This document shows positions 1-64,000 of a DNA stretch of 64,000 bases, in pieces; position 1 is the first letter of the stretch; each line of letters begins with the position of its first letter. Both the position numbers and the translations under genes were made by a program. The notes under the pieces are model-generated. The model did not search any database and was not told the origin of the DNA. It saw only the letters and a list, made by a program, of their open reading frames with translations. Source of the stretch: Sphingobium sp. TKS (GTDB taxonomy: Bacteria; Pseudomonadota; Alphaproteobacteria; Sphingomonadales; Sphingomonadaceae); NCBI RefSeq assembly GCF_001563265.1, contig NZ_CP005086.1, positions 1 to 64,000 on the forward strand, given 5' to 3'.

Positions 1-1122
1 ATGAAGCTCGATTCGGACACCGTTGAAATCGAGGTTACTTCCGACCTGGAGGGCCTAGGCAGGACGCTTCGGGTCGCTGATGCGATTCGCCGTCGCGACT
101 TAGACTTTGTAAGCAAGCCGGGGGAATTAGTCGAATCGGAGTTCGAAACCGGCTCGCTAAGTGCCGCCGGAAGAAAGGCTTTTGCGCTTATGTTGCGCAA
201 GGCTGGACCAGAAGCCGGCGAGGACAACAAGACGTTCACAATTACGAAGAAGGAGCTGCGGGGCTCTCACAAAGGTAATGAACGAATTCAGCCGGTGATG
301 GACGAACTGCTGCGTGTCATCGTCCGAATTCGAACGACCACGAAGAAGGGAAAACCGGCAATCATGTCGCAGTCCCTCCTCTCCAGTTGTGTAGAGGAAA
401 TATCCGAAGATGGCATGAGCGTGGTCGAGTATGAGTTCTCGGAGAGCTTCAAGCGCGTCATCCAACGCTCCGATTACTATGCCAGGGTTAACCTCGGTGT
501 GATGCTTGCATTGCAGTCACGCTATTCGCTCACTCTCTACGATCTCGGTTGTTTGATCATCAATCGCCAGAACCGCGTAGTCAAAATGAACGTTGAGGAA
601 TTGCGTCGCAGGCTTGGTGTGCCGGAAGGGAGTTTCAAGAACTTTGCCGAATTTCGACGCGATGTTCTCGCTAAGTCCAAATCTGAAATTGATCAGTTGG
701 CCGACTTTACCGTTGAATGGGAAGAGGTCCGCGGATCCGGTCGGGGACGGCCGGTCGAGGCAGTCAAGCTGACGTTCAGCCCTAAAAATCCTGACGAGCA
801 GGAAGAGACCGCGAAAGAACTGGATCGCCCGAAGATCGGGAGGCGCGCGCGAAGAGACGGGGCGGTTGAGGAGATAACGGCTGTCACTGTGTCAAAGCTG
901 ACCGGAAGTAGGCCCTTCCCAACCGGATCATTGCATTTCTGTGGAGATCAGCACCTACTGACGATCGTAGCCGACTTTGGTGGCGGTTGGGACAAAGACT
1001 TAATTGCCAGGGCGTTCCGTGACAAAATGGGGGATCGCCTCCTGACCCTTACAGGCTCTGCGCTCTACAAGGCATGGGAAGGCTTCTGCAAAGGCTTCGT
1101 TGGTATGCGCGGGAAGGCGTAA
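1..1122 (+). CDS. repA: Plasmid replication initiator, Rep_3 (RepB/RepA) family
   Basis: This 373-residue protein has the layout of iteron-type Rep_3 initiators: two winged-helix halves, with the segment YSLTLYDLGCLIINRQ near residues 175-190 and a helix-turn-helix-like stretch VEELRRRLGVPEGSFKNFAEF just after it. Such proteins bind origin iterons and open the plasmid origin. The ATG is base 1, which suggests the replicon was linearised at this gene; the upstream iterons would then lie outside this window. The basic linker around residues 275-290 (RPKIGRRARRDG) and a C-terminal extension of about 80 residues are less typical, so the origin specificity is unknown. It converges with the parA operon on the other strand. 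Confidence 0.85.
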   Translation: MKLDSDTVEIEVTSDLEGLGRTLRVADAIRRRDLDFVSKPGELVESEFETGSLSAAGRKAFALMLRKAGPEAGEDNKTFTITKKELRGSHKGNERIQPVMDELLRVIVRIRTTTKKGKPAIMSQSLLSSCVEEISEDGMSVVEYEFSESFKRVIQRSDYYARVNLGVMLALQSRYSLTLYDLGCLIINRQNRVVKMNVEELRRRLGVPEGSFKNFAEFRRDVLAKSKSEIDQLADFTVEWEEVRGSGRGRPVEAVKLTFSPKNPDEQEETAKELDRPKIGRRARRDGAVEEITAVTVSKLTGSRPFPTGSLHFCGDQHLLTIVADFGGGWDKDLIARAFRDKMGDRLLTLTGSALYKAWEGFCKGFVGMRGKA

Positions 1123-1167
1123 ACCCGATCACCCTCCCCCGGTTCCTCATATAAACGACGACCGTGG

Positions 1168-1563
1168 CTAGACTGGGCCCCTCCCCTCACTTTCGGCCAA
1201 CTCGATAAGCGCCATGATCCCGTCAGGGAGACTCAAATTGCGGTCATCACACCAACGCACGAGGCGATCGCGTTCGGGTGGTGAGAGACGCATGCTAATA
1301 TGAAGCGACCGAGCGGGTCCTCGCTGAGGCTTTCGCTTCGGAGTGACCGCCATGTCAGCGGCAACCTGAGGAAAATAGTTAGACGGGAGCGATGAGCCGG
1401 CGGGATCGCGTTGGACCGGCGCCAGAGGCGGAGGCGTGGGTTTTGGCGTTGCGGCGATGAGGCTCTTAAGCCGGTCTGCGGTTGCATCAGGCTGTTCAAG
1501 GCGCTGCCTTGTTGAGCTGATGATATCGCCCATACTGCTTGCCGAAGGCTTCTCGTCAGGCAC
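1168..1563 (-). CDS. Small ParB-like partition partner, probable DNA-binding protein
   Basis: A 131-residue protein read from a GTG start that overlaps the parA stop by 8 bases. This tight coupling is typical of a ParA ATPase and its centromere-binding partner. The N-terminal half is low-complexity and proline-rich (residues about 20-60), as in flexible ParA-stimulating tails. The C-terminal 45 residues (from RSLHISMRLSPPERDRLVRWC) look like a ribbon-helix-helix or short helix-turn-helix DNA-binding unit. It lacks the canonical ParB nuclease-like domain, so calling it a type Ib-style partner is inference from position and shape. The frame is open further upstream inside parA, but the GTG at 1563 is the sensible start. 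Confidence 0.6.
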   Translation of the reverse strand: MPDEKPSASSMGDIISSTRQRLEQPDATADRLKSLIAATPKPTPPPLAPVQRDPAGSSLPSNYFPQVAADMAVTPKRKPQRGPARSLHISMRLSPPERDRLVRWCDDRNLSLPDGIMALIELAESEGRGPV

Positions 1564-2242
1564 TGATCGCCTCCTTGTTTTGAATTTCGCTGAGGATATC
1601 GGCCAGGACGCTTTGCGCGATACGGCGGGCCTTGTCCGTTTTTGCGAGGTTCGATTCTTGGACTTCCGCAAGTGTCATCCGGTAGTTCGACATTGCTCGG
1701 AAGGCATCGAGCGTAAACATCTGTTCGCCAAACGTAGGAAGCGCGCTTCTGATCTGGTTATCAATTTCCCATTCCGCTTTGGAACGGGCAACCTGCCCGG
1801 TTTGCGTGATGAGAACGCGATAAGGAACGCCGCGGCACATCTTCTCAAGCATGTCACTCGTTTCGACAGTGCGCTCGAGGTCGAGCCGCGATGACCGCGT
1901 AGGGATGACAACGAAGTCGGAATCCATGGCGGCATAGGCAGTCTTGAAGTTTGACGTGCCCTCGGAGTCGACGACAACCAACTGGGCAGTGTCACGAGCT
2001 CGGGCTATCGCGGCCCCAATGTCGGCATCACGAAGCTGCGAAGCATCTTCGACCGTGATGCGGGAGTCCCCTCCCCTGCCCCCGGCATTTCGATCTCGGT
2101 GCCAGTTTAGAAGGCTATTCTGTCTGTCGGCGTCCAACATAAAAACGGACCCGCCGAGCGCCTCGAATTCGGATGCCAACGCAAGGGCAAGCGTCGTCTT
2201 GCCCGCTCCGCCTTTGCTTTGCGCGATGGTGATGACTGGCAC
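1556..2242 (-). CDS. parA: ParA-family partition ATPase
   Basis: A 228-residue Walker-type ATPase. The deviant P-loop KGGAGKTT lies within the first 20 residues, followed by a DADRQ motif near residue 42 and VVVDSEGT as the Walker B region. It lacks the N-terminal helix-turn-helix of type Ia ParA, so it belongs with the small ParA/MinD-like segregation ATPases. The GTG start at 2242 is preferred because a GGGAG ribosome-binding site sits just upstream and translation begins three residues before the first beta strand; the longer open frame to 2425 adds low-quality sequence. The partner gene overlaps its stop. It should move plasmid copies over the nucleoid. Confidence 0.85.
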   Translation of the reverse strand: MPVITIAQSKGGAGKTTLALALASEFEALGGSVFMLDADRQNSLLNWHRDRNAGGRGGDSRITVEDASQLRDADIGAAIARARDTAQLVVVDSEGTSNFKTAYAAMDSDFVVIPTRSSRLDLERTVETSDMLEKMCRGVPYRVLITQTGQVARSKAEWEIDNQIRSALPTFGEQMFTLDAFRAMSNYRMTLAEVQESNLAKTDKARRIAQSVLADILSEIQNKEAISA

Positions 2243-3285
2243 AAATTGCTCCCTGTGTATCGGTGGCGCCGCACGGTTGTAGCGTACGATAGTCCGCGCG
2301 GCACAATTAGTTAGCGCCTTCCTTAGCGCCAGTTGCCGCGCGGTGCAATCCGATAGCACACCTATCAGCGCGTGCAACATTGCGGTCGCGAGAGAAAGCG
2401 CGGCTCCAAGCGCTGTGGATGGCATATGACAATGCGACTGCGGGTGCAGACGCGCTGCTCAACCCACATTCGCATCACACAGCGCTGTCGGTAGCGAGGT
2501 AAAACGCGCACCTGAACTCGCTTGCGCAATCATAAGCGCGTCAGAACGCGATGCCGTCCGCAAATGCGCGGCACACAGCGCGGCACACAGCGCACTATAG
2601 AATGCGGCACATATGACAAAGTAAGATATTACAGTTACTTAGAACGACGCTGGCCTCGGCATATCCATGCGACCCAGAACAATTCAGCAGCTCAGCACTT
2701 GCGAAGTACGACACGAAAAGCACAAAATAACGCATCGGTGCACAGTGAGAGACGCAATCAGGCGGGTACGTCCAGTCACCCAATAAATGTGAGCCGGCGA
2801 CGGGAGTACGTCGCGTGGTGATATGTTAGAGGGCAGGGGGCCTAGAACATCACTGCCGCTGACATTCCTTGAGACTAAAGTGAATGGGCAGAAAATGGAT
2901 CCACGGCTCAGTTAACTATTGCGACTCAGCCGTAGGAACCGAGGGAGCCACACCGTCGTCTCATCGCCACAAGGCACCCTAAGTATAAGCGTGGCGGACT
3001 GGTTCGAAGGACGGAAGGGGAGGGGAGGGGGCAACAATTGAGATCGAAACGTCAATAAGCCTCTTCGTGCGATCGGCAGCGCAACCGACCGAAAGATCGC
3101 TTCGATCAAGCCAGCGGGTCTTGCAGCTTGGTCACTGGTAGCGAATGTCGACCTCCTATGAACTAAAAAAGATAGCCTTCCCAAGCGCCTTGAACATATT
3201 TCCGCAGAATTCCCATACTTAACCCATCACCAAGGCGACGTGTGATCCCGAATGCTGCCGAAAGCGCTGTCCACTAAGTTCCCGA
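2243..3285. other. Long non-coding stretch beside parA
   Basis: No convincing gene was seen on either strand in this kilobase. Its first 600 bases are rich in GCGC-type words and contain the motif GCGGCACA four times (near 2298, 2570, 2582 and 2604). A purine-rich run lies near 3010-3030. The position upstream of parA makes a centromere, operator or secondary origin plausible, but this is inference. Confidence 0.5.
2566..2589. repeat. Tandem 12-bp repeat (two copies of GCGCGGCACACA)
   Basis: Two exact tandem copies of GCGCGGCACACA occupy 2566-2577 and 2578-2589, followed by a partial third (GCGCACTA). A further GCGGCACA lies at about 2604 and another near 2298. Short direct repeats upstream of parA are common in plasmid centromeres and iterons. 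The assignment to either is not proven. Confidence 0.5.
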
Positions 3286-4401
3286 CTATGGTTCCAGTTC
3301 ACCGGGTCGCATCGAGGGGAAATGATCAGCCGTCGCAACATCTAGAACCGCTGCTCCGCTCCGCTGTTCAACGCCGGAAAATCCATCCTCCTCCGTCCAA
3401 AAATCAGCAGCAAAGGGATCAGCCGCCGGCCGGCGCCGCCGACCCGGGGCAGGTCGACCTGGGACAGGTTGACTGACCGGGATGGCGTAGCTGCGATAGC
3501 TCGCCTGCCCAGTGCGCTCGAGCAGCAGTCCTTCGCTGACTGCGATCGACAGCAATTTGATCGCGCCCGCTGAGGTCAGCTTCAGCGCCTGGGCGACCTG
3601 CGCGCTGCTGATCGCCGGCCGGGCCATCGCGAACAGGATGACTTCCTTCAAGCGCCCGAGCCGTCGGCGCGAGGCCAAATGGGGGGCAACCCGCCCGGCA
3701 TAGGCGCGCAGCCGGGTCTCGGTCTCCAGATGCGCATCCGCGCCGACGCGTACCGCGTCGAGCCAGAGCCGGTCGAGATCGCCCCCGCGCGCGATTTTCC
3801 AAAGGCCGCCGGCGTGCCGTAGGCCGAGCGCGGTCAACCCGCCGCTCGAGCCCGGCCAGCGTCCGGCGCCCCAGCGATCGCCGATCAGCAGGCTGGCCAC
3901 GCGATCGCCGCGGCCGAGCGGCGCGTGCTGCCGCCAAAGGTCCGCCATCCGCGCCGCCTGCAGCAATGGCGGGGTGGGGGGCAGGGGTGCCTTTTGCCAG
4001 CGCGTGATCGCGGCGAGGCGTTCGGTGGGATCGCGATCGGCCGCCGTCAGCAGCGAGTCGCCCCCCGTGGACCGGGGCTGATCGGCCCCCAGCCAGGCGA
4101 GCAGCGCGGCGGGATCGTGGGCGAGGGCGGTGAGCGCGATGGGCTGGCCGATCGCCTGCTTCCAGTGGGTGAGGTCATAGGGGGTCGTCGCCACGCGCCC
4201 GCGCGCATCAACTGTGAGTGCGTCCTCGGGAAGGTCCAGCGAGTCCAGGGCGGCGAGCGCCTGGCGCTCGGCCAGCGCGATCCGCGTCTGGAGGGGGCCG
4301 CGCACCGGGCTGAGCGTCACCCGGTCGGCGAGGCGGGCGAGGGCGGCCTGGGCTTCGGCATAGGCGAGCAGCAGGTCGGGCGGGGCAGGGGAGACGGCCA
4401 T
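3286..4401 (-). CDS. Putative DNA-binding protein, DUF1612/RHE_PE00001-like
   Basis: A protein of about 371 residues from the ATG at 4401; an in-frame ATG at 4446 would add 15 residues and neither start has a clear ribosome-binding site. The N-terminal part is alanine and leucine rich with helical repeats (LLLAYAEAQAALARLADRV). Near residues 265-315 there is a winged helix-turn-helix shape (ISSAQVAQALKLTSAGAIKL, then a wing ending SYRSYAI), recalling the C-terminal domain of the RHE_PE00001 / DUF1612 plasmid proteins of Rhizobiales. The C-terminal tail is disordered and proline-arginine rich. It is divergent from the recombinase at 4612, which may be its regulatory target. The family call is from memory and tentative. 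Confidence 0.5.
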   Translation of the reverse strand: MAVSPAPPDLLLAYAEAQAALARLADRVTLSPVRGPLQTRIALAERQALAALDSLDLPEDALTVDARGRVATTPYDLTHWKQAIGQPIALTALAHDPAALLAWLGADQPRSTGGDSLLTAADRDPTERLAAITRWQKAPLPPTPPLLQAARMADLWRQHAPLGRGDRVASLLIGDRWGAGRWPGSSGGLTALGLRHAGGLWKIARGGDLDRLWLDAVRVGADAHLETETRLRAYAGRVAPHLASRRRLGRLKEVILFAMARPAISSAQVAQALKLTSAGAIKLLSIAVSEGLLLERTGQASYRSYAIPVSQPVPGRPAPGRRRRPAADPFAADFWTEEDGFSGVEQRSGAAVLDVATADHFPSMRPGELEP

Positions 4402-4611
4402 TTCAGCCGCTTTATGCCAAAATTCGCCATGTCTGAAAAGCTGCATTTCTGGAGCTTTTGTAAGCGAAAATTCAACAATAATGACCTTTAAGCGAGTGAT
4501 CTTTGGTTGCCTCCCCCTTATGGATATGTGATAATTGCAGTTATCACAGAAGCGGAATTGACGCCCCTTTATAACGTGCGGTACAAGCGCCGCTGAGGAG
4601 CGTGGCGCGTC

Positions 4612-5850
4612 ATGAGCACCGAAACCGCCTTGGAAGGGTTTGAAACCGCTGTAGCGGTGCGTGAGGCGGTTCTACCGATGGTCACGGCGCCGGCCGACCT
4701 TGCCTGGACGATCGTGCAGATGCGCGCCGGCGAGCGCATCACCGTCAACGAGGCGCTGATCGCCGCTTATCAGGCCGCCTCGTCGCCGCACAGCATCCGC
4801 GCGCTCAAATCGGACATTGAGGCGTTCGACCGCTGGTGCCGGCGTCACAACCGGATCGCGCTGCCGGCAACACCGGAGGTCGTGGCCGATTACCTCGACG
4901 CGCGGGCAGGGAAGGGGAGCCGGCCGGCGTCGCTATCCCGCTACAAGGCGTCGATCGCCAAGATCCACCAGCTGCTCGACCTGAAGGATCCGACGCCGGC
5001 CCCGCTGGTGAAGCTGCGGCTGCAGGCGGTGCGCCGCGAGAAGGGGGCGGCGCAGAAGCAGGCGCGGCCGCTGCGGTTCAAGGGGCCGGTGCGCGACGTC
5101 GAACGCGACAAGGCGCGGGGGCTCAATATCCGCGCGTTGCTCGAGAGCTGCGGAAGCGATCTGCCGGGGCTGCGCGATCGGGCGCTGTTGTCCGCGGCCT
5201 ATGACACCGGGCTGCGCGCGTCCGAGCTAGTGGCGGTGGCTGTCGAGCATATTGAAGAGGCGATCGATCCCGAGGCGCGGCTGCTGCAGATCCTGCGTAG
5301 CAAGGGTGATCAGGACGGGGAGGGGGCCACCGCCTACCTCAGCCCGCGCACCGTTCGGGCGATCGCGGCCTGGACCGAGGCGGCCGAGATAGTGGCCGGG
5401 CCGCTGTTCCGGCGGGTACAGGTGCGGCGTTACAAGGCGCGCGCCGCCGTGCGCGGTCGGCCGATCGACAGCATCTCGGGCCGAGAGACCTGGGATTTGC
5501 GCAAGACGCTCTCCAAGCCCGCAGTGAGGGCGCGGGTCGAATATGACGTCGGCAACGTCGCGCTGCACCCGGGGTCGATCGGGACGATCTTTCGGTCGAT
5601 GATCCAGCGGGCGTTCGATCGCGGAGCACTCCCTGATCTCACGGCCGAGGATCTGGCGCGGCTGCTGGAGGGAATCAGCGCCCATTCGACGCGGATCGGG
5701 CTTAATCAGGATCTGTTCGCCAGCGGCGAGGATCTTGCCGGCATCATGGACGCGTTACGATGGAAGTCGCCCCGTATGCCGCTCGCCTACAATCGCAACC
5801 TCGCGGCGGAGCAGGGAGCGGCAGGGCGCCTCATGGCGAAGATCGAGTAG
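4612..5850 (+). CDS. Tyrosine-type site-specific recombinase/integrase
   Basis: A 412-residue phage-integrase-family recombinase. An N-terminal SAM-like core-binding domain spans about residues 45-130 (SPHSIRALKSDIEAFDRWCR). The catalytic domain shows the conserved Arg in DTGLRASEL near residue 203, the HSTR box (H358, R361), W384 in RWKSPRMPLAY and the nucleophile Y393. The set is complete, so the enzyme is probably active. A GAGGAG ribosome-binding site precedes the ATG. It lies divergent from the winged-helix gene at 3286-4401 and beside decayed genes, so it could serve plasmid dimer resolution or be the integrase of a small island. No attachment site was recognised. Confidence 0.85.
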   Translation: MSTETALEGFETAVAVREAVLPMVTAPADLAWTIVQMRAGERITVNEALIAAYQAASSPHSIRALKSDIEAFDRWCRRHNRIALPATPEVVADYLDARAGKGSRPASLSRYKASIAKIHQLLDLKDPTPAPLVKLRLQAVRREKGAAQKQARPLRFKGPVRDVERDKARGLNIRALLESCGSDLPGLRDRALLSAAYDTGLRASELVAVAVEHIEEAIDPEARLLQILRSKGDQDGEGATAYLSPRTVRAIAAWTEAAEIVAGPLFRRVQVRRYKARAAVRGRPIDSISGRETWDLRKTLSKPAVRARVEYDVGNVALHPGSIGTIFRSMIQRAFDRGALPDLTAEDLARLLEGISAHSTRIGLNQDLFASGEDLAGIMDALRWKSPRMPLAYNRNLAAEQGAAGRLMAKIE

Positions 5851-5855
5851 AGGCC

Positions 5856-6119
5856 GTGCTCATCGACTATGACTCCCCTGTCTCCTGGCCGCTCGAGGTC
5901 ACAACCTTTCTCGAGGCAAATCGCGCTGTCTTGGACGATCGGCTCACCGATCCCTCCGTCGTCGAGGCGGCAATACCAATCGCCGATTTCACGGATAATC
6001 TGGGATTAGAAATCCATGTCGCGGCCCAGCACTGTGCGTGGCGCGCCAAGCGGCCCTATGTTGGTGTGGCGCATGACCGCTCAAGCCTTTGGCCGCCTCG
6101 AGCGTTCGGAGAATCGTAA
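5856..6119 (+). pseudogene. Short hypothetical ORF, probably a gene remnant
   Basis: An 87-residue frame can be read from a GTG six bases after the recombinase stop. It begins with IDYDSPVSWPLEVTTFLEANR. The N-terminal part looks like real protein, but the last 20 residues (SSLWPPRAFGES) do not, which suggests truncation. No family was recognised. A 5' fragment left by recombination next to the integrase is the most likely reading. Confidence 0.3.
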
Positions 6120-6224
6120 GCTTCAACGATGCGGACGTCGCCGATCTCACCGGATACCAGGACTATTGCGACCCGCTAACACTTGGCTGAGCTGAGCCGT
6201 CAGGATTCAATTCTTCCTGATATA

Positions 6225-6274
6225 TTCGTCAGTGACACTTTACCAGTCTGGACTGGTAAAGTGTCACTGACGAA
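6225..6274. repeat. 50-bp near-perfect palindrome (24-bp arms, 2-bp spacer)
   Basis: Bases 6225-6248 and 6251-6274 are exact reverse complements, separated only by TG. The core reads GTGACACTTTACCAGTC on the left arm. There is no T-tract on either strand to support an intrinsic terminator. It lies about 60 bp upstream of a winged-helix gene, so an operator, a cruciform or a recombination site are the options. Confidence 0.9.
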
Positions 6275-6335
6275 AAATGTGAGAGCGCGAATCGAGAGGG
6301 ATTCACATTGTCGCCCGCGCTGCTAGATTCGCTCT

Positions 6336-6887
6336 ATGTTCCACCAGCCAGATCTTTTCGATGCTATCGAGCCATCGCACAGCGAGCATGGCCAAGACTC
6401 ACTCGACCTGCCGGCCGTTATCGAGCGGATTGCAGGGATATCTCCGCGTCCGCGATACACCTTCATGGTGCTCAACCTTATCGCACAAGCGGCTGGAAGT
6501 AATAGCGGCAGCGCGGGGCCATATGTAACCAATGGAGGTCAGCGTACGTTGCTGCGCGACTGGTTGTGTGACTCGCTGGTTCCGATGGCGCAGAGAGACC
6601 CGCGCCGGCGCGCAATCGTTGCAGAAGTGCGGTCTTCGTTGGCATCACGCAACATGCTCCCTGCTGATCCAACTGAGGCCGATCGGATCGTCGAACGTGA
6701 AGTGAGAACGCGCGTTCGCCGTTCAGGACGAACCAATGTCAGTCGCGCGGTCTCGGATCTCGTCCGGGCAGGCCTCCTTCGGCGCCATTATCAGGGCTAC
6801 CGGGTTGATCACCACAATCGCGGCGCTCAACGCGAGGCAGTATACACCATTACTGAGGCAGCGGCGCTGGCGCTGCGTGCAATTTGA
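6336..6887 (+). CDS. Hypothetical protein with a C-terminal winged-helix-like segment
   Basis: A 183-residue protein with no family recognised. Its C-terminal third (TNVSRAVSDLVRAGLLRRHY, followed by a basic wing and AVYTIT) has the pattern of a winged helix, so DNA binding is likely. The preceding segment has many arginines (VEREVRTRVRRSGR). It follows the 50-bp palindrome by about 60 bp, and that dyad is an obvious candidate operator. The next gene starts 10 bp downstream, so the two are probably co-transcribed. Confidence 0.6.
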   Translation: MFHQPDLFDAIEPSHSEHGQDSLDLPAVIERIAGISPRPRYTFMVLNLIAQAAGSNSGSAGPYVTNGGQRTLLRDWLCDSLVPMAQRDPRRRAIVAEVRSSLASRNMLPADPTEADRIVEREVRTRVRRSGRTNVSRAVSDLVRAGLLRRHYQGYRVDHHNRGAQREAVYTITEAAALALRAI

Positions 6888-6897
6888 AAGCGACCGT

Positions 6898-7371
6898 ATG
6901 TCGATCGGAAGATTGCGGGAAATTGTTCAAATAGCTGTCCCCCGCCTGTTTGCTCAGATCCACGGAGGGCGCATCGCATGTGAAAGCGAAGCCACGCTGC
7001 AGCTCCACTTGGGCAGGATCATCGCGACCGTAGCGGACTTGGCGATCGTCGCCCCGCGAGAGACGTTTGCGATTGAGCTCGAAAAACCCCTGACGGGCGG
7101 CCGGACTAAACGCGGACGAATGGACATCTGGTTCAAGCTCACGTCCGACACTGACGTGGAGTGGCGGTGCGCGATAGAGCTAAAATTTTTCAAGCGGGCT
7201 AACCAGCGCGAGCCGAACAACCGATACGACGTATTCAAGGATATCGCTCGCCTCGAACAATGCTCGGACACCGGCGACCGGAAAATCCGGACGACCTGGG
7301 GGGACGGTGCAGGCCGCCATTACGGGAATGCTGCCCGGGCCGTTTGGCTATGCGGAGCGGTGGGACGATAA
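6898..7371 (+). pseudogene. PD-(D/E)XK nuclease-like protein, C-terminus replaced or lost
   Basis: Reading from the ATG at 6898, about 120 residues look like a restriction-type nuclease core: RMDIWFK supplies an Asp and AIELKFF gives the E-x-K pair after a strand-loop-strand. The motif NRYDVFKDIARLEQC resembles helices that follow such cores. After about 7265 the reading frame turns into arginine- and glycine-rich sequence and stops at 7371, overlapping the start of an unrelated ATPase fragment in another frame. A deletion junction near 7260-7300, beside a run of six G, best explains this. The nuclease call is based on motif spacing only. Confidence 0.45.
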
Positions 7372-7825
7372 AAACGACACCTATCTGGGTCTGGCGATCG
7401 AGCGCGCCGCCAACGCCGCCGTTGTGATCGATAGCGATAGTGTCATCATCAAGCCTGACGTGGCCGAAGCGCATCGTCCGGGGCCGGTGCAGCCTGGCCC
7501 GCCCCCCGTTGCAGGTGCTCCCGGCAGTCCAGAAGGTGTGCCACCGGCCGCTGGTCCTGCGGATGGAACGCCGGATACCCCGGCACCGGAGCATAAGCCG
7601 ACCCGGTTTTTCGGGACCGTCATGATATCGGCCGATCGGCCAGCACGAGAAATTCACCAGATCGTTGAGGCGATCGTGGAGCAACTCACGACGATCCCGG
7701 GTAGCGAAGTGACGCTCAAGTTAGAGATCGACGCCGAAGTGCCGTCGGGACTCGATCGAGCAAAGGTCCGAACTCTGATCGAGAACGCAAACACGTTGGG
7801 GTTCATCGAGAAGGATGTCCGGTAG
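7307..7825 (+). pseudogene. C-terminal fragment of a DUF499-type ATPase
   Basis: The frame codes 172 residues without an N-terminal ATPase domain. The proline-rich linker (residues about 45-95) and the closing segment (IPGSEVTLKLEIDAEVPSGL, then RTLIENANTLGFIE) match the C-terminal end I associate with DUF499 (Swt1/HEPN-linked) ATPases. Those are large proteins often found beside DUF1156 methylases in restriction-like loci. Here only the last part survives, fused in opposite frame to the nuclease-like fragment upstream, so it is a relic. A GTG at 7307 may still initiate translation. Confidence 0.5.
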
Positions 7826-8043
7826 CGGTCGATTGGCATCTCTCGGAATCCTCATTGTCGCGTTCGCCTTGGCTGCGTCGTCGAGATCGGCAATGTATGA
7901 TACCTCGTAAGGCATTGATAAAGTAAACATAAGATACACTATCGGGCTTCGGCTTTGTAAGCGCTGGATAGAAGTGATACCCTTGGGCGTCCTTAGCGGA
8001 GCTCGGTGGCATGGTCCTCCTGGCAGTTCGGGAGGACGCGCTT
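7826..8043. other. Non-coding spacer
   Basis: No gene was seen. Together with 8173-8536 it forms a decayed interval between the defence-gene relics and the nsrR island. Bases 8304-8440 can be read as a short open stretch (EHLEPLIEGLRKDPLRD) that may be another remnant, of unknown origin. Confidence 0.4.
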
Positions 8044-8172
8044 ATGACGGTGGTGGTGATGAGCCATAGCGAGCTTTCGCGGTTTGACACATTGATGCGC
8101 GTGGAGCGCAGCGCGCTTCAACAGCCTGCTTGTCGCGATTGCATTTGGAGGCGTGTTCTTCGTGCTGAATAG
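8044..8172 (+). pseudogene. N-terminal remnant of an ISNCY-type transposase
   Basis: Only 42 codons remain. The first part (MSHSELSRFDTLMRVER) closely resembles the opening of ISNCY-family transposases, which continue with a helix-turn-helix; here the frame diverges after residue 22 and stops at 8170. No terminal repeats or catalytic domain were found nearby. It marks an old insertion at the edge of the nsrR island. Confidence 0.45.
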
Positions 8173-8536
8173 GCGTTATCCAGCGCGCAAGTGTTTCATT
8201 ATGACTCGAGCTTTTTTCGAGGGGCGTCCGAAACCGGTTGTCCTTCAAAGCCGAATCGGCGTCAATATTCTGTCGTGCCTTTGCCGGTGATCGGCTCTGC
8301 GCGGCGAAGAACATCTCGAGCCGCTAATCGAGGGCTTGCGTAAGGACCCTTTGAGAGACCCGGAGGGAATGGAAATTCCGGCCGTCCTTCTCGCGTCTAT
8401 TGTTTCAAGTCCGCGCAAGGCTTTCATCTCTGGATGATACAAAGGCGTGCGACTACGGCGGGCGCTAGTAGCAAGCATATTAACATGTCATAGCGATACA
8501 GGTATAGCGACGCGTTGATGCTCTCAGGAGAGGTGC

Positions 8537-8980
8537 GTGCGCCTTACACGCTACACGGACTATTCGCTCAGGGTGCTGATCCACCTGGCGCTGAACGATG
8601 AGCGGCTATGCTCGATCGGCGAGATGTCGCGCACCTACGATGTATCTCATAACCACCTCATGAAGGTCGTCAACGCGCTTGCCCATGACGGTTTTATCAG
8701 GACGGTGCGCGGCCGCGGCGGCGGCATGCAGCTTGCTCGTGCGCCCGAAACAATCACTGTGGGCGACGTCGTTCGCCGGACCGAGGAAGGCTTCCAGTTG
8801 GCTGATTGCTCTGGCTGCGCACTCTCGCCGGCCTGTGGACTGACCGGTGTCCTCGCTAAAGGCATGCAGGCGATGATGGCCGTGTTCGATTCCTACACGA
8901 TCGCCGATCTGCTGATCGACAAAGATGCGATGCGCCGGCTGATGAACCGCGAGTCCCCTATCGGCATCGGAACTGTCTGA
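8537..8980 (+). CDS. nsrR: NsrR-type Rrf2 transcriptional regulator (copy 1)
   Basis: A 147-residue Rrf2-family protein: an N-terminal winged helix (SIGEMSRTYDVSHNHLMKVV) and three cysteines C91, C94 and C100 in DCSGCALSPAC, the iron-sulfur ligand pattern of the NO sensor NsrR. NO destroys the cluster and releases repression. The GTG start is supported by an AGGAGAGG ribosome-binding site at 8526-8533. It converges with hemA and stands at the left edge of an NO-detoxification island whose right edge carries a second NsrR (29800-30231) with identical cysteine spacing. The two are clearly paralogous but differ throughout, so they may bind different sites. Confidence 0.85.
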   Translation: MRLTRYTDYSLRVLIHLALNDERLCSIGEMSRTYDVSHNHLMKVVNALAHDGFIRTVRGRGGGMQLARAPETITVGDVVRRTEEGFQLADCSGCALSPACGLTGVLAKGMQAMMAVFDSYTIADLLIDKDAMRRLMNRESPIGIGTV

Positions 8981-8998
8981 AGGAAGGGCGCCGTCGAA

Positions 8999-9015
8999 GC
9001 CGCCCGTCAGGCGGC
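8999..9015. terminator. Short GC hairpin between convergent nsrR and hemA
   Basis: GCCGCC (8999-9004) and GGCGGC (9010-9015) pair around a 5-base loop, overlapping the hemA stop region. It lies between two convergent genes, so a bidirectional terminator is plausible, though there is no clear T-tract. Confidence 0.4.
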
Positions 9016-10278
9016 CAATCGGATATCGAGCCGTTCCCATATTTCAGCCAGTGCAGCGGTCAGTGCTTGCATCATCTCGAGGTTATGGGTCGGTCCGGGC
9101 GTGAACCGCAGCCGCTCGGTGCCACGGGGAACCGTCGGAAAATTGATTGGCTGCACGTAGATTCCATATTCAGCGAGCAGGATGTCGCTGATCTGCTTTG
9201 TCTTGACCGGGTCGCCAACCATAAGAGGCACGATATGGGTCGTCGACGGCATGACAGGCAGCCGCGCATCTGCGAGCAGCTGCTTGAGCATGGCGGCCGC
9301 GGCCTGCTGCCCCTCCCGTTCTGCGCTCGATGACTTAAGGTGCCGGACGCTGGCCAGTGCGCCGGCCACCAGCACGGGTGAGAGCGATGTCGTGAAGATG
9401 AAGCCCGGCGCATAGCTGCGGATCACATCGATGATGCTGCGATCCGCTGCAATGTAGCCGCCCATGACGCCGATCGCTTTCGCCAGCGTACCTTCGATCA
9501 CAGTGAGCCGCCGGGCAGCATCATCCCGATCGGAAATCCCACCGCCGCGAGGACCATACATTCCCACGGCATGAACCTCGTCGAGATAGGTGAGCGCGTC
9601 GTATTTCTCGGCAAGGTCGCAAATTGCATGGATGGGTGCGACATCGCCATCCATAGAGTAGACGCTCTCGAAGGCGATCAGCTTGGGAAGCGAGGGGGCC
9701 GTTTCGGCAAGCAGTTCTTTAAGATGCTCAAGGTCGTTGTGCCGCCAGACCTTCTTTTCGCACCCCGAAGAGTGAATGCCCGCGATCATGCTCGCATGAT
9801 TGAGCGCATCGGAGAAGATCACACAGCCCGGTAGGACCTTTGCGAGCGTGGAGAGCGTCGCCTCGTTCGATATATAGCCGGACGTGAAAAGCAATGCGCC
9901 TTCCTTGCCGTGGAGGTCGGCGAGCTCGGTTTCGAGATCGATATGATAGTGCGTGTTTCCACCGATATTGCGCGTACCGCCAGAACCCGCGCCGACGTCA
10001 TGGAGCGCCTCTTCCATGGCCGCAATTACCTTGGGATGTTGGCCCATCGAGAGATAGTCATTGGAACACCAGACGGTGATCGGCTTGGGACCATTGTGGC
10101 CAGCAAAGCAGCGCGCATCGGGAAAGGAGCCTTTGTTACGCAGGATGTCGATAAAGACGCGGTATCGTCCTTCACCATGGAGCTTGGCCAGTGCCGCATC
10201 AAACATCGTCTGATAGCGACTTGGACACTGTCGCTGCGGTGTTTCGGCTATCGGTGCGACAGTGCTTTGTGGTGTCAT
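9007..10278 (-). CDS. hemA: 5-aminolevulinate synthase (ALAS)
   Basis: This enzyme condenses glycine and succinyl-CoA to 5-aminolevulinate, the first step of haem synthesis in alphaproteobacteria, using pyridoxal phosphate. The 423-residue protein shows typical landmarks: [20 protein letters not shown] near residue 30, [23 protein letters not shown], the [11 protein letters not shown]sp/His loop and the PLP lysine in [12 protein letters not shown]. The ATG at 10278 is preferred over 10302 because a GGGGA motif lies upstream of it. Its position inside an island of haem proteins suggests a dedicated, NO-inducible haem supply beside a chromosomal copy. An NsrR-like dyad lies about 45 bp upstream. 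Confidence 0.9.
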
Positions 10279-10320
10279 GGACCAACATCCCCAAAAACCC
10301 ATCCTGTGCTACACAGAAAA

Positions 10321-10340
10321 CATGCATCTAGAATGCAGCA
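10321..10340. promoter_or_regulatory. NsrR-like dyad upstream of hemA
   Basis: The half-sites ATGCAT and AATGCA flank a short TCTAG-type centre, giving an imperfect palindrome about 45 bp upstream of the hemA start. The ATGCA repeats resemble the known NsrR consensus (AAGATGC followed by GCATCTT) and the two dyads upstream of the haemoglobin operon at 29706-29763. Function is inferred. Confidence 0.45.
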
Positions 10341-10459
10341 TAGCGATGCTGCTCGCCATACTCAAGGTGGCTGCAGTTGTGCCTCGGCGTTGAGATATGA
10401 AGCGCTCGGATAGGGCCTCGCAGCGTGCTCATATAAACGAGCGGGTGAGTCGCGTTTGA

Positions 10460-10843
10460 TCAATTCTCATCGACGATGCGGTCAAGTGCGAGTGCTCCGA
10501 CTTTCCTGTCTTTCAGATGGACTTCAACAGTCCAGAACAGGTGGCCTTGATAATAGTCGTGGACGGTGATCGAGTCGGAGTAGAGGCAGCGCGCAATCTC
10601 GGGCTCGTGGCGATCCCCGGTGCAACGCGCGCCTGCTTTTTCGAGGATGGCGAGGGCCGTCCAGAAAGACGAACCAAGAGGTATTGCCCGCGAAAGTGTC
10701 GCTCTCGCATGGTCCAGTTTGTTGTCCCATTGGTAGTCGTCTTCGAGTGCCGAGAAAAGTAATCCTGGATCCTGAGGCCCCTTTGCGTGAAGCGCTGGAG
10801 AAATGGAAAAAGCGGCGAGCACAATCAGCGTTCTGAAGATCAT
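10460..10843 (-). CDS. Small secreted protein of unknown function
   Basis: A 127-residue protein with a clear Sec signal peptide (hydrophobic stretch LIVLAAFSISPALHA in residues 5-20, cleavage likely after AHA-type LHA). The mature part has two cysteines (CTGD and CLYS) that could form a disulphide, and the end of the protein (HLFWTVEVHLKDRKVGALAL) looks like a beta-rich fold. No family was recognised. It lies between nnrS (85 bp upstream) and hemA in the same direction, so it may be co-expressed with the NO-response genes. Confidence 0.6.
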   Translation of the reverse strand: MIFRTLIVLAAFSISPALHAKGPQDPGLLFSALEDDYQWDNKLDHARATLSRAIPLGSSFWTALAILEKAGARCTGDRHEPEIARCLYSDSITVHDYYQGHLFWTVEVHLKDRKVGALALDRIVDEN

Positions 10844-10928
10844 ACGATTCCTTTAGGGCGGTAATCAGATCGCAAAACCGCAATATATTGTGGGCTGAGT
10901 TCAGCAATATTGTACTGAATCGGCCGAA

Positions 10929-12128
10929 TTATCCGGGACGGCCATCGAGACGAGGCGTCCAATATATGCGCGAACCCCATACCACCCATGGCACGAAGGC
11001 GATGAGCCATCCGGCCGCGGCGATGGATTGCCAGGCGAGCCAGTCTTGCGCGAGCTCTGCGCCAATCCGGATGATGCAAACGATTTGCACCGCCGCAAAA
11101 GCATAGGCGGCAATCGGCGGCAGGATGAGCGGGCGTGCCGAATGCCCTTGGGTGACACGCGTCACCATCGCGATGAGAATGCTGCCGAAGAACCCGACAA
11201 ACAATGCATGCGCCGGAGCCTTGCCCAGCGTGAGCTGCCCGCTGATCGCAAACACACTGTTCTGAGCCGTGGAGAGCGCGAAAGCGATCGGTAGCCACGC
11301 CAGCCCGATGAACAGGACGAGCAGTAGTGGGGGCATGTGCCGGCCCGGCCACCAGCGAACGAATAGAAGCAACGTCAGCAGGAATAGCGGCAGATCCGAT
11401 ATCCAGAGCCAGCGTAACGGCAGGGCCAGTTGAAGTGCGAAGAGTACCCAACCCGCCATGAGAGCCCATGACGGGCGCCAAGGTTCATAGCCCTCGATGG
11501 CACTCGCCGCAAAAAACGGGATCATCCTATGCGCCACGGTAAAGAACACCGGAACCAATAGCCCGAACGTCCCGATCCTGACGGCCGCGTCGGCCAATGC
11601 CTCGTTCGCCGTTGTCAAATAGGCGATCCAGAACACGAGCCCGATCGCGCCGAGGCACATGGCACCCAGGCATCCTTGCGCATGCCATGTCTTCCCGGCG
11701 TCGCGCACGGCCAGCCGCGCGAGAGGAACGAGGCCGATGCACCAGCCGGCCAGCGTCGCAAGTGCGCCGGCAACCATGCCTGCATGCCAGCCGAGCGCCC
11801 CGGCGAGTGTCAGCAGTTGGCCGATCAGCAGACCAGCTCCAACGGGCCATGCTTTGCGCCGGTCGAGATCCGGTTCGCCGATCCAGCGCGGAAAGACCGT
11901 CAGCAGGAATCCGAAGAAAAAGCTGGGCAGCACCTGGTACTGCATCAGGAATGCATGGACGCGGCCCGCGTAGAAGGCTGGCTGCGGCATCGCGAAACAG
12001 CCCCACCGCACCGCGGATAGCCAGGTAGCCCACCATGCCATCGCCAGCAATAGGTTGAGCCCGCCGACGAAGAACATCAGCCGGTGCGGGGCGCGGCCGA
12101 GGTTCGATAGGGATAGCGACGATGGCAT
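10929..12128 (-). CDS. nnrS: NnrS family haem/copper membrane protein
   Basis: A 399-residue polytopic protein with about 12 hydrophobic segments. NnrS proteins are haem- and copper-containing membrane proteins that protect against nitrosative stress and are controlled by NO regulators. Family signs include GRVHAFLMQYQVLPSFFFGF near residue 50, FFTVAHRMIPFF near residue 200, GHSARPL and the conserved HALFVGFFGSILIAMVTRVTQG. The ATG at 12128 follows a strong AAGGAGG site. It is the last gene of the cbb3 oxidase operon, 25 bp after ccoS, tying NO protection to microaerobic respiration. Confidence 0.88.
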   Translation of the reverse strand: MPSSLSLSNLGRAPHRLMFFVGGLNLLLAMAWWATWLSAVRWGCFAMPQPAFYAGRVHAFLMQYQVLPSFFFGFLLTVFPRWIGEPDLDRRKAWPVGAGLLIGQLLTLAGALGWHAGMVAGALATLAGWCIGLVPLARLAVRDAGKTWHAQGCLGAMCLGAIGLVFWIAYLTTANEALADAAVRIGTFGLLVPVFFTVAHRMIPFFAASAIEGYEPWRPSWALMAGWVLFALQLALPLRWLWISDLPLFLLTLLLFVRWWPGRHMPPLLLVLFIGLAWLPIAFALSTAQNSVFAISGQLTLGKAPAHALFVGFFGSILIAMVTRVTQGHSARPLILPPIAAYAFAAVQIVCIIRIGAELAQDWLAWQSIAAAGWLIAFVPWVVWGSRIYWTPRLDGRPG

Positions 12129-12153
12129 GGAACCTCCTTGCCCGCGCCTCTGA

Positions 12154-12303
12154 TCAAAGAGGGCGGTCCTCATCGTTCAGGATGCGCTCTGCGGCACCTG
12201 CGACATCCTCATATTGTCCACTTTTGAAGGCCCAGAAGAACAGGCCGAGTCCGATACCCCCCAACGTCAGCGAGATCGGAATCAGGTACCACAGGACATT
12301 CAT
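12154..12303 (-). CDS. ccoS: cbb3 oxidase assembly protein CcoS
   Basis: A 49-residue single-span membrane protein (LWYLIPISLTLGGIGLGLFF, then FWAFKSGQYED), the standard CcoS pattern. CcoS is needed to insert cofactors into the cbb3 oxidase. Its ATG overlaps the ccoI stop by 4 bases, so the two are translationally coupled. The acidic tail (NDEDRPL) matches the family. It is too short for ordinary gene-length cut-offs and easily missed. Confidence 0.88.
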   Translation of the reverse strand: MNVLWYLIPISLTLGGIGLGLFFWAFKSGQYEDVAGAAERILNDEDRPL

Positions 12304-14537
12304 TTCGGGCGACCCGCGCCAAACCGTCCCACAGCTCCGGCGCGCAGTCGCAGAGCATTGGCAACGACGAAAATCGAAGACCCTGACATCGCCAGCGCAG
12401 CCAGCAGAGGTGTCACGTACCCTGCTATCGCGATCGGCAGCGCGACCAGATTGTACAGAGCCGCGAATGCAAAATTCTGCCGGATCAGACGGTCGGCCGC
12501 ACGCGCGGTTTCGATGGCGTAAGGGACACTCCCGAGATCGGAATGAAGAAAAACGAAATCTGCCGCCTGGCGCCCGACGTCCGCGGCATTTCCTGGAGCC
12601 ATGGAGACATGCGCTGCGACGAGGGCTGGCGCATCGTTCAGTCCGTCGCCGACCATCAATACCTTGCGGCCCGCTCGTGCCAGCCCATCCAGATAGGTTG
12701 TCTTCTCTGCAGGCAGCAACGCAGCGCGGGCCTGTGAGATGACGAGATCGGCCGCAACCATAGCGACCGCCTCCGGGGTGTCTCCCGACATGATCTCGAC
12801 ATCGTAGCCGCGAGCGCGCAACTCCGCGAGCGCAGTCGCCGTCCCCGGCCGCAGCGTATCGGTAAAAGTAAACGCTTCTGCGAGGACCCCATTGCAGCCG
12901 AGCACGGTCCCTGCCACGTCGCCGGGGCCGTTCCTGCCGAGGGCCCACTCGGCTCGGCCAAGTCGCCACACGTCCTCCCCGATCCGGGCTTCAAGGCCAA
13001 GCCCTGCATGCTCGACGATGCTGTCGAAGGCTATCGCCATAGGCGAAGCCGCCGCCGCGAGGGCCTTGGCATAGGGGTGATTTGAATTCTTGCCCATTTG
13101 CGAGGCAATGGTCAGATAGCTGGACTGAGTGCCGGGGTCTTGGCGCAAACGAGGCTGGCCCAGCGTCAATGTCCCGGTCTTGTCGAAGATGACCGTATCG
13201 ATCTCGGCAAGCCGCTCCATGGCGGCGCCATCCTTGACCAGTATCCCGCGCTCGAAAAGCGCTCGCGCAGCGACAATCTGGACCATCGGTACGGCGAGCC
13301 CGAGCGCGCACGGACATGTGATGATCAGCACCGCGACCGCGATCGTGAGCGAGCGGTGCCAGTCGCCGGTAGCCAGCATCCAGCCGAGGAAGCTCAGCAC
13401 GGCGGCACTATGCACGATCGGAACGTAAAGCCGCGCCGCACGGTCCGCGATGCGCCGGAATTGGGCACGTCCACCTTCGGCAGCCTCCATGAGCCGGACC
13501 ATCTCCGCCAGGAAACTCTCCTGCGGCGTGGTCGTGGCGCAGATCGTCAGCGGTCCTGTCAGATTGAGCGTCCCCGCACGAAGTCGGCTACCCGGCAGGA
13601 TCTGTTCCGGCCGGCTTTCTCCGGTCGCGATCGCAGCATCGATATCCGAACGTCCATCGAGCACAACTGCGTCGACCGGGATGCGATCGCCCGGCCGCAC
13701 AAGAATGGTCATGCCGGGCCCGATATCTTCGGCGGCGAGATAGGTCAGGCTCCCATCAGCCGTGACCACCGTCGCCCCATAACTCGTCAGTCGACGAAGT
13801 CCCTTCACGGCGGCGCGGGCTTTCTCGCGCATCATATAGTCGAAGGTTCGGCCGATCAGCAGAAAGAACAGCAGCGTCACTGCCGCGTCGAAATACGCAT
13901 AGGGCTGACGATGGATCGTATCGTAGAGACTCATTGCGAACGCCAGGAGAACGCCGATCGAGATCGGCACATCCATATTGGTCTGCCCGTTTCGCAAAGC
14001 CTGCCAGGCCGACTGAAAGAACACCTGGCCGGAATAGGCGAGCGTCGGAAGCGCGATCGCGGCCGACAGCCAGTGGAACAGGTCCCGGGTCTCGCCTGCA
14101 GCGCCGGACCAGACCGAGACCGAAAGCCCCATGATGTTCATCGAGGCGAAGCCGGCAACCGCGAGAGCCCGGACGAGATGCCCGAAACGTGGATCTTTCG
14201 CATCGGTTTGCGGCTCGTGAATATGGGCCTCGTAGCCGAGTCCAGAGAGCGTTTCGCCAAGCGGTGGCGGCCCCTCGTTCTCTTGCCAATCCACCGTAAC
14301 GCGCCGGGTCGAAAGATTGACGCGGGCCCGCGTCACCCCGGGGAGACGGCTCAGCGCATCCTCGATCTTACGAATGCACCCGCCACAACTGATACCCGGG
14401 ACCGACAGGTCTGTATGGCGCAATCCGCTATCGATCTGCCGGCTCGCCAGCAAAAGTTCTTCGCCCGATATTCCAGGGAGGGCGGACGCGATTGTCACGC
14501 CTTCACCGCACCGCACGGTAGGCATGCCATGTGGCAT
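12300..14537 (-). CDS. ccoI: Copper-transporting P-type ATPase CcoI/FixI
   Basis: A 745-residue P1B ATPase that delivers copper for the cbb3 oxidase. Visible features in order are an N-terminal cysteine, a heavy-metal-associated domain with C51 and C54 in SCGGC, the TGES actuator motif, the membrane metal site CPC in ITCPCALGLAVP, the phosphorylation site DKTGTLT, the HP-type motif in SNHPYAKAL and the hinge GDGLNDAPAL. These are all intact. Length and FixI-like N-terminus fit the ccoGHIS partner rather than a copper-resistance CopA. It overlaps the DUF2189 gene upstream by 35 bases and ccoS downstream by 4. Confidence 0.9.
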   Translation of the reverse strand: MPHGMPTVRCGEGVTIASALPGISGEELLLASRQIDSGLRHTDLSVPGISCGGCIRKIEDALSRLPGVTRARVNLSTRRVTVDWQENEGPPPLGETLSGLGYEAHIHEPQTDAKDPRFGHLVRALAVAGFASMNIMGLSVSVWSGAAGETRDLFHWLSAAIALPTLAYSGQVFFQSAWQALRNGQTNMDVPISIGVLLAFAMSLYDTIHRQPYAYFDAAVTLLFFLLIGRTFDYMMREKARAAVKGLRRLTSYGATVVTADGSLTYLAAEDIGPGMTILVRPGDRIPVDAVVLDGRSDIDAAIATGESRPEQILPGSRLRAGTLNLTGPLTICATTTPQESFLAEMVRLMEAAEGGRAQFRRIADRAARLYVPIVHSAAVLSFLGWMLATGDWHRSLTIAVAVLIITCPCALGLAVPMVQIVAARALFERGILVKDGAAMERLAEIDTVIFDKTGTLTLGQPRLRQDPGTQSSYLTIASQMGKNSNHPYAKALAAAASPMAIAFDSIVEHAGLGLEARIGEDVWRLGRAEWALGRNGPGDVAGTVLGCNGVLAEAFTFTDTLRPGTATALAELRARGYDVEIMSGDTPEAVAMVAADLVISQARAALLPAEKTTYLDGLARAGRKVLMVGDGLNDAPALVAAHVSMAPGNAADVGRQAADFVFLHSDLGSVPYAIETARAADRLIRQNFAFAALYNLVALPIAIAGYVTPLLAALAMSGSSIFVVANALRLRAGAVGRFGAGRPK

Positions 14538-15285
14538 GACCTAACCACGGGAATACGATAATCAGGCCGGCGAACCCGGTTGCGACCGACAGGATAAAGA
14601 GCAGCAGCACCAGGAGACCCCAGACCAGCATGGTCGCAAGGTTGTTCCAGACGAGCGCCCAGCTCGTGCCCATGGCCGTTAGCGCATCGACCCGCTTGTC
14701 GAGCATCATGGGAATGGAAAAGGCCGAAATTGCGAAAGAGAATGCGGCAAAGAGCCCGCCGACAAGCGATCCCACGACCAGCATCGCGATCCCGCTGGTA
14801 GTCGTGAACAGCATTAGCGTGATATGATCGAGACCCGGAAATGGGCGGATGCCGAAGAACAGCGCGTAGATGATGACCGCCGCGCGCATCCAAAGCAGCA
14901 TGATCCCGCAGAGCAGCGCGCCGGTGAAGAGAACCTGGCCGCCTGCGCGTGCATGGGGCAGTAGCATGTGACGCAGCGAAACCGGCTCGCCGAGCTCGAG
15001 CGCACGGCTCTTGTCGTAGAGCCCGATGGCCAGCGCTGGGGCGAACACCAGGAATCCCGCGATCGCCGGGAACAGTGCGAAATCCCACGCCAGGCCCACC
15101 AGTCCCGCGACGATTCCCGCTGAAAGCAGGAAGACGAACAGGCCATAAAGCAGGCTCGGCCCCGGATGGGTGACAAGATCGCGCCATCCATCCCGCAGCC
15201 AGACGAAGACGTCTCCTGGCGTCAGGTCGCGGACATAGCGCCGTTCGGTCGGAAGCGGCGGAACGACAGGCGGGATCGTGGTCAT
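14503..15285 (-). CDS. DUF2189 domain membrane protein
   Basis: A 260-residue protein with about six hydrophobic segments, opening with a proline-rich cytosolic tail and RDLTPGDVFVWLRDGWRDL, the DUF2189 signature region. This family is often found beside terminal oxidase genes and has been annotated as related to cytochrome c oxidase subunit I, but no reaction is established. Here it sits inside the cco operon between the small membrane gene and ccoI, overlapping ccoI by 35 bases. A role in oxidase assembly or membrane integration is inferred from that position only. Confidence 0.75.
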   Translation of the reverse strand: MTTIPPVVPPLPTERRYVRDLTPGDVFVWLRDGWRDLVTHPGPSLLYGLFVFLLSAGIVAGLVGLAWDFALFPAIAGFLVFAPALAIGLYDKSRALELGEPVSLRHMLLPHARAGGQVLFTGALLCGIMLLWMRAAVIIYALFFGIRPFPGLDHITLMLFTTTSGIAMLVVGSLVGGLFAAFSFAISAFSIPMMLDKRVDALTAMGTSWALVWNNLATMLVWGLLVLLLFILSVATGFAGLIIVFPWLGHATWHAYRAVR

Positions 15286-15303
15286 CTTCTTCTCCCGATC
15301 ATC

Positions 15304-15492
15304 TCAGCAAGACGACTTGGCGGCACCGAACACGCCTGCGGCCTTAACCGTCCCGTCGCTCTTGGCATGGTCAACGCATCTGGGCTGCGACGTGGAAGCG
15401 ACATAGACCAGATGAGCGTTCGCGAGCAGGACCACGCCTAGCGCCGCGACCGCCAGTGCGAGGTAGAACTTGCGCGAACGCGGAAGCCTCAT
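15304..15492 (-). CDS. Small single-span membrane protein in the cco operon
   Basis: A 62-residue protein whose ATG overlaps the ccoP stop (ATGA arrangement at 15489-15492). One transmembrane helix (FYLALAVAALGVVLLANAHL) is followed by a short exposed tail containing two cysteines (PRCVDH and the terminal SSC). It occupies the place where fixH or ccoH often sits, but has no FixH domain and is far too short. The paired cysteines could bind metal or form a disulphide. No family was recognised. Confidence 0.6.
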   Translation of the reverse strand: MRLPRSRKFYLALAVAALGVVLLANAHLVYVASTSQPRCVDHAKSDGTVKAAGVFGAAKSSC

Positions 15493-16367
15493 GGCTTGCG
15501 GCCCTGGTCGAGCAGATAAGTGGTCAGGATCTTGCGGTCGACTGGACTGAGGCGATGTTCCCACGCCGGCATCTCGCCCTGCCTACCATTGTAGATTGTC
15601 GTGTAGATCGTTTCGATGTCACCGCCGAAGAGCCACGTCCGATCGGTCAGATCGGGTGCGCCGACTTGTGGATTGCCGCGGCCCTGATCCCCATGGCAGG
15701 CTACGCAATTCGTGGCGAAGACTTCGCGTCCCTTCGTCACCGATGCCGCCTTGCCTTTTGCCCAGGCAGGATCCGACAAGGTCTTCACATAATCGGCAAC
15801 CGCCAGTACGGCGTCGTTGTCGAGAATGCCGTCCTTGCCGAATGAAAGCATCTGACTGACGCGGGTCTCCTTGCTTGCAGGACTATTGACCCCCACCGCG
15901 ATCGTGTGCGCAATCGCGTCCGGCGTGCCGCCCCACAGCCAGTCACGATCCGTGAGATCAGGAAATCCCCCGTTTCCCTTCGCGTTCATGCCATGGCAGG
16001 CCGCACAATTGTCGCCGAACAGACGGTGCCCGTCCTCTCGCACAAGTGTCATCAGTGCAGGATCAGCCCTGATCTGATCATAATTCATCGCCGCAACCTG
16101 CCTGGTCCAGGCAGAGCGTGCATCGCGGGCCTCAGCGACGCGCGTGGCGACGATATCCTTCTGGTCGCTCCCGAGCAGGCCTCGTGTGTAGGTCTTGCCC
16201 AGAGGCCAGGCGGGCATTAGTACCCAGTAACCGAGCGAGAAGAGTGCGGTAACGATCAGGAAGAACCACACCGCCTTTGGCACCGGTGTGTTGAGCTCCT
16301 TGATCCCGTTCCACTCATGGCCCGTCGTCATGTGCCCGCTATGGGGATCGCGCTCGCTTACCGCCAC
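15489..16367 (-). CDS. ccoP: cbb3 cytochrome c oxidase subunit III, dihaem CcoP
   Basis: About 292 residues from a GTG that overlaps the ccoQ stop and follows a GAGGA site. One N-terminal membrane anchor (VWFFLIVTALFSLGYWVLMP) precedes two cytochrome c domains with haem motifs CAACH (C121-H125) and CVACH (C221-H225). CcoP relays electrons from cytochrome c to CcoO and CcoN. The axial Met candidates are in VSQMLSFG and GEMPAWEH. The opening segment HEWNGIKELNTPVPKAV is the standard CcoP start region. An ATG at 16331 could also start it, giving 280 residues. Confidence 0.92.
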   Translation of the reverse strand: MAVSERDPHSGHMTTGHEWNGIKELNTPVPKAVWFFLIVTALFSLGYWVLMPAWPLGKTYTRGLLGSDQKDIVATRVAEARDARSAWTRQVAAMNYDQIRADPALMTLVREDGHRLFGDNCAACHGMNAKGNGGFPDLTDRDWLWGGTPDAIAHTIAVGVNSPASKETRVSQMLSFGKDGILDNDAVLAVADYVKTLSDPAWAKGKAASVTKGREVFATNCVACHGDQGRGNPQVGAPDLTDRTWLFGGDIETIYTTIYNGRQGEMPAWEHRLSPVDRKILTTYLLDQGRKP

Positions 16368-16528
16368 GGCTTGTCCTCGTCTTCGATGATGTCGCGTGCG
16401 GCCTTGTCGAACCGACCCTTGTTCGCAGGCCAGCATGCGTAGAGCAGAGCCACGCCCGCCATCGCGACCAGGTAGAACAACCCGAACGATTTGGAGAAAC
16501 CAACCAGCGCTTGATGTCCGATATCCAT
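16358..16528 (-). CDS. ccoQ: cbb3 oxidase small subunit CcoQ
   Basis: A 56-residue protein with one transmembrane helix (FGLFYLVAMAGVALLYACWP) and a charged C-terminal tail ending DIIEDEDKPWR, the usual CcoQ pattern. CcoQ stabilises the oxidase complex. It lies 7 bp after ccoO and its stop overlaps the ccoP GTG start. The ATG at 16528 is preferred over an upstream one that would add an arginine-rich stretch. Confidence 0.88.
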   Translation of the reverse strand: MDIGHQALVGFSKSFGLFYLVAMAGVALLYACWPANKGRFDKAARDIIEDEDKPWR

Positions 16529-16535
16529 ACGGGGC

Positions 16536-17264
16536 CTACTTCTTCGGGGTTGCCGGCGTCGGCTGCGCGGCATCGCTCAGCTTGCCCAGGACCTGGAGAT
16601 AGGCGACCAGCGCATCCATCTCCGAAATCGTGCCGTTGTCGCCATCGAACGAGCGGATCTGGGTTGCACTGCCGTAACGCTTCACAAGAGCCGCCGTATC
16701 GTCGTCAGGTGATGCTTGAGCCACCGCGTCCGCCGGCGCGTTCGCGATCATGTCATCGGTATAGGGGACTCCGACGTCCCGGAGCGCACGCAGATCATCG
16801 CCCAGATACTTGGTTTGCAACTCGCGCTCACGCAGCCAGCTGTAACGCGGCATGATAGACTGCGGCACGACATCGCGCGGATTGTTGAGGTGCGCGGTAT
16901 GCCATTGATCCGAATATTTCCCGCCGATCCGCGCGAGATCGGGGCCCGTGCGCTTGGACCCCCAAAGCATCGGATGATCGTATTTGGACTCGACCGCGAG
17001 CGAATAGGGACCATAGCGCTCCACCTCGTCCTGGAGCGTGCGCACCATTTGCGAATGACAGGCGTAGCAGCCTTCACGAATATATATATTGCGGCCAGCG
17101 AGCTCGAGCGGTGTGTAGACGCGCATCTTGGGATCACTCTCGACCGTCTCGTCGATCGTGAAGAGCGGTGCGATCTCGATCAGCCCGCCAATGCTCGCGA
17201 CGATCATGATCGCGACGGCCAGCACGACCGATTTGCGTTCGATGCGGTAATGGGTTCCGAACAT
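16536..17264 (-). CDS. ccoO: cbb3 cytochrome c oxidase subunit II, monohaem CcoO
   Basis: A 242-residue membrane-anchored cytochrome c. One helix near residues 13-33 precedes the haem motif CYACHSQM (C66, C69, H70). Other family marks are YTPLELAGRNIYIREGC, GPYSLAVESKYDHP, GSKRTGPDLARIGGKYSD and the Met ligand region SIMPRYSWL. It passes electrons from CcoP to the CcoN active site. It starts 6 bp after ccoN. The C-terminal tail after residue 225 is proline- and alanine-rich, without clear function. Confidence 0.93.
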   Translation of the reverse strand: MFGTHYRIERKSVVLAVAIMIVASIGGLIEIAPLFTIDETVESDPKMRVYTPLELAGRNIYIREGCYACHSQMVRTLQDEVERYGPYSLAVESKYDHPMLWGSKRTGPDLARIGGKYSDQWHTAHLNNPRDVVPQSIMPRYSWLRERELQTKYLGDDLRALRDVGVPYTDDMIANAPADAVAQASPDDDTAALVKRYGSATQIRSFDGDNGTISEMDALVAYLQVLGKLSDAAQPTPATPKK

Positions 17265-17270
17265 CGGCGC

Positions 17271-18977
17271 TTATTCCGCAGGCTGGAGGCTGGCGGGCAG
17301 GGGAGTGTCGCCTGACGTCGCTGGCGCGCCGGACGGGCGGCGGATTGTCATCCAGATGTTGTAGCAGCCGACGAGGGCGCCGATCAGGAAAAGCAGCCCA
17401 CCTATTGCTCTGGCCACGTAATAGGGATGCATGGCCACCATGCTATCGAGGAATGAATATGTAAGCGTGCCACTATCATTATAGGTGCGCCACATCAGGC
17501 CCTGGATGATGCCCGAGTTCCACATCGCGAAAACGTAAATGAGCGTTCCAGACAGCGCGAGCCAGAAATGGACCTCGACGAGTGCGGGAGAATACATGCG
17601 CTCGCGCTTCCACAGCCAGGGGACGACTGCATAGATCGAGCCGAACGTAATAAGCGCGACCCAGCCCATGGCGCCGGCGTGGACGTGTCCGATCGTCCAG
17701 TCGGTGTAGTGCGATAGCGCATTGACCGAGCGGATCGCCATGAACGAACCCTCGAATGTCGAGAGCCCATAGAAGATCGCGGCCATCATCATGAAGCGCA
17801 GCGTCGCGTCGTCGCGCACTTTGTCCCAGGCGCCGTTGAGCGTCAAAAGCGCATTCGCGGCCGCGATCCATGACGGCACCAGCAGCATGACCGAAAAGGT
17901 CATCCCCAGCGTCTGCACCCATTGCGGCAAGGCGGTGTAGTGGAGATGGTGCGAACCCGCCCACATGTAGAAAAAGGTGATACCCCAAAAACCGATGATC
18001 GACATCCGATACGAGTAGATCGGCCGCTCGGCACGCTTGGGCAGATAGTAGTACATCATGCCCAGGAAGCCGGCGGTCAGGAAGAAGGCGACGGCATTGT
18101 GGCCGTACCACCACTGGGTCATCGCGTCCTGGACGCCCGAGAACAGCGAATAGCTCTTGGCGCCGCCGAACGAGGCCGGGACCGCGAGATTGTTCACGAC
18201 ATGGAGGATCGCCACGACGAGGATGAACGCCAGATAGTACCAGTTGGCGACATAGATATGCGGTTCCTTCCGCCTCGCGAGCGTGCGTAGATAGAGCACG
18301 AGGTAAGTCACCCAGACGATGACCAGCCAGATGTCGGCATACCATTCGGGCTCGGCATATTCCTTCGATTGGGTAATGCCCAAGAAGTAGCCGGAAACGG
18401 CCAGCAGGCAGAAAAGGTTGTACCCGATGAGCACGAACCAGGGGCTGAATTGATCGGGCATGCGCGCGCGCGAGGTACGCTGCATCACGTGAAAAGACGT
18501 CGCAATCAGAGCATTGCCGCCGAACCCGAATATGACCCCTGTGGTGTGCGCAGGCCGCAAACGTCCGAAACTTGACCAGGCGCTATCAAACGTGAAATCG
18601 GGGAATGCCAACAGCCACGCGACCCAATCGCCAATGAACATGCCGAACACGGCCCAGCACATGGCAAGAACAATGCCCGCCTTACTGGGGTCGTCGTAGT
18701 AGCTTTGTAGACGGGTCGGGGCAGGTTCAGGGTCATAGAAGCCCTTGAGCACGAAGCAAAGAACGACGAGGCTGAAGCCCATCACGAGAAAACCATGCGT
18801 TTCCATGGGATCTGCGCGGCTCGCGCCGGCTGCAGCCATCGCCAGTCCGACGAAAGCCAGGATTACGAGTATCGCCATGCTCCACTGGCGCTCGTTTACA
18901 GTCAGCCCTGATACCACGCTCCGAGTCCCTCCCTCCGGCAGGTGGCGTACTCGTAGCATTAAAGAGGTATTGTTCAT
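17271..18977 (-). CDS. ccoN: cbb3 cytochrome c oxidase catalytic subunit I CcoN
   Basis: About 568 residues from the ATG at 18977; a second ATG at 18959 would give 562. It is the haem-copper subunit that reduces oxygen to water. Visible landmarks include about 14 hydrophobic spans, the haem-ligand region LRPAHTTGVIFGFGGNAL, the copper-site region WWYGHNAVAFFLTAGFLGMM, SHHLHYTALPQW, and the haem-binding TIGHVHAGAMGW. The first 40 residues (to about SGLTVNERQ) are an extra hydrophilic extension. It heads a nine-gene operon (ccoNOQP, small membrane protein, DUF2189, ccoI, ccoS, nnrS). Such oxidases have high oxygen affinity and some NO reductase activity. Confidence 0.93.
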   Translation of the reverse strand: MNNTSLMLRVRHLPEGGTRSVVSGLTVNERQWSMAILVILAFVGLAMAAAGASRADPMETHGFLVMGFSLVVLCFVLKGFYDPEPAPTRLQSYYDDPSKAGIVLAMCWAVFGMFIGDWVAWLLAFPDFTFDSAWSSFGRLRPAHTTGVIFGFGGNALIATSFHVMQRTSRARMPDQFSPWFVLIGYNLFCLLAVSGYFLGITQSKEYAEPEWYADIWLVIVWVTYLVLYLRTLARRKEPHIYVANWYYLAFILVVAILHVVNNLAVPASFGGAKSYSLFSGVQDAMTQWWYGHNAVAFFLTAGFLGMMYYYLPKRAERPIYSYRMSIIGFWGITFFYMWAGSHHLHYTALPQWVQTLGMTFSVMLLVPSWIAAANALLTLNGAWDKVRDDATLRFMMMAAIFYGLSTFEGSFMAIRSVNALSHYTDWTIGHVHAGAMGWVALITFGSIYAVVPWLWKRERMYSPALVEVHFWLALSGTLIYVFAMWNSGIIQGLMWRTYNDSGTLTYSFLDSMVAMHPYYVARAIGGLLFLIGALVGCYNIWMTIRRPSGAPATSGDTPLPASLQPAE

Positions 18978-19128
18978 ACCTCTATTGTTGGCGGCAGTTA
19001 CCATTGCGCTGCGCTCGATCTGCGTCGCATGGCGGAAACACCAATGAGGGTCCGGGCTGGCTGGCGCGCCTGCCATTGGCAGTCCAGGACAGCGCGTAGC
19101 GCAAGCGGCCCTTGGCCGCGCCGATGCC

Positions 19129-19284
19129 CTAGAGAACGTCGCGAGAGCGCAGCCTCCCGATATTGAGATTGGCGGGCGTGCGATCGACCATGGCCTGCGC
19201 TCCAGCTCCGCAGGGAACAGGTTGGACAACCCATAGCGCCGCGAGAAGCAGCATAGCGGAGCCTCTCCGAAGACGATCCTTCAT
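19129..19284 (-). CDS. Possible small exported protein upstream of ccoN
   Basis: A 51-residue frame starts with MKDRLRRGSAMLLLAALWVV, a good signal peptide with positive residues then a hydrophobic core, followed by PVPCGAGAQA as a cleavage or lipobox-like region. The mature part is only about 22 residues. It lies between ccoN and a candidate FNR-type box, so it would be the first product of that transcript. Leader-peptide function or chance are both possible. Confidence 0.35.
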   Translation of the reverse strand: MKDRLRRGSAMLLLAALWVVQPVPCGAGAQAMVDRTPANLNIGRLRSRDVL

Positions 19285-19319
19285 TGCTATGCACAACGCG
19301 CGAATTGGCTGTACCGAAA

Positions 19320-19333
19320 TTGATCGCGATCTC
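19320..19333. promoter_or_regulatory. Candidate FNR/FixK-type box upstream of the cco operon
   Basis: TTGAT, four bases, then ATCTC gives nine of ten matches to one half and three of five to the other half of the TTGAT-N4-ATCAA consensus. It lies about 340 bp before ccoN and 36 bp before the small ORF at 19284. cbb3 operons are usually under FNR or FixK control, so the site is plausible, not proven. Confidence 0.35.
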
Positions 19334-19461
19334 GGGCCGACTCCATGACCAGATCGACACTATTCGATCGGAATTACCGATCACAAAAGCGCATTTAATC
19401 GACTTCGCTGCAGAGTCCGGGTCAGCTATAACGCTTCGGTCGAAAGCAAAACAGAGGATGG

Positions 19462-20979
19462 ATGATGTCTGAAGATACCCCCAACCGCAGTAAGTGTCCG
19501 GTCACCCACCTGACCACAGCATTTGGCGCGCCGGTCGTGGATAACCAGAATTCGCTGACCGCGGGCCCCCGCGGGCCGCTGCTAATGCAGGACGTCTGGC
19601 TGCTCGAAAAGCTCGCGAATCTAAACCGCGAGATCATTCCCGAACGACGCATGCACGCCAAGGGCTCGGGCGCGTTCGGCACGTTCACTGTGACGGGAGA
19701 CATCACCCGCTACACCCGCGCCAGGATCTTCAGCGAAGTCGGCAAGAAGACCGACATGTTCGCGCGCTTCACCACGGTGGCGGGCGAACGCGGCGCCGCC
19801 GATGCCGAGCGCGACATTCGCGGCTTCGCGCTGAAGTTTTACACCGAAGAAGGCAACTGGGACATGGTCGGCAACAACACGCCGGTCTTCTTCCTGCGCG
19901 ATTCGCGCAAGTTCCCCGATCTCAACAAGGCGGTGAAGCGCGATCCGCGCACCAACATGCGTTCGGCGACGAACAACTGGGACTTCTGGACGCTGTTGCC
20001 CGAAGCGCTGCACCAGGTGACGATCGTGATGTCCGATCGCGGCATTCCCAAGTCCTATCGCCACATGCACGGCTTCGGCTCGCACACTTACAGCTTCTAT
20101 AACGACGCGGGCGAGCGGTATTGGGTGAAGTTCCACTTCAAGACCCAGCAGGGCATCGAAAACCTGACCGATGACGAAGCGGGCAAGCTGGTCGGCGGCG
20201 ATCGCGAAAGCCACCAGCGCGACCTTTACGAAGCGATCGAGCGCGGCGATTTTCCCAAGTGGAAGATGTACATCCAGGTCATGCCCGAGCTGGAGGCCGA
20301 GACTTATCCCGTCCACCCGTTCGACCTGACCAAGGTGTGGTACAAGTCCGATTACCCGCTGATCGAGGTGGGGGAGTTCGAACTGAACCGCAACCCGGAG
20401 AACTTCTTCCAGGATGTCGAGCAGAGCGCGTTCGCGCCGTCGAACCTGGTGCCCGGTATCGGCGTGTCGCCCGACAAGATGCTGCAATCGCGCCTGTTCG
20501 CCTATTCGGACGCGCAGCGTTACCGGCTGGGAGTGAACCACCACCAGATTCCGGTGAACGCGCCGCGTTGCCCGGTCTATTCGAACCACCGCGACGGGCA
20601 GGGCCGGATGGACGGCAATTATGGCGGGCTGCCGCATTATCAGCCGAACAGCTTTGGCCAGTGGGTCGATCAGCCCGAATTTCGCGAACCGCCGCTGAAG
20701 ATCGACGGCAACGCCGACTTCTGGAATTTCCGCGAGGATGACGATGATTATTTCACCCAGCCGCGCAAGCTCTTCCAGCTGATGAGCCCGGCGCAGCAGC
20801 AGGTCTTGTTCGATAACACGGCCAGCGCGATGGGTGATGCGCCGGATTTCATCAAGCAGCGCCATATAGACAACTGCACGCGCTGCGACCCGGCTTATGG
20901 CGCGGGCGTGGCCAAGGCTCTGGACATGATGGCGAAGCCCCCGGCGGAACTTTCGTCCAAGCCCGAGCTCGCCGACTGA
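19462..20979 (+). CDS. katA: Monofunctional haem catalase
   Basis: A 505-residue small-subunit catalase, which converts hydrogen peroxide to water and oxygen. It shows the distal histidine region [27 protein letters not shown], the NADPH-region residues and the proximal tyrosine in [14 protein letters not shown]. It starts at a double ATG (19462/19465). The RRMHAKG form differs slightly from the usual VVHAKG, but the essential histidine is kept. It is divergent from the cco operon and is the only peroxide enzyme in the island, adding one more haem protein. A strong hairpin follows the stop. Confidence 0.93.
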
Positions 20980-20993
20980 CGGTGAGGGGCGCA

Positions 20994-21020
20994 GGCTCCC
21001 CCGCCCGGTGCGGGGGAGCC
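20994..21020 (+). terminator. GC-rich hairpin terminator after catalase
   Basis: An 11-bp perfect stem (GGCTCCCCCGC pairing with GCGGGGGAGCC) encloses a 5-base loop 14 bp after the catalase stop. A T-tract is missing, but stem strength and position suit a terminator. Confidence 0.6.
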
Positions 21021-21232
21021 GATCGTGATGCGATAGCGCCGCGAAGGGCTTCCTCGACGATATCAAGCAGTCGACGGAGGATAAGAGCGTGCTATTTCGG
21101 ATGGAAGGCGCCGCAGCATGATCGTCACCAGCGGGAGGCGGCGAAGGCGCCAGCGAGGCCGAGTACCCCGCCTGCCTTGCAACGCCGCCTCTCGGTACGG
21201 CTACGACCTAATCCGGATCGGCAATTTCGAAA

Positions 21233-22426
21233 TTACCAGGGTTGGCCGGGCACCACTTTAGGTTCTCTACGGCCAGCCAGTAACACCGCAAAGCCGGCGA
21301 CCCCGGCGAACAGAGAACCGAGCAAAACGCCGATCTTTGCCTCTGTCTGAAGCAATGCGTCACCCGGATAGGCGAGGGGCGTGATAAAGAAGCTCATCGT
21401 GAAACCGATGCCGCAGAGCAGGGCGATTCCCAACAGCTGACTCGGCCGTGCGTGCGACGGCATCTTTGCAAGTTTGAGCCGGATCGCCAACAGCGCAAAG
21501 CCGAACACACCAACCGTCTTGCCTCCTAACAAACCTAAGCCAACGCCGAGGGTCACCGGCGCTGCAAACGCTGCAGCAGGAAGCCCTAGGATTGGCACTC
21601 CAGCGTTGGCGAACCCGAAGATCGGCAGGATCAGGAAGCTGACCGGCCGATGCAACAGGTGCTCTAGCCGGTGGAGCGGGCTATGGATTTCGTCTTCAAG
21701 GGTGCCCGGGCTGGTCCGCAACGGGATAATCAGCGCCAGGACGATGCCCGCGATTGTCGCATGAATGCCCGAGCGCAGCACGAAGAACCACAGCACCAGA
21801 CCGAGGAGAAGATAAGGTGTCAGCCGCACCACACGGAAGCGGTTCATCGCGTAGAGTGCGCAAGTGATGGTCGCGGCACCCAGCAGATAGGAGAGGTTTA
21901 GTTCGGCGGTGTAGAACACAGCGATGATCATCACGGCGGCGAGATCGTCGAGGATTGCCAGCGCGGAGAGGAATATCCGGAGTGATGCCGGCACCCTTTT
22001 ACTGAGCAGCGACAGCACGCCGAGTGCGAAGGCGATGTCGGTCGCTGCCGGGATCGCCCACCCGCGAGCGGTCGCCCCGCTATTGAATCCGAGGAAGATC
22101 AGAGCGGGCACCGTCATGCCGCCAGCGGCTGCGATGCCGGGTAGGATGCGCCGCGACCAGGTCGAAAGCTGCCCGTCTAGCATCTCGCGCTTTATCTCGA
22201 GCCCGACCAGCAGGAAGAAAATCGCCATAAGGCCGTCATTGACCCAATGCTTGACCGATAGCGGGCCGAGATGACTACGCAGGATTTGCTCGTAGCCACT
22301 GTGTAACGACGAGTTGGCGACGAGCAGCGTGAGCAGGGCAGTCGCCAGCAGGATGAGACCGGCGGAGGATTGATGGGTTAGGAATTGGCGCAACGCGCTA
22401 GGGCTGACGAAATTCTTGAGGGCCAA
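21233..22426 (-). CDS. nhaA: Na+/H+ antiporter NhaA
   Basis: A 397-residue inner-membrane antiporter exchanging sodium for protons. It has about 12 hydrophobic spans and the NhaA marks [30 protein letters not shown] and the paired aspartates in [14 protein letters not shown] that bind the ion. The TTG start at 22426 is supported by GGAG seven bases upstream; no ATG lies nearby. It stands alone among the NO and oxygen genes, convergent with catalase. A role in membrane energetics or pH balance beside the oxidase is possible but only inferred from position. Confidence 0.92.
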
Positions 22427-22955
22427 GGTTTACTCCGGGTGCAATTGCTCATCGTTGGCGGCCCGACCAGCGTATTAACCTGCCATGCACTCTCAACGAG
22501 CGCGGCACCCGCTACTCCTATCGCATTGCGAACGCCGCTCGACAACCGTGATCGGCGCTATGCAATGGCCTAATGTCCGCGAACTGTCGGGTTTTTGGAA
22601 CCCAAACGGCGGTCCCCGAAAATCGCGTGTCGCCAACGCAACCCTATTCGACCGGCATGCCGGCAATCGGCAACCCGCGCTCATGCGCGACAAAGCTGCC
22701 GGGCTCTAATCGCTGCGGGTCGTGTTCAACGCTCTTCGGCTACTCGTTTATCGCGAACGGTCGGCGCATTTCCAAACAGGCTCTACGATATCTGAAAGAG
22801 CGCGTCTCAGACCGACAAAGGTGCAAAGGGCGCCGTCACAGATTTGGAGCATTGTGCTTTCCAGTAGGGTGCCTTCCGTAAGGCAATGACATTGGGCGAT
22901 GGACTGATCCTCATGCACGACATACTTTGAGAAAAATTCCTGTCTTCCAATTTTC
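22427..22955. other. Non-coding interval between nhaA and the NO reductase
   Basis: No convincing gene was found. A 90-codon minus-strand frame at 22748-23020 contains cysteine-rich sequence (QCHC, CDGALC) but overlaps the norZ end and has no ribosome-binding site or family. It may be a degraded regulator. Confidence 0.4.
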
Positions 22956-25238
22956 TCAACGTTCAACAGGTGACAATCGGATTTGCGGATCATGCCCGGG
23001 CCGCCGTCGAAGGCTGGCATAGCCCCAGCCGACCGCCACGATCAGGGGCAGGACGCCGGCGAACATGAAGATAAGATCGCCCGGCATGCGCAGCCATTCC
23101 AGCAGACGCGGCAGCGGTGCGCCCGTAAAGTTCAGTTCACGCGCATACCAATAACCATTCTCGATCACGGCATGCAATTGAAGCAGGCCGCCCGGCAATA
23201 GGCTGAGCAGGATCATCAGCGCGAGGCCGATATTCAATCCCCAGAAGGCAATGGCGATCAATCTTGAGATTTTGGACCAAACCTCTTCCTCGATCGCTTC
23301 GCGCAGGACGAACACCATGAGGGCGATGCCGAGCATGCCAAACACGCCCATCAGTGCGGCATGGCCATGGTTGGGCGTCAGGATCGTCCCCACTTCATAG
23401 TAACTCACGATCGGCGTGTTGATGAGAAAGCCGAACACGCCGGCGCCAAGAAAATTCCAGAAACCGACCGCCATGATGAACATGAAGGTCCAGCGATGGC
23501 GTTCAACGACGGAATCCTGTCCTTTCGTCGTGCGGACGAATGACCAGGCATCGAGCGTGATCATCGTCAAGGGCACCACTTCAAGCGCCGAGAAGACGGC
23601 CGAGAGCGCCATGTTGGCTTCGGTCTGGCCGGTCCAGTACCAATGGTGGCCAGTGCCGATCAGGCCGCCACCGAAATAGAGAATGGCGTCGAGATAAATG
23701 GTCCGCAGCGCCGTCAGACGATGCACGAGCCCCATCTTGTAAAACAGGATCGCGACGATGACGGTGACGAAGAATTCAAAAAAGCCCTCAACCCACAGAT
23801 GAATGATCCAGAAGCGCCAGGCATCGACGATCGTGAAATTGGTTTCGGACCCGAAGAACAGCGCCGGCAGGTAGAACATCGGAATGGCGAAGCCGGCCAG
23901 CAGGAAGAAGCGGGCGAGCGACTTGTGCTCGGGGTCGCGCAGCGCGGGCGCCACCGCCCGCCACAAGAGAACGAACCAGATGCACAGCCCGACGATCAGC
24001 AGCAATTGCCAGAACCGGCCGAGTTCGAGATACTCCCAACCCTGGTTGCCGAACCAGAACCACGAAAGCGGCAGCCATTGCAGGATTCCCGCCCATTCGC
24101 CCAGCATGCTGCCCACGATGACGATCGCGAAGGCGACGAACAGCACGTGAATGGCGAGACGCTGCCGCGGCGGCGTCTTTCCACCGAGCAGTTCCGCGAC
24201 GAACAGCGCACCCGCAACGAAGCTGGTGGCGATCCAGAACAGCGCCGATTGCAGGTGCCAGGTCCGCATCAGGTTGCTGGGAAACCAGGAGGCGAGGTCA
24301 AAACCGTAGAAATCCCCTGGATCCGCCCGGTAATGCGCGATCGCCGCGCCGAAGAAGACTTGGCCGAGCAGAAGAAGGGCGGCCACGCCCATATATTTGA
24401 CCGTGGCGCGCTGTGCGTCGCTGATGACCCAGTTTTGCATGGACGCAGGTGTTCCGTGCCAGCCCAGATAGTCGAACCGGCCGAAGGCAAGCAGCGCCAG
24501 CGCCGTGCCGCCGAGCAAGGCGATAAAGCTGAGCGCGCTCCAGATCAGCGCCGCGCCGGTCGGGCGATTGCCCGCAAGCGGATCATAGGGGAAATTGTTG
24601 GTATAGGAGTGACCGGTTCCTGGCCGCTCGGCGACTGAGCCCCAGGCCGCCCAGCCGAAGAAAGCGGTCAACTGGCGAAGCTCGCTCTTGTCGGTGATGA
24701 GGCTGGGAGCCAGACCGCCGTTGCGTTCCGGATGCTCGAAATAGCTGGCCCAGCGGCTCTGCTGCTGATCGAAGGCGGTGACGCCGGCAGGGAGCAGGGT
24801 GAGGGTGGCCGTTGCTGGATCGTAACGGTTGACGCGCAGTTGCAGCGCCACCTCACCATCGATGGCGGCACGATCGGCCAGGGTTAGTGCTACATAGGCT
24901 TTGCCGAAGCGGGTCTCGGCGCGTTCCTCCGCGACGGCGAGTGCCCAGGCATGAAGATAGGATGCGCTGAAATCCGGTCCAAGATAGCCACCATGCCCCC
25001 AGATGGAGCCATTGTTCATCAGGCCGTATTTGAGGAATACCTGCTGGCCGGCGCGGATATCAGCTCCAGTGAAAACGACTTGTCCGCGTGAGTCCACGAC
25101 ATGTTCGGGGACAGGCGGGGCGTTCGTATAGGTCTTCACCATCAGCAGGCCGAGCACGCCAAAGCCCAGTACCATGGTGAGAATCACGGCCCGGCGCCAC
25201 CAATGCGACAGATTTTCGACAGGCTCCGTTCTTGTCAT
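22956..25238 (-). CDS. norZ: Quinol-dependent nitric oxide reductase, single-subunit qNOR
   Basis: About 760 residues. It reduces NO to nitrous oxide in the membrane with electrons from quinol. The N-terminal part has one span plus a cytochrome c-like domain without haem motif (GQQVFLKYGLMNNGSIWGHG), followed by 12 spans. Haem and iron ligands are visible in TWHLQSALFWIA, GTGHHWYWTGQ and NHGHAALMG, and the conserved glutamates near EVVPLTM. The second ATG (25238) is chosen because GGAGGG lies at good distance; 25247 would be too close. A cupin gene 32 bp upstream shares its transcript. Detoxification rather than denitrification is likely, as no nir or nos genes are near. Confidence 0.92.
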   Translation of the reverse strand: MTRTEPVENLSHWWRRAVILTMVLGFGVLGLLMVKTYTNAPPVPEHVVDSRGQVVFTGADIRAGQQVFLKYGLMNNGSIWGHGGYLGPDFSASYLHAWALAVAEERAETRFGKAYVALTLADRAAIDGEVALQLRVNRYDPATATLTLLPAGVTAFDQQQSRWASYFEHPERNGGLAPSLITDKSELRQLTAFFGWAAWGSVAERPGTGHSYTNNFPYDPLAGNRPTGAALIWSALSFIALLGGTALALLAFGRFDYLGWHGTPASMQNWVISDAQRATVKYMGVAALLLLGQVFFGAAIAHYRADPGDFYGFDLASWFPSNLMRTWHLQSALFWIATSFVAGALFVAELLGGKTPPRQRLAIHVLFVAFAIVIVGSMLGEWAGILQWLPLSWFWFGNQGWEYLELGRFWQLLLIVGLCIWFVLLWRAVAPALRDPEHKSLARFFLLAGFAIPMFYLPALFFGSETNFTIVDAWRFWIIHLWVEGFFEFFVTVIVAILFYKMGLVHRLTALRTIYLDAILYFGGGLIGTGHHWYWTGQTEANMALSAVFSALEVVPLTMITLDAWSFVRTTKGQDSVVERHRWTFMFIMAVGFWNFLGAGVFGFLINTPIVSYYEVGTILTPNHGHAALMGVFGMLGIALMVFVLREAIEEEVWSKISRLIAIAFWGLNIGLALMILLSLLPGGLLQLHAVIENGYWYARELNFTGAPLPRLLEWLRMPGDLIFMFAGVLPLIVAVGWGYASLRRRPGHDPQIRLSPVER

Positions 25239-25279
25239 CGCTGGCATGCCCTCCGTCCCGTGTGCTCAGTTGGCTCGGT

Positions 25280-25618
25280 TCACTGTGCGAACAGGATCGT
25301 CAGCAACAAGGATGCGTCCTCAATGCCTCTCAGCCGGTGGCTTGCGCCGCCATCCAGGTAAATCCAGTCGCCGGCGGAAAGCTCGCATTCGGTGTCAGCG
25401 ATACCAAGCGTGATCCGGCCTTCCAGACAATGGAGCGTGATGTCCCCGGTGACTTCGTGCGCTGGTATTTCCCTGCCGGAAGGGATGACGAGACGGATCG
25501 CCTCGAAGCTCTTTGTCTTGACGATTGCGGTCGTTTGCTGGCTCGGAAAATCTTTGCCGAATGGCCGCAAGTCCACGATCTCACCTGCCTGGGCGTGGCG
25601 CTGTGCCATAGGCCGCAT
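25280..25618 (-). CDS. Small cupin-domain protein next to qNOR
   Basis: A 112-residue single cupin. The core is visible in EIPAHEVTGDITLHCLEGRI and ASHRLRGIEDASLLLTI, giving the two conserved motifs, though the usual metal histidines are reduced (HEV, HCL, ASH). Homologues beside NO reductase genes are usually of unknown function; binding of a metal or small ligand is inferred. It lies upstream of norZ in one operon. The start may be ATG 25618 or the in-frame ATG 25609; the former is very close to an AAAGG site. Confidence 0.75.
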   Translation of the reverse strand: MRPMAQRHAQAGEIVDLRPFGKDFPSQQTTAIVKTKSFEAIRLVIPSGREIPAHEVTGDITLHCLEGRITLGIADTECELSAGDWIYLDGGASHRLRGIEDASLLLTILFAQ

Positions 25619-25664
25619 CCTTTCACCGTCTTTTCAGAAATTTGGCTCATCGAGAATATTGAAT

Positions 25665-25710
25665 CAACCAAAACATTGGTTGGGTCAGCCATAACGATTA
25701 TTGTTCAATA
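25665..25710. promoter_or_regulatory. Two inverted repeats upstream of the cupin-qNOR operon
   Basis: CAACCAA (25665-25671) and TTGGTTG (25676-25682) form a perfect 7-bp dyad with a 4-base spacer. A second dyad, TATTG and CAATA with 2 bases between, is at 25699-25710. They lie 47-92 bp before the cupin start, so they are likely operators. They do not match the ATGCA-type NsrR sites elsewhere in the window, which suggests another regulator. Confidence 0.45.
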
Positions 25711-26152
25711 CTAGGCGCCGCGGCCAATCTCGACCGTTTGTCGTGTCTCAAAGGCAGGTTCGGCCGTGTATCGCGGTCGATTAATCGACACTCCTATTTT
25801 GTATGATGTTGGCAGATTATTTGCCGCTCGGTTCACCTCGTGCGCCATGATCCGATTTTGTGCGCTGCTACGGACGCATTGCTTCTGACAGCGCCAGGGA
25901 TTGACGCCTGTTCGTCGTGCCGCTGTTCGTGGAGACCTATTTCGGCGATCAGTTATTGTGTTGCGCGACAGCGTTTCTATGGCTTCGGACTGACCTGTGG
26001 CTCAGGTCTCAGAATCCGCGCGGGTAGCGGCGATGGTGGACTCGGCGCCCATGCGCGTCCGACCCGCAGTGAAACGTTTTTCGGTCGCGGTAGGCGTCTC
26101 ATCAGCGGAGCAACCCTCGAATTCGGGCTGCGCGGGACCAATGCGTCATGCG
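25711..26152. other. Non-coding interval
   Basis: No gene, repeat or RNA signal was recognised here. The short open frames on the plus strand have low protein quality and no ribosome-binding sites. Confidence 0.4.
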
Positions 26153-26500
26153 CTACCTCTCATGTTTGTAGACGATGACCGCCCGCGAACCGATGTCCGG
26201 TCGTCGGCTCCAGATCTCGAAAGCCTCGATGCCCGGTAGTGTGCGAGGCAATGCATCAAGGACCTGCTGCCAGTTCTCATGTTTCTCGCTGATCATGATC
26301 GTCCGCTCGCCATCCACGGAATCGATGGTCAACATGACGATAAAAATCGTTGAAGCGCTATAAGGCAGGCGTGCGACCGAAACCTGACGGACGGCGCTCC
26401 ATGGTTCGGACCAGTGCATTGCACGATTGCCGAGCACGACGGTGTCATGAGCAACATCAATGATTTCGATTGGCATTCTCTCAGGCTTGGCCATTCCCAT
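26153..26500 (-). CDS. Hypothetical protein, operon partner of the 66-residue gene
   Basis: A 115-residue soluble protein with no family recognised. The pattern suggests beta strands with a central hydrophobic stretch (TIFIVMLTIDSVDGERTIMI) and a histidine-bearing SEKHENWQQVL. An AAGGA site precedes the ATG. Its start lies 2 bp after the stop of the small helical gene upstream, so they form one operon. Confidence 0.55.
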   Translation of the reverse strand: MGMAKPERMPIEIIDVAHDTVVLGNRAMHWSEPWSAVRQVSVARLPYSASTIFIVMLTIDSVDGERTIMISEKHENWQQVLDALPRTLPGIEAFEIWSRRPDIGSRAVIVYKHER

Positions 26501-26502
26501 CT

Positions 26503-26703
26503 TTAATCCTTTAGCGAAGGGAATAGTCGTTCCCTAAGCGCGGCTGCATCGGCCTGCCGTTCCTCGACGGTCTTGTCATCGATGGCATCGATCGCGCTTT
26601 GTAGATGGACCGCAACGGTGCCGCGTTCGTTAACCTGGTCAAGAAGAGCCAACGCCTTCTTCATCAGCGACAAGGCCTTCTCCGTGTCCCTTTGCTTTTG
26701 CAT
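26503..26703 (-). CDS. Small helical hypothetical protein
   Basis: A 66-residue, mostly helical protein (RDTEKALSLMKKALALLDQV, then VHLQSAIDAI). Similar short proteins with an ALxLLD repeat occur widely in sphingomonads without known function. It leads the two-gene operon with 26153-26500. The Shine-Dalgarno signal is weak. Confidence 0.5.
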   Translation of the reverse strand: MQKQRDTEKALSLMKKALALLDQVNERGTVAVHLQSAIDAIDDKTVEERQADAAALRERLFPSLKD

Positions 26704-26837
26704 ATTGCCTGCCGTCTACCTTCGCGCTTGTAGCTATAATCGTAGCAGGCTGGCATCAACATGTCTGAATTAGATCCATATTGCCTGCATAACCAAGAAT
26801 GGAGTGCGCACAGATCGCTCATCCGGGTCGCAATCAG

Positions 26838-27119
26838 CTAGTCGTTCACCAGATTGTAGGCGATTCCGATCCGGCGCGGCGCGCTCGCGCGTTTTCCCAA
26901 TGTACGCTCGATGAATTTTCGCGCCGCTACCTCGTTGGAGAAGGAAACAGTGATGCTCGAATGCGTGCGGCCGATGCGTCCCCAACGGAGCGCGACGATG
27001 ACATGCCCAAATAGATCCTGTGACGCGTGTATATGATACGCCCGTGCTATGTTGCGCTCGGCATCGACCGCCTCAAGGGCACAGCACCAATCGACGAGTT
27101 GGGTTGGCGGCTCGAACAT
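26838..27119 (-). CDS. WGR-domain small protein
   Basis: About 93 residues from ATG 27119; a TTG at 27155 would add 12. The central part reads ALRWGRIGR with the Trp-Gly-Arg motif, flanked by strands typical of WGR domains, and continues as VSFSNEVAARKFIERTLGKR. WGR domains are found in PARP and in small bacterial proteins and are thought to bind nucleic acid. No catalytic domain is fused here. No clear ribosome-binding site was seen for either start. Two hairpin-forming repeats lie upstream. Confidence 0.6.
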   Translation of the reverse strand: MFEPPTQLVDWCCALEAVDAERNIARAYHIHASQDLFGHVIVALRWGRIGRTHSSITVSFSNEVAARKFIERTLGKRASAPRRIGIAYNLVND

Positions 27120-27163
27120 GGGAGGAACGTGCCAATGGGATTGCGGCCCGTCCAATTGATAAG

Positions 27164-27221
27164 CTGAATCAGTTTTGCCGCACTGATTCAGATTTTGAAG
27201 CTAGCATGAGGCATTCTCATG
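27164..27221. promoter_or_regulatory. Two inverted repeats upstream of the WGR gene
   Basis: CTGAATCAG (27164-27172) pairs with CTGATTCAG (27183-27191) around ten bases, and CATGAG (27205-27210) pairs with CTCATG (27216-27221) around GCATT. They lie between the copD-like stop and the WGR start, so they may serve as terminator for the former or operator for the latter. Confidence 0.45.
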
Positions 27222-27243
27222 TTCGCCGACGATGTCGCTTCGC

Positions 27244-27705
27244 TCAGAGGAGACCATGACTGCCGGCTGCAGCACCCATGATCGTCGCGACCGAGAGGAG
27301 AAGGACGATCCGGTGCAGTCTCTCCATCCGCACGAAATCGCGGGTGGGATGGACCGCGCCAGCGGTGCGATGATGGTGCGCCAGAGGCTCGATGACGAAG
27401 AGCATGAGCGCGAAAATCGCCCATAGACATACCATGGCGTGCATCCACCAGAAGCGGGGATCGATGAAGCGACCCCACATCTGGCTACGATAGACCATCC
27501 ACAGACCGCTCGCCCCGGCGATCAGAACCCAGATCCGGGCTTGAGGGGCGAAATGCTCCTCAAAGCGCCGGAACACTGCCAATCTCTCGGCGGGTGGATA
27601 GCCGCGACGGATGGACGGCATCACCACAAGCGTGACGAACGCGACCCCTCCGATCCAAACAACGATCGAGAGGACGTGCAGTGCGCGTGCCAGTGCGTCG
27701 CCCAT
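27244..27705 (-). CDS. CopD-like / DUF2269-type membrane protein
   Basis: A 153-residue protein with four hydrophobic spans (LHVLSIVVWIGGVAFVTLVV, WVLIAGASGLWMVY, HAMVCLWAIFALMLFVIEPL, IVLLLSVATIMGAAAG). Histidines in RALHVLSIV, MHAMVCLW and PLAHHHR could bind haem or copper. It resembles CopD/YncF-type integral proteins. It starts 10 bp after hmp in the same transcript as the haemoglobin genes, which hints at a membrane haem protein in NO resistance, but that is inference. Confidence 0.65.
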   Translation of the reverse strand: MGDALARALHVLSIVVWIGGVAFVTLVVMPSIRRGYPPAERLAVFRRFEEHFAPQARIWVLIAGASGLWMVYRSQMWGRFIDPRFWWMHAMVCLWAIFALMLFVIEPLAHHHRTAGAVHPTRDFVRMERLHRIVLLLSVATIMGAAAGSHGLL

Positions 27706-27715
27706 CGCGCTAGCG

Positions 27716-28930
27716 TCAGGCCGCCAGTAATTCGTCGGCAGGACCGAAGAACTCATAGTGGATGCGATCGGATGGCACACCCGCCAGCGACAGGGTCGAG
27801 ACCGCGTGGCGCAGAAACGGTCGAGGCCCGCAAATATAATAATGGGCGTCGGCAACCGACGTGTTGGCGACCAGCCACTCGTCGGAAATGATTCCGGCGA
27901 CGTCATAGTCGCGGCCCGCAACCTCGTCGGCGAGCGGTGTCTGGTGGAAGTCGATCACCTGGATCGCCTTGGCGCCGGTCGCTAGCGTGCGCACATGATC
28001 CCGCATCGCGTGCGTCAGCTTGTCGTGGGTGCCGTGGATATACTGAACAGGGATGCCGGCATCCTCGTTGGCGAGGGCTTCGAGCATAGCGACCATCGGC
28101 GTGAGGCCGACACCTCCCGAGAGCAGCACGACGGGTCGTTCGTCATGATCGTCGAGAAAGAATTCGCCAGCCGGGGCGGCCACCTTCAGGACTGTGCCCA
28201 CTTTGACGTCCCGGTGGATCCATCCTGAAGCCAGACCAAGCTCTTCGCGCTTGACCGAAATGCGATAGGTCTCGCCGTTGGGCGCAGCCGAAATCGAGTA
28301 GTTCCGCTTGACCGGCGGGTGGCCGGGGATCTCCAGCCAGAATGTCAAATATTGCCCGGGCTTATAGCCCATCACCGGTTGGCCATCGACCGGACGCAGT
28401 ATGTACGAGTTGATCACGCTGCTCTCGCGAACCACAGCGTCGACGCGGAAGTCGCGCCAGCCATTCCAGCCTCCGCTCGCGCCCTTCTGTTCGCCATAGA
28501 TGCGGCCTTCGCGCGCGATGAGGATATTGGCGAGGAACCAATAGGCCTCGCCCCAGGCCGCCAGGATTTCGTCGGTCGCAGCATCGCCGAGCACCGCCTT
28601 GATGGCCCCGAGGAGCGCCTCTGCGACATGCGGATAGTGCTCGGGCAGGATCTGGAGACCGACATGCTTTTGTGCGATCCTCTCGACAGCCGGTGCCAGC
28701 GCGCCAAGATTTTCGATGTTGCTAGCGTAAGCGAGGATCGCACCCGTCAACGCCCGCGGCTGCGACCCAGCATCGCCATGGTGCGACTGGTTGAACAGAT
28801 CGCGGATCTCTGGGTTCTGAAACATGCGGGCATACATCTCATTGACGATATCCAGGCCATGGGCTTCCAGTGCGGGAACGGTCGCCTTGACGAGCGCGAT
28901 CGTCTGTTCGCTGAGAGGTTGCGACATCAT
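27716..28930 (-). CDS. hmp: Flavohaemoglobin, NO dioxygenase
   Basis: A 404-residue enzyme that oxidises NO to nitrate with oxygen and NADH. Residues 1-140 form the globin domain, with proximal histidine in AQKHVGLQILPEHYP and B10 tyrosine in NEMYARMFQ. A FAD domain follows with RNYSISAAP near residue 207, then an NAD domain with LSGGVGLTPM and the closing YEFFGPADEL. All are intact. It starts at a double ATG after AGGAG. Genes upstream (truncated haemoglobin, DUF1971) and downstream (CopD-like) lie in the same direction, with an NsrR-like dyad before the first one. Confidence 0.93.
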   Translation of the reverse strand: MMSQPLSEQTIALVKATVPALEAHGLDIVNEMYARMFQNPEIRDLFNQSHHGDAGSQPRALTGAILAYASNIENLGALAPAVERIAQKHVGLQILPEHYPHVAEALLGAIKAVLGDAATDEILAAWGEAYWFLANILIAREGRIYGEQKGASGGWNGWRDFRVDAVVRESSVINSYILRPVDGQPVMGYKPGQYLTFWLEIPGHPPVKRNYSISAAPNGETYRISVKREELGLASGWIHRDVKVGTVLKVAAPAGEFFLDDHDERPVVLLSGGVGLTPMVAMLEALANEDAGIPVQYIHGTHDKLTHAMRDHVRTLATGAKAIQVIDFHQTPLADEVAGRDYDVAGIISDEWLVANTSVADAHYYICGPRPFLRHAVSTLSLAGVPSDRIHYEFFGPADELLAA

Positions 28931-28982
28931 ATTCTCCTGACTTTGAGGTTAAAAAACGGTGGTGCAATCCGAGGATCGACGA

Positions 28983-29258
28983 TCAGACGTCTGGGCGATG
29001 ATCGTAGAAATCGACCTGCATCTTCATCTGCCCGAGCGGGGTTACGAAATGCGGCTGTTGCGGAAGGACGAGCCCTGGCCTGTCCGGCGTCAGCACGATT
29101 TCCGAAGACGGATCGACATAGGTGAGCGTGAGCGCTCCTTCGATGACCCGGATCAGGCCCCACACGCCCGCCTTGGTGTCGTGACGCGCGCGCAAGGCCG
29201 CCGGGAGCGTGTGCTCATCAAAGATCGGTGTGGATCGATAGGGACGGCTTTCACTCAC
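28983..29258 (-). CDS. DUF1971 (YeaR/TehB-like) small protein
   Basis: A 91-residue protein of the YeaR/DUF1971 family: SESRPYRSTPIFDEHTLPAA at the start and the beta-rich centre WGLIRVIEGALTLTYV. In E. coli yeaR is induced by nitrate and NO through NsrR, and a cupin-like fold is assumed. The ATG overlaps the stop of the haemoglobin gene upstream (ATGA at 29255-29258). Exact chemistry is unknown; a role in tolerance of NO or tellurite is inferred from the family and from its place before hmp. Confidence 0.8.
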   Translation of the reverse strand: MSESRPYRSTPIFDEHTLPAALRARHDTKAGVWGLIRVIEGALTLTYVDPSSEIVLTPDRPGLVLPQQPHFVTPLGQMKMQVDFYDHRPDV

Positions 29259-29689
29259 GAAACTGCACCTCTGTGGTTTTGATCGATCGCGCGGCCGGCC
29301 CGGCTTTGGGGCGCGGGGCCGAGCTTGAAGAATATTGCGAGCTGGAGGCTCTCCGCGATGCGTGCTGCCTTTAATTGGAGCGCGACCGCGGCTGCAGGTT
29401 CCATCAGTTCGTCAGTGGTCTGCTTCCAAAGATCCAGCCAGCGATCGAAGAGGGCCGGGGTAATCCGATCTTTGTGCTTAAGATGTGCCGGGACAGGTTG
29501 GCCCTTATAGCGTCCGGTCGTCAGCATCACCGATGACCAGAAATGGGCCAGCTTCTCTAGATGTTCGGGCCAATCATGCACTGCGTCATTGAAGATCGGT
29601 CCCAACTCGGCGTCTGCCCGGACGCGAGCGTAAAAGGCGTTCACCAAATGCGAGAGACTGCTCTCATTGATCGCTGAGGGACCGTTCAC
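29255..29689 (-). CDS. Group III truncated haemoglobin
   Basis: A 144-residue 2-on-2 globin. The features are NAFYARVRADAELGPIFND, WPEHLEKLAHFWSSVML and the proximal histidine region GQPVPAHLKHKDRI, typical of group III. Group III globins bind oxygen and NO and are common in NO-responsive operons. The C-terminal 25 residues after FFKLGP are a basic extension. It is the first gene of an operon with DUF1971, hmp and the CopD-like gene. An NsrR-like dyad sits 17 bp upstream of its start. Confidence 0.88.
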   Translation of the reverse strand: MNGPSAINESSLSHLVNAFYARVRADAELGPIFNDAVHDWPEHLEKLAHFWSSVMLTTGRYKGQPVPAHLKHKDRITPALFDRWLDLWKQTTDELMEPAAAVALQLKAARIAESLQLAIFFKLGPAPQSRAGRAIDQNHRGAVS

Positions 29690-29705
29690 GACTCATCCTT
29701 CAATC

Positions 29706-29763
29706 ATGCATTGTGGATACATCTATGATGAACGTTTGAAAGATGCAACAGAAATGCATATAA
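29706..29763. promoter_or_regulatory. Two NsrR-like dyads between divergent trHb and nsrR2
   Basis: ATGCATT, six bases, then ATACATCT at 29706-29724 and AAGATGCA, four bases, AAATGCATAT at 29740-29763. The second matches the established NsrR consensus well (AAGATGC ... ATGCATCTT). One faces the haemoglobin operon and the other nsrR2, which fits autoregulation. Confidence 0.6.
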
Positions 29764-29799
29764 AATTACCGGGTCGGAGAAGGCCCGACAGGAACGAGC

Positions 29800-30231
29800 A
29801 TGAAGCTGACGCTGTTCACTGATTATTCGATGCGCGTGCTGCTCTATCTCGCGGCGCGACCGGATCGCCTGTGCTCGATTGCGGAAGTCGCCCGGGCTTA
29901 TGGGATTTCACAGAACCACCTGATGAAGGTGGTCAACGATTTGGCTCGTTCGGGCTACATCGATAGCGTCAGGGGGCGCAGTGGTGGTATTCGTCTCGGT
30001 AAGCGCCCCGCCGAGATCAACATCGGCTCGCTCGTCCGACATACGGAAGGAGGCTTTGATCTGGTCGACTGTGACGGATGCATCGTCGCGCCGGCGTGCC
30101 GGTTGACCGGCATCCTCAAAGAGGCACTTCGCGCATTCCTTTCGGTGCTCGACCGCTATACATTGGTCGATCTCGTTGTCAGTCCTCGCGATTTTGATCA
30201 GATCTTCGGCAAGCTCGAAGAGAAATCCTGA
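29800..30231 (+). CDS. nsrR: NsrR-type Rrf2 transcriptional regulator (copy 2)
   Basis: A 143-residue Rrf2 regulator with C91, C94 and C100 (DCDGCIVAPAC), the NsrR iron-sulfur pattern, and a winged helix SIAEVARAYGISQNHLMKVV. It is divergent from the haemoglobin operon with NsrR-like dyads between them, so it most likely represses that operon and itself until NO reacts with its cluster. It shares alignment over the whole length with copy 1 at the other end of the island, with identical cysteine positions. Confidence 0.88.
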   Translation: MKLTLFTDYSMRVLLYLAARPDRLCSIAEVARAYGISQNHLMKVVNDLARSGYIDSVRGRSGGIRLGKRPAEINIGSLVRHTEGGFDLVDCDGCIVAPACRLTGILKEALRAFLSVLDRYTLVDLVVSPRDFDQIFGKLEEKS

Positions 30232-30511
30232 TCTTTCTCTGCCAAGCTGGGGTTTGTCTGTCCGAGGCTGTTGCCGCGATAGCCGACAATGACGCTGCTA
30301 TCGCGGCGCTCAGTGCCGCTGTCGAGCGCGGGGTGACTCTAGTCGGCAAGATCGTCGAATCGACGATGACCGCAGGTACCGACGACCAATAATTTTGGAG
30401 TTAAATCGCAAAACTATTCATTTGCCTGAGCGGGTCATTTTGCCCACGCTCAAACTCCAGTCGAGGAGAATCTGGTCCGGGGCCTGCCCGATAGGAGAGG
30501 ACGCCTTACGC

Positions 30512-30757
30512 ATGGGGCAGGTACCGAAGAAACGAGCGCCGGGCAGCCCGTTTTCATGGTCCGGGGTTTTATGGACGCTTGCGATGGCGGCCGGCGCCGC
30601 GGGCCTCGTTGCCCTGCAGAAGTCCCGCATTTTGAGCGAGGAGATGCTCATTCTGCTGGTCTTCGTCGCGGTGCCGGTGGCGGCATTCTGTCTCTCTGGC
30701 AAGGGGCAGGATCGCTCCGACGACCAGCCTGCCCCCAGGGACAAACGGTGCCAATAA
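30512..30757 (+). CDS. Small two-span membrane protein, unknown
   Basis: An 81-residue protein from ATG 30512, with GGAGAGG at 30494-30500 upstream. Two hydrophobic stretches (LWTLAMAAGAAGLVAL and MLILLVFVAVPVAAFCLS) are joined by a charged loop, and the tail is hydrophilic. No family was recognised. It lies between nsrR2 and the efflux operon. Confidence 0.45.
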   Translation: MGQVPKKRAPGSPFSWSGVLWTLAMAAGAAGLVALQKSRILSEEMLILLVFVAVPVAAFCLSGKGQDRSDDQPAPRDKRCQ

Positions 30758-30950
30758 GACGCGGCCGCGCACCGAGGGCCTTGATAGAGACGCGGTCGCG
30801 CCCGCGAACTTTCCAACAGAATATTTGCGCCTTACCATCAATATTTTGATCTACGAGAAGAGCAAAAAGCTCGGGTAATAGGGCCGCACCATAGGGAGGT
30901 GATGACCACGGTCTTAGACTGATCGTGACAATTACCCATTGTCACGGTTG

Positions 30951-33014
30951 ATGAGTATGCCGAGTTCGCTTGCAGGCGGAATACGCCTGCCTTTACCCAA
31001 TATCCATGTTGATCCGCAGAGGCTGCTCTTTTCGATGAGCAGCTTGATCGCTGCATCGATTACCTTGGCTATCGCATTTTCGGCCAGCCTCCCGCGCCCC
31101 TGGTGGGCGCTGCTGACGGTCTATGTGACAGCGCAACCAATGGCGGGCGCTTTCCGGCCGAAGGTGTTGTATCGGCTCGGCGGGATCCTGATCGGCGCGG
31201 GCATGACGATCCTGTTGGTGCCGAATCTCCAGAATTCTCCCGAATTGCTCGTGCTTTGCCTCGCATCCTGGGCGGGCCTGTGCATCTATCTTGCGGTACT
31301 CGACCGGACACCGCGCGCCTTCTTGTTCCAGATGGCGGCGTTTAGCGCGGCCGTCATCAGCTTTCCCTATCTCGACGATCCCGCGAACATCTTCGACACC
31401 ACCATTGCCCGGGTCCAGGAGATGACCGTCGCGATCCTGTCGGTGACGGCCGTTCATGCCCTGTTGCAGCCGTGGAGCGCGACGCCGGTCATCCGGGCGC
31501 GGGCGCTATCCTTCTTGACGCATGCGCGGCGCTGGACCGTCGAGGCACTGGGCAGTGAGCACACCAGGCTTGAATATGAGCATCGGCGGATGCTGGCAGC
31601 TGACGTCACCGAACTGGGCATGATCGCCATTCATCTCCCGTTTGACCAGCGCTGGGCGCCGGCGACCCGGCGCCGAGTCATGGCCTTGCAGCAGCACCTC
31701 GCCAATGTGCTGCCCTTCGCATCGGCTGCCGCCAACCGCCTGGATCAATTGCGCGCAATGGCACCCCTGCGACCCGACCTGACGGCGTTGGTGGGCGAGG
31801 TGTCGGACTGGCTGGCGGATGAGGACGCCAGACCGGAACGTGCGGGACAACTCGTCAGGCAGTGCGAGACGTTCGCGCAGGAGATGGAGGCGAAGGCCGA
31901 CTGGGCGTCGTTGCTCACCGCGAGCGCGTGCATCCGCATGGCGGATTTTCTTACGGCGCTCGCGGCCAGTCGCCGACTGGTGAACCGCATTGGCTCGCCG
32001 GGTCGCCCGAAATTCAAGAATGAGGTTGTCGAGCGTTTCGCGCTGGCGCGCGATCACGGTGTCGCTGCCCTGGCAGGTCTCGCGACGACGGTTGCGATCA
32101 TGCTCTATTGCGCGGTCTGGATCCTGCTGGCCTGGCCTAACGGATCGGCGACTGCCGCCTTTGCCGCATTGATCACCTGCTCCTTTGCAGCACAGGATGA
32201 TCCGGCTCCGGTGATCGGGCGCTATCTTACAGCCACCCTCAAGACGTTCCCGCTCGCGGCGCTGTACCTCTTTGTCGTCCTCCCGCGGGTGGACGGTTAT
32301 GAGATGCTGATCATCACGCTCGCGCCGGCGCTGTTGTGGATGGGCTATATTCAGGCCGATCCCAAGCGGTCGCCGGAGGCGCTGCCGATGTTCTCCTGCT
32401 TCATCGTGGCCATGGGTTTTCTCGCGCGATTCCAGGCCGATTTCGCAGCGTTCATCAACACCGGGCTGGCGCAGATCGGCGGGATCGTCGCGACGCTCGC
32501 GGTCACTAAATTGTTTCGCTCGGCCAATGTGTTGTGGACGGCGCGGCGCATTCTGCGGAGCAATTGGGGCGAACTGTCTCGCCTGGCGGACATTCGCACG
32601 CCATTCGTGCCGCAGCGTTGGACGGCCATGGCGGTCGACCGTTTGGGACAGGTGGCCGCACGGATGGCCATCGCGTCACCGAGCGAAGCCCTGCATGCGG
32701 CCGATGGGCTTTCCGACCTGCGCATTGGCCGCAATATCATCCCGTTGCGGCGATCCTTGCCCCACGTCCCCCATGACGTTCGCCATGGCCTAGGCGCTGT
32801 CTTGTCGGGGCTGAGCGCCTTCTATGCGACCCGCTGGCGGAACGGTGCTCCCGATGCTCCGCCGCCTGCCTTGCTCGCCGCGATGGATTCCGCCCTGCAC
32901 GCGTTAGTCGCACTCCCGGGCGACGAACATCGGCGGCAGGCGGTGCGGGCACTGGTCGGCATGCGCTGCAATCTGTTCCCATCCGCCGGGAAGCCGAGCG
33001 GAGCGATGCCATGA
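30951..33014 (+). CDS. FUSC-family inner-membrane efflux protein (AaeB-like)
   Basis: About 687 residues from ATG 30951 (also possible at 30957; TTG at 30939 is less likely). Two repeats of six hydrophobic spans flank a soluble middle domain, as in the fusaric acid resistance / AaeB family that exports aromatic acids. Typical text is SLPRPWWALLTVYVTAQPMAG near residue 45 and WPNGSATAAFAALITCSF near residue 400. It overlaps DUF1656 by 4 bases and is followed by HlyD and NodT-type partners, so a complete tripartite pump is encoded. The substrate is unknown. Confidence 0.85.
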   Translation: MSMPSSLAGGIRLPLPNIHVDPQRLLFSMSSLIAASITLAIAFSASLPRPWWALLTVYVTAQPMAGAFRPKVLYRLGGILIGAGMTILLVPNLQNSPELLVLCLASWAGLCIYLAVLDRTPRAFLFQMAAFSAAVISFPYLDDPANIFDTTIARVQEMTVAILSVTAVHALLQPWSATPVIRARALSFLTHARRWTVEALGSEHTRLEYEHRRMLAADVTELGMIAIHLPFDQRWAPATRRRVMALQQHLANVLPFASAAANRLDQLRAMAPLRPDLTALVGEVSDWLADEDARPERAGQLVRQCETFAQEMEAKADWASLLTASACIRMADFLTALAASRRLVNRIGSPGRPKFKNEVVERFALARDHGVAALAGLATTVAIMLYCAVWILLAWPNGSATAAFAALITCSFAAQDDPAPVIGRYLTATLKTFPLAALYLFVVLPRVDGYEMLIITLAPALLWMGYIQADPKRSPEALPMFSCFIVAMGFLARFQADFAAFINTGLAQIGGIVATLAVTKLFRSANVLWTARRILRSNWGELSRLADIRTPFVPQRWTAMAVDRLGQVAARMAIASPSEALHAADGLSDLRIGRNIIPLRRSLPHVPHDVRHGLGAVLSGLSAFYATRWRNGAPDAPPPALLAAMDSALHALVALPGDEHRRQAVRALVGMRCNLFPSAGKPSGAMP

Positions 33015-33235
33015 TCGAAGAGATCAATATTCTCGGCGTCTATATTCCCGCCGCGCTGTTATGGGGGGTGCTAGCGGCTGTCCTGATCTATCTGGTCCGC
33101 GCGCCTCTCCAGCGTCTGCCTGTCTACCGCGCGCTGTGGCATCCCAGCCTGCTCGAGCTCGCCTGCTTCGTTCTCTTGTGGTGGGGGCTGAGCGTCCTTG
33201 CCGACATGTTCCTCTATTCCTGGCTCATCTCTTGA
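33011..33235 (+). CDS. DUF1656 small membrane protein
   Basis: A 74-residue protein with two spans and the DUF1656 opening EINILGVYIPAALLWGVLA. Members lie between FUSC and HlyD genes (AaeX-like) and are thought to belong to the pump. The ATG overlaps the FUSC stop as ATGA. No independent function is known. Confidence 0.85.
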   Translation: MIEEINILGVYIPAALLWGVLAAVLIYLVRAPLQRLPVYRALWHPSLLELACFVLLWWGLSVLADMFLYSWLIS

Positions 33236-33237
33236 TC

Positions 33238-34137
33238 ATGCTGCATAAACAAAATCTCGTGCGTTCTATCACGACACTCCTCGTCATCCTGGCTACGCTT
33301 GGCGGGATCTATGCGTTGTGGTTGCGCTATCAGGTCGCGCCCGTCACCCGCGACGGCAAGGTCCGGGCTGATATGGTGCCGATCGCGGCCGACGTCAGCG
33401 GGCTCGTTACCGAAGTCCGCGTCCACGACAATCAGGTCGTGAAGAAGGGCGATGTGCTCTTCACGATCGATCAGCCTCGATATCGGCTCGCGCTGGAGCA
33501 GGCCGAGGCGAATGTCGCGAGCCAAAAGGTCGCCCTGGCGCAGGCCATCCGGGAGGACCGGCGTAACCGCGCCATGCCCGAGGTGATCGCGACCGAAGTG
33601 ATCGAGCAGGGGCGGGCGCGGGTCGAGACGTTACGCGCAAGCATCGGCCAGGCCGTTGCCGCGCGGGATCTGGCCCAGTTCAACCTTGAGCGGACATTGG
33701 TCAGGGCGCCTGTCGGTGGTACGGCGTCAAATATGACGCTGCAGCCGGGCGTCTATCTGACGGCGGGCAAGCCCGCCTTCGCGCTCGTTTACGATGCCTC
33801 CCTCCGCGTCGAAGGGTATTTCGAGGAAACCAAGTTGCCCGACATTCGGGTCGGCGATCGCGCGAGTGTCTATCTGATGGGCATCGCCGATGAGGTCGAG
33901 GGCCATGTGCAGAGTATCGCGGGCGGTGTCGAGGATCGCGAACGGGCCGGTGCCGATGGGCAGCTCGCCAATGTGAACCCGTCCTTCACCTGGGTTCGTC
34001 TCGCGCAGCGCATTCCCGTCCGGATCGCGATCGACAAGATTCCCAGGAACGTCCGGATGATCCCGGGACAGACGGTCACGGTGATCGTGCATCCCCGCAA
34101 GGATGGGCGCGAGATCCACAGGAGCTTGCCGTGGTGA
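33238..34137 (+). CDS. HlyD/AaeA-like membrane fusion protein
   Basis: A 299-residue periplasmic adaptor from ATG 33238, 2 bp after DUF1656. One N-terminal anchor (SITTLLVILATLGGIYAL) precedes a biotinyl-lipoyl half (VSGLVTEVRVHDNQVVKKGD), a coiled coil of about 60 residues (ALEQAEANVASQKVALAQAI) and the second half (LVRAPVGGTASNM). It would bridge the FUSC pump and the outer membrane channel. The stop overlaps the NodT gene. Confidence 0.88.
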   Translation: MLHKQNLVRSITTLLVILATLGGIYALWLRYQVAPVTRDGKVRADMVPIAADVSGLVTEVRVHDNQVVKKGDVLFTIDQPRYRLALEQAEANVASQKVALAQAIREDRRNRAMPEVIATEVIEQGRARVETLRASIGQAVAARDLAQFNLERTLVRAPVGGTASNMTLQPGVYLTAGKPAFALVYDASLRVEGYFEETKLPDIRVGDRASVYLMGIADEVEGHVQSIAGGVEDRERAGADGQLANVNPSFTWVRLAQRIPVRIAIDKIPRNVRMIPGQTVTVIVHPRKDGREIHRSLPW

Positions 34138-35552
34138 AGCGCGCACTTTCGTTTCTCTCGATTACGCTGCTCACGGGCTGTGCGGTGGTGGGACCGGATT
34201 ATCATGTGCCCGAGGGTGCGATGATCAGCCAATCGGGTGCGCAAGGGGATTTCCTGTCGGGTAAGGCCGTTGCGAACGCCGAACCGCTGCCTGAGCGGTG
34301 GTGGACGCTCTATAATGATCCCGCGCTCGACGCGCTCGTCGTTCAGGCGCTCGAGGCGAACACCGATTTGCGGGTTGCCGAAGCCAATCTCCAGCGCAGC
34401 CTCGCTCTTCTCGATGCGCGCGGCGCAAGCCGCGAATTGCAAGGCAGCGCCAGCGCGGACACGAGCTATGCGCAGCGATCCGCAGAGGCGGAATTGCAGC
34501 ATGTTCAACCGCCGACGCGCCAGATTTACAATGCCGGTATCGGTGTCAGCTATGATCTTGATCTCTTCGGCGGTCTGAGGCGCGGGATCGAGGCGGCGAG
34601 CGCCGATAGCGAGGCGGCGGCAGCGGCCCGCGACCTCGTGCGGGTCAACGTCGCCGCCGAAGCGACGCGGGCCTATGCTGAGATTTGCAACAGCGGATCC
34701 CAGATCGATCTGCTCAACAGCGTCGTCGCGCTTCAGGCAAAGAGCGTCGCTTTGACCCGCATCCTCATCAGCCATGGCCGCGTCGCCCCTTATGAGCTCG
34801 ATCGGCGGCAAGCGGCGTTGGATTTGACCAGATCCCGCCTTCCGCGTCTCGCCGCCCGGCAGCGCAACGCGCTGTTCCGGATGACGGCGCTGTTGGGACG
34901 CACGCCGAACGAGGCTGATCTCGCGCTTCTAAACTGCCATCATGCGCTGCAAATGACCCAGATCCTGCCCGTAGGAGACGGTCAGGGGCTGTTGCGGCGG
35001 CGCCCTGACATCCGAATAGCCGAACGTCGCCTGGCCGCCTCGACGGCGCGGATCGGCGTGGCGACGGCCGATCTCTATCCGGACATCAAATTGGGAGCGT
35101 CGATCGGGTCGACTGGGGCAACGGCTGATTTTCTCTCGCCCGTGACCAACCGTTTCGGGTTGGGACCGTTGATCAGCTGGACGATCAACCGTCATGCGGT
35201 GCGTGGCAACATCGAGGCGGCAAAAGCGCAAAGCCGGGCTGATCTGGCGGCATTTGATGGCGTGGTCATCAAAGCGCTGCGCGAGATTGAATCATCGCTC
35301 ACATCTTATGCCGCGGGTATCGATCAATTGGAAAATCTCGAGCGGTCGCGCGATGAAGCGGCCCGGGCGGCGCAGCGTACCGCGCAGCTGCGGCGGGGCG
35401 GTAAGATTGATGAGCTTCCTGCGCTCGAAGCCGAACGCGATTTTATCGCGGCGCAGCAAGCCGTGGCCGAGGCGAAAGCCGCCATGAACGAGGATCAGAT
35501 TGCGCTCTTTCTGGCGCTGGGTGGCGGGTGGGCGGCACCGGCTTCCCACTGA
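34131..35552 (+). CDS. NodT/TolC-like outer-membrane efflux lipoprotein
   Basis: A 473-residue channel of the NodT RND-type group. A lipobox (TLLTGCAVV, cysteine at residue 17) means it is a lipoprotein. Two OEP repeats follow, with RWWTLYNDPALDALVVQALE near residue 50 and the second repeat from RRPDIRIAERRLAASTARIG near 285. GTG at 34131 is the likely start, overlapping HlyD by seven bases. It completes the operon FUSC-DUF1656-HlyD-NodT. Confidence 0.88.
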   Translation: MVKRALSFLSITLLTGCAVVGPDYHVPEGAMISQSGAQGDFLSGKAVANAEPLPERWWTLYNDPALDALVVQALEANTDLRVAEANLQRSLALLDARGASRELQGSASADTSYAQRSAEAELQHVQPPTRQIYNAGIGVSYDLDLFGGLRRGIEAASADSEAAAAARDLVRVNVAAEATRAYAEICNSGSQIDLLNSVVALQAKSVALTRILISHGRVAPYELDRRQAALDLTRSRLPRLAARQRNALFRMTALLGRTPNEADLALLNCHHALQMTQILPVGDGQGLLRRRPDIRIAERRLAASTARIGVATADLYPDIKLGASIGSTGATADFLSPVTNRFGLGPLISWTINRHAVRGNIEAAKAQSRADLAAFDGVVIKALREIESSLTSYAAGIDQLENLERSRDEAARAAQRTAQLRRGGKIDELPALEAERDFIAAQQAVAEAKAAMNEDQIALFLALGGGWAAPASH

Positions 35553-36094
35553 TCCGGCTCGGAACGCGCTTACCCATGCATCGGGTGGAAGGGTATCTTG
35601 ATCCGGTGGCCGATAGTCTGGCGAATAGGACCGATTCTGGACGCTGCCTCAGGGAGCATAGACGGCTATTTATCCCACTGATTGTGCGCTTTGGCGTCTT
35701 GCGACCATGGCGTGCGTGCGTGAGGCCCATGATGCGCTATAGGCCTGCGCGAAGCCCCGCTCCCTTGCGCGGCTGACCACTCCCGGCGACATTCAATTGT
35801 CGCCGGGAGACCATTCACGAGCGCTCACGATACTGCGATATCAATTGGGATTCGGGCAGTTAAATGCAAGATTTCTGTTGGATAAGCCGCAAATAATGAA
35901 GTTGTGTAGGCGCTTTCAGCTCTTACCTTGGTCTTGAAATTTGGAGCGATCCGGTCGGCGTTTCCATCGCATCGACGATCGGGGGGCTCACTGCATGCGT
36001 GTTCGCACACGAACGCGGGACCAATATTAGGCGCACTGGCTTCTCAGCAAGACAGACGACTTGGATGTCAACTGCGCCATCAGGAGCAGTCGAC
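35553..36094. other. Intergenic region between the efflux operon and rpiA
   Basis: It holds a strong hairpin (35780-35809) and otherwise shows no gene. A longer reading of rpiA back to 35999 adds poor-quality sequence. The AT-rich stretch near 35850-35910 is a candidate promoter zone. Confidence 0.4.
35780..35809. terminator. Perfect 12-bp hairpin
   Basis: CTCCCGGCGACA pairs with TGTCGCCGGGAG around a 6-base loop (TTCAAT), about 230 bp after nodT. No T-tract follows, so a factor-assisted terminator or mRNA-stabilising hairpin is equally possible. Confidence 0.5.
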
Positions 36095-36814
36095 ATGGTG
36101 GAATGTCTCCATGACCCCGGGACTATCGCGGCGCTCAAACGCGCCGCCGCAGATGCCGCGATCGCGCGGGTCGAGGATGGTATGCTCGTGGGCCTAGGCA
36201 CGGGAACGACGGTCTCCTTCCTTATCGCCGGTTTGGGGAGGCGCGTCACGGCCGGCTTGCGAATAGAGATTGTCGCCACATCGCATGCCACAGTGCGTCA
36301 GGCCGCCGCAGCGGGCTTGCCGATCCGACCCTTCAATAGCCTCGCGAGTGTCGATCTCGCAATCGACGGCGCCGACGAACTCGATGTGCAGTTGCGTGCG
36401 ATCAAGGGCCATGGTGGTGCAATGCTGCGCGAGAAGATCGTCGCGGCGGCGGCTGCGCACATGGTCGCCATCATCGATGCGAGCAAGGAAGTCGTGACCC
36501 TCGGACGCGGTGTTCTCCCGGTTGAGACGTTGCCGTTCGCGGCCACCTTCGTCGCGCATCGGGTCGAGGCGTTGGGCGCAAGTGTCAGCATGCGGATGGC
36601 GGGCAATGTTCCGTACCGCACCGACCAGAATAATATCGTGCTCGATTGCGGTTTCGGCGCGCTCGCCGATCCTGAAGGTCTGGCGTCAGCCTTGTCTGCG
36701 ATCCCCGGTGTGCTGGGTCACGGTCTTTTCCTCGATGAGATCGATGCCGCCTTTGTCGGCCGACGAGACGGTGTCGCGCACCTGATCCGCGCCGCGCAGG
36801 GTGTGATCCTATGA
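36095..36814 (+). CDS. rpiA: Ribose-5-phosphate isomerase A
   Basis: A 239-residue enzyme that interconverts ribose 5-phosphate and ribulose 5-phosphate. The motifs GLGTGTTVSFLI, DLAIDGADELDVQL and KGHGGAMLREKIVA, with the catalytic Asp, Glu and Lys, are present. The ATG at 36095 follows AGGAG at nine bases; the ATG at 36065 lacks a site. It opens the sugar-phosphate cluster and lies 87 bp before tkt in the same direction. Confidence 0.9.
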   Translation: MVECLHDPGTIAALKRAAADAAIARVEDGMLVGLGTGTTVSFLIAGLGRRVTAGLRIEIVATSHATVRQAAAAGLPIRPFNSLASVDLAIDGADELDVQLRAIKGHGGAMLREKIVAAAAAHMVAIIDASKEVVTLGRGVLPVETLPFAATFVAHRVEALGASVSMRMAGNVPYRTDQNNIVLDCGFGALADPEGLASALSAIPGVLGHGLFLDEIDAAFVGRRDGVAHLIRAAQGVIL

Positions 36815-36901
36815 CATGGAACGGGTCAACAGTTCGCGGGGGGCCGCCCCCGCCGGATTGTTCGGGCTCCGGTTCCGCGATTGGCGCTTTGGAGAGAGGA
36901 T

Positions 36902-38983
36902 ATGACGACTGAGCTCCAAGAGTACGCCGTTCGCACCCTTGACGCGCTGGCCATCAATACGGTGCGAACACTCGCGATCGACGCTGTCGAGAAAGCGTCG
37001 TCGGGTCATCCGGGAACCCCGATGGCCATGGCACCGCTGGCCTATACGCTGTGGAGCCGTTTCCTTCGCTATGATCCCGATCGGCCGGACTGGCCAAACC
37101 GCGATCGCTTCGTGCTTTCGGATGGTCATGCGTCGCTGCTGCTCTACGCATTTATCCACCTCGCCGGGATAGTGGAGATCGATGCGCAAGGCAGGCCGAC
37201 CGGACAGCCGGCGGTCAGCCTCGATGACATCAGGCAGTTTCGGCAATTATCCTCCAAGACGCCCGGTCATCCGGAATATGGGGTGACGACGGGCGTGGAA
37301 GTGACCACCGGCCCGCTCGGACAGGGGTGCGGCAATTCCGTCGGCATGGCGATCGCCGAACGCTGGCTGGCGGCCCATTTCAATCGCGACGACGCCACGC
37401 TGTTCGACCATGACGTCTATGTGCTGTGCAGCGATGGCGACATGATGGAGGGCGTGGCGAGCGAAGCGGCATCGCTCGCCGGCCATCTCAAGTTGTCGCA
37501 CCTGTGCTGGATCTACGACAGCAACCGCATCACCATCGAAGGCGATACCCACCTTGCCTTCAGCGAGGATGTGACGACACGGTTTCGAGCCTATGGCTGG
37601 AATGTCCTGCACGTCGATGACGCGAATGACACCGACACGATCGCGCGGGCACTGGCGGCGTTCCGGGAAAGCAAGGACGCACCGACGCTTATCGTCGTCG
37701 ATAGCATCATAGGCTGGGGTTCGCCGATCGCCGGCACGGCTAAGGCACATAGCGATCCGCTCGGGTCGGACGCAGTCCGGCAAACCAAGCGGGCCTATGG
37801 TTGGCCCGAGGACGCGCAGTTCCTCGTTCCGCCTGGGGTCGCGGATCATGTCCGCGCCAGCCTCGCCGACCGTTCACGACCGCGGCGCGAAGCCTGGGAG
37901 GAGATGCAGCGTCAGTATCACAAGCAGTATCCTGAACTGGCCCAACAGCTTGAGGCGATGCTGCGCGGCACCTTGCCTGAAGGCTGGGAGAGCGACGTGC
38001 CGCAATTCGCGGCTGACGCTACTGGGATCGCGACGCGCGACGCCGGGGGAAAGGCGCTTAACGTGATCGCGCAGCATGTGCCGGCGCTGGTGGGGGGCGC
38101 GGCTGACCTGGCGCCTTCGACCAAGACCCGGCTCACCTTTGATGGCGCGGGCGATCTCGGCGCAGAGAGCCAGGGCGGGCGGAATATGCATTTCGGCGTC
38201 CGCGAGCATGCGATGGGCGCGATCGCCAACGGCATGGCGCTCTCGAATCTCCGGCCATTCACAGCGACCTTCCTCGTATTCAGCGATTATATGCGTCCGC
38301 CCATCCGCCTTGCGGCGATGATGGAACTGCCCACGATCTTCGTCTTCAGTCACGATTCGATCGGGGTTGGTGAGGACGGGCCGACGCATCAACCGATCGA
38401 GCATCTGGCCGCGCTCCGCGCCGTTCCCGGTCTCAATGTCATCCGCCCTGCGGACGCCAATGAGACCGTGGAAGCCTGGCGGGTCGCCATGGGACAGAGC
38501 CAAGCGCCGAGCTGCCTCATATTGTCGCGGCAGAAGCTGCCGATCATCGACCGGGACCGTTATGCGGCCGCCGATGGCCTTGCCCATGGCGCCTATGTGC
38601 TGGCGGACATAGATGGGGGCGATCCGGAACTGTTGCTGCTTGCCACCGGCAGCGAGGTCGCGCTGGCGCTTGGCGCGCATGAACGCCTTATGGCGCAAGG
38701 TGTCCGTTCGCGCGTTGTCTCGATGCCCTGCTGGGCCTTGTTCGAGAAGCAGCCGCGTCGCTACCGCGATACCGTGTTGCCGCCGGCGGTGCGCGCCCGC
38801 GTCGCGGTGGAGCAGGCCTGTGCGCTGGGATGGGACCGCTATGTCGGTCCCGGCGGCGCAACCGTGACGATGGCCAGTTTCGGCGCATCGGCGCCGTACG
38901 CCAGGCTGCGGGAAAAATTCGGCTTCACCATCGATCATGTCGTCGCGGTGGCCCGGAGCGTGTTGTCCGCGGAGGAAAGATGA
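36902..38983 (+). CDS. tkt: Transketolase
   Basis: A 693-residue thiamine diphosphate enzyme transferring two-carbon units in the pentose phosphate pathway. Visible are SSGHPGTPMAMAP at residue 32, the ThDP motif region CSDGDMMEGVASEAASLAGH and a terminating YDSNRITIEG, the middle FGVREHAMGAIANGMAL, and SHDSIGVGEDGPTHQPIEHL. A GGAGAGG site precedes ATG 36902. It ends overlapping the next start (ATGATG). All active-site regions are intact. Confidence 0.93.
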   Translation: MTTELQEYAVRTLDALAINTVRTLAIDAVEKASSGHPGTPMAMAPLAYTLWSRFLRYDPDRPDWPNRDRFVLSDGHASLLLYAFIHLAGIVEIDAQGRPTGQPAVSLDDIRQFRQLSSKTPGHPEYGVTTGVEVTTGPLGQGCGNSVGMAIAERWLAAHFNRDDATLFDHDVYVLCSDGDMMEGVASEAASLAGHLKLSHLCWIYDSNRITIEGDTHLAFSEDVTTRFRAYGWNVLHVDDANDTDTIARALAAFRESKDAPTLIVVDSIIGWGSPIAGTAKAHSDPLGSDAVRQTKRAYGWPEDAQFLVPPGVADHVRASLADRSRPRREAWEEMQRQYHKQYPELAQQLEAMLRGTLPEGWESDVPQFAADATGIATRDAGGKALNVIAQHVPALVGGAADLAPSTKTRLTFDGAGDLGAESQGGRNMHFGVREHAMGAIANGMALSNLRPFTATFLVFSDYMRPPIRLAAMMELPTIFVFSHDSIGVGEDGPTHQPIEHLAALRAVPGLNVIRPADANETVEAWRVAMGQSQAPSCLILSRQKLPIIDRDRYAAADGLAHGAYVLADIDGGDPELLLLATGSEVALALGAHERLMAQGVRSRVVSMPCWALFEKQPRRYRDTVLPPAVRARVAVEQACALGWDRYVGPGGATVTMASFGASAPYARLREKFGFTIDHVVAVARSVLSAEER

Positions 38984-41796
38984 TGACCAATCGGTTGCGC
39001 AGCCTCGAAGCGGAGGGTCAAGCGGTCTGGCTGGATTTTCTGGACCGGCGCTTGCTCGCCGGAGGCGGTCTCACGCGCTTGATCGAAGAGGACGGGGTGA
39101 CCGGACTTACGTCCAATCCGTCCATCTTCGAAAAGGCGATCGGCCACGGCCGTGACTATGACGAGGAGATCGCCGCGGTTCTCGACGACGGCGGTGCGAC
39201 GATCAGCCAGATCTACGAGCATCTCGCAATCACCGACATCCAGGCCGCCGCCGACGCCCTGCGGCCGGTTTACGACCGCCTGAACGGTGCCGACGGCTTT
39301 GCCAGCATCGAAGTTTCGCCGTTCCTCGCGCACTCGACACAAGGGACCATCGACGAGGCCCGCCGTCTCTGGGCCGCCATCGATCGGCCCAATCTGATGG
39401 TGAAGGTCCCGGGCACCCGCGAAGGGGTGCCGGCGATCCGGGCGCTCACTGCCGCAGGGATCAACGTCAATATCACCTTGCTGTTCGCGCGCGACATGTA
39501 TGCCGCGGTGGCCGAGGCGTTCATCGCCGGCCTCGAGGACCGGGTCGCAAGGGGCGACGACATCACCGGTATATCCTCGGTAGCGAGCTTCTTCGTTAGC
39601 CGGATCGACACCAGGATCGACGCGACGATCGATGCGCGAAGGAAGGCGGGTGACGCCGAGGCCAACGCGCTTGCCGCATTGCGCGGCAAGGTCGCGATTG
39701 CCAACGCTCAGCTGGCCTACCAATATTATCTGGAGCTGATGGCGAGCACGCGCTGGCAGGGGCTCGCCAAAAAGGGCGCGCGGTCGCAACGGCTGCTCTG
39801 GGCATCGACTGGGACGAAGGACCCAAGTTTTAGCGACGTGCTCTATGTGGAGCGCCTGATCGGGCGTGATACGATCAACACAATGCCGCCCAATACGATC
39901 GCGGCCTTTCTCGATCATGGCGTGACAAGCCAATCGCTGACCACGGACATTGATGATGCGCGCGTGATCCTCGCGGAGGCCGACCGTTTGGGGCTCGATC
40001 TGGCGGGCGTCACCGCTGCCCTGGTCGTCGATGGCATAGATAAATTCTCCGATGCCGCCGACGCGCTTTTTGAAGCGATCGCCAGGGCGCGCAGCGAGAT
40101 GCTCGATGGGACGATCAATCGGCTTGAAGCGAGTTTGCCCGAGCCTCTGCGCGGCTTGGTCGACACAACGCTCGAGAGGGCGGGCGCTGAACACTGGTCG
40201 CGGCGGCTATGGAGCGAAGATGCGACCCTGTGGACGGAGGCCGATGAAAACCGCTGGTTGGGCTGGCTGCGCGCTGGTCGCGGTGAGGCGGTGGATAGGG
40301 ACGCGCTGGCTACCTTCGCCGCCGAGACGCGCCGCTACGACGACATAGTCCTACTGGGGATGGGTGGATCGAGCCTGGGAGCCGAAGTGATCAGCCGTGT
40401 GCTGGGCCGTGCCCCCGGTCATCCCAAGTTGCATGTGCTCGACACAACCGATCCCGGTCAGATCCAGACGGTCGCCGCCGCGATCGATCCGGCGAAAACC
40501 CTTTTCATCGTGTCCAGCAAATCCGGCACGACGATGGAGCCGGACCTGCTGCGCGGTTTCTTCCGTGAACAGGTCGAACGGGCAGTTGGCGAGGGTGAAG
40601 CCGGGCCGCACTTCGTCGCCATCACCGACCCTGGTTCGGCTTTGGAAAAACGCGCACGCGCCGCCCGGTTCGAGCATATCTTTGCCGGCGATCCGCAGAT
40701 CGGCGGCCGCTATTCGGTGCTTTCGCCCTTCGGTCTGGTGCCGGCGGCGGCGATCGGCGTCGACGTGCCGGCATTGCTCTCGGCGAGTTGCGTCATGGCG
40801 GATTCCTGTGGCGGTGACGTGCCCCCGGCGGTCAATTCCGGTATTCGGCTTGGCGTCATCATCGGCGAAGCCGCCAAGGCGGGGCGCAACAAGCTGACGA
40901 TCCTGGCAAGCGCGCGAATGACGCCATTTGGTGCCTGGCTCGAGCAGTTGCTCGCCGAATCGACCGGCAAGCACGGCACCGGCGTCATTCCGGTGGATCT
41001 CGAACCCATCGGCACGCCGGACGCCTATGGTCAGGATCGCCTGTTCGTCCATCTCAGGCTCATAGGCGACGAGGATGCGGCGCTCGATGGCCGTGTTGCG
41101 GCGCTGGAAGCGGCGGGGCAGCCCGTGGTGCGGATCGGGATCACCGAGCGGCTCCAGATCGGGCAGGAGTTTTTCCGCTGGGAGATCGCGACCGCGGTTG
41201 TCGGGGCAGTGCTCGGCATCAATCCGTTCGATCAACCCGATGTGGAGGCCGCCAAGGTGAAGGCCCGCGCGTTGGTCGATTCCTATGAACGGACGGGTTC
41301 GGTCGCTCCACAGACGCCGATCGTGCGTGCGGGAACGCTCAGCTTCTTTGCAAATCGGCCGGCCGAAGACGCCGTAACCCTGTTGAAGGCGCACTTTCAC
41401 GCGCTCGGGTCCGGCGGCTATGCGGCATTTCTCGCCTATATCGAGCGCAGCGATTCGCATGAACTGGCGTTGAGCCAGATGCGCGTGATGGTCCGCGACG
41501 CTCTGCGTGTTGCGACGGTTGCGGGGTTCGGCCCGCGATTTCTCCATTCTACGGGCCAAGCCTATAAGGGCGGCCCGGCGGGCGGTGTGTTCCTCATCCT
41601 CACCCGTGATGCTGATCCCGATCTCGCCATTCCCGACCATCGCGCCAGCTTCGGCACGGTCCAGTTGGCGCAGGCGCTTGGCGACATCGAGGTGCTGGCC
41701 GAACGCGGCCGACGATGGCTTCGTGTCCATATCCACGGCGCGGAGGCGGAAGGGCTTGCCGAACTCGGCCGGCTTATCGCCGCCGCGCTCGCCTGA
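38983..41796 (+). CDS. tal-pgi: Bifunctional transaldolase / glucose-6-phosphate isomerase
   Basis: A 937-residue fusion. Residues 1-370 are transaldolase, with LTSNPSIFEKAI, the Schiff-base lysine in LMVKVPGTREGVPAI and ASFFVSRIDTRID. Residues about 385-937 are phosphoglucose isomerase, with LGMGGSSLGAEVI, FIVSSKSGTTMEPD and the C-terminal GPRFLHSTGQAYKGGP. The fusion is known from acetic acid bacteria and some other alphaproteobacteria. GGAGGAAAG lies just before the doublet ATG 38980/38983. It links the non-oxidative pentose phosphate pathway with fructose 6-phosphate. Confidence 0.93.
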   Translation: MTNRLRSLEAEGQAVWLDFLDRRLLAGGGLTRLIEEDGVTGLTSNPSIFEKAIGHGRDYDEEIAAVLDDGGATISQIYEHLAITDIQAAADALRPVYDRLNGADGFASIEVSPFLAHSTQGTIDEARRLWAAIDRPNLMVKVPGTREGVPAIRALTAAGINVNITLLFARDMYAAVAEAFIAGLEDRVARGDDITGISSVASFFVSRIDTRIDATIDARRKAGDAEANALAALRGKVAIANAQLAYQYYLELMASTRWQGLAKKGARSQRLLWASTGTKDPSFSDVLYVERLIGRDTINTMPPNTIAAFLDHGVTSQSLTTDIDDARVILAEADRLGLDLAGVTAALVVDGIDKFSDAADALFEAIARARSEMLDGTINRLEASLPEPLRGLVDTTLERAGAEHWSRRLWSEDATLWTEADENRWLGWLRAGRGEAVDRDALATFAAETRRYDDIVLLGMGGSSLGAEVISRVLGRAPGHPKLHVLDTTDPGQIQTVAAAIDPAKTLFIVSSKSGTTMEPDLLRGFFREQVERAVGEGEAGPHFVAITDPGSALEKRARAARFEHIFAGDPQIGGRYSVLSPFGLVPAAAIGVDVPALLSASCVMADSCGGDVPPAVNSGIRLGVIIGEAAKAGRNKLTILASARMTPFGAWLEQLLAESTGKHGTGVIPVDLEPIGTPDAYGQDRLFVHLRLIGDEDAALDGRVAALEAAGQPVVRIGITERLQIGQEFFRWEIATAVVGAVLGINPFDQPDVEAAKVKARALVDSYERTGSVAPQTPIVRAGTLSFFANRPAEDAVTLLKAHFHALGSGGYAAFLAYIERSDSHELALSQMRVMVRDALRVATVAGFGPRFLHSTGQAYKGGPAGGVFLILTRDADPDLAIPDHRASFGTVQLAQALGDIEVLAERGRRWLRVHIHGAEAEGLAELGRLIAAALA

Positions 41797-41814
41797 AAAA
41801 CAGGAGGTGACGAC

Positions 41815-42792
41815 ATGCGAATAGGCGTGATCGGGCTTGGCCGCATGGGCGGCAACATCACCAGGCGACTGATGCGCGGTGGGCATGAGGTCGTCGCCTG
41901 GGACCATGGGGAACAAGCGATCGCGACGGTCGTGGCGGACGGTGCCATCGCGGCCGCCTCGCTTGAGGATATGGCCGACAAACTGGCAACACCCGGGATA
42001 TTCTGGGTGATGTTGCCAGCCGGCGAGGCGACCGAACAGACCATCACCGCGCTCGGGACGATCGCCGCGCGCGGCGACATCGTGATCGACGGCGGCAACA
42101 GCTTCTACAAGGACGACATCCGCCGGGCCAAAGCGCTCGCGGCGCTGGGTATCGACTATGTTGACGTCGGCACCTCGGGGGGTGTCTGGGGACTCGAGCG
42201 TGGTTACTGCCTGATGATCGGCGGCCCCGACAGGGCGGTGGACGAACTGGACCCGATCTTCGAGGCGCTGGCACCCGGCCTTGGGACCATAACGCGTACC
42301 AACGGCGCCGATGGTCCTAGTAAACGCGCCGAGCGTGGCTATGTCCATGTCGGACCAGCGGGCGCGGGGCATTTTGTCAAAATGGTCCATAATGGCATCG
42401 AATATGGCCTGATGCAGGCCTATGCCGAGGGCTTCGACATTCTGAACGCCAGGGCGTCGGAGAAGCTTCCCGAAGACGAGCGGTTCACGATCGCTCTGCC
42501 TGACGTGGCGGAGGTGTGGCGGCGAGGCAGCGTCATTTCCTCCTGGCTGCTCGACCTGTCCGCTGCCGCGCTTGCGCGCGACCATACCCTCGAAAAATAT
42601 AGCGGCCATGTCGCGGACAGCGGCGAGGGTCGGTGGACGGTCGATGCGGCGATGGAAGAGGCGGTGCCGGCATATGTTTTGTCGGCGGCGCTCTTTGCGA
42701 GGTACCGCAGCCGCGTCGATACCACCTTCGGTGACAAGCTCCTGTCCGCGATGCGCTTCGGCTTCGGAGGGCATGTCGAGATTCCGCAATGA
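41815..42792 (+). CDS. gnd: 6-phosphogluconate dehydrogenase, short (GntZ/YqeC) type
   Basis: A 325-residue decarboxylating dehydrogenase converting 6-phosphogluconate to ribulose 5-phosphate. The Rossmann motif [28 protein letters not shown] and the catalytic [20 protein letters not shown] are present. At 325 residues it belongs to the short group rather than the 470-residue GndA group; the two groups differ in quaternary structure and often in cofactor. CAGGAGGTG precedes the start, and the stop overlaps zwf. Confidence 0.93.
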
Positions 42793-44129
42793 TGACCGGC
42801 AATTCGGATAAGGCTCCCGCCGCGACCCTGGTGATTTTCGGTGTGACCGGAGATCTGACGCGCCGCTTGCTGGTCCCGGCCCTCGCCAATCTTCGGCGCG
42901 AAAACCGGATCGGAGACGATCTGCGGATCCTCGGCATCGGCTATGAGGCTATGGATGACGCGGCGCTGCGCGCCCGTCTCGACACGTTCACCGATCCCAG
43001 CCCATCCGGTTGGAGCAAATTGCGCAATCGCATCACCTATCTGAAGGGTGATTTCGACGATCCGGCGACCTATCGCGCGCTTGGCCAGCAGCTCGCCTAC
43101 GCCGGCAATGCCGCCTTCTACCTCGCTACGCCTCCGGAATTTTTCGGGCCTATTGTCGAGCGGTTATCGGTGGCCGATTTGCTCAAGGAGGATGTGGGCT
43201 TTCGTCGTGTCCTGATCGAAAAGCCGTTTGGGCACGATCTCGCTTCGGCCCGCACGCTCAACGACCGCCTCCTAAAGCTGATTGGGGAATCCCAAATATA
43301 TCGGATCGATCATTATCTGGGCAAGGAAACGGTACGGAACATCCTCGTCGCGCGCTTTGCGAATCCGATGATCGAGGCGGTGTGGAACCATCGCTATATC
43401 GACCATGTACAGATTACGGCCGCGGAGACTGTCGGGGTCGGTCGGCGAGGGAAATTCTATGATGCGACGGGCGCGCTGCGGGATATGGTGCCGAACCATT
43501 TGTTCCAGCTTCTCGCGATGGTCGGGATGGAGCCTCCCAACAGCTTCGCTGCCGCCGCCGTCCAGACGGAGAAGACCAAAGTCATCGAAGCGACGCGCAA
43601 ATTTTTGCCCGAGCAGGTGACGACGGACGTCGTGCGAGGCCGTTATGGCGCGGGACGCGTCGGCGATGAGCCGCGAAGTGCCTATTCGGACGAACCCGAT
43701 GTCGATCCGGACAGTGACACCGAAACCTTTGTGGCGATGAAGCTCTTGCTCGACACATGGCGATGGTCGGGTGTTCCCTTCTACCTGCGGACCGGCAAGG
43801 CGCTGGCGCGGCGCGATACGGAGATCGTGCTCCAGTTCAAACCGGTCCCGTGCGCGTTGTTTCGTCATAGCGATATGAACGGCCTCCCGCCGGCTCTGTT
43901 GCAAAGATTGGCGGCAGTCAGAGGTAGGCTGTCGCTCTGCGCCGATCAGGCGGCTGCTGCGAAATGGTGGTTGAGCATGCCCATGGCCTCCGTCAGCGCC
44001 GAGGGCCCAATGCCAAAAGCTCTCTCCACAAGGCGCACCTCGCCCCTGATGCCGGGCTGCAGGCACCAGGGGCGAGCCTGTCCTTTGCGCAGGGCTCGCA
44101 TGACTTCGAATCCCTTGATCGTGGCATAG
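42789..44129 (+). pseudogene. zwf: Glucose-6-phosphate dehydrogenase, 3'-truncated by IS6100
   Basis: About 367 residues of zwf remain: the NADP motif VIFGVTGDLTRRLLVPALAN, the active-site RIDHYLGKETVRN and LLDTWRWSGVPFYLRTGKAL. Full enzymes have about 490 residues, so roughly 120 C-terminal residues are missing. From 43892 the frame runs into IS6100 and continues as meaningless sequence to 44129. Residues of the beta-plus-alpha domain required for dimer and substrate binding are lost, so activity is unlikely. It overlaps gnd by four bases. Confidence 0.9.
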
Positions 44130-44771
44130 GCCGTGGGGATCGATTTGAAACCGCGCACCGGCTTGATCAGTATCTTGAGCTTTCCGTGATCGGCCTCGAT
44201 CACGTTATTGAGATACTTCACCTGCCGGTGGGCCGTCTCCCGGTCCAGCTTTCCTTCGCGCTTCAATTCGGTGATCGCTGCACCATAGCTCGGCGCTTTG
44301 TCGGTATTGAGCGTGGCAGGCTTTTCCCAGTGCTTCAGGCCTCGCAGGGCCTTGCCCAGGAACCGCTTCGCTGCCTTGGCGCTGCGGGTCGGCGACAGGT
44401 AGAAATCGATCGTGTCGCCCCGCTTGTCGACTGCCCGGTACAGGTAGGTCCACTTGCCCCGCACCTTGACGTAGGTTTCATCCAGGCGCCAGCTCGGATC
44501 AAAGCCACGCCGCCAGAACCAGCGCAGCCGCTTCTCCATCTCCGGGGCGTAGCACTGGACCCAGCGATAGATCGTCGTATGGTCGACCGAAATGCCGCGT
44601 TCCGCCAGCATTTCCTCAAGGTCGCGATAGCTGATCGGATAGCGACAATACCAGCGCACCGCCCACAGGATCACATCACCCTGGAAATGGCGCCACTTGA
44701 AATCCGTCATCGTTCCGTCCGTCCAATCTCCGCCAAGCATGCTCAAGCTTCACGATTTTTGCAACAGAGCC
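43892..44771 (-). mobile_element. IS6100 (IS6 family), 880 bp
   Basis: The element begins GGCTCTGTTGCAAA and ends TTTGCAACAGAGCC, exact 14-bp inverted repeats typical of IS6100, 880 bp apart. The transposase lies between on the minus strand. The flanking 8 bases (CTCCCGCC left, ACCATGAT right) do not match, so there is no target duplication. The element therefore sits at a deletion or inversion junction, not at a fresh insertion. Confidence 0.93.
43946..44710 (-). CDS. tnpA6100: IS6100 transposase
   Basis: A 254-residue DDE transposase of the IS6 family, starting at MTDFKWRHFQGDVILWAVRW. The catalytic Asp is in RLDETYVKVRG, the second in LNTDKAPSYG and the Glu in NVIEADHGK. The frame is intact; an upstream ATG at 44746 adds 12 residues and is less likely. 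IS6-family transposition makes cointegrates and adjacent deletions, fitting the broken genes at both sides. Confidence 0.93.
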   Translation of the reverse strand: MTDFKWRHFQGDVILWAVRWYCRYPISYRDLEEMLAERGISVDHTTIYRWVQCYAPEMEKRLRWFWRRGFDPSWRLDETYVKVRGKWTYLYRAVDKRGDTIDFYLSPTRSAKAAKRFLGKALRGLKHWEKPATLNTDKAPSYGAAITELKREGKLDRETAHRQVKYLNNVIEADHGKLKILIKPVRGFKSIPTAYATIKGFEVMRALRKGQARPWCLQPGIRGEVRLVERAFGIGPSALTEAMGMLNHHFAAAA

Positions 44772-45124
44772 ACCATGATCTGCTCCGCGAGCTCGAGGAG
44801 CGCGCAAAGGCAATGGTCGGCGAGCAAGCGGCGGTTGTGCGTTCCCAGCCTTATTATCTCGATGTGACCCACAACCTCGCCAACAAGGGCGACGGGATAA
44901 CCGCGCTGGCCCGGGCGTTCGGGGTCGAACTGGCCCAGGTCGCCGCGCTTGGTGACATGCCCAATGATGTACCGATGTTCGCCCGCGTGGGATTTGCGGT
45001 GGCGATGGGGCAGGCGCCCGCCAGCGTTCGGACGGCCGCGAGCGCGACCGCGGCCAGCAACGAGGAGGATGGTGTCGCGGACGCCGTCCATCGGTTCGTT
45101 CGTCCAAGAATTGCCCGATCTTGA
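44772..45124 (+). pseudogene. C-terminal fragment of a HAD-superfamily (Cof-type) hydrolase
   Basis: About 117 residues in one frame right after IS6100, without start codon of their own. The motif NKGDGITALARAFGV and the metal-binding ALGDMPNDVPMFARVG are those of Cof-type HAD phosphatases, normally about 270 residues. The N-terminal half, with the nucleophile aspartate, is gone. Presumably the ancestral cluster had zwf followed by this gene, and an IS6100-mediated deletion removed the zwf end and the hydrolase start. Confidence 0.8.
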
Positions 45125-45186
45125 TCTTGGCAGTGCTGGACGGGCCTTTGTGCGTGCGGTCGATCGGGGCACGGCGCTGAATGCGC

Positions 45187-45912
45187 TCACCGGCCCCAGT
45201 AGATCGCGACCGGCGCGCGGATCGATGACAGCACGCGTCCAATGGCGAGATTGGACGAGGATCCCTCTCTGATCGCTTGTTCCGCGACGGCGCGCTTTGT
45301 CTCGCCGGTGATCGTCAGGAGCAGGCAGCGGGTCGCCACAAGCGCGGCGCGTGTCAAGGTGACCCGTGCGACGGGCGCTGCCGCCGGAAGCGGGTCGGGG
45401 GTCACGCCATAGGCGAGCCGGCGCGCGGGAGCGTTCAGCGCGGCATCGAAATCGGGTCCGGGGAGGATCGATGCGACATGTCCGTCCTCGCCCATGCCCA
45501 GCCACACAAGGTCCAGCGGCCATCGTAGCCTGCGCAGCTTGCGGTCGGCCGTGTCGCCGGCGGACCGGGGATCGGCTTCGCCGTCGAACAAGGTGAGGAG
45601 CATCGCGCCGGTGCTGCCGAAATAGGTACGGATCAAGCCGGCGCCGCTAAGCGGATCGTCGATTGGCACCAGCCTGTCATCGGTCGGCAGCAGCGTCACG
45701 CGCGGCCAGTCGACGTCGCGGACGGCGAGCTGGTGAAAGATCGGCTTGGGTGTCTGGCCGCCGGGTACAGCAATGACGGCCGAACCGCGCGCTGCGATCG
45801 CGGACCTCAGGATCGATTGGACGACGTCGGCGACCGGAGCCGCCATTGCTGCCGCATCCTCGAACGACTGCCATACGAGGGCGGCGCCCGACCGTTCGGA
45901 CGGGCCGTTCAT
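45187..45912 (-). CDS. pgl: 6-phosphogluconolactonase
   Basis: A 241-residue enzyme hydrolysing 6-phosphogluconolactone. The sugar isomerase-like motif VPGGQTPKPIFHQL, LLPTDDRLVPI and LGMGEDGHVASILPG are present. The ATG overlaps the stop of the glucan gene upstream (ATGA), so the two are translationally coupled. It is convergent with the HAD fragment. Together with gnd it would need a functional zwf from elsewhere. Confidence 0.92.
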   Translation of the reverse strand: MNGPSERSGAALVWQSFEDAAAMAAPVADVVQSILRSAIAARGSAVIAVPGGQTPKPIFHQLAVRDVDWPRVTLLPTDDRLVPIDDPLSGAGLIRTYFGSTGAMLLTLFDGEADPRSAGDTADRKLRRLRWPLDLVWLGMGEDGHVASILPGPDFDAALNAPARRLAYGVTPDPLPAAAPVARVTLTRAALVATRCLLLTITGETKRAVAEQAIREGSSSNLAIGRVLSSIRAPVAIYWGR

Positions 45913-48900
45913 CCCATGACGACCAGGATCTGATGCGTTTTGCCGTCATCGGGGAGATCGATCTCGAAAGGACGCTCGGCGATCTCGGTATCGTCAATCA
46001 GCGCCGAGGCGATCCCCTTTGCGACACCCCAGGGATTTTCGACACGGATCTCGAAGCGGGTCGATCCGCGCCGCAGCGAAATCTCGAAGCCGGGCCAGCT
46101 ATCGGGAATGCACGGATCGAGATGGAGCGCCGTTCCGCGCAAGCGCAGCCCCAATATCTCTTCCACCCCGGCGCGATACAGCCAGGCGGCTGATCCCGTA
46201 TACCAGGTCCATCCCCCCCGGCCGACATGATCCGCCGCGGAATAGACGTCGGCCGCGACGACATAGGGTTCCACCTTGTAGCGGCGCAGATCGGAGCGGT
46301 TACGGGCGTGGTTGATCGGGTTGAGCAGCCAAAAGAGAGAGGCTGCCTTCGCGCCTTGGCCGAGCCGCGCAAGCGCGATGATCGACCAGACGGCGCCATG
46401 GGTATATTGGCCACCATTCTCGCGAATTCCCGGTGGATAGCCTTTGATATAGCCGGGATCGTGAGGCGTTCGATCAAAAGGTGGCGTGAACAGCAAGGCA
46501 AGACCATCATCGTCGCGGATCAGTTCCCGCGCGACGGCGTCCATCGCCCGCGCTGCGCGCTCTGACTGCGCGGCACCCGAAATGACGGCCCAGGACTGCG
46601 CGATCGAATCGATCCGGCATTCGTCGTTCGTCGCCGACCCGATGGGGGTGCCATCATCGAACCATGCGCGCCGGTACCATCCGCCGTCCCACGCATTGTC
46701 CTCCAGCGCCTTTTGCAATGCCTTCGCCGCTTCGCGCCATGTCGACGCCCGCGCCGCTTCACCACGCGCCTCGGCTATCGCGGCGAAGGCGGTGAGCGCC
46801 ATATGCGACAACCAGGCGAGCCATACGCTTTCACCCTGACCCCCGCTGCCCACCCGATTCATGCCGTCGTTCCAATCGCCGCCGCCGATAAGGGGAAGAC
46901 CGTGGGCGCCACGCGCGAGGCTGGCGTCGAGCGCGATCGCGCAATGCTCGTATACGCTCGCTATTCGGTCCGAGACGGTGGGCGTGAAGAAGCTGTCATG
47001 TTCGTCGTCCTTCAGCTTCTGCCCCTCCAGAAAGGGAACGGCCTCGTCGAGCAGCGAGGCATCGCCGGCCACGTCGAGATATTGGGCTACACAAAAGGCG
47101 AGCCAGAGCCTGTCGTCGGAGATGCGGGTGCGGACGCCTGCGCCTGAATGAGGAAGCCACCAGTGTTGGACGTCGCCCTCGGCGAATTGGCGCGCGGCGG
47201 CGCGCAACAGATGTTCGCGCGTGAAGGACGGATGCAGGGCGGCCAGCGCCATGCCGTCCTGGAGCTGATCGCGGAAACCATAAGCGCCGCTCGCCTGGTA
47301 GAAGCCGGAACGCGCCCATAGGCGGCAGGCGATCGTCTGGTAAAGGAGCCAGCCATTGGCCATGATGTCCAGGGATCGGTCGGGTGTCTTTACCTTGACG
47401 GTTCCGAGCAGCTCTTCCCATTGATCGTGAATTTCGGTGAACACCGCATCGAGATCCGCCTCGCGATAGCGATTGATGAGTGCGGTGGCTTCCTCCGGCC
47501 CGGTGGCGTCGCCGAGGAGGATGACGATTTCACTCTCGGCGCCTGGCGCCAGCTCGAGCGTTGTTGCCATGGCGCCGCACGGATCAAGACCTGCCCCGGC
47601 ATTGCCCGATAGCCGTGCTGATCCGGCTAGCCCGACCGGATCAGACAGGCAGCCGTTGCGGCCGATGAACTCGCGGCGGTCCCCTGTCCAGCTTGTCTGC
47701 TGGCCGGCAAGGTCCAGAAAGGCGACCCTGCCGGCGAAGGCGGCGTTCCACGGATTGCGCGCGAAGATCGCCTGAAGGTCCGGATCGACTTCGGTGCAGA
47801 CATAGGGCGCGGCTGCCGCCCGCGATGTGCCTAGAACCCAGTCGACATAGGCGGTGACGGACACACGCCGCCGCCGATCGCTCTGATTGCGCAATTTCAA
47901 TCGCGTGATCCGGATGGGATCGGCCTTGGGCACGAACGTCGTCATTTCCGATGCAATGCCGCGCGCCATATGCTCGAAGCGACTGTAACCCCAGCCGTGG
48001 CGGGTGACATAGACCCCCATTTCGTCGCGAATGGGAAGCGCTGTCGGACACCAGAGCTCACCTGTGTCCTCATCGCGCAGATAGATGGCGTCGCCGGGAC
48101 GGTCGGTGACGGGATCGTTCGACCAAGGAGTCAGTTGGTGTTCGCGGCTATTGACCGACCAGGTGAAGCCGCATCCTTCGGCTGAAATCTGGAATCCGAA
48201 GTTCGGGTTGGCGATGACGTTGATCCATGGCGCAGGGGTCGACTGGCCGGGGCCCAGGGTGATGACATATTCGCGGCCGTCGTCGGCAAAGCCGCCGATT
48301 CCATTGAAATATTCGAGCGGCGCCCCGGCCTCGGTGTCGGGTTGCGATGGGGCCGTTTGCGCGGCCGTCCGGCGATCTGTGCGTAGGGGAGGGATCGGGG
48401 CCTTGATGCGGTTGAGTTGCTCAGCGAGACCGCCGCCATCTCCTGTTAGTCTGACGCGCGCGACAGAGGCCAGCAAGGCACTGGTTTCGGCGGAAACAAG
48501 GTCGGCACGCAGGATGAATACCTGGCCCGTCAGCCCTTCTGCCGATGCGGGTGGACGGGCCTGGCTGGTGCGCAATGTGGTCTCAAGCGCCGTCTGCAAA
48601 TCCTGAACATAGGAGGCGGCACGTTCATTGAGGATGACGAGGTCGACCTCGAGCCTGCGGCTGCGCCAATATTCCATGGCCTGCAGCAGCTGATGGACGA
48701 GCCTTATGTCCTCGATGTTCGCGATGCGCAGCAGGATGATCGGCAGATCGCCCGAGATCCCCTGTGGCCAAAGGCCTGATTGCGGGCCTGCGCCGCTCGT
48801 GATGATTTCCGAGGAGGATCGAAGGGATGGACCAGCATAGATGAGATGGCCAGCGAGACGTTGGAAGTCGTTCGCCTCATCCCGCTCAATACCGAGATGA

Positions 48901-51900
48901 TGGAGCTGGATTTGAGCCTGCGTCCAAGCCAGCGTCACCGCCCGCTCGAAGGCACTGATGTCGTTCGTTTTGTCGACAACGTCGAGCAGCTTTTCGCGCG
49001 AGTCCGCCACCACCGTCCAGAAGTCGATGCGCGCGGCGGCACCCGGCGCCAAGCGGACCCGCCGGCGCAGGACGAATGCGGGGTCCAGAATCGTACCGGT
49101 AGAGCGCGCGAGGAGTCGACCATCCATAGCTGCGGCCGGGGTGCGAACGCCGAGCCCGCGTCCCAGAAATCGGGTTCGATCGGAATCGAATTCCGCGTTC
49201 GAGACAACGTCACCTGAAGCGACCGAATGATGCGCCGCCCAGATCTCTGTTTCGTCCGCTGATCGCCGGCGGCGGGTCGCGAGGATGGCTCCGAAGCGGG
49301 CGACAAACTCGGTCTGGATGAAGAGTTTCGAGAACACCGGATGCGCGACATCGGCCGCTTGCGGTGCGATGGCGATCTCGGCGTAGGAGGTTACCTCGAT
49401 CTCTCTGGGACGGCGTCCATTATTGGTAATCGTGAGGCGGCGCACCTCCGCGTCGTCCTCGGTCGAGACGACCACCTCGAGCGCCGTATGGAGATCGCCG
49501 TCCTGGCGCAAGAATGTCGCGCGTTCCTCGTTGAACTCGACGGAATAATAATCCGGCTCGACGCTCGTCGGCTGATAGGTCGCTGACCAAAGCTGATTGC
49601 TCTCGACATCGCGCAAATAGAGATAGGCGCCCCAGTCATCGCACGTCGCGTCCTCGCGCCAGCGGGTAACGGCCTGATCTCGCCAACGGCTGTAGCCCGA
49701 CCCGGCCGCCGTCAGCATGACAGTGTAGCGCCCGTTGGAGAGGAGATGCGTGGCCGGCGAAGCAGCATGCGGATTGACGTGTCGCCAAGCGGTGATCGTC
49801 GCGAATTCGCGGATCTTCGCGTCGGGCTTGGCATCGCTTGCCCAGGACGGCGCCGCGGCGATTTCGTGGGGCATGCGCTCATGCAGAAGCAATTCCACCG
49901 CGTGCATGATCGGTTCGGAATGGAACCGCTCGCGCATCATCCCGCCAAGCACCGTATCGGCTAGTGCGACGACGGTCATCCCCTGGTGATGGGCCATAAA
50001 GGCCTGGACGATCGCGACATTTTGCCCCTCCGACAGACGGCGGGTGGTGAAGTCGAGCGCCTCGAAAAATCCGAACCGGCCACGCGCGCCATATTGTGCC
50101 AGGTGGGTGAAGTTGCGCGCCGCTGAGACCGGCTCGACGAGCGCGGCGAGCGCTGTGGCGTAAGGCGCGACCACCGCATCCTCACCGAGACCGCGCTTGA
50201 GGCCGAGGCCCGGTATTCCGAAGTTGGAATATTGATAGGTGCGATGGAGGTCGCGGGCGTTATAGGCGGATTCGGAAATGCCCCACGGCATCGCCAGCGC
50301 CTTGGCATAATCTCGTTGGCGGCGGATAACGGCGCGATTGGTGCGCCCCAGGATGCTTTGGCTCGGCGCGCGCATGATCAAGGCGGGCATAAGATATTCA
50401 AACATCGAGCCGGACCAAGACAGCAATGCAGCACCGCCCTTGATCGGGGTGACGCTGTGTCCAAGCCGAAACCAGTGCCGGGCGGGTAGGTCGCCCTTGG
50501 CAATCGCGATGAAGCTTGCCAGACGGGCTTCCGAGGCGAGGAGGTCATAACAGCTCTCATCGAGCGCGCCGTCGCGCACCACGAACCCGATCGAAAGAAG
50601 CTGACGCTCCTGGTTGAGGAGGAAATCAAACTCCATCGCCAACGCCATTTCCCGTGCGCTGCGACCGATGGCGGTCAGGCGGGTAGCGAAATCGCCGTCG
50701 GCCGACAGGTCGCGTTGGTGACTGGCGATCGAATGGCAAACCGCCTGCGCCCAAAACTTGATGTTCGAGGCGTCCTCTCCGCGCTCCGCCGCGAAGGCCT
50801 TGGCGAGATCGACGAGAATCTCCGCAGGTGCAGCCAGCCGATGGAGCCGCTCGGCCAGCGTTGTGCCCTCGGCTGGTGTGGTTTCCAGCTGAGCGAAGAT
50901 GAGCGCGACTTCATCGTCGAGCTGCCGCCACGTGACGGTTTCGGTGCGCCGTGCGTCGCGAAGGGCCTCGACCTCCTCGCGCACGAGCAAGAGTGCATCG
51001 AAGATGCCGGCAAGCCGTTCCGTATCATCAAGTGCGCGGACGGACCAATCTTCACACGAACGGGCGAGCGCGATGAGGTGGCCCGCAAGATTGCCGCTAT
51101 CGACGGACGAAACATATTGCGGATCGAGGGCGCGCAGATTTTCGGTGTCGTACCAATTATAGAAATGGCCGCGATAGCGGTCGAGCTTCGCCATCGTCGC
51201 CATCGTCGCCTCGAGCCGCTCAGCTGTATCGATAGCGCCTGCCCAGCCGAAATCATGGGCGCTTGCGGTCGACAGGAGGTAGAGGCCGATATTGGTCGGT
51301 GAAGTGCGCCTCGCGAGCACCGGCGATGGCGTCTCCTGGAAATTGTCCGGGGGAAGCATGTGGTCGCGGGGCGTGACGAAGGTCTCGAAATAGCGCCAGG
51401 TGCGCCGTGCAATCAGTCGTAGGGCCTGGCGGTCGGTGTCGCTCAATATCTGTTCCGGCACGGCGCTGGACGGTCGGCTCACCCATCGCGCGATTGCGGG
51501 CGAAAGGATCCAGAGGATCGCGAAGGGCGCAGCGAGATAGAAGGTGCGGTCCCCGAAATACGCGGTTCCGGCTATCGCGACGACGCCCGTCACAACGGCG
51601 CCCGCCATCCAGCTGTAATAGGTGCCGAGGCTCGGATCGCGGCCGATCGTCGCTTGGGCGGCGGGTGTCCATTGGAGGAGATTGCGGCGGGTGATGAACA
51701 GGCGCGTCAGGGTTCGTATGACCGCGTCGGCCATCAGCCAGGCCTGGTGCGCGAGCAGCGTCACGATCAGCAGAATTTGCCAGAGCGCGTCGCCAAGATC
51801 GTGCAACACCCTCGCCAAATGCACGCGTGCCGGGATGCCGGGATGTCGGGCACCTGCCGATGCGAAAACGGGCGCCAGGCTCGGTAGCGCAATCGTCCCC

Positions 51901-53270
51901 AGGAAAAAGAGCGTCCAGACGAGGGCCGCATCGAACGGCAACGCCCATCCCGCCAACAGCGCCAGCACGCAGGTCAAGGGCGTGACGGACCGCCGCAAAT
52001 TGTCGATCATTTTCCAGCGGCCGCTAGCCGGCATCTGGGCGGGCAAGCGCCGCGATTTTCCGAGCAGCACGCTCCAACCGAGGATCCAGGGCAATAATTG
52101 CCAATCACCCCGCGCCCAGCGATGGTAGCGCAGTGACGCGATGTCATAGCGGGTCGGGTAGGATTCGACGACCTCGACGTCGGTTGCGAGGCCGGTCCGG
52201 GCAAATACGCCCTCGAACAGATCATGGCTCAGCAGGGTCGAGTCCGGCACGCGATCGGCGAGCACGGTCTCGAAAGCATCGACCGCATAGATGCCCTTGC
52301 CGGCATAGGAGCCTTCGCCGAACAGGTCCTGATACACGTCGGAAACCGCGGACGAATAGGGATCGATGCCATTTGGGCTGGAAAAGGCCCGTTGATAGGC
52401 CGAGCCCTCCGCTCCGACTGGCAGGCTGGGTGTGACGCGAGGCTGAAGGATGGCGTAGCCCTCGATGACGCGGCGTTTGACGGGGTCGACGATGGGGTGG
52501 TTGAGCGGATGCGCCATCTTGCCGATCAGCCGGCGCACGGTGTCGGGGGGAAGGCGGGTGTCCGCGTCCAGGGTGATCACATAACGAACGCCCTCGGATA
52601 CCGTTGGCGGCTGCCCGGCGAGGGCGATGAATGTCGTGTCCCTGGCGCCGCGGAGCAGGCGGTTCAGTTCATGGAGCTTGCCGCGCTTGCGCTCCCAGCC
52701 CATCCACCGGCCTTCGCTTTCGTTCCAGACGCGGCGGCGATGGAGCAACAGGAACCTGGCGCCGCTGGGCGAGGGCGGGTGCCGCTGGTTCAGGCGCGCG
52801 ACGGCATCGATGGCTGTCTGCAAGAGGGTGTCGTCGCCATCGACCGTCTCGCTTGCCGCATCGCGCCAATCCGAAAGCAGCGCGAACTGGATGTCGCCGC
52901 ATATGCTGGCAAGATGGTGGCTTTCCAGTTGCTCGACCTGCTCGAGGATCGCGTCGGAACTGGTCAGCAGGGTGGGTATGACCACGAGGGTGCGCAACTC
53001 GACGGGAACCTCACCGCGCAGCTCAAGACCGGGAATCTGGGTGACGCGGAACTGGTGGGTCAAACCCTGGTTTACGAGCGAGACAGCGGAATCGATCGCA
53101 GGCACCGCGCCCAAGAGCCCGAGAAATCCGAGCAATATCCAATCGACGCTGGCCTCGACGTGAAAGATCACCGGGAAGCCCAGCAAGAGCAAGGCGATGA
53201 GCGCGCCCGCCCCGGCATAGCCGCCGACGCCGAGCGCCCGATAGCCGCGGCTTGCGAGCGTCGCCAAGGA
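45909..53270 (-). pseudogene. NdvB/Cgs-like cyclic beta-1,2-glucan synthase, 5'-truncated by Tn3 element
   Basis: About 2450 residues remain. Membrane spans at the start are followed by a GT84-type glycosyltransferase domain (TLDADTRLPPDTV with D-x-D, then RYHRWARGDWQLLPW) to about residue 480. More spans precede a glycoamylase-like region, then GH94-type phosphorylase repeats with the acid in GGGDWNDGMNRVG. Full-length Cgs proteins have about 400 further N-terminal residues, absent here: the frame meets the Tn3 inverted repeat at 53271, and only TTG 53267 offers a start. The catalytic domains look complete, so some activity is conceivable if expressed. The product would be a periplasmic glucan. 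Confidence 0.8.
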
Positions 53271-53308
53271 GGGGGCGTTTGCGGGAGGGGGCGAAAACCT
53301 ACGCTAAG
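53271..53308. repeat. Tn3 element inverted repeat, left (truncates the glucan gene)
   Basis: A 38-bp end with outer GGGGGCG and inner ACGCTAAG, matching the right end with about five differences. The tnpA stop TAG lies inside it. Confidence 0.85.
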
Positions 53309-56190
53309 GATTTTGGCCAGCGATATTCGCCGGTGAGGTTGATGTGTTCCCAGCCCAGTGGTGAGACATGGGCGAGGAGATCGGGCGCGACGGCGGCGCC
53401 ATTAGCGGCTCGGCTGCTGACGACCTCTCCGAGCTTCATCGTATTCCAGAAGATGATGATGGCGGCCAGCAGGTTCATGCCGGCGATGCGATAATGCTGA
53501 CCTTCTCCCGATCGATCCCGGATTTCGCCGCGCCGATGGAAGCTGATCGCGCGCTTCAGCGCATGATGGGCTTCGCCTTTGTTGAGGCCGATCTGGGCTT
53601 GGCGCTGCAAGCCGGCGTCGAGAATCCAGTCGATCATGAACAGAGTCCGTTCGACACGGCCGACTTCCCGAAGAGCAAGGGCCAATTCATTCTGGCGAGG
53701 GTAGGAAGCCAGCTTGCGGAGAATCTGGCTGGGGGCGACCATGCCGGCGGCGATCGTGGCCATGACGCGAAGGATGTCGGGCCAGTTCCGCTCGATAAGC
53801 GGCTCTTTGATTTTCCCGCCGACCAGGCCCCGCACATTGGCTGGCGTCGCACCGGGGGTGAAGGCATAGAGCCTTTTTTGCGGTAGGTCGCGGATGCGCG
53901 GCGCGAACCTGTAGCCGAGAAGTGAGCAGGCGGCGAAGACGTGATCGGTAAAACCGCCGGTGTCAGCGAAATGCTGACGGACATGGCGGCCTGCGTCGTT
54001 CATGAGCAGCCCATCGAGAATATAGGGTGCCTCGCTGACGGTCGCCGGAATGACCTGGGTAGCAAACGGTGCATATTGATCGGAGACATGGCTGTATCCT
54101 TTCAGGCCTGGGATATTGCCGTATTTGGCGTTGACCATGTTCATCGCTTCGCCCTGCTCGGTGGCGAGGAAGAATTGTCCATCGCTGGAGGCGGAGTGCC
54201 CCTGTCCCCAGAATGCGGCCATGGGAAGCGTACCATGCGCCTCGACTATTATGGCAAGTGCCCGATCATAGGAACTGCCTTCGACATGCCAGCGTGCGAT
54301 CCGCAGCAATTCCCAGAAACTGTGCGTGTTGGTCGCAGCCGCCATCTTGCGCAGGCCAAGATTGACGCCCTCCGCCAGCAGAACGTTCATCAGCCCTATC
54401 CGGTCCACGCAGGGCGCGCCGGTGCGCAAATGGGTGAAGGCTTCGGAAAATCCGGTCCGCTCATCGACTTCCAATAACAGGTCGGTAATCCTTGCGGGCG
54501 GAAGCTGCCGGTATAGATCGAGCACGAGATCCTCTGCACCTTCCGGCGTGTCGGCCTTGAGCTTGTCGATATGAAGCCTGCCATTCTCGATGATGCCGCC
54601 GGGGATCGCCCCGGCCCGGGCCGCACGACCCAGTTCCTTCAACCGTTCATCCAGTCGGGCCTTGCGTTCCGCCAGCCATTCATGCGGTCGCAGCGGCACG
54701 GTGAGGCGAGCGGTCTGTTCTATCAACTGGGCCGGGACCAGTATTTGCTTGAGGTCGGCATAGCGACGCGACCCCGCCAGCCATATGTCGCCGGACCGAA
54801 AGGCATCGCGGATATGGAACAGCACCGCGATCTCCCACAGCCGGTGGTCGCCGACGGGTTGAGCGCGAAGATGGCGATGCCATTTCGAGTTCGGGCGGAG
54901 GAAGTCGATTGGCGGCGCGGCTTTGATCCCGCGTTGCAGGATTGCGACTGCCGCCAAAAGGGGCGTGGCAATCGGCGCCGCCTGCATGTTGAGCAGGCGC
55001 AGCATCCGGGGTGCGTAGAGGCGGAAGCGGTGATAGCCGTCCAGCACGCGGCTGAGCGGATCGGCCGCAAGTACGTTGGTCAGTGCGGAGGCTGTGGCGA
55101 CGAGGGTTCTGAACCGCTCCCAGCCAAGCCCCATGGCGATGATCCCGTCCAGCGCCGCGCCATCGTCCTGTGCCCCCAGCAATGCGCCGCCGATTTCGGC
55201 AAAGGATTTCAGCGTGTCCCGCACGGCCGCCTTTTCGTCGGCGATCCTGGTGCTGCAAAGGCGCTCGGACGCTCGATAGAGGCGACCGACGATGCGGTCA
55301 TGGGTTTCCACGACGACATCGGCCAGCGATGCCCGCCATTCCAGCGCACACACCGCGAGGATCGCTAGCCGCCTTTCTTCGGGCAGGTCGCGCATACCAT
55401 CTGCATAATAGCGCTCGCCCTGCCGGCGCAACCGGGCCACTCTGTGCGGCGGCACACCGGACACGAGGTCTGCGGGAAGATCGACGTCCTGGAGATATTC
55501 CAGTCGATCCATCAGCCGGTTGGCAGCGGCGGAGTTCGCGCCCACCTCAAATTGCCGCAGCCAGACAAACCGGGTAATACGGCCGTCCACCGTATCCTCC
55601 AGCAGGCAAGCCAATTGCTCGCCGAGGGCGGGCGAGATCCGTCCAGCGATACGCTCCTCAATGCGGCGCTCGGCATCGACCAATGCGTCGGCGCACAGCC
55701 GCTCGAACGTTGAGGGCGCCGGAAGAATCGTGCGGGTGCGGCGGCATTCCACGACAAAGCGGCGGGCGAGATCCTCGTTCGATGTTGCCGTCTCGGCCTC
55801 TCGCGCGATCCATTCACGCAGATCCCGCGCGCCGCGACCTGAAAAGGCCCGGTAGCCATAGATTCTGCGCAGGTCTGCCAGATGCTCGTGCCGCGTTTCC
55901 TCGCGCGTGGCATAGGGCAGCAGATCATCGCCACTCAGCCCGAGTTGGGCTGCGATAAAATCTGTCACTGGCGCCGGGATCACTTCGCCCGGTGCCAGCA
56001 CCCGACCGGGAAAGCGTAGCACGCACAGTTGCAGTGCGAAGCCGAAACGGTTGTGGTCGCGACGACGCTGCCGGATATGCCCGAGATCCTCATCGCTGAG
56101 GGTGTAATGACGCAGCAACTCGCCCTGATCGACCGGCAAACGGAGTAGCGCGTCGCGCTGGCGATCGGTCAGGGTCACGCGACGGGGCAT
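53299..56190 (-). CDS. tnpA: Tn3-family transposase TnpA
   Basis: A 963-residue transposase. The N-terminal DUF4158-type domain (MPRRVTLTDRQRDALLRLPV) and the catalytic C-terminal region are complete: the DDE context VSDQYAPFATQVIPAT, TGGFTDHVFAACSLLGY and LNKGEAHHALKRAI. AAGGAAC precedes ATG 56190. The stop is in the left inverted repeat. The protein is probably functional. Confidence 0.93.
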   Translation of the reverse strand: MPRRVTLTDRQRDALLRLPVDQGELLRHYTLSDEDLGHIRQRRRDHNRFGFALQLCVLRFPGRVLAPGEVIPAPVTDFIAAQLGLSGDDLLPYATREETRHEHLADLRRIYGYRAFSGRGARDLREWIAREAETATSNEDLARRFVVECRRTRTILPAPSTFERLCADALVDAERRIEERIAGRISPALGEQLACLLEDTVDGRITRFVWLRQFEVGANSAAANRLMDRLEYLQDVDLPADLVSGVPPHRVARLRRQGERYYADGMRDLPEERRLAILAVCALEWRASLADVVVETHDRIVGRLYRASERLCSTRIADEKAAVRDTLKSFAEIGGALLGAQDDGAALDGIIAMGLGWERFRTLVATASALTNVLAADPLSRVLDGYHRFRLYAPRMLRLLNMQAAPIATPLLAAVAILQRGIKAAPPIDFLRPNSKWHRHLRAQPVGDHRLWEIAVLFHIRDAFRSGDIWLAGSRRYADLKQILVPAQLIEQTARLTVPLRPHEWLAERKARLDERLKELGRAARAGAIPGGIIENGRLHIDKLKADTPEGAEDLVLDLYRQLPPARITDLLLEVDERTGFSEAFTHLRTGAPCVDRIGLMNVLLAEGVNLGLRKMAAATNTHSFWELLRIARWHVEGSSYDRALAIIVEAHGTLPMAAFWGQGHSASSDGQFFLATEQGEAMNMVNAKYGNIPGLKGYSHVSDQYAPFATQVIPATVSEAPYILDGLLMNDAGRHVRQHFADTGGFTDHVFAACSLLGYRFAPRIRDLPQKRLYAFTPGATPANVRGLVGGKIKEPLIERNWPDILRVMATIAAGMVAPSQILRKLASYPRQNELALALREVGRVERTLFMIDWILDAGLQRQAQIGLNKGEAHHALKRAISFHRRGEIRDRSGEGQHYRIAGMNLLAAIIIFWNTMKLGEVVSSRAANGAAVAPDLLAHVSPLGWEHINLTGEYRWPKSLA

Positions 56191-56314
56191 GCATGTTCCT
56201 TTTCTTTCCGACTCAATGTTTGAGATAGCTTGATTGCGATGCTGGTTGAGATACACAATGGCGTAGTCAAATGCCTATGCTCGCCCCGCCACCTCAAACC
56301 TTCGTTTGTGATCC
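56191..56314. promoter_or_regulatory. Probable res site and divergent promoters
   Basis: A 124-bp interval between divergent tnpA and tnpR. Repeated GTTTGAG/GTTGAG and TGTTTGAGATA-like words occur at 56218-56250, compatible with resolvase sub-sites. By analogy with other Tn3 elements it should hold the resolution site and both promoters. Individual boxes were not delimited. Confidence 0.5.
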
Positions 56315-56929
56315 ATGCTGATCGGCTATGCCCGCGTCTCCAAAGCCGATGGCTCGCAGTCGCTCGACCTGCAGCACGACGCCCTCCATGCCGCCGGCGT
56401 CGGGCCGGATAAAATCTATGATGATCGCGCGTCCGGTAGCCGCGATGACCGCCCCGGTCTCGCCGCCTGCCTCAAATCGTTGCGCGCTGGCGACGTCCTG
56501 ATCGTCTGGAAGCTCGATCGGCTCGGCCGAACGCTCACCCATCTTGTCAACACGTTGCAGAACCTGTCCGATCGCGGCATTGGCTTGAGGGTTCTCACCG
56601 GCAAGGGCGCGCAAATCGACACCACGACGCCGTCGGGCCGCATGGTGTTCGGCATTTTCGCCACGCTGGCGGAGTTCGAGCGGGATATGATCCGCGAGCG
56701 CACCATGGCTGGCCTGGCCGCTGCTCGCGCGCGCGGCCGAAAGGGAGGCCGCAAGTTCGCCTTGTCCAAGGCTCAGGTGCGTCTCGCCCAAGCCGCTATG
56801 ACCCAGCGCGACACGTCCGTCTCCGACCTCTGCAAGGAACTCGGGATCGAGCGCGTCACTCTCTACCGCTATGTCGGCCCCAAGGGCGAACTCCGGGACT
56901 ATGGAAAGCGCGTCCTCGGCTTAGCGTAG
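56315..56929 (+). CDS. tnpR: Serine resolvase/invertase TnpR
   Basis: A 204-residue serine recombinase. The nucleophile is Ser9 in IGYARVSKADGSQS, with the YDDRASGSRDDRPGL and KLDRLGRTLTHLVN motifs, a long E helix and a C-terminal helix-turn-helix (SVSDLCKELGIERVTLYRYV). It resolves cointegrates of the Tn3 element. The stop lies in the right inverted repeat, mirroring tnpA. Confidence 0.93.
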   Translation: MLIGYARVSKADGSQSLDLQHDALHAAGVGPDKIYDDRASGSRDDRPGLAACLKSLRAGDVLIVWKLDRLGRTLTHLVNTLQNLSDRGIGLRVLTGKGAQIDTTTPSGRMVFGIFATLAEFERDMIRERTMAGLAAARARGRKGGRKFALSKAQVRLAQAAMTQRDTSVSDLCKELGIERVTLYRYVGPKGELRDYGKRVLGLA

Positions 56930-56957
56930 GATTTCGCCCCCTCCCGCAAATGACCCC
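56920..56957. repeat. Tn3 element inverted repeat, right
   Basis: A 38-bp end beginning CTTAGCGTAGG and ending GACCCC, the imperfect mirror of 53271-53308. The TnpR stop codon TAG is part of it. Confidence 0.85.
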
Positions 56958-57102
56958 ATGATCGCGCCCTGCCAGAGTGATTGGCACGAGCCGAGGCTGC
57001 AGCCGGGTGGCTGCGGCCGCGAGTGCGTGGCCCTGGCCCGCTTGTGATTTCTACCGCCAACGCCTATATAGGATGCCGTAAAGGTCGTATTTTGGTTTGC
57101 AC

Positions 57103-57699
57103 ATGACTTCGCTGGCTGATCAGATTCTCGAGCGCCTTGATGGAGGCAGGGCATTGAATAGGAGCGAACTCCTGCTCGATGCCGATTATGATTCTGTCGG
57201 CCGCGCGCTTCGCCAGCTGATGAAGGACAAGCGTATCGAGCGGGTGGGACGTGGTCAATATCGCAAGGCTGAGTCAGGCAAGCGCGCTCCGATTACCGAA
57301 ACGATCGCCGATGCCATCGGCAGGAAGGTTCGCCGTTCCAAGCGGAATGTTTTCCTGCGCAGTGATTTCGCGCCGCTGGGAAGCTATGATGCGATCGGCC
57401 GGGCATTGCGGCAAAAAGCCAGGGACGGACAGCTCGTCCAGATCGGTTACGGTCTTTATGCCAAGGCCGAGGTTTCGCCCTTTACCGGTAAGCCGGTTCC
57501 GATCGTTGGTATCAAGAAGCTCGCGACCGAGGCGCTTGGGCGTCTTGGTAAGAAGGTGGTGCCTTCCTCGTTTGAAGACGCCTATAATCGTGGCCGTTCG
57601 ACGCAGGTGCCAACGGGCCGGACAGTGGCGATCGAGGATCGGGTTCGGCGCAAGATAGGGTATGACGGAAATTATGTCGTTCTCGAACGCACCCGATGA
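57103..57699 (+). CDS. AbiEi/DUF6088-like antitoxin with duplicated winged helix
   Basis: A 198-residue basic protein. Two homologous winged-helix units are visible: SRSELLLDADYDSVGRALRQ-like text near residues 20-58 and SDFAPLGSYDAIGRALRQ near 88-128, each ending in a wing (GRGQYRKAE, GYGLYAKAE). This matches DUF6088/AbiEi-type antitoxins paired with nucleotidyltransferase toxins. It would repress the operon and neutralise the toxin. ATG 57103 is taken as start. The 38-base overlap with the toxin gene shows tight coupling. Confidence 0.75.
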   Translation: MTSLADQILERLDGGRALNRSELLLDADYDSVGRALRQLMKDKRIERVGRGQYRKAESGKRAPITETIADAIGRKVRRSKRNVFLRSDFAPLGSYDAIGRALRQKARDGQLVQIGYGLYAKAEVSPFTGKPVPIVGIKKLATEALGRLGKKVVPSSFEDAYNRGRSTQVPTGRTVAIEDRVRRKIGYDGNYVVLERTR

Positions 57700-58609
57700 T
57701 GCCCTGCTGGGCCGCGTCGCAGGTGCGCTCGCTGTCGATGAAGCCTTTGTGGAAAAGGACTGGTTCGTTGTCCAGGCTATAGAGGGGCTGTCAGGCTTGG
57801 CGACGGAGGATTTCACTCCCGTCTTCTCAGGCGGCACGTCGCTGCTCAAGGCTCATGGGCTCATTCGTCGTTTCTCCGAGGACATCGATTTCAAACTACT
57901 GCTGTCAGACAGCTTCCTTGCGCGCAGCCGAAACCAGCGCAGACAGGCGCTAAAGTCTTTCCGGGATGCCATGGTGGATGCGTGGAAGGAGATGGGTTTC
58001 GAGGTCACCTCCTGCATCTCGCGCGATGAGCATCGCTTTATCGAGCTTGCGATGACCTATCCGACCAACCTGGAACCACATGGCTCCCTGCGGCCGCATA
58101 TTCTGACTCAGATTTCGGCTAAGCCTCCCCGGCTAACTGTCCAGCACAAGGCGGTGGCGTCGTTCGCTGGACAATATGCTCGGTCTGCGCCGGAGGTACC
58201 GAACATTGCCTGTATCGATCCGGTCGAGACGGCGGCCGACAAGCTGAGCGCCTTCTCGTGGCGGATGCTGCTGCGCGACCGCGCCCATGCGGACGACGAT
58301 CCCACCATTGTCCGCCATTTACATGACTTGGCGGCATTGGAGCCGCTGGCAACTGGGGATCGTCAGTTTCCGGCGCTGCTGAAGTCCGTCTTGGAGGATG
58401 ACAGCGACAGGGGTGGCGGGGGCGTTGCGGATCTGACACCTAAGCAGCGGCTCGCGGCGATGCGCGAAAAACTCGCTGCTGATCCTGAATATGCGCAGGA
58501 ATATGCGCGGTTTGTGGGCGGCATGGCTTTTGCCGGCGATGCCGATGTTCCTGGATTTGACGCTGCGGTAGCAGCGGTGGTCCGTCTGTGCGAGCTATTG
58601 GCAGATTGA
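57662..58609 (+). CDS. AbiEii/AbiGii-family nucleotidyltransferase toxin
   Basis: A 315-residue nucleotidyltransferase. The signature FSGGTSLLKAHGLIRRFSED followed by IDFKL gives the GS and D-x-D-type metal residues, typical of the AbiEii toxin of type IV toxin-antitoxin systems, which abort phage infection or stabilise plasmids. KLSAFSWRMLLRDR is another family feature. ATG 57662 or 57674 may start it. No frameshift was seen. It follows the antitoxin, next to the Tn3 end and the nuclease pair. Confidence 0.85.
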   Translation: MTEIMSFSNAPDDALLGRVAGALAVDEAFVEKDWFVVQAIEGLSGLATEDFTPVFSGGTSLLKAHGLIRRFSEDIDFKLLLSDSFLARSRNQRRQALKSFRDAMVDAWKEMGFEVTSCISRDEHRFIELAMTYPTNLEPHGSLRPHILTQISAKPPRLTVQHKAVASFAGQYARSAPEVPNIACIDPVETAADKLSAFSWRMLLRDRAHADDDPTIVRHLHDLAALEPLATGDRQFPALLKSVLEDDSDRGGGGVADLTPKQRLAAMREKLAADPEYAQEYARFVGGMAFAGDADVPGFDAAVAAVVRLCELLAD

Positions 58610-58792
58610 GGCCTGCAAGGGTTTCTCAACGGCCAGAGATAAGAGATCGTTGGCGAAGATCGTGGTGGACTGCCACCATGACGGGTGAATTATGACGTGC
58701 TTGTCCTGCTCTGAGGGCTTTGTATTGGAGGGAATTTTCCGAGACATTCTTGGATGATTTGTGCCATGACGTCTGGGCGGGGAGATACTCGA

Positions 58793-60046
58793 TTGACTGG
58801 ATTCACCTTTGTCCACGCAGCTGATCTGCACCTTGACAGCCCACTTCTCGGACTAGCAGGTAAATCGGCTGAATATGCCGCGCGTGTCGAAGCGTCATCG
58901 CGCGAAGCGTTCGACAATTTGGTCGAACTTGCGATTCACGAGGGTTGCCGGTTCATGCTACTGGCCGGCGACATTTTCGATGGCGATCTGCGTAACTTCC
59001 AGACCGGCCTCTATTTCATGGAGGGAATGCGCCGGCTCGACGAAGCCGGGATCGCCGTATTCATGGTGCTCGGAAACCATGATTCCGCCAATCGATTTGC
59101 CGACAAGCTGTCCCTGTCCGGCAACGTCCATGTTTTTCCGAAGGCCAAGGCCGCCACGCATCTGCTCGACGATGTCGGGGTTGCGATTCACGGCCGGAGT
59201 TTCCCGCGCCCGGATGTCTCGGAGGATCTGGCGCGTGAGTATCCAGTGGCGGCTCAAGCATTGTTCAATATCGGCGTGCTGCACACCGCATGTGCTGGCA
59301 GCGAAGGTCATCATGCCCGCTATGCGCCCTGCACGCCCGAGCAGCTCGCAAATCATGGATATGATTATTGGGCGCTAGGCCATGTCCATGCCCATGCTGT
59401 GCTAAGCGAGCACCCGCATATCGTTTATCCAGGCAATCTCCAGGGTCGCCATCCGCGAGAGACCGGTCCCAAGGGTGCGGTGCTGGTCAGGGTTGATGAA
59501 GGTAAAGTGGTCGGCCTTGAGCATAGGGCACTAGATGTCGTTCGCTGGGCATCGGTCGCTATCGATGTTTCCGGGACAAAGGAAGAGCAGGAACTGCTGG
59601 ACCTCATACGCAGCCGGCTCGCGGATTGCGCCGAGGCTGCCGACGGTCGACCCCTTGCCCTTCGGTTGACCGTAACCGGCACAACTCCGCTCCATTCCAG
59701 GTTGATCCTCGAGCGGGGGGCTTTCCGGGAGGATGTTGAAACGCTGCTGGCAACGCTCTCGCATGATGTTTGGCTTGAAAAGCTGAAACTGGAGACCCAG
59801 CATCCGGCTGTCCCCGAGGCGGTCGACCCCACTGTTGCCGGAAGGCTTGATCAGGAGCTGACGCGCCTAAGCCAGGACAGTGCGATCGCGGAGGTTCTCG
59901 AGGCGCGGCTCGCTGAAATTCGCACGAAATTGCCTGCCGGTGCCCATGCCGACTCCTTCATCGAGCAGATGCGCGCAGAAATCCCCGAACGCGCTGCCGC
60001 TCTGGCACGCAGTCTTGTGAGTGAGGCTGGTCATGCGCCTGACTGA
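58793..60046 (+). CDS. Metallophosphoesterase, YhaO/SbcD-like exonuclease subunit
   Basis: About 417 residues. It has the calcineurin-like metal motifs FVHAADLHLDSPL, LLAGDIFDGD, VLGNHDSANR and LGHVHAHAV, typical of SbcD/Mre11-type DNA repair nucleases. The TTG at 58793 is preferred because GGGGAG lies eight bases before it and the first beta strand follows at once; ATG 58754 or 58766 would add low-quality residues. The stop overlaps the ATPase gene by 14 bases. The pair acts on DNA ends, with metal-dependent nuclease activity assumed from the family. Confidence 0.85.
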   Translation: MTGFTFVHAADLHLDSPLLGLAGKSAEYAARVEASSREAFDNLVELAIHEGCRFMLLAGDIFDGDLRNFQTGLYFMEGMRRLDEAGIAVFMVLGNHDSANRFADKLSLSGNVHVFPKAKAATHLLDDVGVAIHGRSFPRPDVSEDLAREYPVAAQALFNIGVLHTACAGSEGHHARYAPCTPEQLANHGYDYWALGHVHAHAVLSEHPHIVYPGNLQGRHPRETGPKGAVLVRVDEGKVVGLEHRALDVVRWASVAIDVSGTKEEQELLDLIRSRLADCAEAADGRPLALRLTVTGTTPLHSRLILERGAFREDVETLLATLSHDVWLEKLKLETQHPAVPEAVDPTVAGRLDQELTRLSQDSAIAEVLEARLAEIRTKLPAGAHADSFIEQMRAEIPERAAALARSLVSEAGHAPD

Positions 60047-63000
60047 ACTTCGCCTTGAGAATTATGGCGGTTGCGCCAGCCGAGAGCTGGTCATCCCCGA
60101 GACTGCGGGGCTCACGGTCGTGTTTGGTGCTAACGAGGCAGGCAAGAGTACCAGCCTCGAGGCGATCAGCGATTTCCTGTTTTCGATCCCGAAGAATACG
60201 CAGCGGGGTAGCCTGTTCGGCTATGACGGCATGCGTATCGGTGCATCGATGCTGTTGGCCGACGGTAGCGTGCTGACGTTGAAAAGGCGCAAGGGCAATG
60301 GCCGAACTTTGGCCGATTCGGCAGGCACCGCACTCGACGATACAGTCCTCGCACCTGTTCTTGGAGCAATCACCCGGGACAGGTTCGAAACGCTCTTCGG
60401 TCTCAACCATGAAACCTTGCGCAATGGCGGCGAGCGGTTGCTCCATGCAGACGGGGATATCGGGCGCCTGATTGTCGAGGCGGGTGGCGGCTTGCGAACC
60501 CTTGTTTCCCGCCTAGAGGGTATCAATGCTGAAGCGGACAAGCTTTTTGACACGAGGCGTTCGGCGAGTCGTGTCTTCTACCAGCAGCTGACCTTCTTTG
60601 AGGCGGCAGACAAGACCGCCCGCAGCGCACAGCTGACCCGTGAAACCTATGAACAGACGCGCAAGGCGGCCTTGGCCGCCGCGGAGAAGCTGGGCACCTT
60701 GCGTGACGAGAGGCGCAGTCTTGGCACGTCGACGGCGAAGCTCGAGCGCGTGCTGCGCGTCGCTCCGTATCTCCGTCAGCTCGACGGTCTGGCGCTGGCA
60801 CTGGGTGCCTATGACGATATCGCCTCCTTCCGAGACGACTTCGCCACCAAGGTTCGAGCCGCATTGGACAAGAGAAATGAGGCAGCAAAGCATCTGGATG
60901 GAGCCATCGAACGAAGGGACCGGCTCAAGGCCCGGCTAGACGCTCTGGTCGTGAATCAAGCGCTCAAGGCGTCGGAGAAGCGTATCCGTGATCTCGCCGA
61001 GCGTGCGATCCACGTCCGCAAGGCGCGATCCGATCGTGCCAATCGCCAGCGCGAGATCGATGATGGCGAAGCCCAACTGGCCGCATTACGCCGAATGCTC
61101 GGCCTTCCCGCAGATGCCGAACTATCTGCGCTCATCCCTGATCAATCGGCGCTCGACCACGTGCGTCGCTTTGCCGAAGAGGTGCTGGAGCGGCGGCCAA
61201 GTCTAGCTAATGCTCAGCTCCGCCTCGGCGAACTGGCAGATAAGCTCGCCCTGCTTGGCGACCGTCTGAATGCGGCGCGTGCGGCAGGGTTTGATGCTCC
61301 ATCCGAAGCGTCGTCTTCGGTCTTTGCAAGCCTTGCTGCCCAGAAGTCGGCGCACTTGGCGCGCCAACAGGGGCTGGACAATGACAGCGAGGCATTGACC
61401 AAACGGCTCACGTTGCTCGGCTTCGACACCGTCGACGCGCTTGCCGCGTTCACCTGCCCAAGCGCGGAGGATGTTCGAAACGAACAGGTCGCGCGTGAGA
61501 CATTGGGTTCGCAGCTTGAGGAGCAGGCCAAGCTCAAACGACAGGCGGAGCGCAGCATCGCCGCCGGTGAGGCTGATATCGCAGAGCTTCAGGCTTCCGG
61601 GATCATTGCGAGCGACACGTCACTTGCCGAGGCGCGTACCACGCGTACGGATGCATGGAAGCCGATAAAGTCAGCTTATGTAGGCGGACAACTTCCGGAC
61701 GATGCAGACTCACGACATGAGGCGGCCGACAGGTTCGATGCTGCGCTCGTGTCTGCCGATGAACTGGCCGACCGCCGTGCCGCAGAAGCTAAACGTGCTG
61801 CCTCGCTTGCGCAGGCGCTGCGCCGTGTGGCGGATGCGCAAGCAGAAGCCACGGCGGCCGAAAACGAGGCGGACGCGCTTTCCAGGCAGTTGGAAGCGCG
61901 CGGCGCGGCATGGTCGAACAGTTTCCCGGACCTCCATGCCAGGCATCCCGAACTTGCGTCGCTGCTGTTGTTTGCGCAGGCACGGCAACAGGTGCTGGAC
62001 GAAGCTGAAAGGCTGCGCGGTCAGTCGAACGCCCTGGCGGTCGAGGAAGCCCAGCTCGCCCCCACAGTGGAGCTGCTTGAGCGGATCGAACAGCGTCGCA
62101 ATCTGGATCCCTCGCTGTCGTTTGCAGAGCGGGTCAGTGCGGTGCAGAGCGCAATTTCCCGGCATGAACAGGCGCATGCCGACTTCACTCGGGACCAGCG
62201 CGACCAGGAGGAGATCGCGCAGCAACACAAGCGTGTCGAAGCCGACTTGCAGCTGTGGTCCGATGCCCAGGCAGCCTGGGACGGAGGATGGCCGACTGCA
62301 ACGAAAGCACTGGGGCTCAGGCCAGATGTTACGCCGGCGGATGCCAGCATTGCGGTCACCGAATGGGCCGGCGCGCGCGGCGTTCTGTCGGCTATCGGAC
62401 AGTCGCGCCACAGGCTCCAGCGAATGGTCGAGGATGAGGCCAGCCTAGGGTCAGATGCCAGTAGCCTTGCAGCAGAACTCGAGATCGAGGTGAGTGACGA
62501 TTGCGTGGTCGCGGCTCAGATGCTGGTGGTCCGGCTTGAAGCCAATGCCACAGCCCAGACGCAATATGATGGCCTCCTCCCCGACTATGAGGAAGCGAGG
62601 GTCGAGGCGGGCTACGCACAGGATGCGGTCGGCTCTGCTAAGGTGGAACTGACGGCGCTGGCGGCGTCCGTGCAACTCGATCCCGCTGACGACGATGCAC
62701 TATTGGAGGCAGCCGTACGTTGCGAGGCACGGGTAGGACTTTGCGACGAGATAGGCCAGGCAGAGCGGACCGCGATGGATGTTGGTGACAAGCTTGATCT
62801 CGCCGCTCTTCGAGCGGAATGGGACGGCCGTGATCTCGATGAAGTCCGGACAGACCTGGAGGAGCAGAAGGCCCGCACTTCAGAAGCCGAGGGTGAAATC
62901 GAGGCGGCCGTCCTCGCGGAAAAGGCCGGACAGGACGAACTCGCCGCCTATCTGAGCCAGAGCCAGGTCAATCACGCAGTGGCTGAACGGGAGACAGCGG

Positions 63001-63518
63001 CGGCGCAGATGCATCTCGCACTCGAGCGATATCTCGAACTTTCGGTCGCGCGCGAGTTGGTGACTTCGGCGATGGCAACGATCCGCGCGGAGCAGCAAGA
63101 TCCGCTCATCCAGCGGGCAGGAGAGCTTTTCGCGGCGACCACGCTAGGCGAATTTGCCGGTATCGAGACCGATATTGACGACAAGGGGCATCCGGTTGTC
63201 GTCGGACGGCGGGCCAATGGAGGCATCGCTTCGGTGGCCACCATGAGTGATGGCACGCGCGACCAGCTCTTCCTCGCGTTCCGGTTGGCAAGTCTTGAAA
63301 ACTATGGCGGGGCGACCGAGCCTCTACCATTCATAGCCGACGACATTCTGGTTCATTTTGATGATGAACGCAGCCGGTCAACACTCGATCTGCTCGCCGA
63401 ATATGGCAAGACAAACCAAGTTCTGCTCTTTACCCACCACCGCAGCGTTCGCGCTCTGGCAGAGCCGCTCGCGGCGGCGGGGGTCGCAAACATTATCGAC
63501 CTAGATCGTACGGCATAA
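60033..63518 (+). CDS. YhaN/SbcC-like coiled-coil ATPase
   Basis: An 1161-residue SMC-like ATPase. Walker A is VFGANEAGKSTSLEAI near residue 35, and the ATP-binding C-terminal lobe has MSDGTRDQLFLAFRLASL (signature) and PFIADDILVHFDDERS (Walker B). About 900 residues of coiled coil lie between, with many glutamine, alanine and charged heptads. It partners the phosphoesterase upstream. ATG 60033 is preferred over GTG 60021. Unlike SbcC, the family (YhaN) is mostly uncharacterised; DNA repair or phage defence are both reasonable. Confidence 0.85.
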   Translation: MRLTELRLENYGGCASRELVIPETAGLTVVFGANEAGKSTSLEAISDFLFSIPKNTQRGSLFGYDGMRIGASMLLADGSVLTLKRRKGNGRTLADSAGTALDDTVLAPVLGAITRDRFETLFGLNHETLRNGGERLLHADGDIGRLIVEAGGGLRTLVSRLEGINAEADKLFDTRRSASRVFYQQLTFFEAADKTARSAQLTRETYEQTRKAALAAAEKLGTLRDERRSLGTSTAKLERVLRVAPYLRQLDGLALALGAYDDIASFRDDFATKVRAALDKRNEAAKHLDGAIERRDRLKARLDALVVNQALKASEKRIRDLAERAIHVRKARSDRANRQREIDDGEAQLAALRRMLGLPADAELSALIPDQSALDHVRRFAEEVLERRPSLANAQLRLGELADKLALLGDRLNAARAAGFDAPSEASSSVFASLAAQKSAHLARQQGLDNDSEALTKRLTLLGFDTVDALAAFTCPSAEDVRNEQVARETLGSQLEEQAKLKRQAERSIAAGEADIAELQASGIIASDTSLAEARTTRTDAWKPIKSAYVGGQLPDDADSRHEAADRFDAALVSADELADRRAAEAKRAASLAQALRRVADAQAEATAAENEADALSRQLEARGAAWSNSFPDLHARHPELASLLLFAQARQQVLDEAERLRGQSNALAVEEAQLAPTVELLERIEQRRNLDPSLSFAERVSAVQSAISRHEQAHADFTRDQRDQEEIAQQHKRVEADLQLWSDAQAAWDGGWPTATKALGLRPDVTPADASIAVTEWAGARGVLSAIGQSRHRLQRMVEDEASLGSDASSLAAELEIEVSDDCVVAAQMLVVRLEANATAQTQYDGLLPDYEEARVEAGYAQDAVGSAKVELTALAASVQLDPADDDALLEAAVRCEARVGLCDEIGQAERTAMDVGDKLDLAALRAEWDGRDLDEVRTDLEEQKARTSEAEGEIEAAVLAEKAGQDELAAYLSQSQVNHAVAERETAAAQMHLALERYLELSVARELVTSAMATIRAEQQDPLIQRAGELFAATTLGEFAGIETDIDDKGHPVVVGRRANGGIASVATMSDGTRDQLFLAFRLASLENYGGATEPLPFIADDILVHFDDERSRSTLDLLAEYGKTNQVLLFTHHRSVRALAEPLAAAGVANIIDLDRTA

Positions 63519-63604
63519 TTACACTTCAGCAGACTTGCCGCTGGAGATAATTGTGAAGTGCGGGGGTGCGTGAGGATAGGATTAGTCAATGAAGCCGCCC
63601 AGCG

Positions 63605-64000
63605 CTAGTCGCCGAGACGGAATGCGTCCTCCCACTGATGTTTAGCGGCGCCTGTTCGGAGGTTTTGGAGCAACCCATCGACAAATGACTCAGCATCACA
63701 TGCGGGCTTTGCACCTTCGGCATGGCGTTCCGGCTGCTTAAGGTTTTGGAGGAGTTCCTGCACCTCGGCCTTGATGGTATCGTCCTTTTTGATCGCGAGA
63801 TACGCCTCGAAGGGCTTTCCTGCGGTCCCGCGAGGCAAACCGATCCGACGTTCGAAATCGGGGATGCTGACGTGATGGGCCACAGCAACACCTAGTGACT
63901 TCGCCTGGTTGACCAGTCTGCGAATTTCTGCATTGTGCGCCCATGAGCCTGACTTAGCCAAGCTACCGTCCTTATTTTGCTTTCCATCTTTGCCGTGTGG
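63605..64000 (-). CDS. Partial hypothetical protein running off the right edge
   Basis: The last about 131 codons of a gene that enters from beyond base 64000. Its visible start reads HGKDGKQNKDGSLAKSGSWA, then a conserved-looking part (HNAEIRRLVNQAKSLGVAVA and ISIPDF-like VSIPDFERRIGL), then an acidic helical tail. No family was recognised. A TTG at 63961 could start it internally, but the frame stays open to the edge. It converges with the YhaN gene. Confidence 0.5.
   Translation of the reverse strand, partial: PHGKDGKQNKDGSLAKSGSWAHNAEIRRLVNQAKSLGVAVAHHVSIPDFERRIGLPRGTAGKPFEAYLAIKKDDTIKAEVQELLQNLKQPERHAEGAKPACDAESFVDGLLQNLRTGAAKHQWEDAFRLGD

Follow-up and report, generated by a model that had tools for sequence, protein, structure and literature searches.

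The 64,000-nt stretch of Sphingobium sp. TKS DNA analysed here (the window; NZ_CP005086.1, positions 1–64,000) carries, at 8537–30231, an island that probably serves nitric oxide (NO) defence and respiration together, its cbb3 oxidase being, as we propose, of a kind assembled without CcoG or CcoH and recruited for nitrosative stress. Oxidases of the cbb3 type use O2 with high affinity; to judge from sequence comparisons, the one in the window belongs to a separate alphaproteobacterial class, here called D-type, which is often plasmid-borne. Plasmid-borne NO detoxification has already been described for a sphingomonad (PMC4123721), and the island is a further case of this known type. The oxidase is its less expected part.

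Gene content and carrier

Every gene named for the island in an earlier note (ALAS, NnrS, ccoN/O/P/Q/I/S, catalase, qNOR, cupin, flavohaemoglobin, DUF1971 and truncated haemoglobin) was found where it had been placed, between the two NsrR-type paralogues said to bracket them. The oxidase genes are on the reverse strand, and from ccoN to nnrS adjacent frames overlap or are at most 18 bases apart, using first in-frame starts for most genes. CcoN (17271–18917; TIGR00780, 641.9 bits, above cut-off) was given a GTG start at 18917, with the open frame extending to 19229; it aligns to a solved cytochrome-c oxidase chain and keeps the shared His/Tyr columns of a cbb3 catalytic subunit. Mono-haem CcoO (16536–17264; Pfam FixO, 296.9 bits) and di-haem CcoP (15489–16436; Pfam FixP N-domain and two cytochrome c domains) are both present, along with a CcoQ-like frame (16358–16573, the true start inside) 53% identical to a pISP0 gene annotated “cbb3-type cytochrome c oxidase subunit 3”. 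There follow a 62-aa peptide, here called sTM62 (15304–15492), that crosses the membrane once and in which Cys39, His42 and Cys62 are invariant; a DUF2189 membrane protein (14503–15285; Pfam, 120.7 bits, and an alignment of 18); a CcoI-type copper P1B ATPase (12300–14537; Pfam and TIGR01511); CcoS (12154–12303; 45–64% identical to CcoS of other loci); and NnrS, of an NO-linked membrane protein family (10929–12173; Pfam, 181.8 bits), which overlaps ccoS by 20 bases if its first in-frame start is used and otherwise may abut it. The ccoG and ccoH genes of a canonical ccoNOQP-GHIS arrangement were not found in this operon, so it is not the “full” one the earlier note had claimed, an error that is itself informative.

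Beyond nnrS on the reverse strand are a 127-aa protein without a Pfam match (10460–10843) and 5-aminolevulinate synthase (ALAS, for haem supply; 9007–10302; TIGR01821, 638.6 bits, above cut-off). On the other side, a forward-strand catalase gene (19462–20979; Pfam Catalase, 623 bits) diverges from ccoN; in loci L213 and L219, too, the first gene detected 5′ of the D-type ccoN encodes a catalase. The genes from there to the second regulator are all on the reverse strand. NhaA, a Na+/H+ antiporter and not an NO gene (21233–22426; Pfam, 451.6 bits), comes before the quinol-dependent NO reductase qNOR/NorZ (22956–25247), a single chain with a cytochrome c-like N-domain fused to the NorB core (Pfam NorB_cytochrome_c-like and COX1), residues 21–762 of which match a solved NO reductase chain at 556 bits. 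A cupin gene (25280–25618; Pfam Cupin_2) lies 32 bases before qNOR, an adjacency also seen in loci L010, L089, L090 and L114. Two unknown small genes and a WGR-domain gene without a known NO link (26153–27155) separate this pair from a DUF4149/CopD-like membrane protein (27244–27708; 21.7 bits, below the cut-off of 24.6), which is downstream of hmp and has counterparts 68–69% identical in the same place on plasmids pISP0 and pSAMIE_3. Flavohaemoglobin Hmp (27716–28930; NF009805, 538 bits, above cut-off), a YeaR/TehB-like DUF1971 protein (28983–29258) and a group III truncated haemoglobin (trHb; 29255–29689) complete the set. The last two were named from annotated plasmid relatives (80–81% and 76% identical, respectively); a Pfam search gave no match for the truncated haemoglobin.

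The statement that almost every gene here is a haem or NO gene proved too strong, since DUF2189, the membrane peptide, NhaA, the WGR gene, the DUF4149/CopD-like gene and three unknown genes had been overlooked; NhaA, WGR and the unknowns are neither, and their interruption of the island counts against the explanation favoured here.

That the island is plasmid-borne is borne out by the replicon itself (contig C4, 195,308 bp), which has Rep3, a ParA-like gene and type IV secretion genes (VirB4, VirB5, VirB6, VirB8, VirB11 and VirD4-type), as expected of a plasmid of conjugative type. It also carries unrelated metabolic genes. The host, a soil bacterium, has two more cbb3 copies and a second qNOR elsewhere in its genome; the plasmid therefore augments a trait that is already there. 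Its chromosome holds an ALAS-cbb3-DUF2189-CopD-NnrS cluster adjoining a nirK-type (multicopper oxidase) cluster, and the ALAS beside this chromosomal D-type operon is 82% identical to that of the window.

Regulators and predicted operators

The bracketing regulators (8537–8980 and 29800–30231, both forward) are 53% identical over 127 residues. Both belong to the Rrf2 family (Pfam, 114.7 and 112.3 bits) and have the three cluster cysteines of NsrR (Cys 91, 94 and 100). NsrR is the best equivalog model for each, yet their scores of 129 and 144 bits fall below its curated cut-off of 182, which counts against NsrR control. Regulator 1 is 83% identical to a pHR1a regulator adjoining a nitrite/sulphite reductase.

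Two exact matches to ATGYA-N7-TRCAT, which we take to be the 11-1-11 type of NsrR operator, lie 37 bases apart (29706–29722 and 29743–29759) in the divergent region between the truncated-haemoglobin operon, which they precede, and the second regulator. An exact box is found 5′ of trHb in 17 of 27 related loci, compared with 1.0% of 5,400 background windows, and the spacing is again 37 bases in 13 of the 14 loci with two boxes. In one genome (G071), this pair of boxes lies between a D-type ccoN operon and trHb-hmp, which point away from each other. Elsewhere in the window the matches are poorer, which also counts against the explanation. A possible box upstream of ALAS (10322–10338) has one mismatch and is suggestive only, given that 2.4% of 330-base background windows contain a match this good, and a reverse-strand palindrome upstream of ccoN (18961–18982) departs at two positions from an extended NsrR pattern, a degree of fit that chance also produces in other parts of the window. 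Clear boxes are thus confined to trHb/NsrR2, with ALAS weakly placed. A search of the window for FNR-type boxes, allowing up to one mismatch, found none, which leaves the low-oxygen part of the earlier claim without regulatory support here.

NO damages the Fe-S cluster of NsrR-type repressors. In the explanation favoured here, such damage would free the tandem boxes, and truncated haemoglobin, DUF1971 and flavohaemoglobin would be made for oxic NO removal, while qNOR and the cupin would remove NO at low oxygen and ALAS would provide extra haem. The D-type oxidase, putatively NO-induced and NO-robust, would have been recruited in sphingomonads so that O2 respiration continues under nitrosative stress. 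The link to NsrR suggests that a terminal oxidase can be part of an NO-defence regulon.

A separate cbb3 class and competing readings

In a CcoN tree, 17 D-type and 28 CcoG-type rows are split by one branch with support 100/100, and D-type CcoN has 24 diagnostic residues, one a Pro to Ser change directly ahead of the His-His pair. A typical D-type operon reads ccoNOQP-sTM62-DUF2189, is preceded or followed by ccoI and ccoS, and lacks ccoG and ccoH; the absence of these two from 28 of 28 D-type loci is partly a matter of class definition. FixO, FixG_C and FixH were counted in 16 genomes. In seven, a single FixO is accompanied by no match to CcoG or CcoH, the one cbb3 being taken as D-type (in one, linked across contigs); in eight, both CcoG and CcoH occur alongside two or three FixO. 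A point against our explanation is that in one of the seven (G422) the DUF2189 gene has a stop codon and is on a different contig from FixO. In R. capsulatus and C. jejuni, cbb3 assembly reportedly cannot proceed without CcoH (PMC8267372), so the seven genomes offer a clean test of these factors and their substitutes. According to the same source, C. jejuni can do without CcoG, so the lack of CcoG taken by itself carries little weight.

The sTM62 family, which has no name as yet, accounts for 1,933 of 7,992 scored candidates at E ≤ 0.001; the window copy has no Pfam match, and among 16 members four families were each hit once and weakly, FixH (E 0.078) being one of the four. DUF2189 (AlphaFold2 model pLDDT 79.9, with no confident PDB fold match) is named in one paper of the literature searched. 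CcoG is a cupric reductase with ferredoxin-like cysteine motifs. It is possible, if tentative, that DUF2189 and sTM62 replace CcoG and CcoH in a second assembly route, whose biogenesis would avoid an NO-labile Fe-S protein and would thus suit both nitrosative stress and plasmid spread into hosts lacking ccoGH. In the explanation favoured here, the Cys/His peptide sTM62, with its invariant Cys-x2-His and conserved Cys near the C-terminus, would serve, with DUF2189, in metal or haem delivery and subunit docking.

NO or Rrf2 genes occur within 10 kb of 12 of 28 D-type operons vs. 1 of 39 canonical ones, the exception being G071 locus L202, with hmp-DUF1971-trHb//NsrR about 6 kb downstream of a canonical ccoS. 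This linkage argues against the view that ordinary NO-detoxification genes and a spare cbb3 are chance neighbours on a gene-collecting plasmid, with a low-oxygen oxidase using host CcoG and CcoH, as do the seven single-FixO genomes lacking CcoG and CcoH matches and the absence of an FNR-type box from the window. We consider it rather unlikely, although the exception just mentioned, the unrelated cargo of the plasmid and the 16 of 28 D-type loci without an NO or Rrf2 neighbour (15 of 22 outside the sphingomonads) all fit it; so does the presence of CcoG and CcoH on a different replicon of the same host (FixG_C and FixH profile matches), which, like the L202 exception and the figure outside the sphingomonads, counts against our own explanation.

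A partial denitrification module, respiring nitrite to N2O and not defending the cell, is improbable: a Pfam scan found no nitrite reductase among the island genes, flavohaemoglobin, DUF1971 and catalase indicate detoxification, and qNOR commonly serves that end (PMC4123721). Such a role has been proposed for S. wittichii RW1, which produces N2O from nitrite according to the same source, and it would account for qNOR and NnrS and for the nirK-type cluster beside the chromosomal paralogue. It is very improbable that the island is a catalase/oxidase one for oxidative or copper stress, with NO incidental. Catalase does adjoin D-type ccoN here and in L213 and L219, and the operon includes a copper ATPase, but this CcoI-type ATPase is the sole copper-resistance family among the Pfam matches of the scanned island genes, and Hmp, qNOR, NnrS and DUF1971, together with the NsrR-type boxes, are linked to NO by family.

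Relation to known systems

The window operon shares ccoNOQP, ccoI, ccoS and the His/Tyr columns with the canonical ccoNOQP-ccoGHIS operon, and differs in its CcoN class and in having sTM62 and DUF2189 instead of ccoG and ccoH. Among plasmids, co-conservation was found: at least 11 from sphingomonads have a single region matching both the ccoN-ccoO and the hmp block, a recurrence that is not due to chance. On the two records examined closely, pISP0 and pSAMIE_3 (both typed as conjugative), a D-type cco operon, hmp-DUF1971-trHb//Rrf2 and cupin-qNOR lie within about 14–17 kb as in the window, but the cco operon comes after hmp, with both on one strand, and ALAS, NnrS, catalase and NhaA had no match in the plasmid stretches of this type that were compared. 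Their qNOR is just 40% identical to that of the window, whose close relatives (85–91%) are located elsewhere, and trHb is matched in 40 of 119 family genomes, three times in the host. Together with the chromosomal ALAS-cbb3-DUF2189-CopD-NnrS cluster, this pattern indicates blocks that appear to travel separately and become re-assembled. The earlier idea of a transferable module thus stands for the recurrence of a set of NO-sensing, NO-destroying and cbb3 genes on sphingomonad plasmids, but not for one fixed unit.

The gene order from ccoN to ccoS also recurs in a third cco/fix operon of S. meliloti pSymA (ccoNOQP-sTM62-DUF2189-ccoI-ccoS, NC_003037, about 326.9–333.9 kb), which we take, from names in papers, to be fixNOQP3-fixI2S2. 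Unlike the window operon, it was found to have neither NO nor Rrf2 genes as neighbours to a distance of 10 kb. In favour of our explanation, the fixN3O3Q3P3, fixI2 and fixS2 genes are described as elevated in nodules on nad1-1 mutant plants (PMC10671737); against it, fixI2 is termed housekeeping, per others, in PMC5552934, and fixI2/fixQP3 fell on solid media (PMC2848241), a response to something other than NO. DUF2189 relatives occur on 110 plasmid records, pSymA included (78 at 60–80% identity), which bears on why rhizobia retain several cbb3 copies.

The S. wittichii RW1 plasmid cluster hmp-orf1-orf2-norZ, as described in PMC4123721, likewise combines flavohaemoglobin, qNOR and an NO-responsive regulator, and RW1 has a chromosomal NsrR-nirK cluster as counterpart to that of the host here. 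Its plasmid regulator is described as NnrR, unlike the NsrR-type of the window, and neither “cbb3” nor “cupin” is mentioned in the text of that study. In another sphingomonad, Sphingopyxis granuli TFA, cupin-norB-nnrS2 resembles the window in placing a cupin beside a single-chain NO reductase with nnrS (PMC6472365); in the parts of that paper available it is not called plasmid-borne, and the TFA cbb3 is a canonical ccoNOQPGHIS. There, cupin-norB-nnrS2 is NO-induced and the canonical ccoNOQPG NO-repressed, a behaviour with which an NO-defence oxidase such as that proposed here would contrast.

Gene content of the island and its plasmid

The host genome is 6.23 Mb in 11 contigs, among which C4 (195,308 bp) carries the island (8537–30231); the window is the first 64,000 bases of C4. 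The status of C4 as a plasmid is well supported, because it encodes a Rep3 initiator, a ParA-like protein and type IV secretion components (VirB4, VirB5, VirB6, VirB8, VirB11 and a VirD4-type coupling protein). All of the island genes named in the earlier note are present in the window, but its list missed NhaA, DUF2189, a 62-residue membrane peptide (sTM62), a gene with a WGR domain, one resembling CopD/DUF4149 and three unknown genes. The cbb3 oxidase operon, which it had called full, is there but lacks ccoG and ccoH. The order is ccoN-O-Q-P-sTM62-DUF2189-ccoI-ccoS-nnrS, followed by a 127-aa unknown gene and ALAS. Across the run from ccoN to nnrS, adjacent frames overlap or leave gaps of no more than 18 bases (most starts were set at the first in-frame codon, and true overlaps may be smaller), so NnrS, of an NO-linked family, is probably cotranscribed with the oxidase. 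A second compact unit, trHb-DUF1971-hmp-CopD, is divergent from the Rrf2 regulator NsrR2 (29800–30231), and a third consists of cupin-qNOR. Such a qNOR-cupin pairing is weak as a general rule: of 80 loci, 6 have a cupin match no farther than 3 kb from qNOR. The catalase gene (19462–20979) is the next detected gene to ccoN here and in two other loci with the same kind of oxidase operon (L213, L219).

Directly after NsrR2 are FUSC, HlyD and outer-membrane efflux genes of the fusaric-acid-resistance type (30939–35552). FUSC homologues 79–81% identical share stretches with NO genes in three other fetched loci (L010, L091, L092), so this pump may belong to the NO neighborhood. Farther along (35999–45912) is a set of genes for the pentose-phosphate pathway: ribose-5-phosphate isomerase, transketolase, a transaldolase-phosphoglucose isomerase fusion (988 aa), 6-phosphogluconate dehydrogenase, glucose-6-phosphate dehydrogenase and a 6-phosphogluconolactonase-family gene. 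Next to these and to a Tn3-family transposase is a gene for a protein of 2452 aa (45909–53267) that combines glucoamylase and GH94 domains, similar to cyclic beta-1,2-glucan synthase. AbiE-type toxin-antitoxin genes are found at two places on the plasmid (window 57097–58609; stretch L099 2128–3243). About 15 kb of C4 124001–144000 (L096) matches a plasmid region of Sphingobium sp. MI1205 at 78%, with annotations including an aromatic-ring dioxygenase and an AMP-binding protein.

A class of cbb3 operon without ccoG and ccoH

Operons with DUF2189 alongside cco genes and no ccoG or ccoH, here called D-type as opposed to the canonical ccoNOQP-ccoGHIS, were seen in Rhizobiaceae, Boseaceae, Nitrobacteraceae (a remnant without ccoNOQP), Paracoccaceae, Roseobacteraceae and Sphingomonadaceae, often on plasmids; pSymA of S. 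meliloti 1021 carries one. The plan varies, with ccoI and ccoS after DUF2189, before ccoN (L254, L261), or absent from the stretch (L208, L219). In operons labelled Shinella and Roseateles (L208, L255) a DUF6522 gene follows trHb downstream of DUF2189, and another is near a Paracoccus operon (L257). A tblastn search with DUF2189 found 110 plasmid records, 54 of them from Sinorhizobium; identity is 60–80% in 78 records and lower in 32. DUF2189 was rejected as sole marker of the class. It is present in 50 of 119 genomes of the family (59 matches), and in most of the 40 stretches fetched it is a paralogue of about 35% identity with no cco gene detected in the vicinity; several canonical operons also have a DUF2189 gene close by.

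In a tree of 45 CcoN sequences, one branch with support of 100/100 splits 17 D-type from 28 CcoG-type rows; the groups were chosen non-randomly, one for DUF2189 in the absence of CcoG and the other for CcoG, but the tree itself uses neither. It omits three D-type rows that were too short (L215, L222, L253), three near-duplicate rows, L214, and five canonical loci in which CcoN was not matched. The CcoN of L220, where DUF2189 is on the opposite strand, falls at the base of the D-type side. The D-type proteins keep the shared His and Tyr columns and have 24 class-diagnostic residues, one of them Ser for Pro directly before the His-His pair.

The small peptide sTM62 (15304–15492) has one predicted helix and a conserved tail; its structure model is a single helix with the tail at low confidence. 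Among 16 operon members Ala24, Asn25, His27, Ala32, Pro37, Cys39, Val40, His42, Ala57, Ala58 and Cys62 are invariant, and they are so again in 22 rows comprising the window's and 21 from a protein search. Most members end at Cys62. The peptide falls in no Pfam family, and a FixH (CcoH) match in one of the 16 members (E 0.078) is too weak to rest on. A profile search scored 7,992 proteins, 1,933 at E ≤ 0.001, with no Pfam domain among the 120 matches listed. A tblastn search recovered sTM62 from 21 of the 28 D-type loci and from none of the 33 canonical ones, and three of the seven D-type loci without a match have an annotated small gene at the same place. For DUF2189, an AlphaFold2 model (pLDDT 79.9) matched no PDB structure at E ≤ 0.001; the lowest E-value was 0.3, CysZ chains scored about 0.4–0.5 in TM, and no function is claimed from the predicted fold.

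The presence of CcoG and CcoH was scored in 16 genomes that have a DUF2189 of at least 48% identity or one beside cco genes, weaker ones (e.g., G174 at 47%, G343 at 45%) being left out. Seven, each with one FixO (CcoO), have no match to FixG_C (CcoG) or FixH at E ≤ 0.001 (G083, G017, G319, G275, G183, G302, G422). FixO, sTM62 and DUF2189 occur together in six of these; in the seventh, the fragmented assembly G422, separate contigs carry FixO and DUF2189, and a stop codon interrupts the latter's frame. Eight others have two or three FixO plus both CcoG and CcoH (G000, G071, G088, G114, G291, G212, G196, G321), and the ambiguous G241 has one FixO, one FixH and no FixG_C. This is the pattern expected if CcoG and CcoH serve the canonical enzyme alone. 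The window oxidase belongs to a distinct class whose assembly seems independent of CcoG or CcoH, and this apparent independence is the part worth testing. PMC8267372 describes CcoH as essential and CcoG as important yet dispensable in C. jejuni. Literature searches for DUF2189, absence of ccoG/ccoH, and ccoNOQP/ccoGHIS subtypes turned up no paper whose listing points to the D-type class; subscription literature was outside the search, and the class may be known elsewhere.

Linkage to NO genes and candidate NsrR sites

Genes within 10 kb of cbb3 operons were searched with NsrR/Rrf2, trHb, Hmp, DUF1971, NnrS, qNOR and NirK-type queries. Matches to these, here counted as NO genes, were found near 12 of 28 D-type loci and 1 of 39 canonical ones (Fisher p about 5e-5), although the queries, taken from sphingomonads and Shinella, favor near relatives, and the D-type loci, those on plasmids hand-picked, are not independent draws, with the window counted and L255 chosen with trHb already visible in its listing. 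Without those two the figures are 10 of 26 and 1 of 39 (p about 2e-4). Near-duplicate D-type loci (L155, L089, L090, L212) and L252, from the same genome as L184, were dropped. The first 33 canonical loci, 28 of them taken by hand from CcoG matches in 131 genomes, chiefly high-ranking ones on long contigs, gave 0 of 33. Six added later from genomes that also have a D-type operon (G071, G088, G114, G291, G196, G321) gave 1 of 6: in G071, hmp-DUF1971-trHb//NsrR lies about 6 kb beyond ccoS of the canonical ccoNOQP-GHIS operon (L202; L262–L263). This genome has NO genes near both cbb3 types; none were seen near the canonical genes of G212, which are split over two contigs. Outside Sphingomonadaceae, NO genes were near 7 of 22 D-type loci and 0 of 25 of the first canonical set (p about 0.003), so that most D-type loci there (15 of 22) have none nearby.

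The pattern ATGYA-N7-TRCAT, of the NsrR 11-1-11 type, is matched exactly at two places in the 64 kb, both of them in the 110-base gap between trHb and NsrR2. With up to one mismatch there are nine matches against 3.8 expected, and 1 of 100 shuffles reached nine. An exact box at most 300 bases upstream of trHb was found in 17 of 27 loci, which share ancestry and include two near-duplicates, and in 1.0% of 5,400 windows drawn at random from those loci. In the 14 loci with two boxes, these are 37 bases apart in all but one, where the distance is 36, and in some of them one box is mismatched. The idea of NsrR boxes at every island promoter was rejected, exact ones being at trHb/NsrR2 only. Beyond these, the sole match with up to one mismatch just upstream of a named gene's start is a one-mismatch box at ALAS; there is none at cupin-qNOR, NnrS or NsrR1 (8537–8980). 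The palindrome upstream of ccoN fits the extended pattern at two mismatches only, whereas in G071 the D-type ccoN operon begins on the far side of the two boxes that precede trHb. NsrR control of a D-type oxidase is therefore better supported for G071, and only suggested for the window. Microaerobic regulation in cis by an FNR-type regulator is not supported, because TTGAT-N4-ATCAA is absent from the window at up to one mismatch.

Relatives, paralogues and known systems

Blocks matching ccoN-ccoO and hmp are found in one place on 11 listed sphingomonad plasmids, pISP0 and pSAMIE_3 among them. The order in these two, and in stretches L154 and L155, is cupin-qNOR, Rrf2//trHb-DUF1971-hmp-CopD, small genes (with lipoprotein or META-domain annotations on some), and ccoNOQP-sTM62-DUF2189-ccoI-ccoS. 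Their qNOR is only 40% identical to the window's, and qNORs 85–91% identical to it are in two other sphingomonad contigs; the island parts thus recur together, drawn from different sources.

The host genome itself has three FixO genes, two qNORs and three trHb//NsrR units. Its C2 cbb3 copy is of the canonical kind, ccoP being followed by ccoG, H, I and S. The chromosomal C1 copy (578–592 kb) runs Rrf2, blue copper oxidase, two cytochromes c, NirK-type cupredoxin, TonB receptor, ALAS, ccoN, ccoO, Q, P, sTM62, DUF2189, ccoS, CopD, NnrS, with 82% identity to the window for ALAS and 84% for ccoN; no ccoI was detected in this cluster. In chromosomal stretch L111 the segment from Rrf2 to the TonB receptor (8135–14272) directly precedes ALAS and the D-type operon. 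Of the chromosomal multicopper oxidases, by comparison with PMC4123721, the 307-aa protein is probably NirK and the 361-aa protein probably the accompanying blue copper oxidase.

The analysis confirms the island and shows that its core recurs. The plant mutant nad1-1, judged by its name, has nodules that activate defence. In such nodules S. meliloti fixN3O3Q3P3, fixI2 and fixS2 are raised, according to PMC10671737. PMC6472365 reports that in S. granuli cupin-norB-nnrS2 is NO-induced and the canonical ccoNOQPG NO-repressed, and PMC4123721 that S. wittichii RW1 expresses its plasmid-borne hmp and norZ, with hmp responding to nitrite. A plasmid NO-defence set as such is already a known kind, and the window adds one more case.
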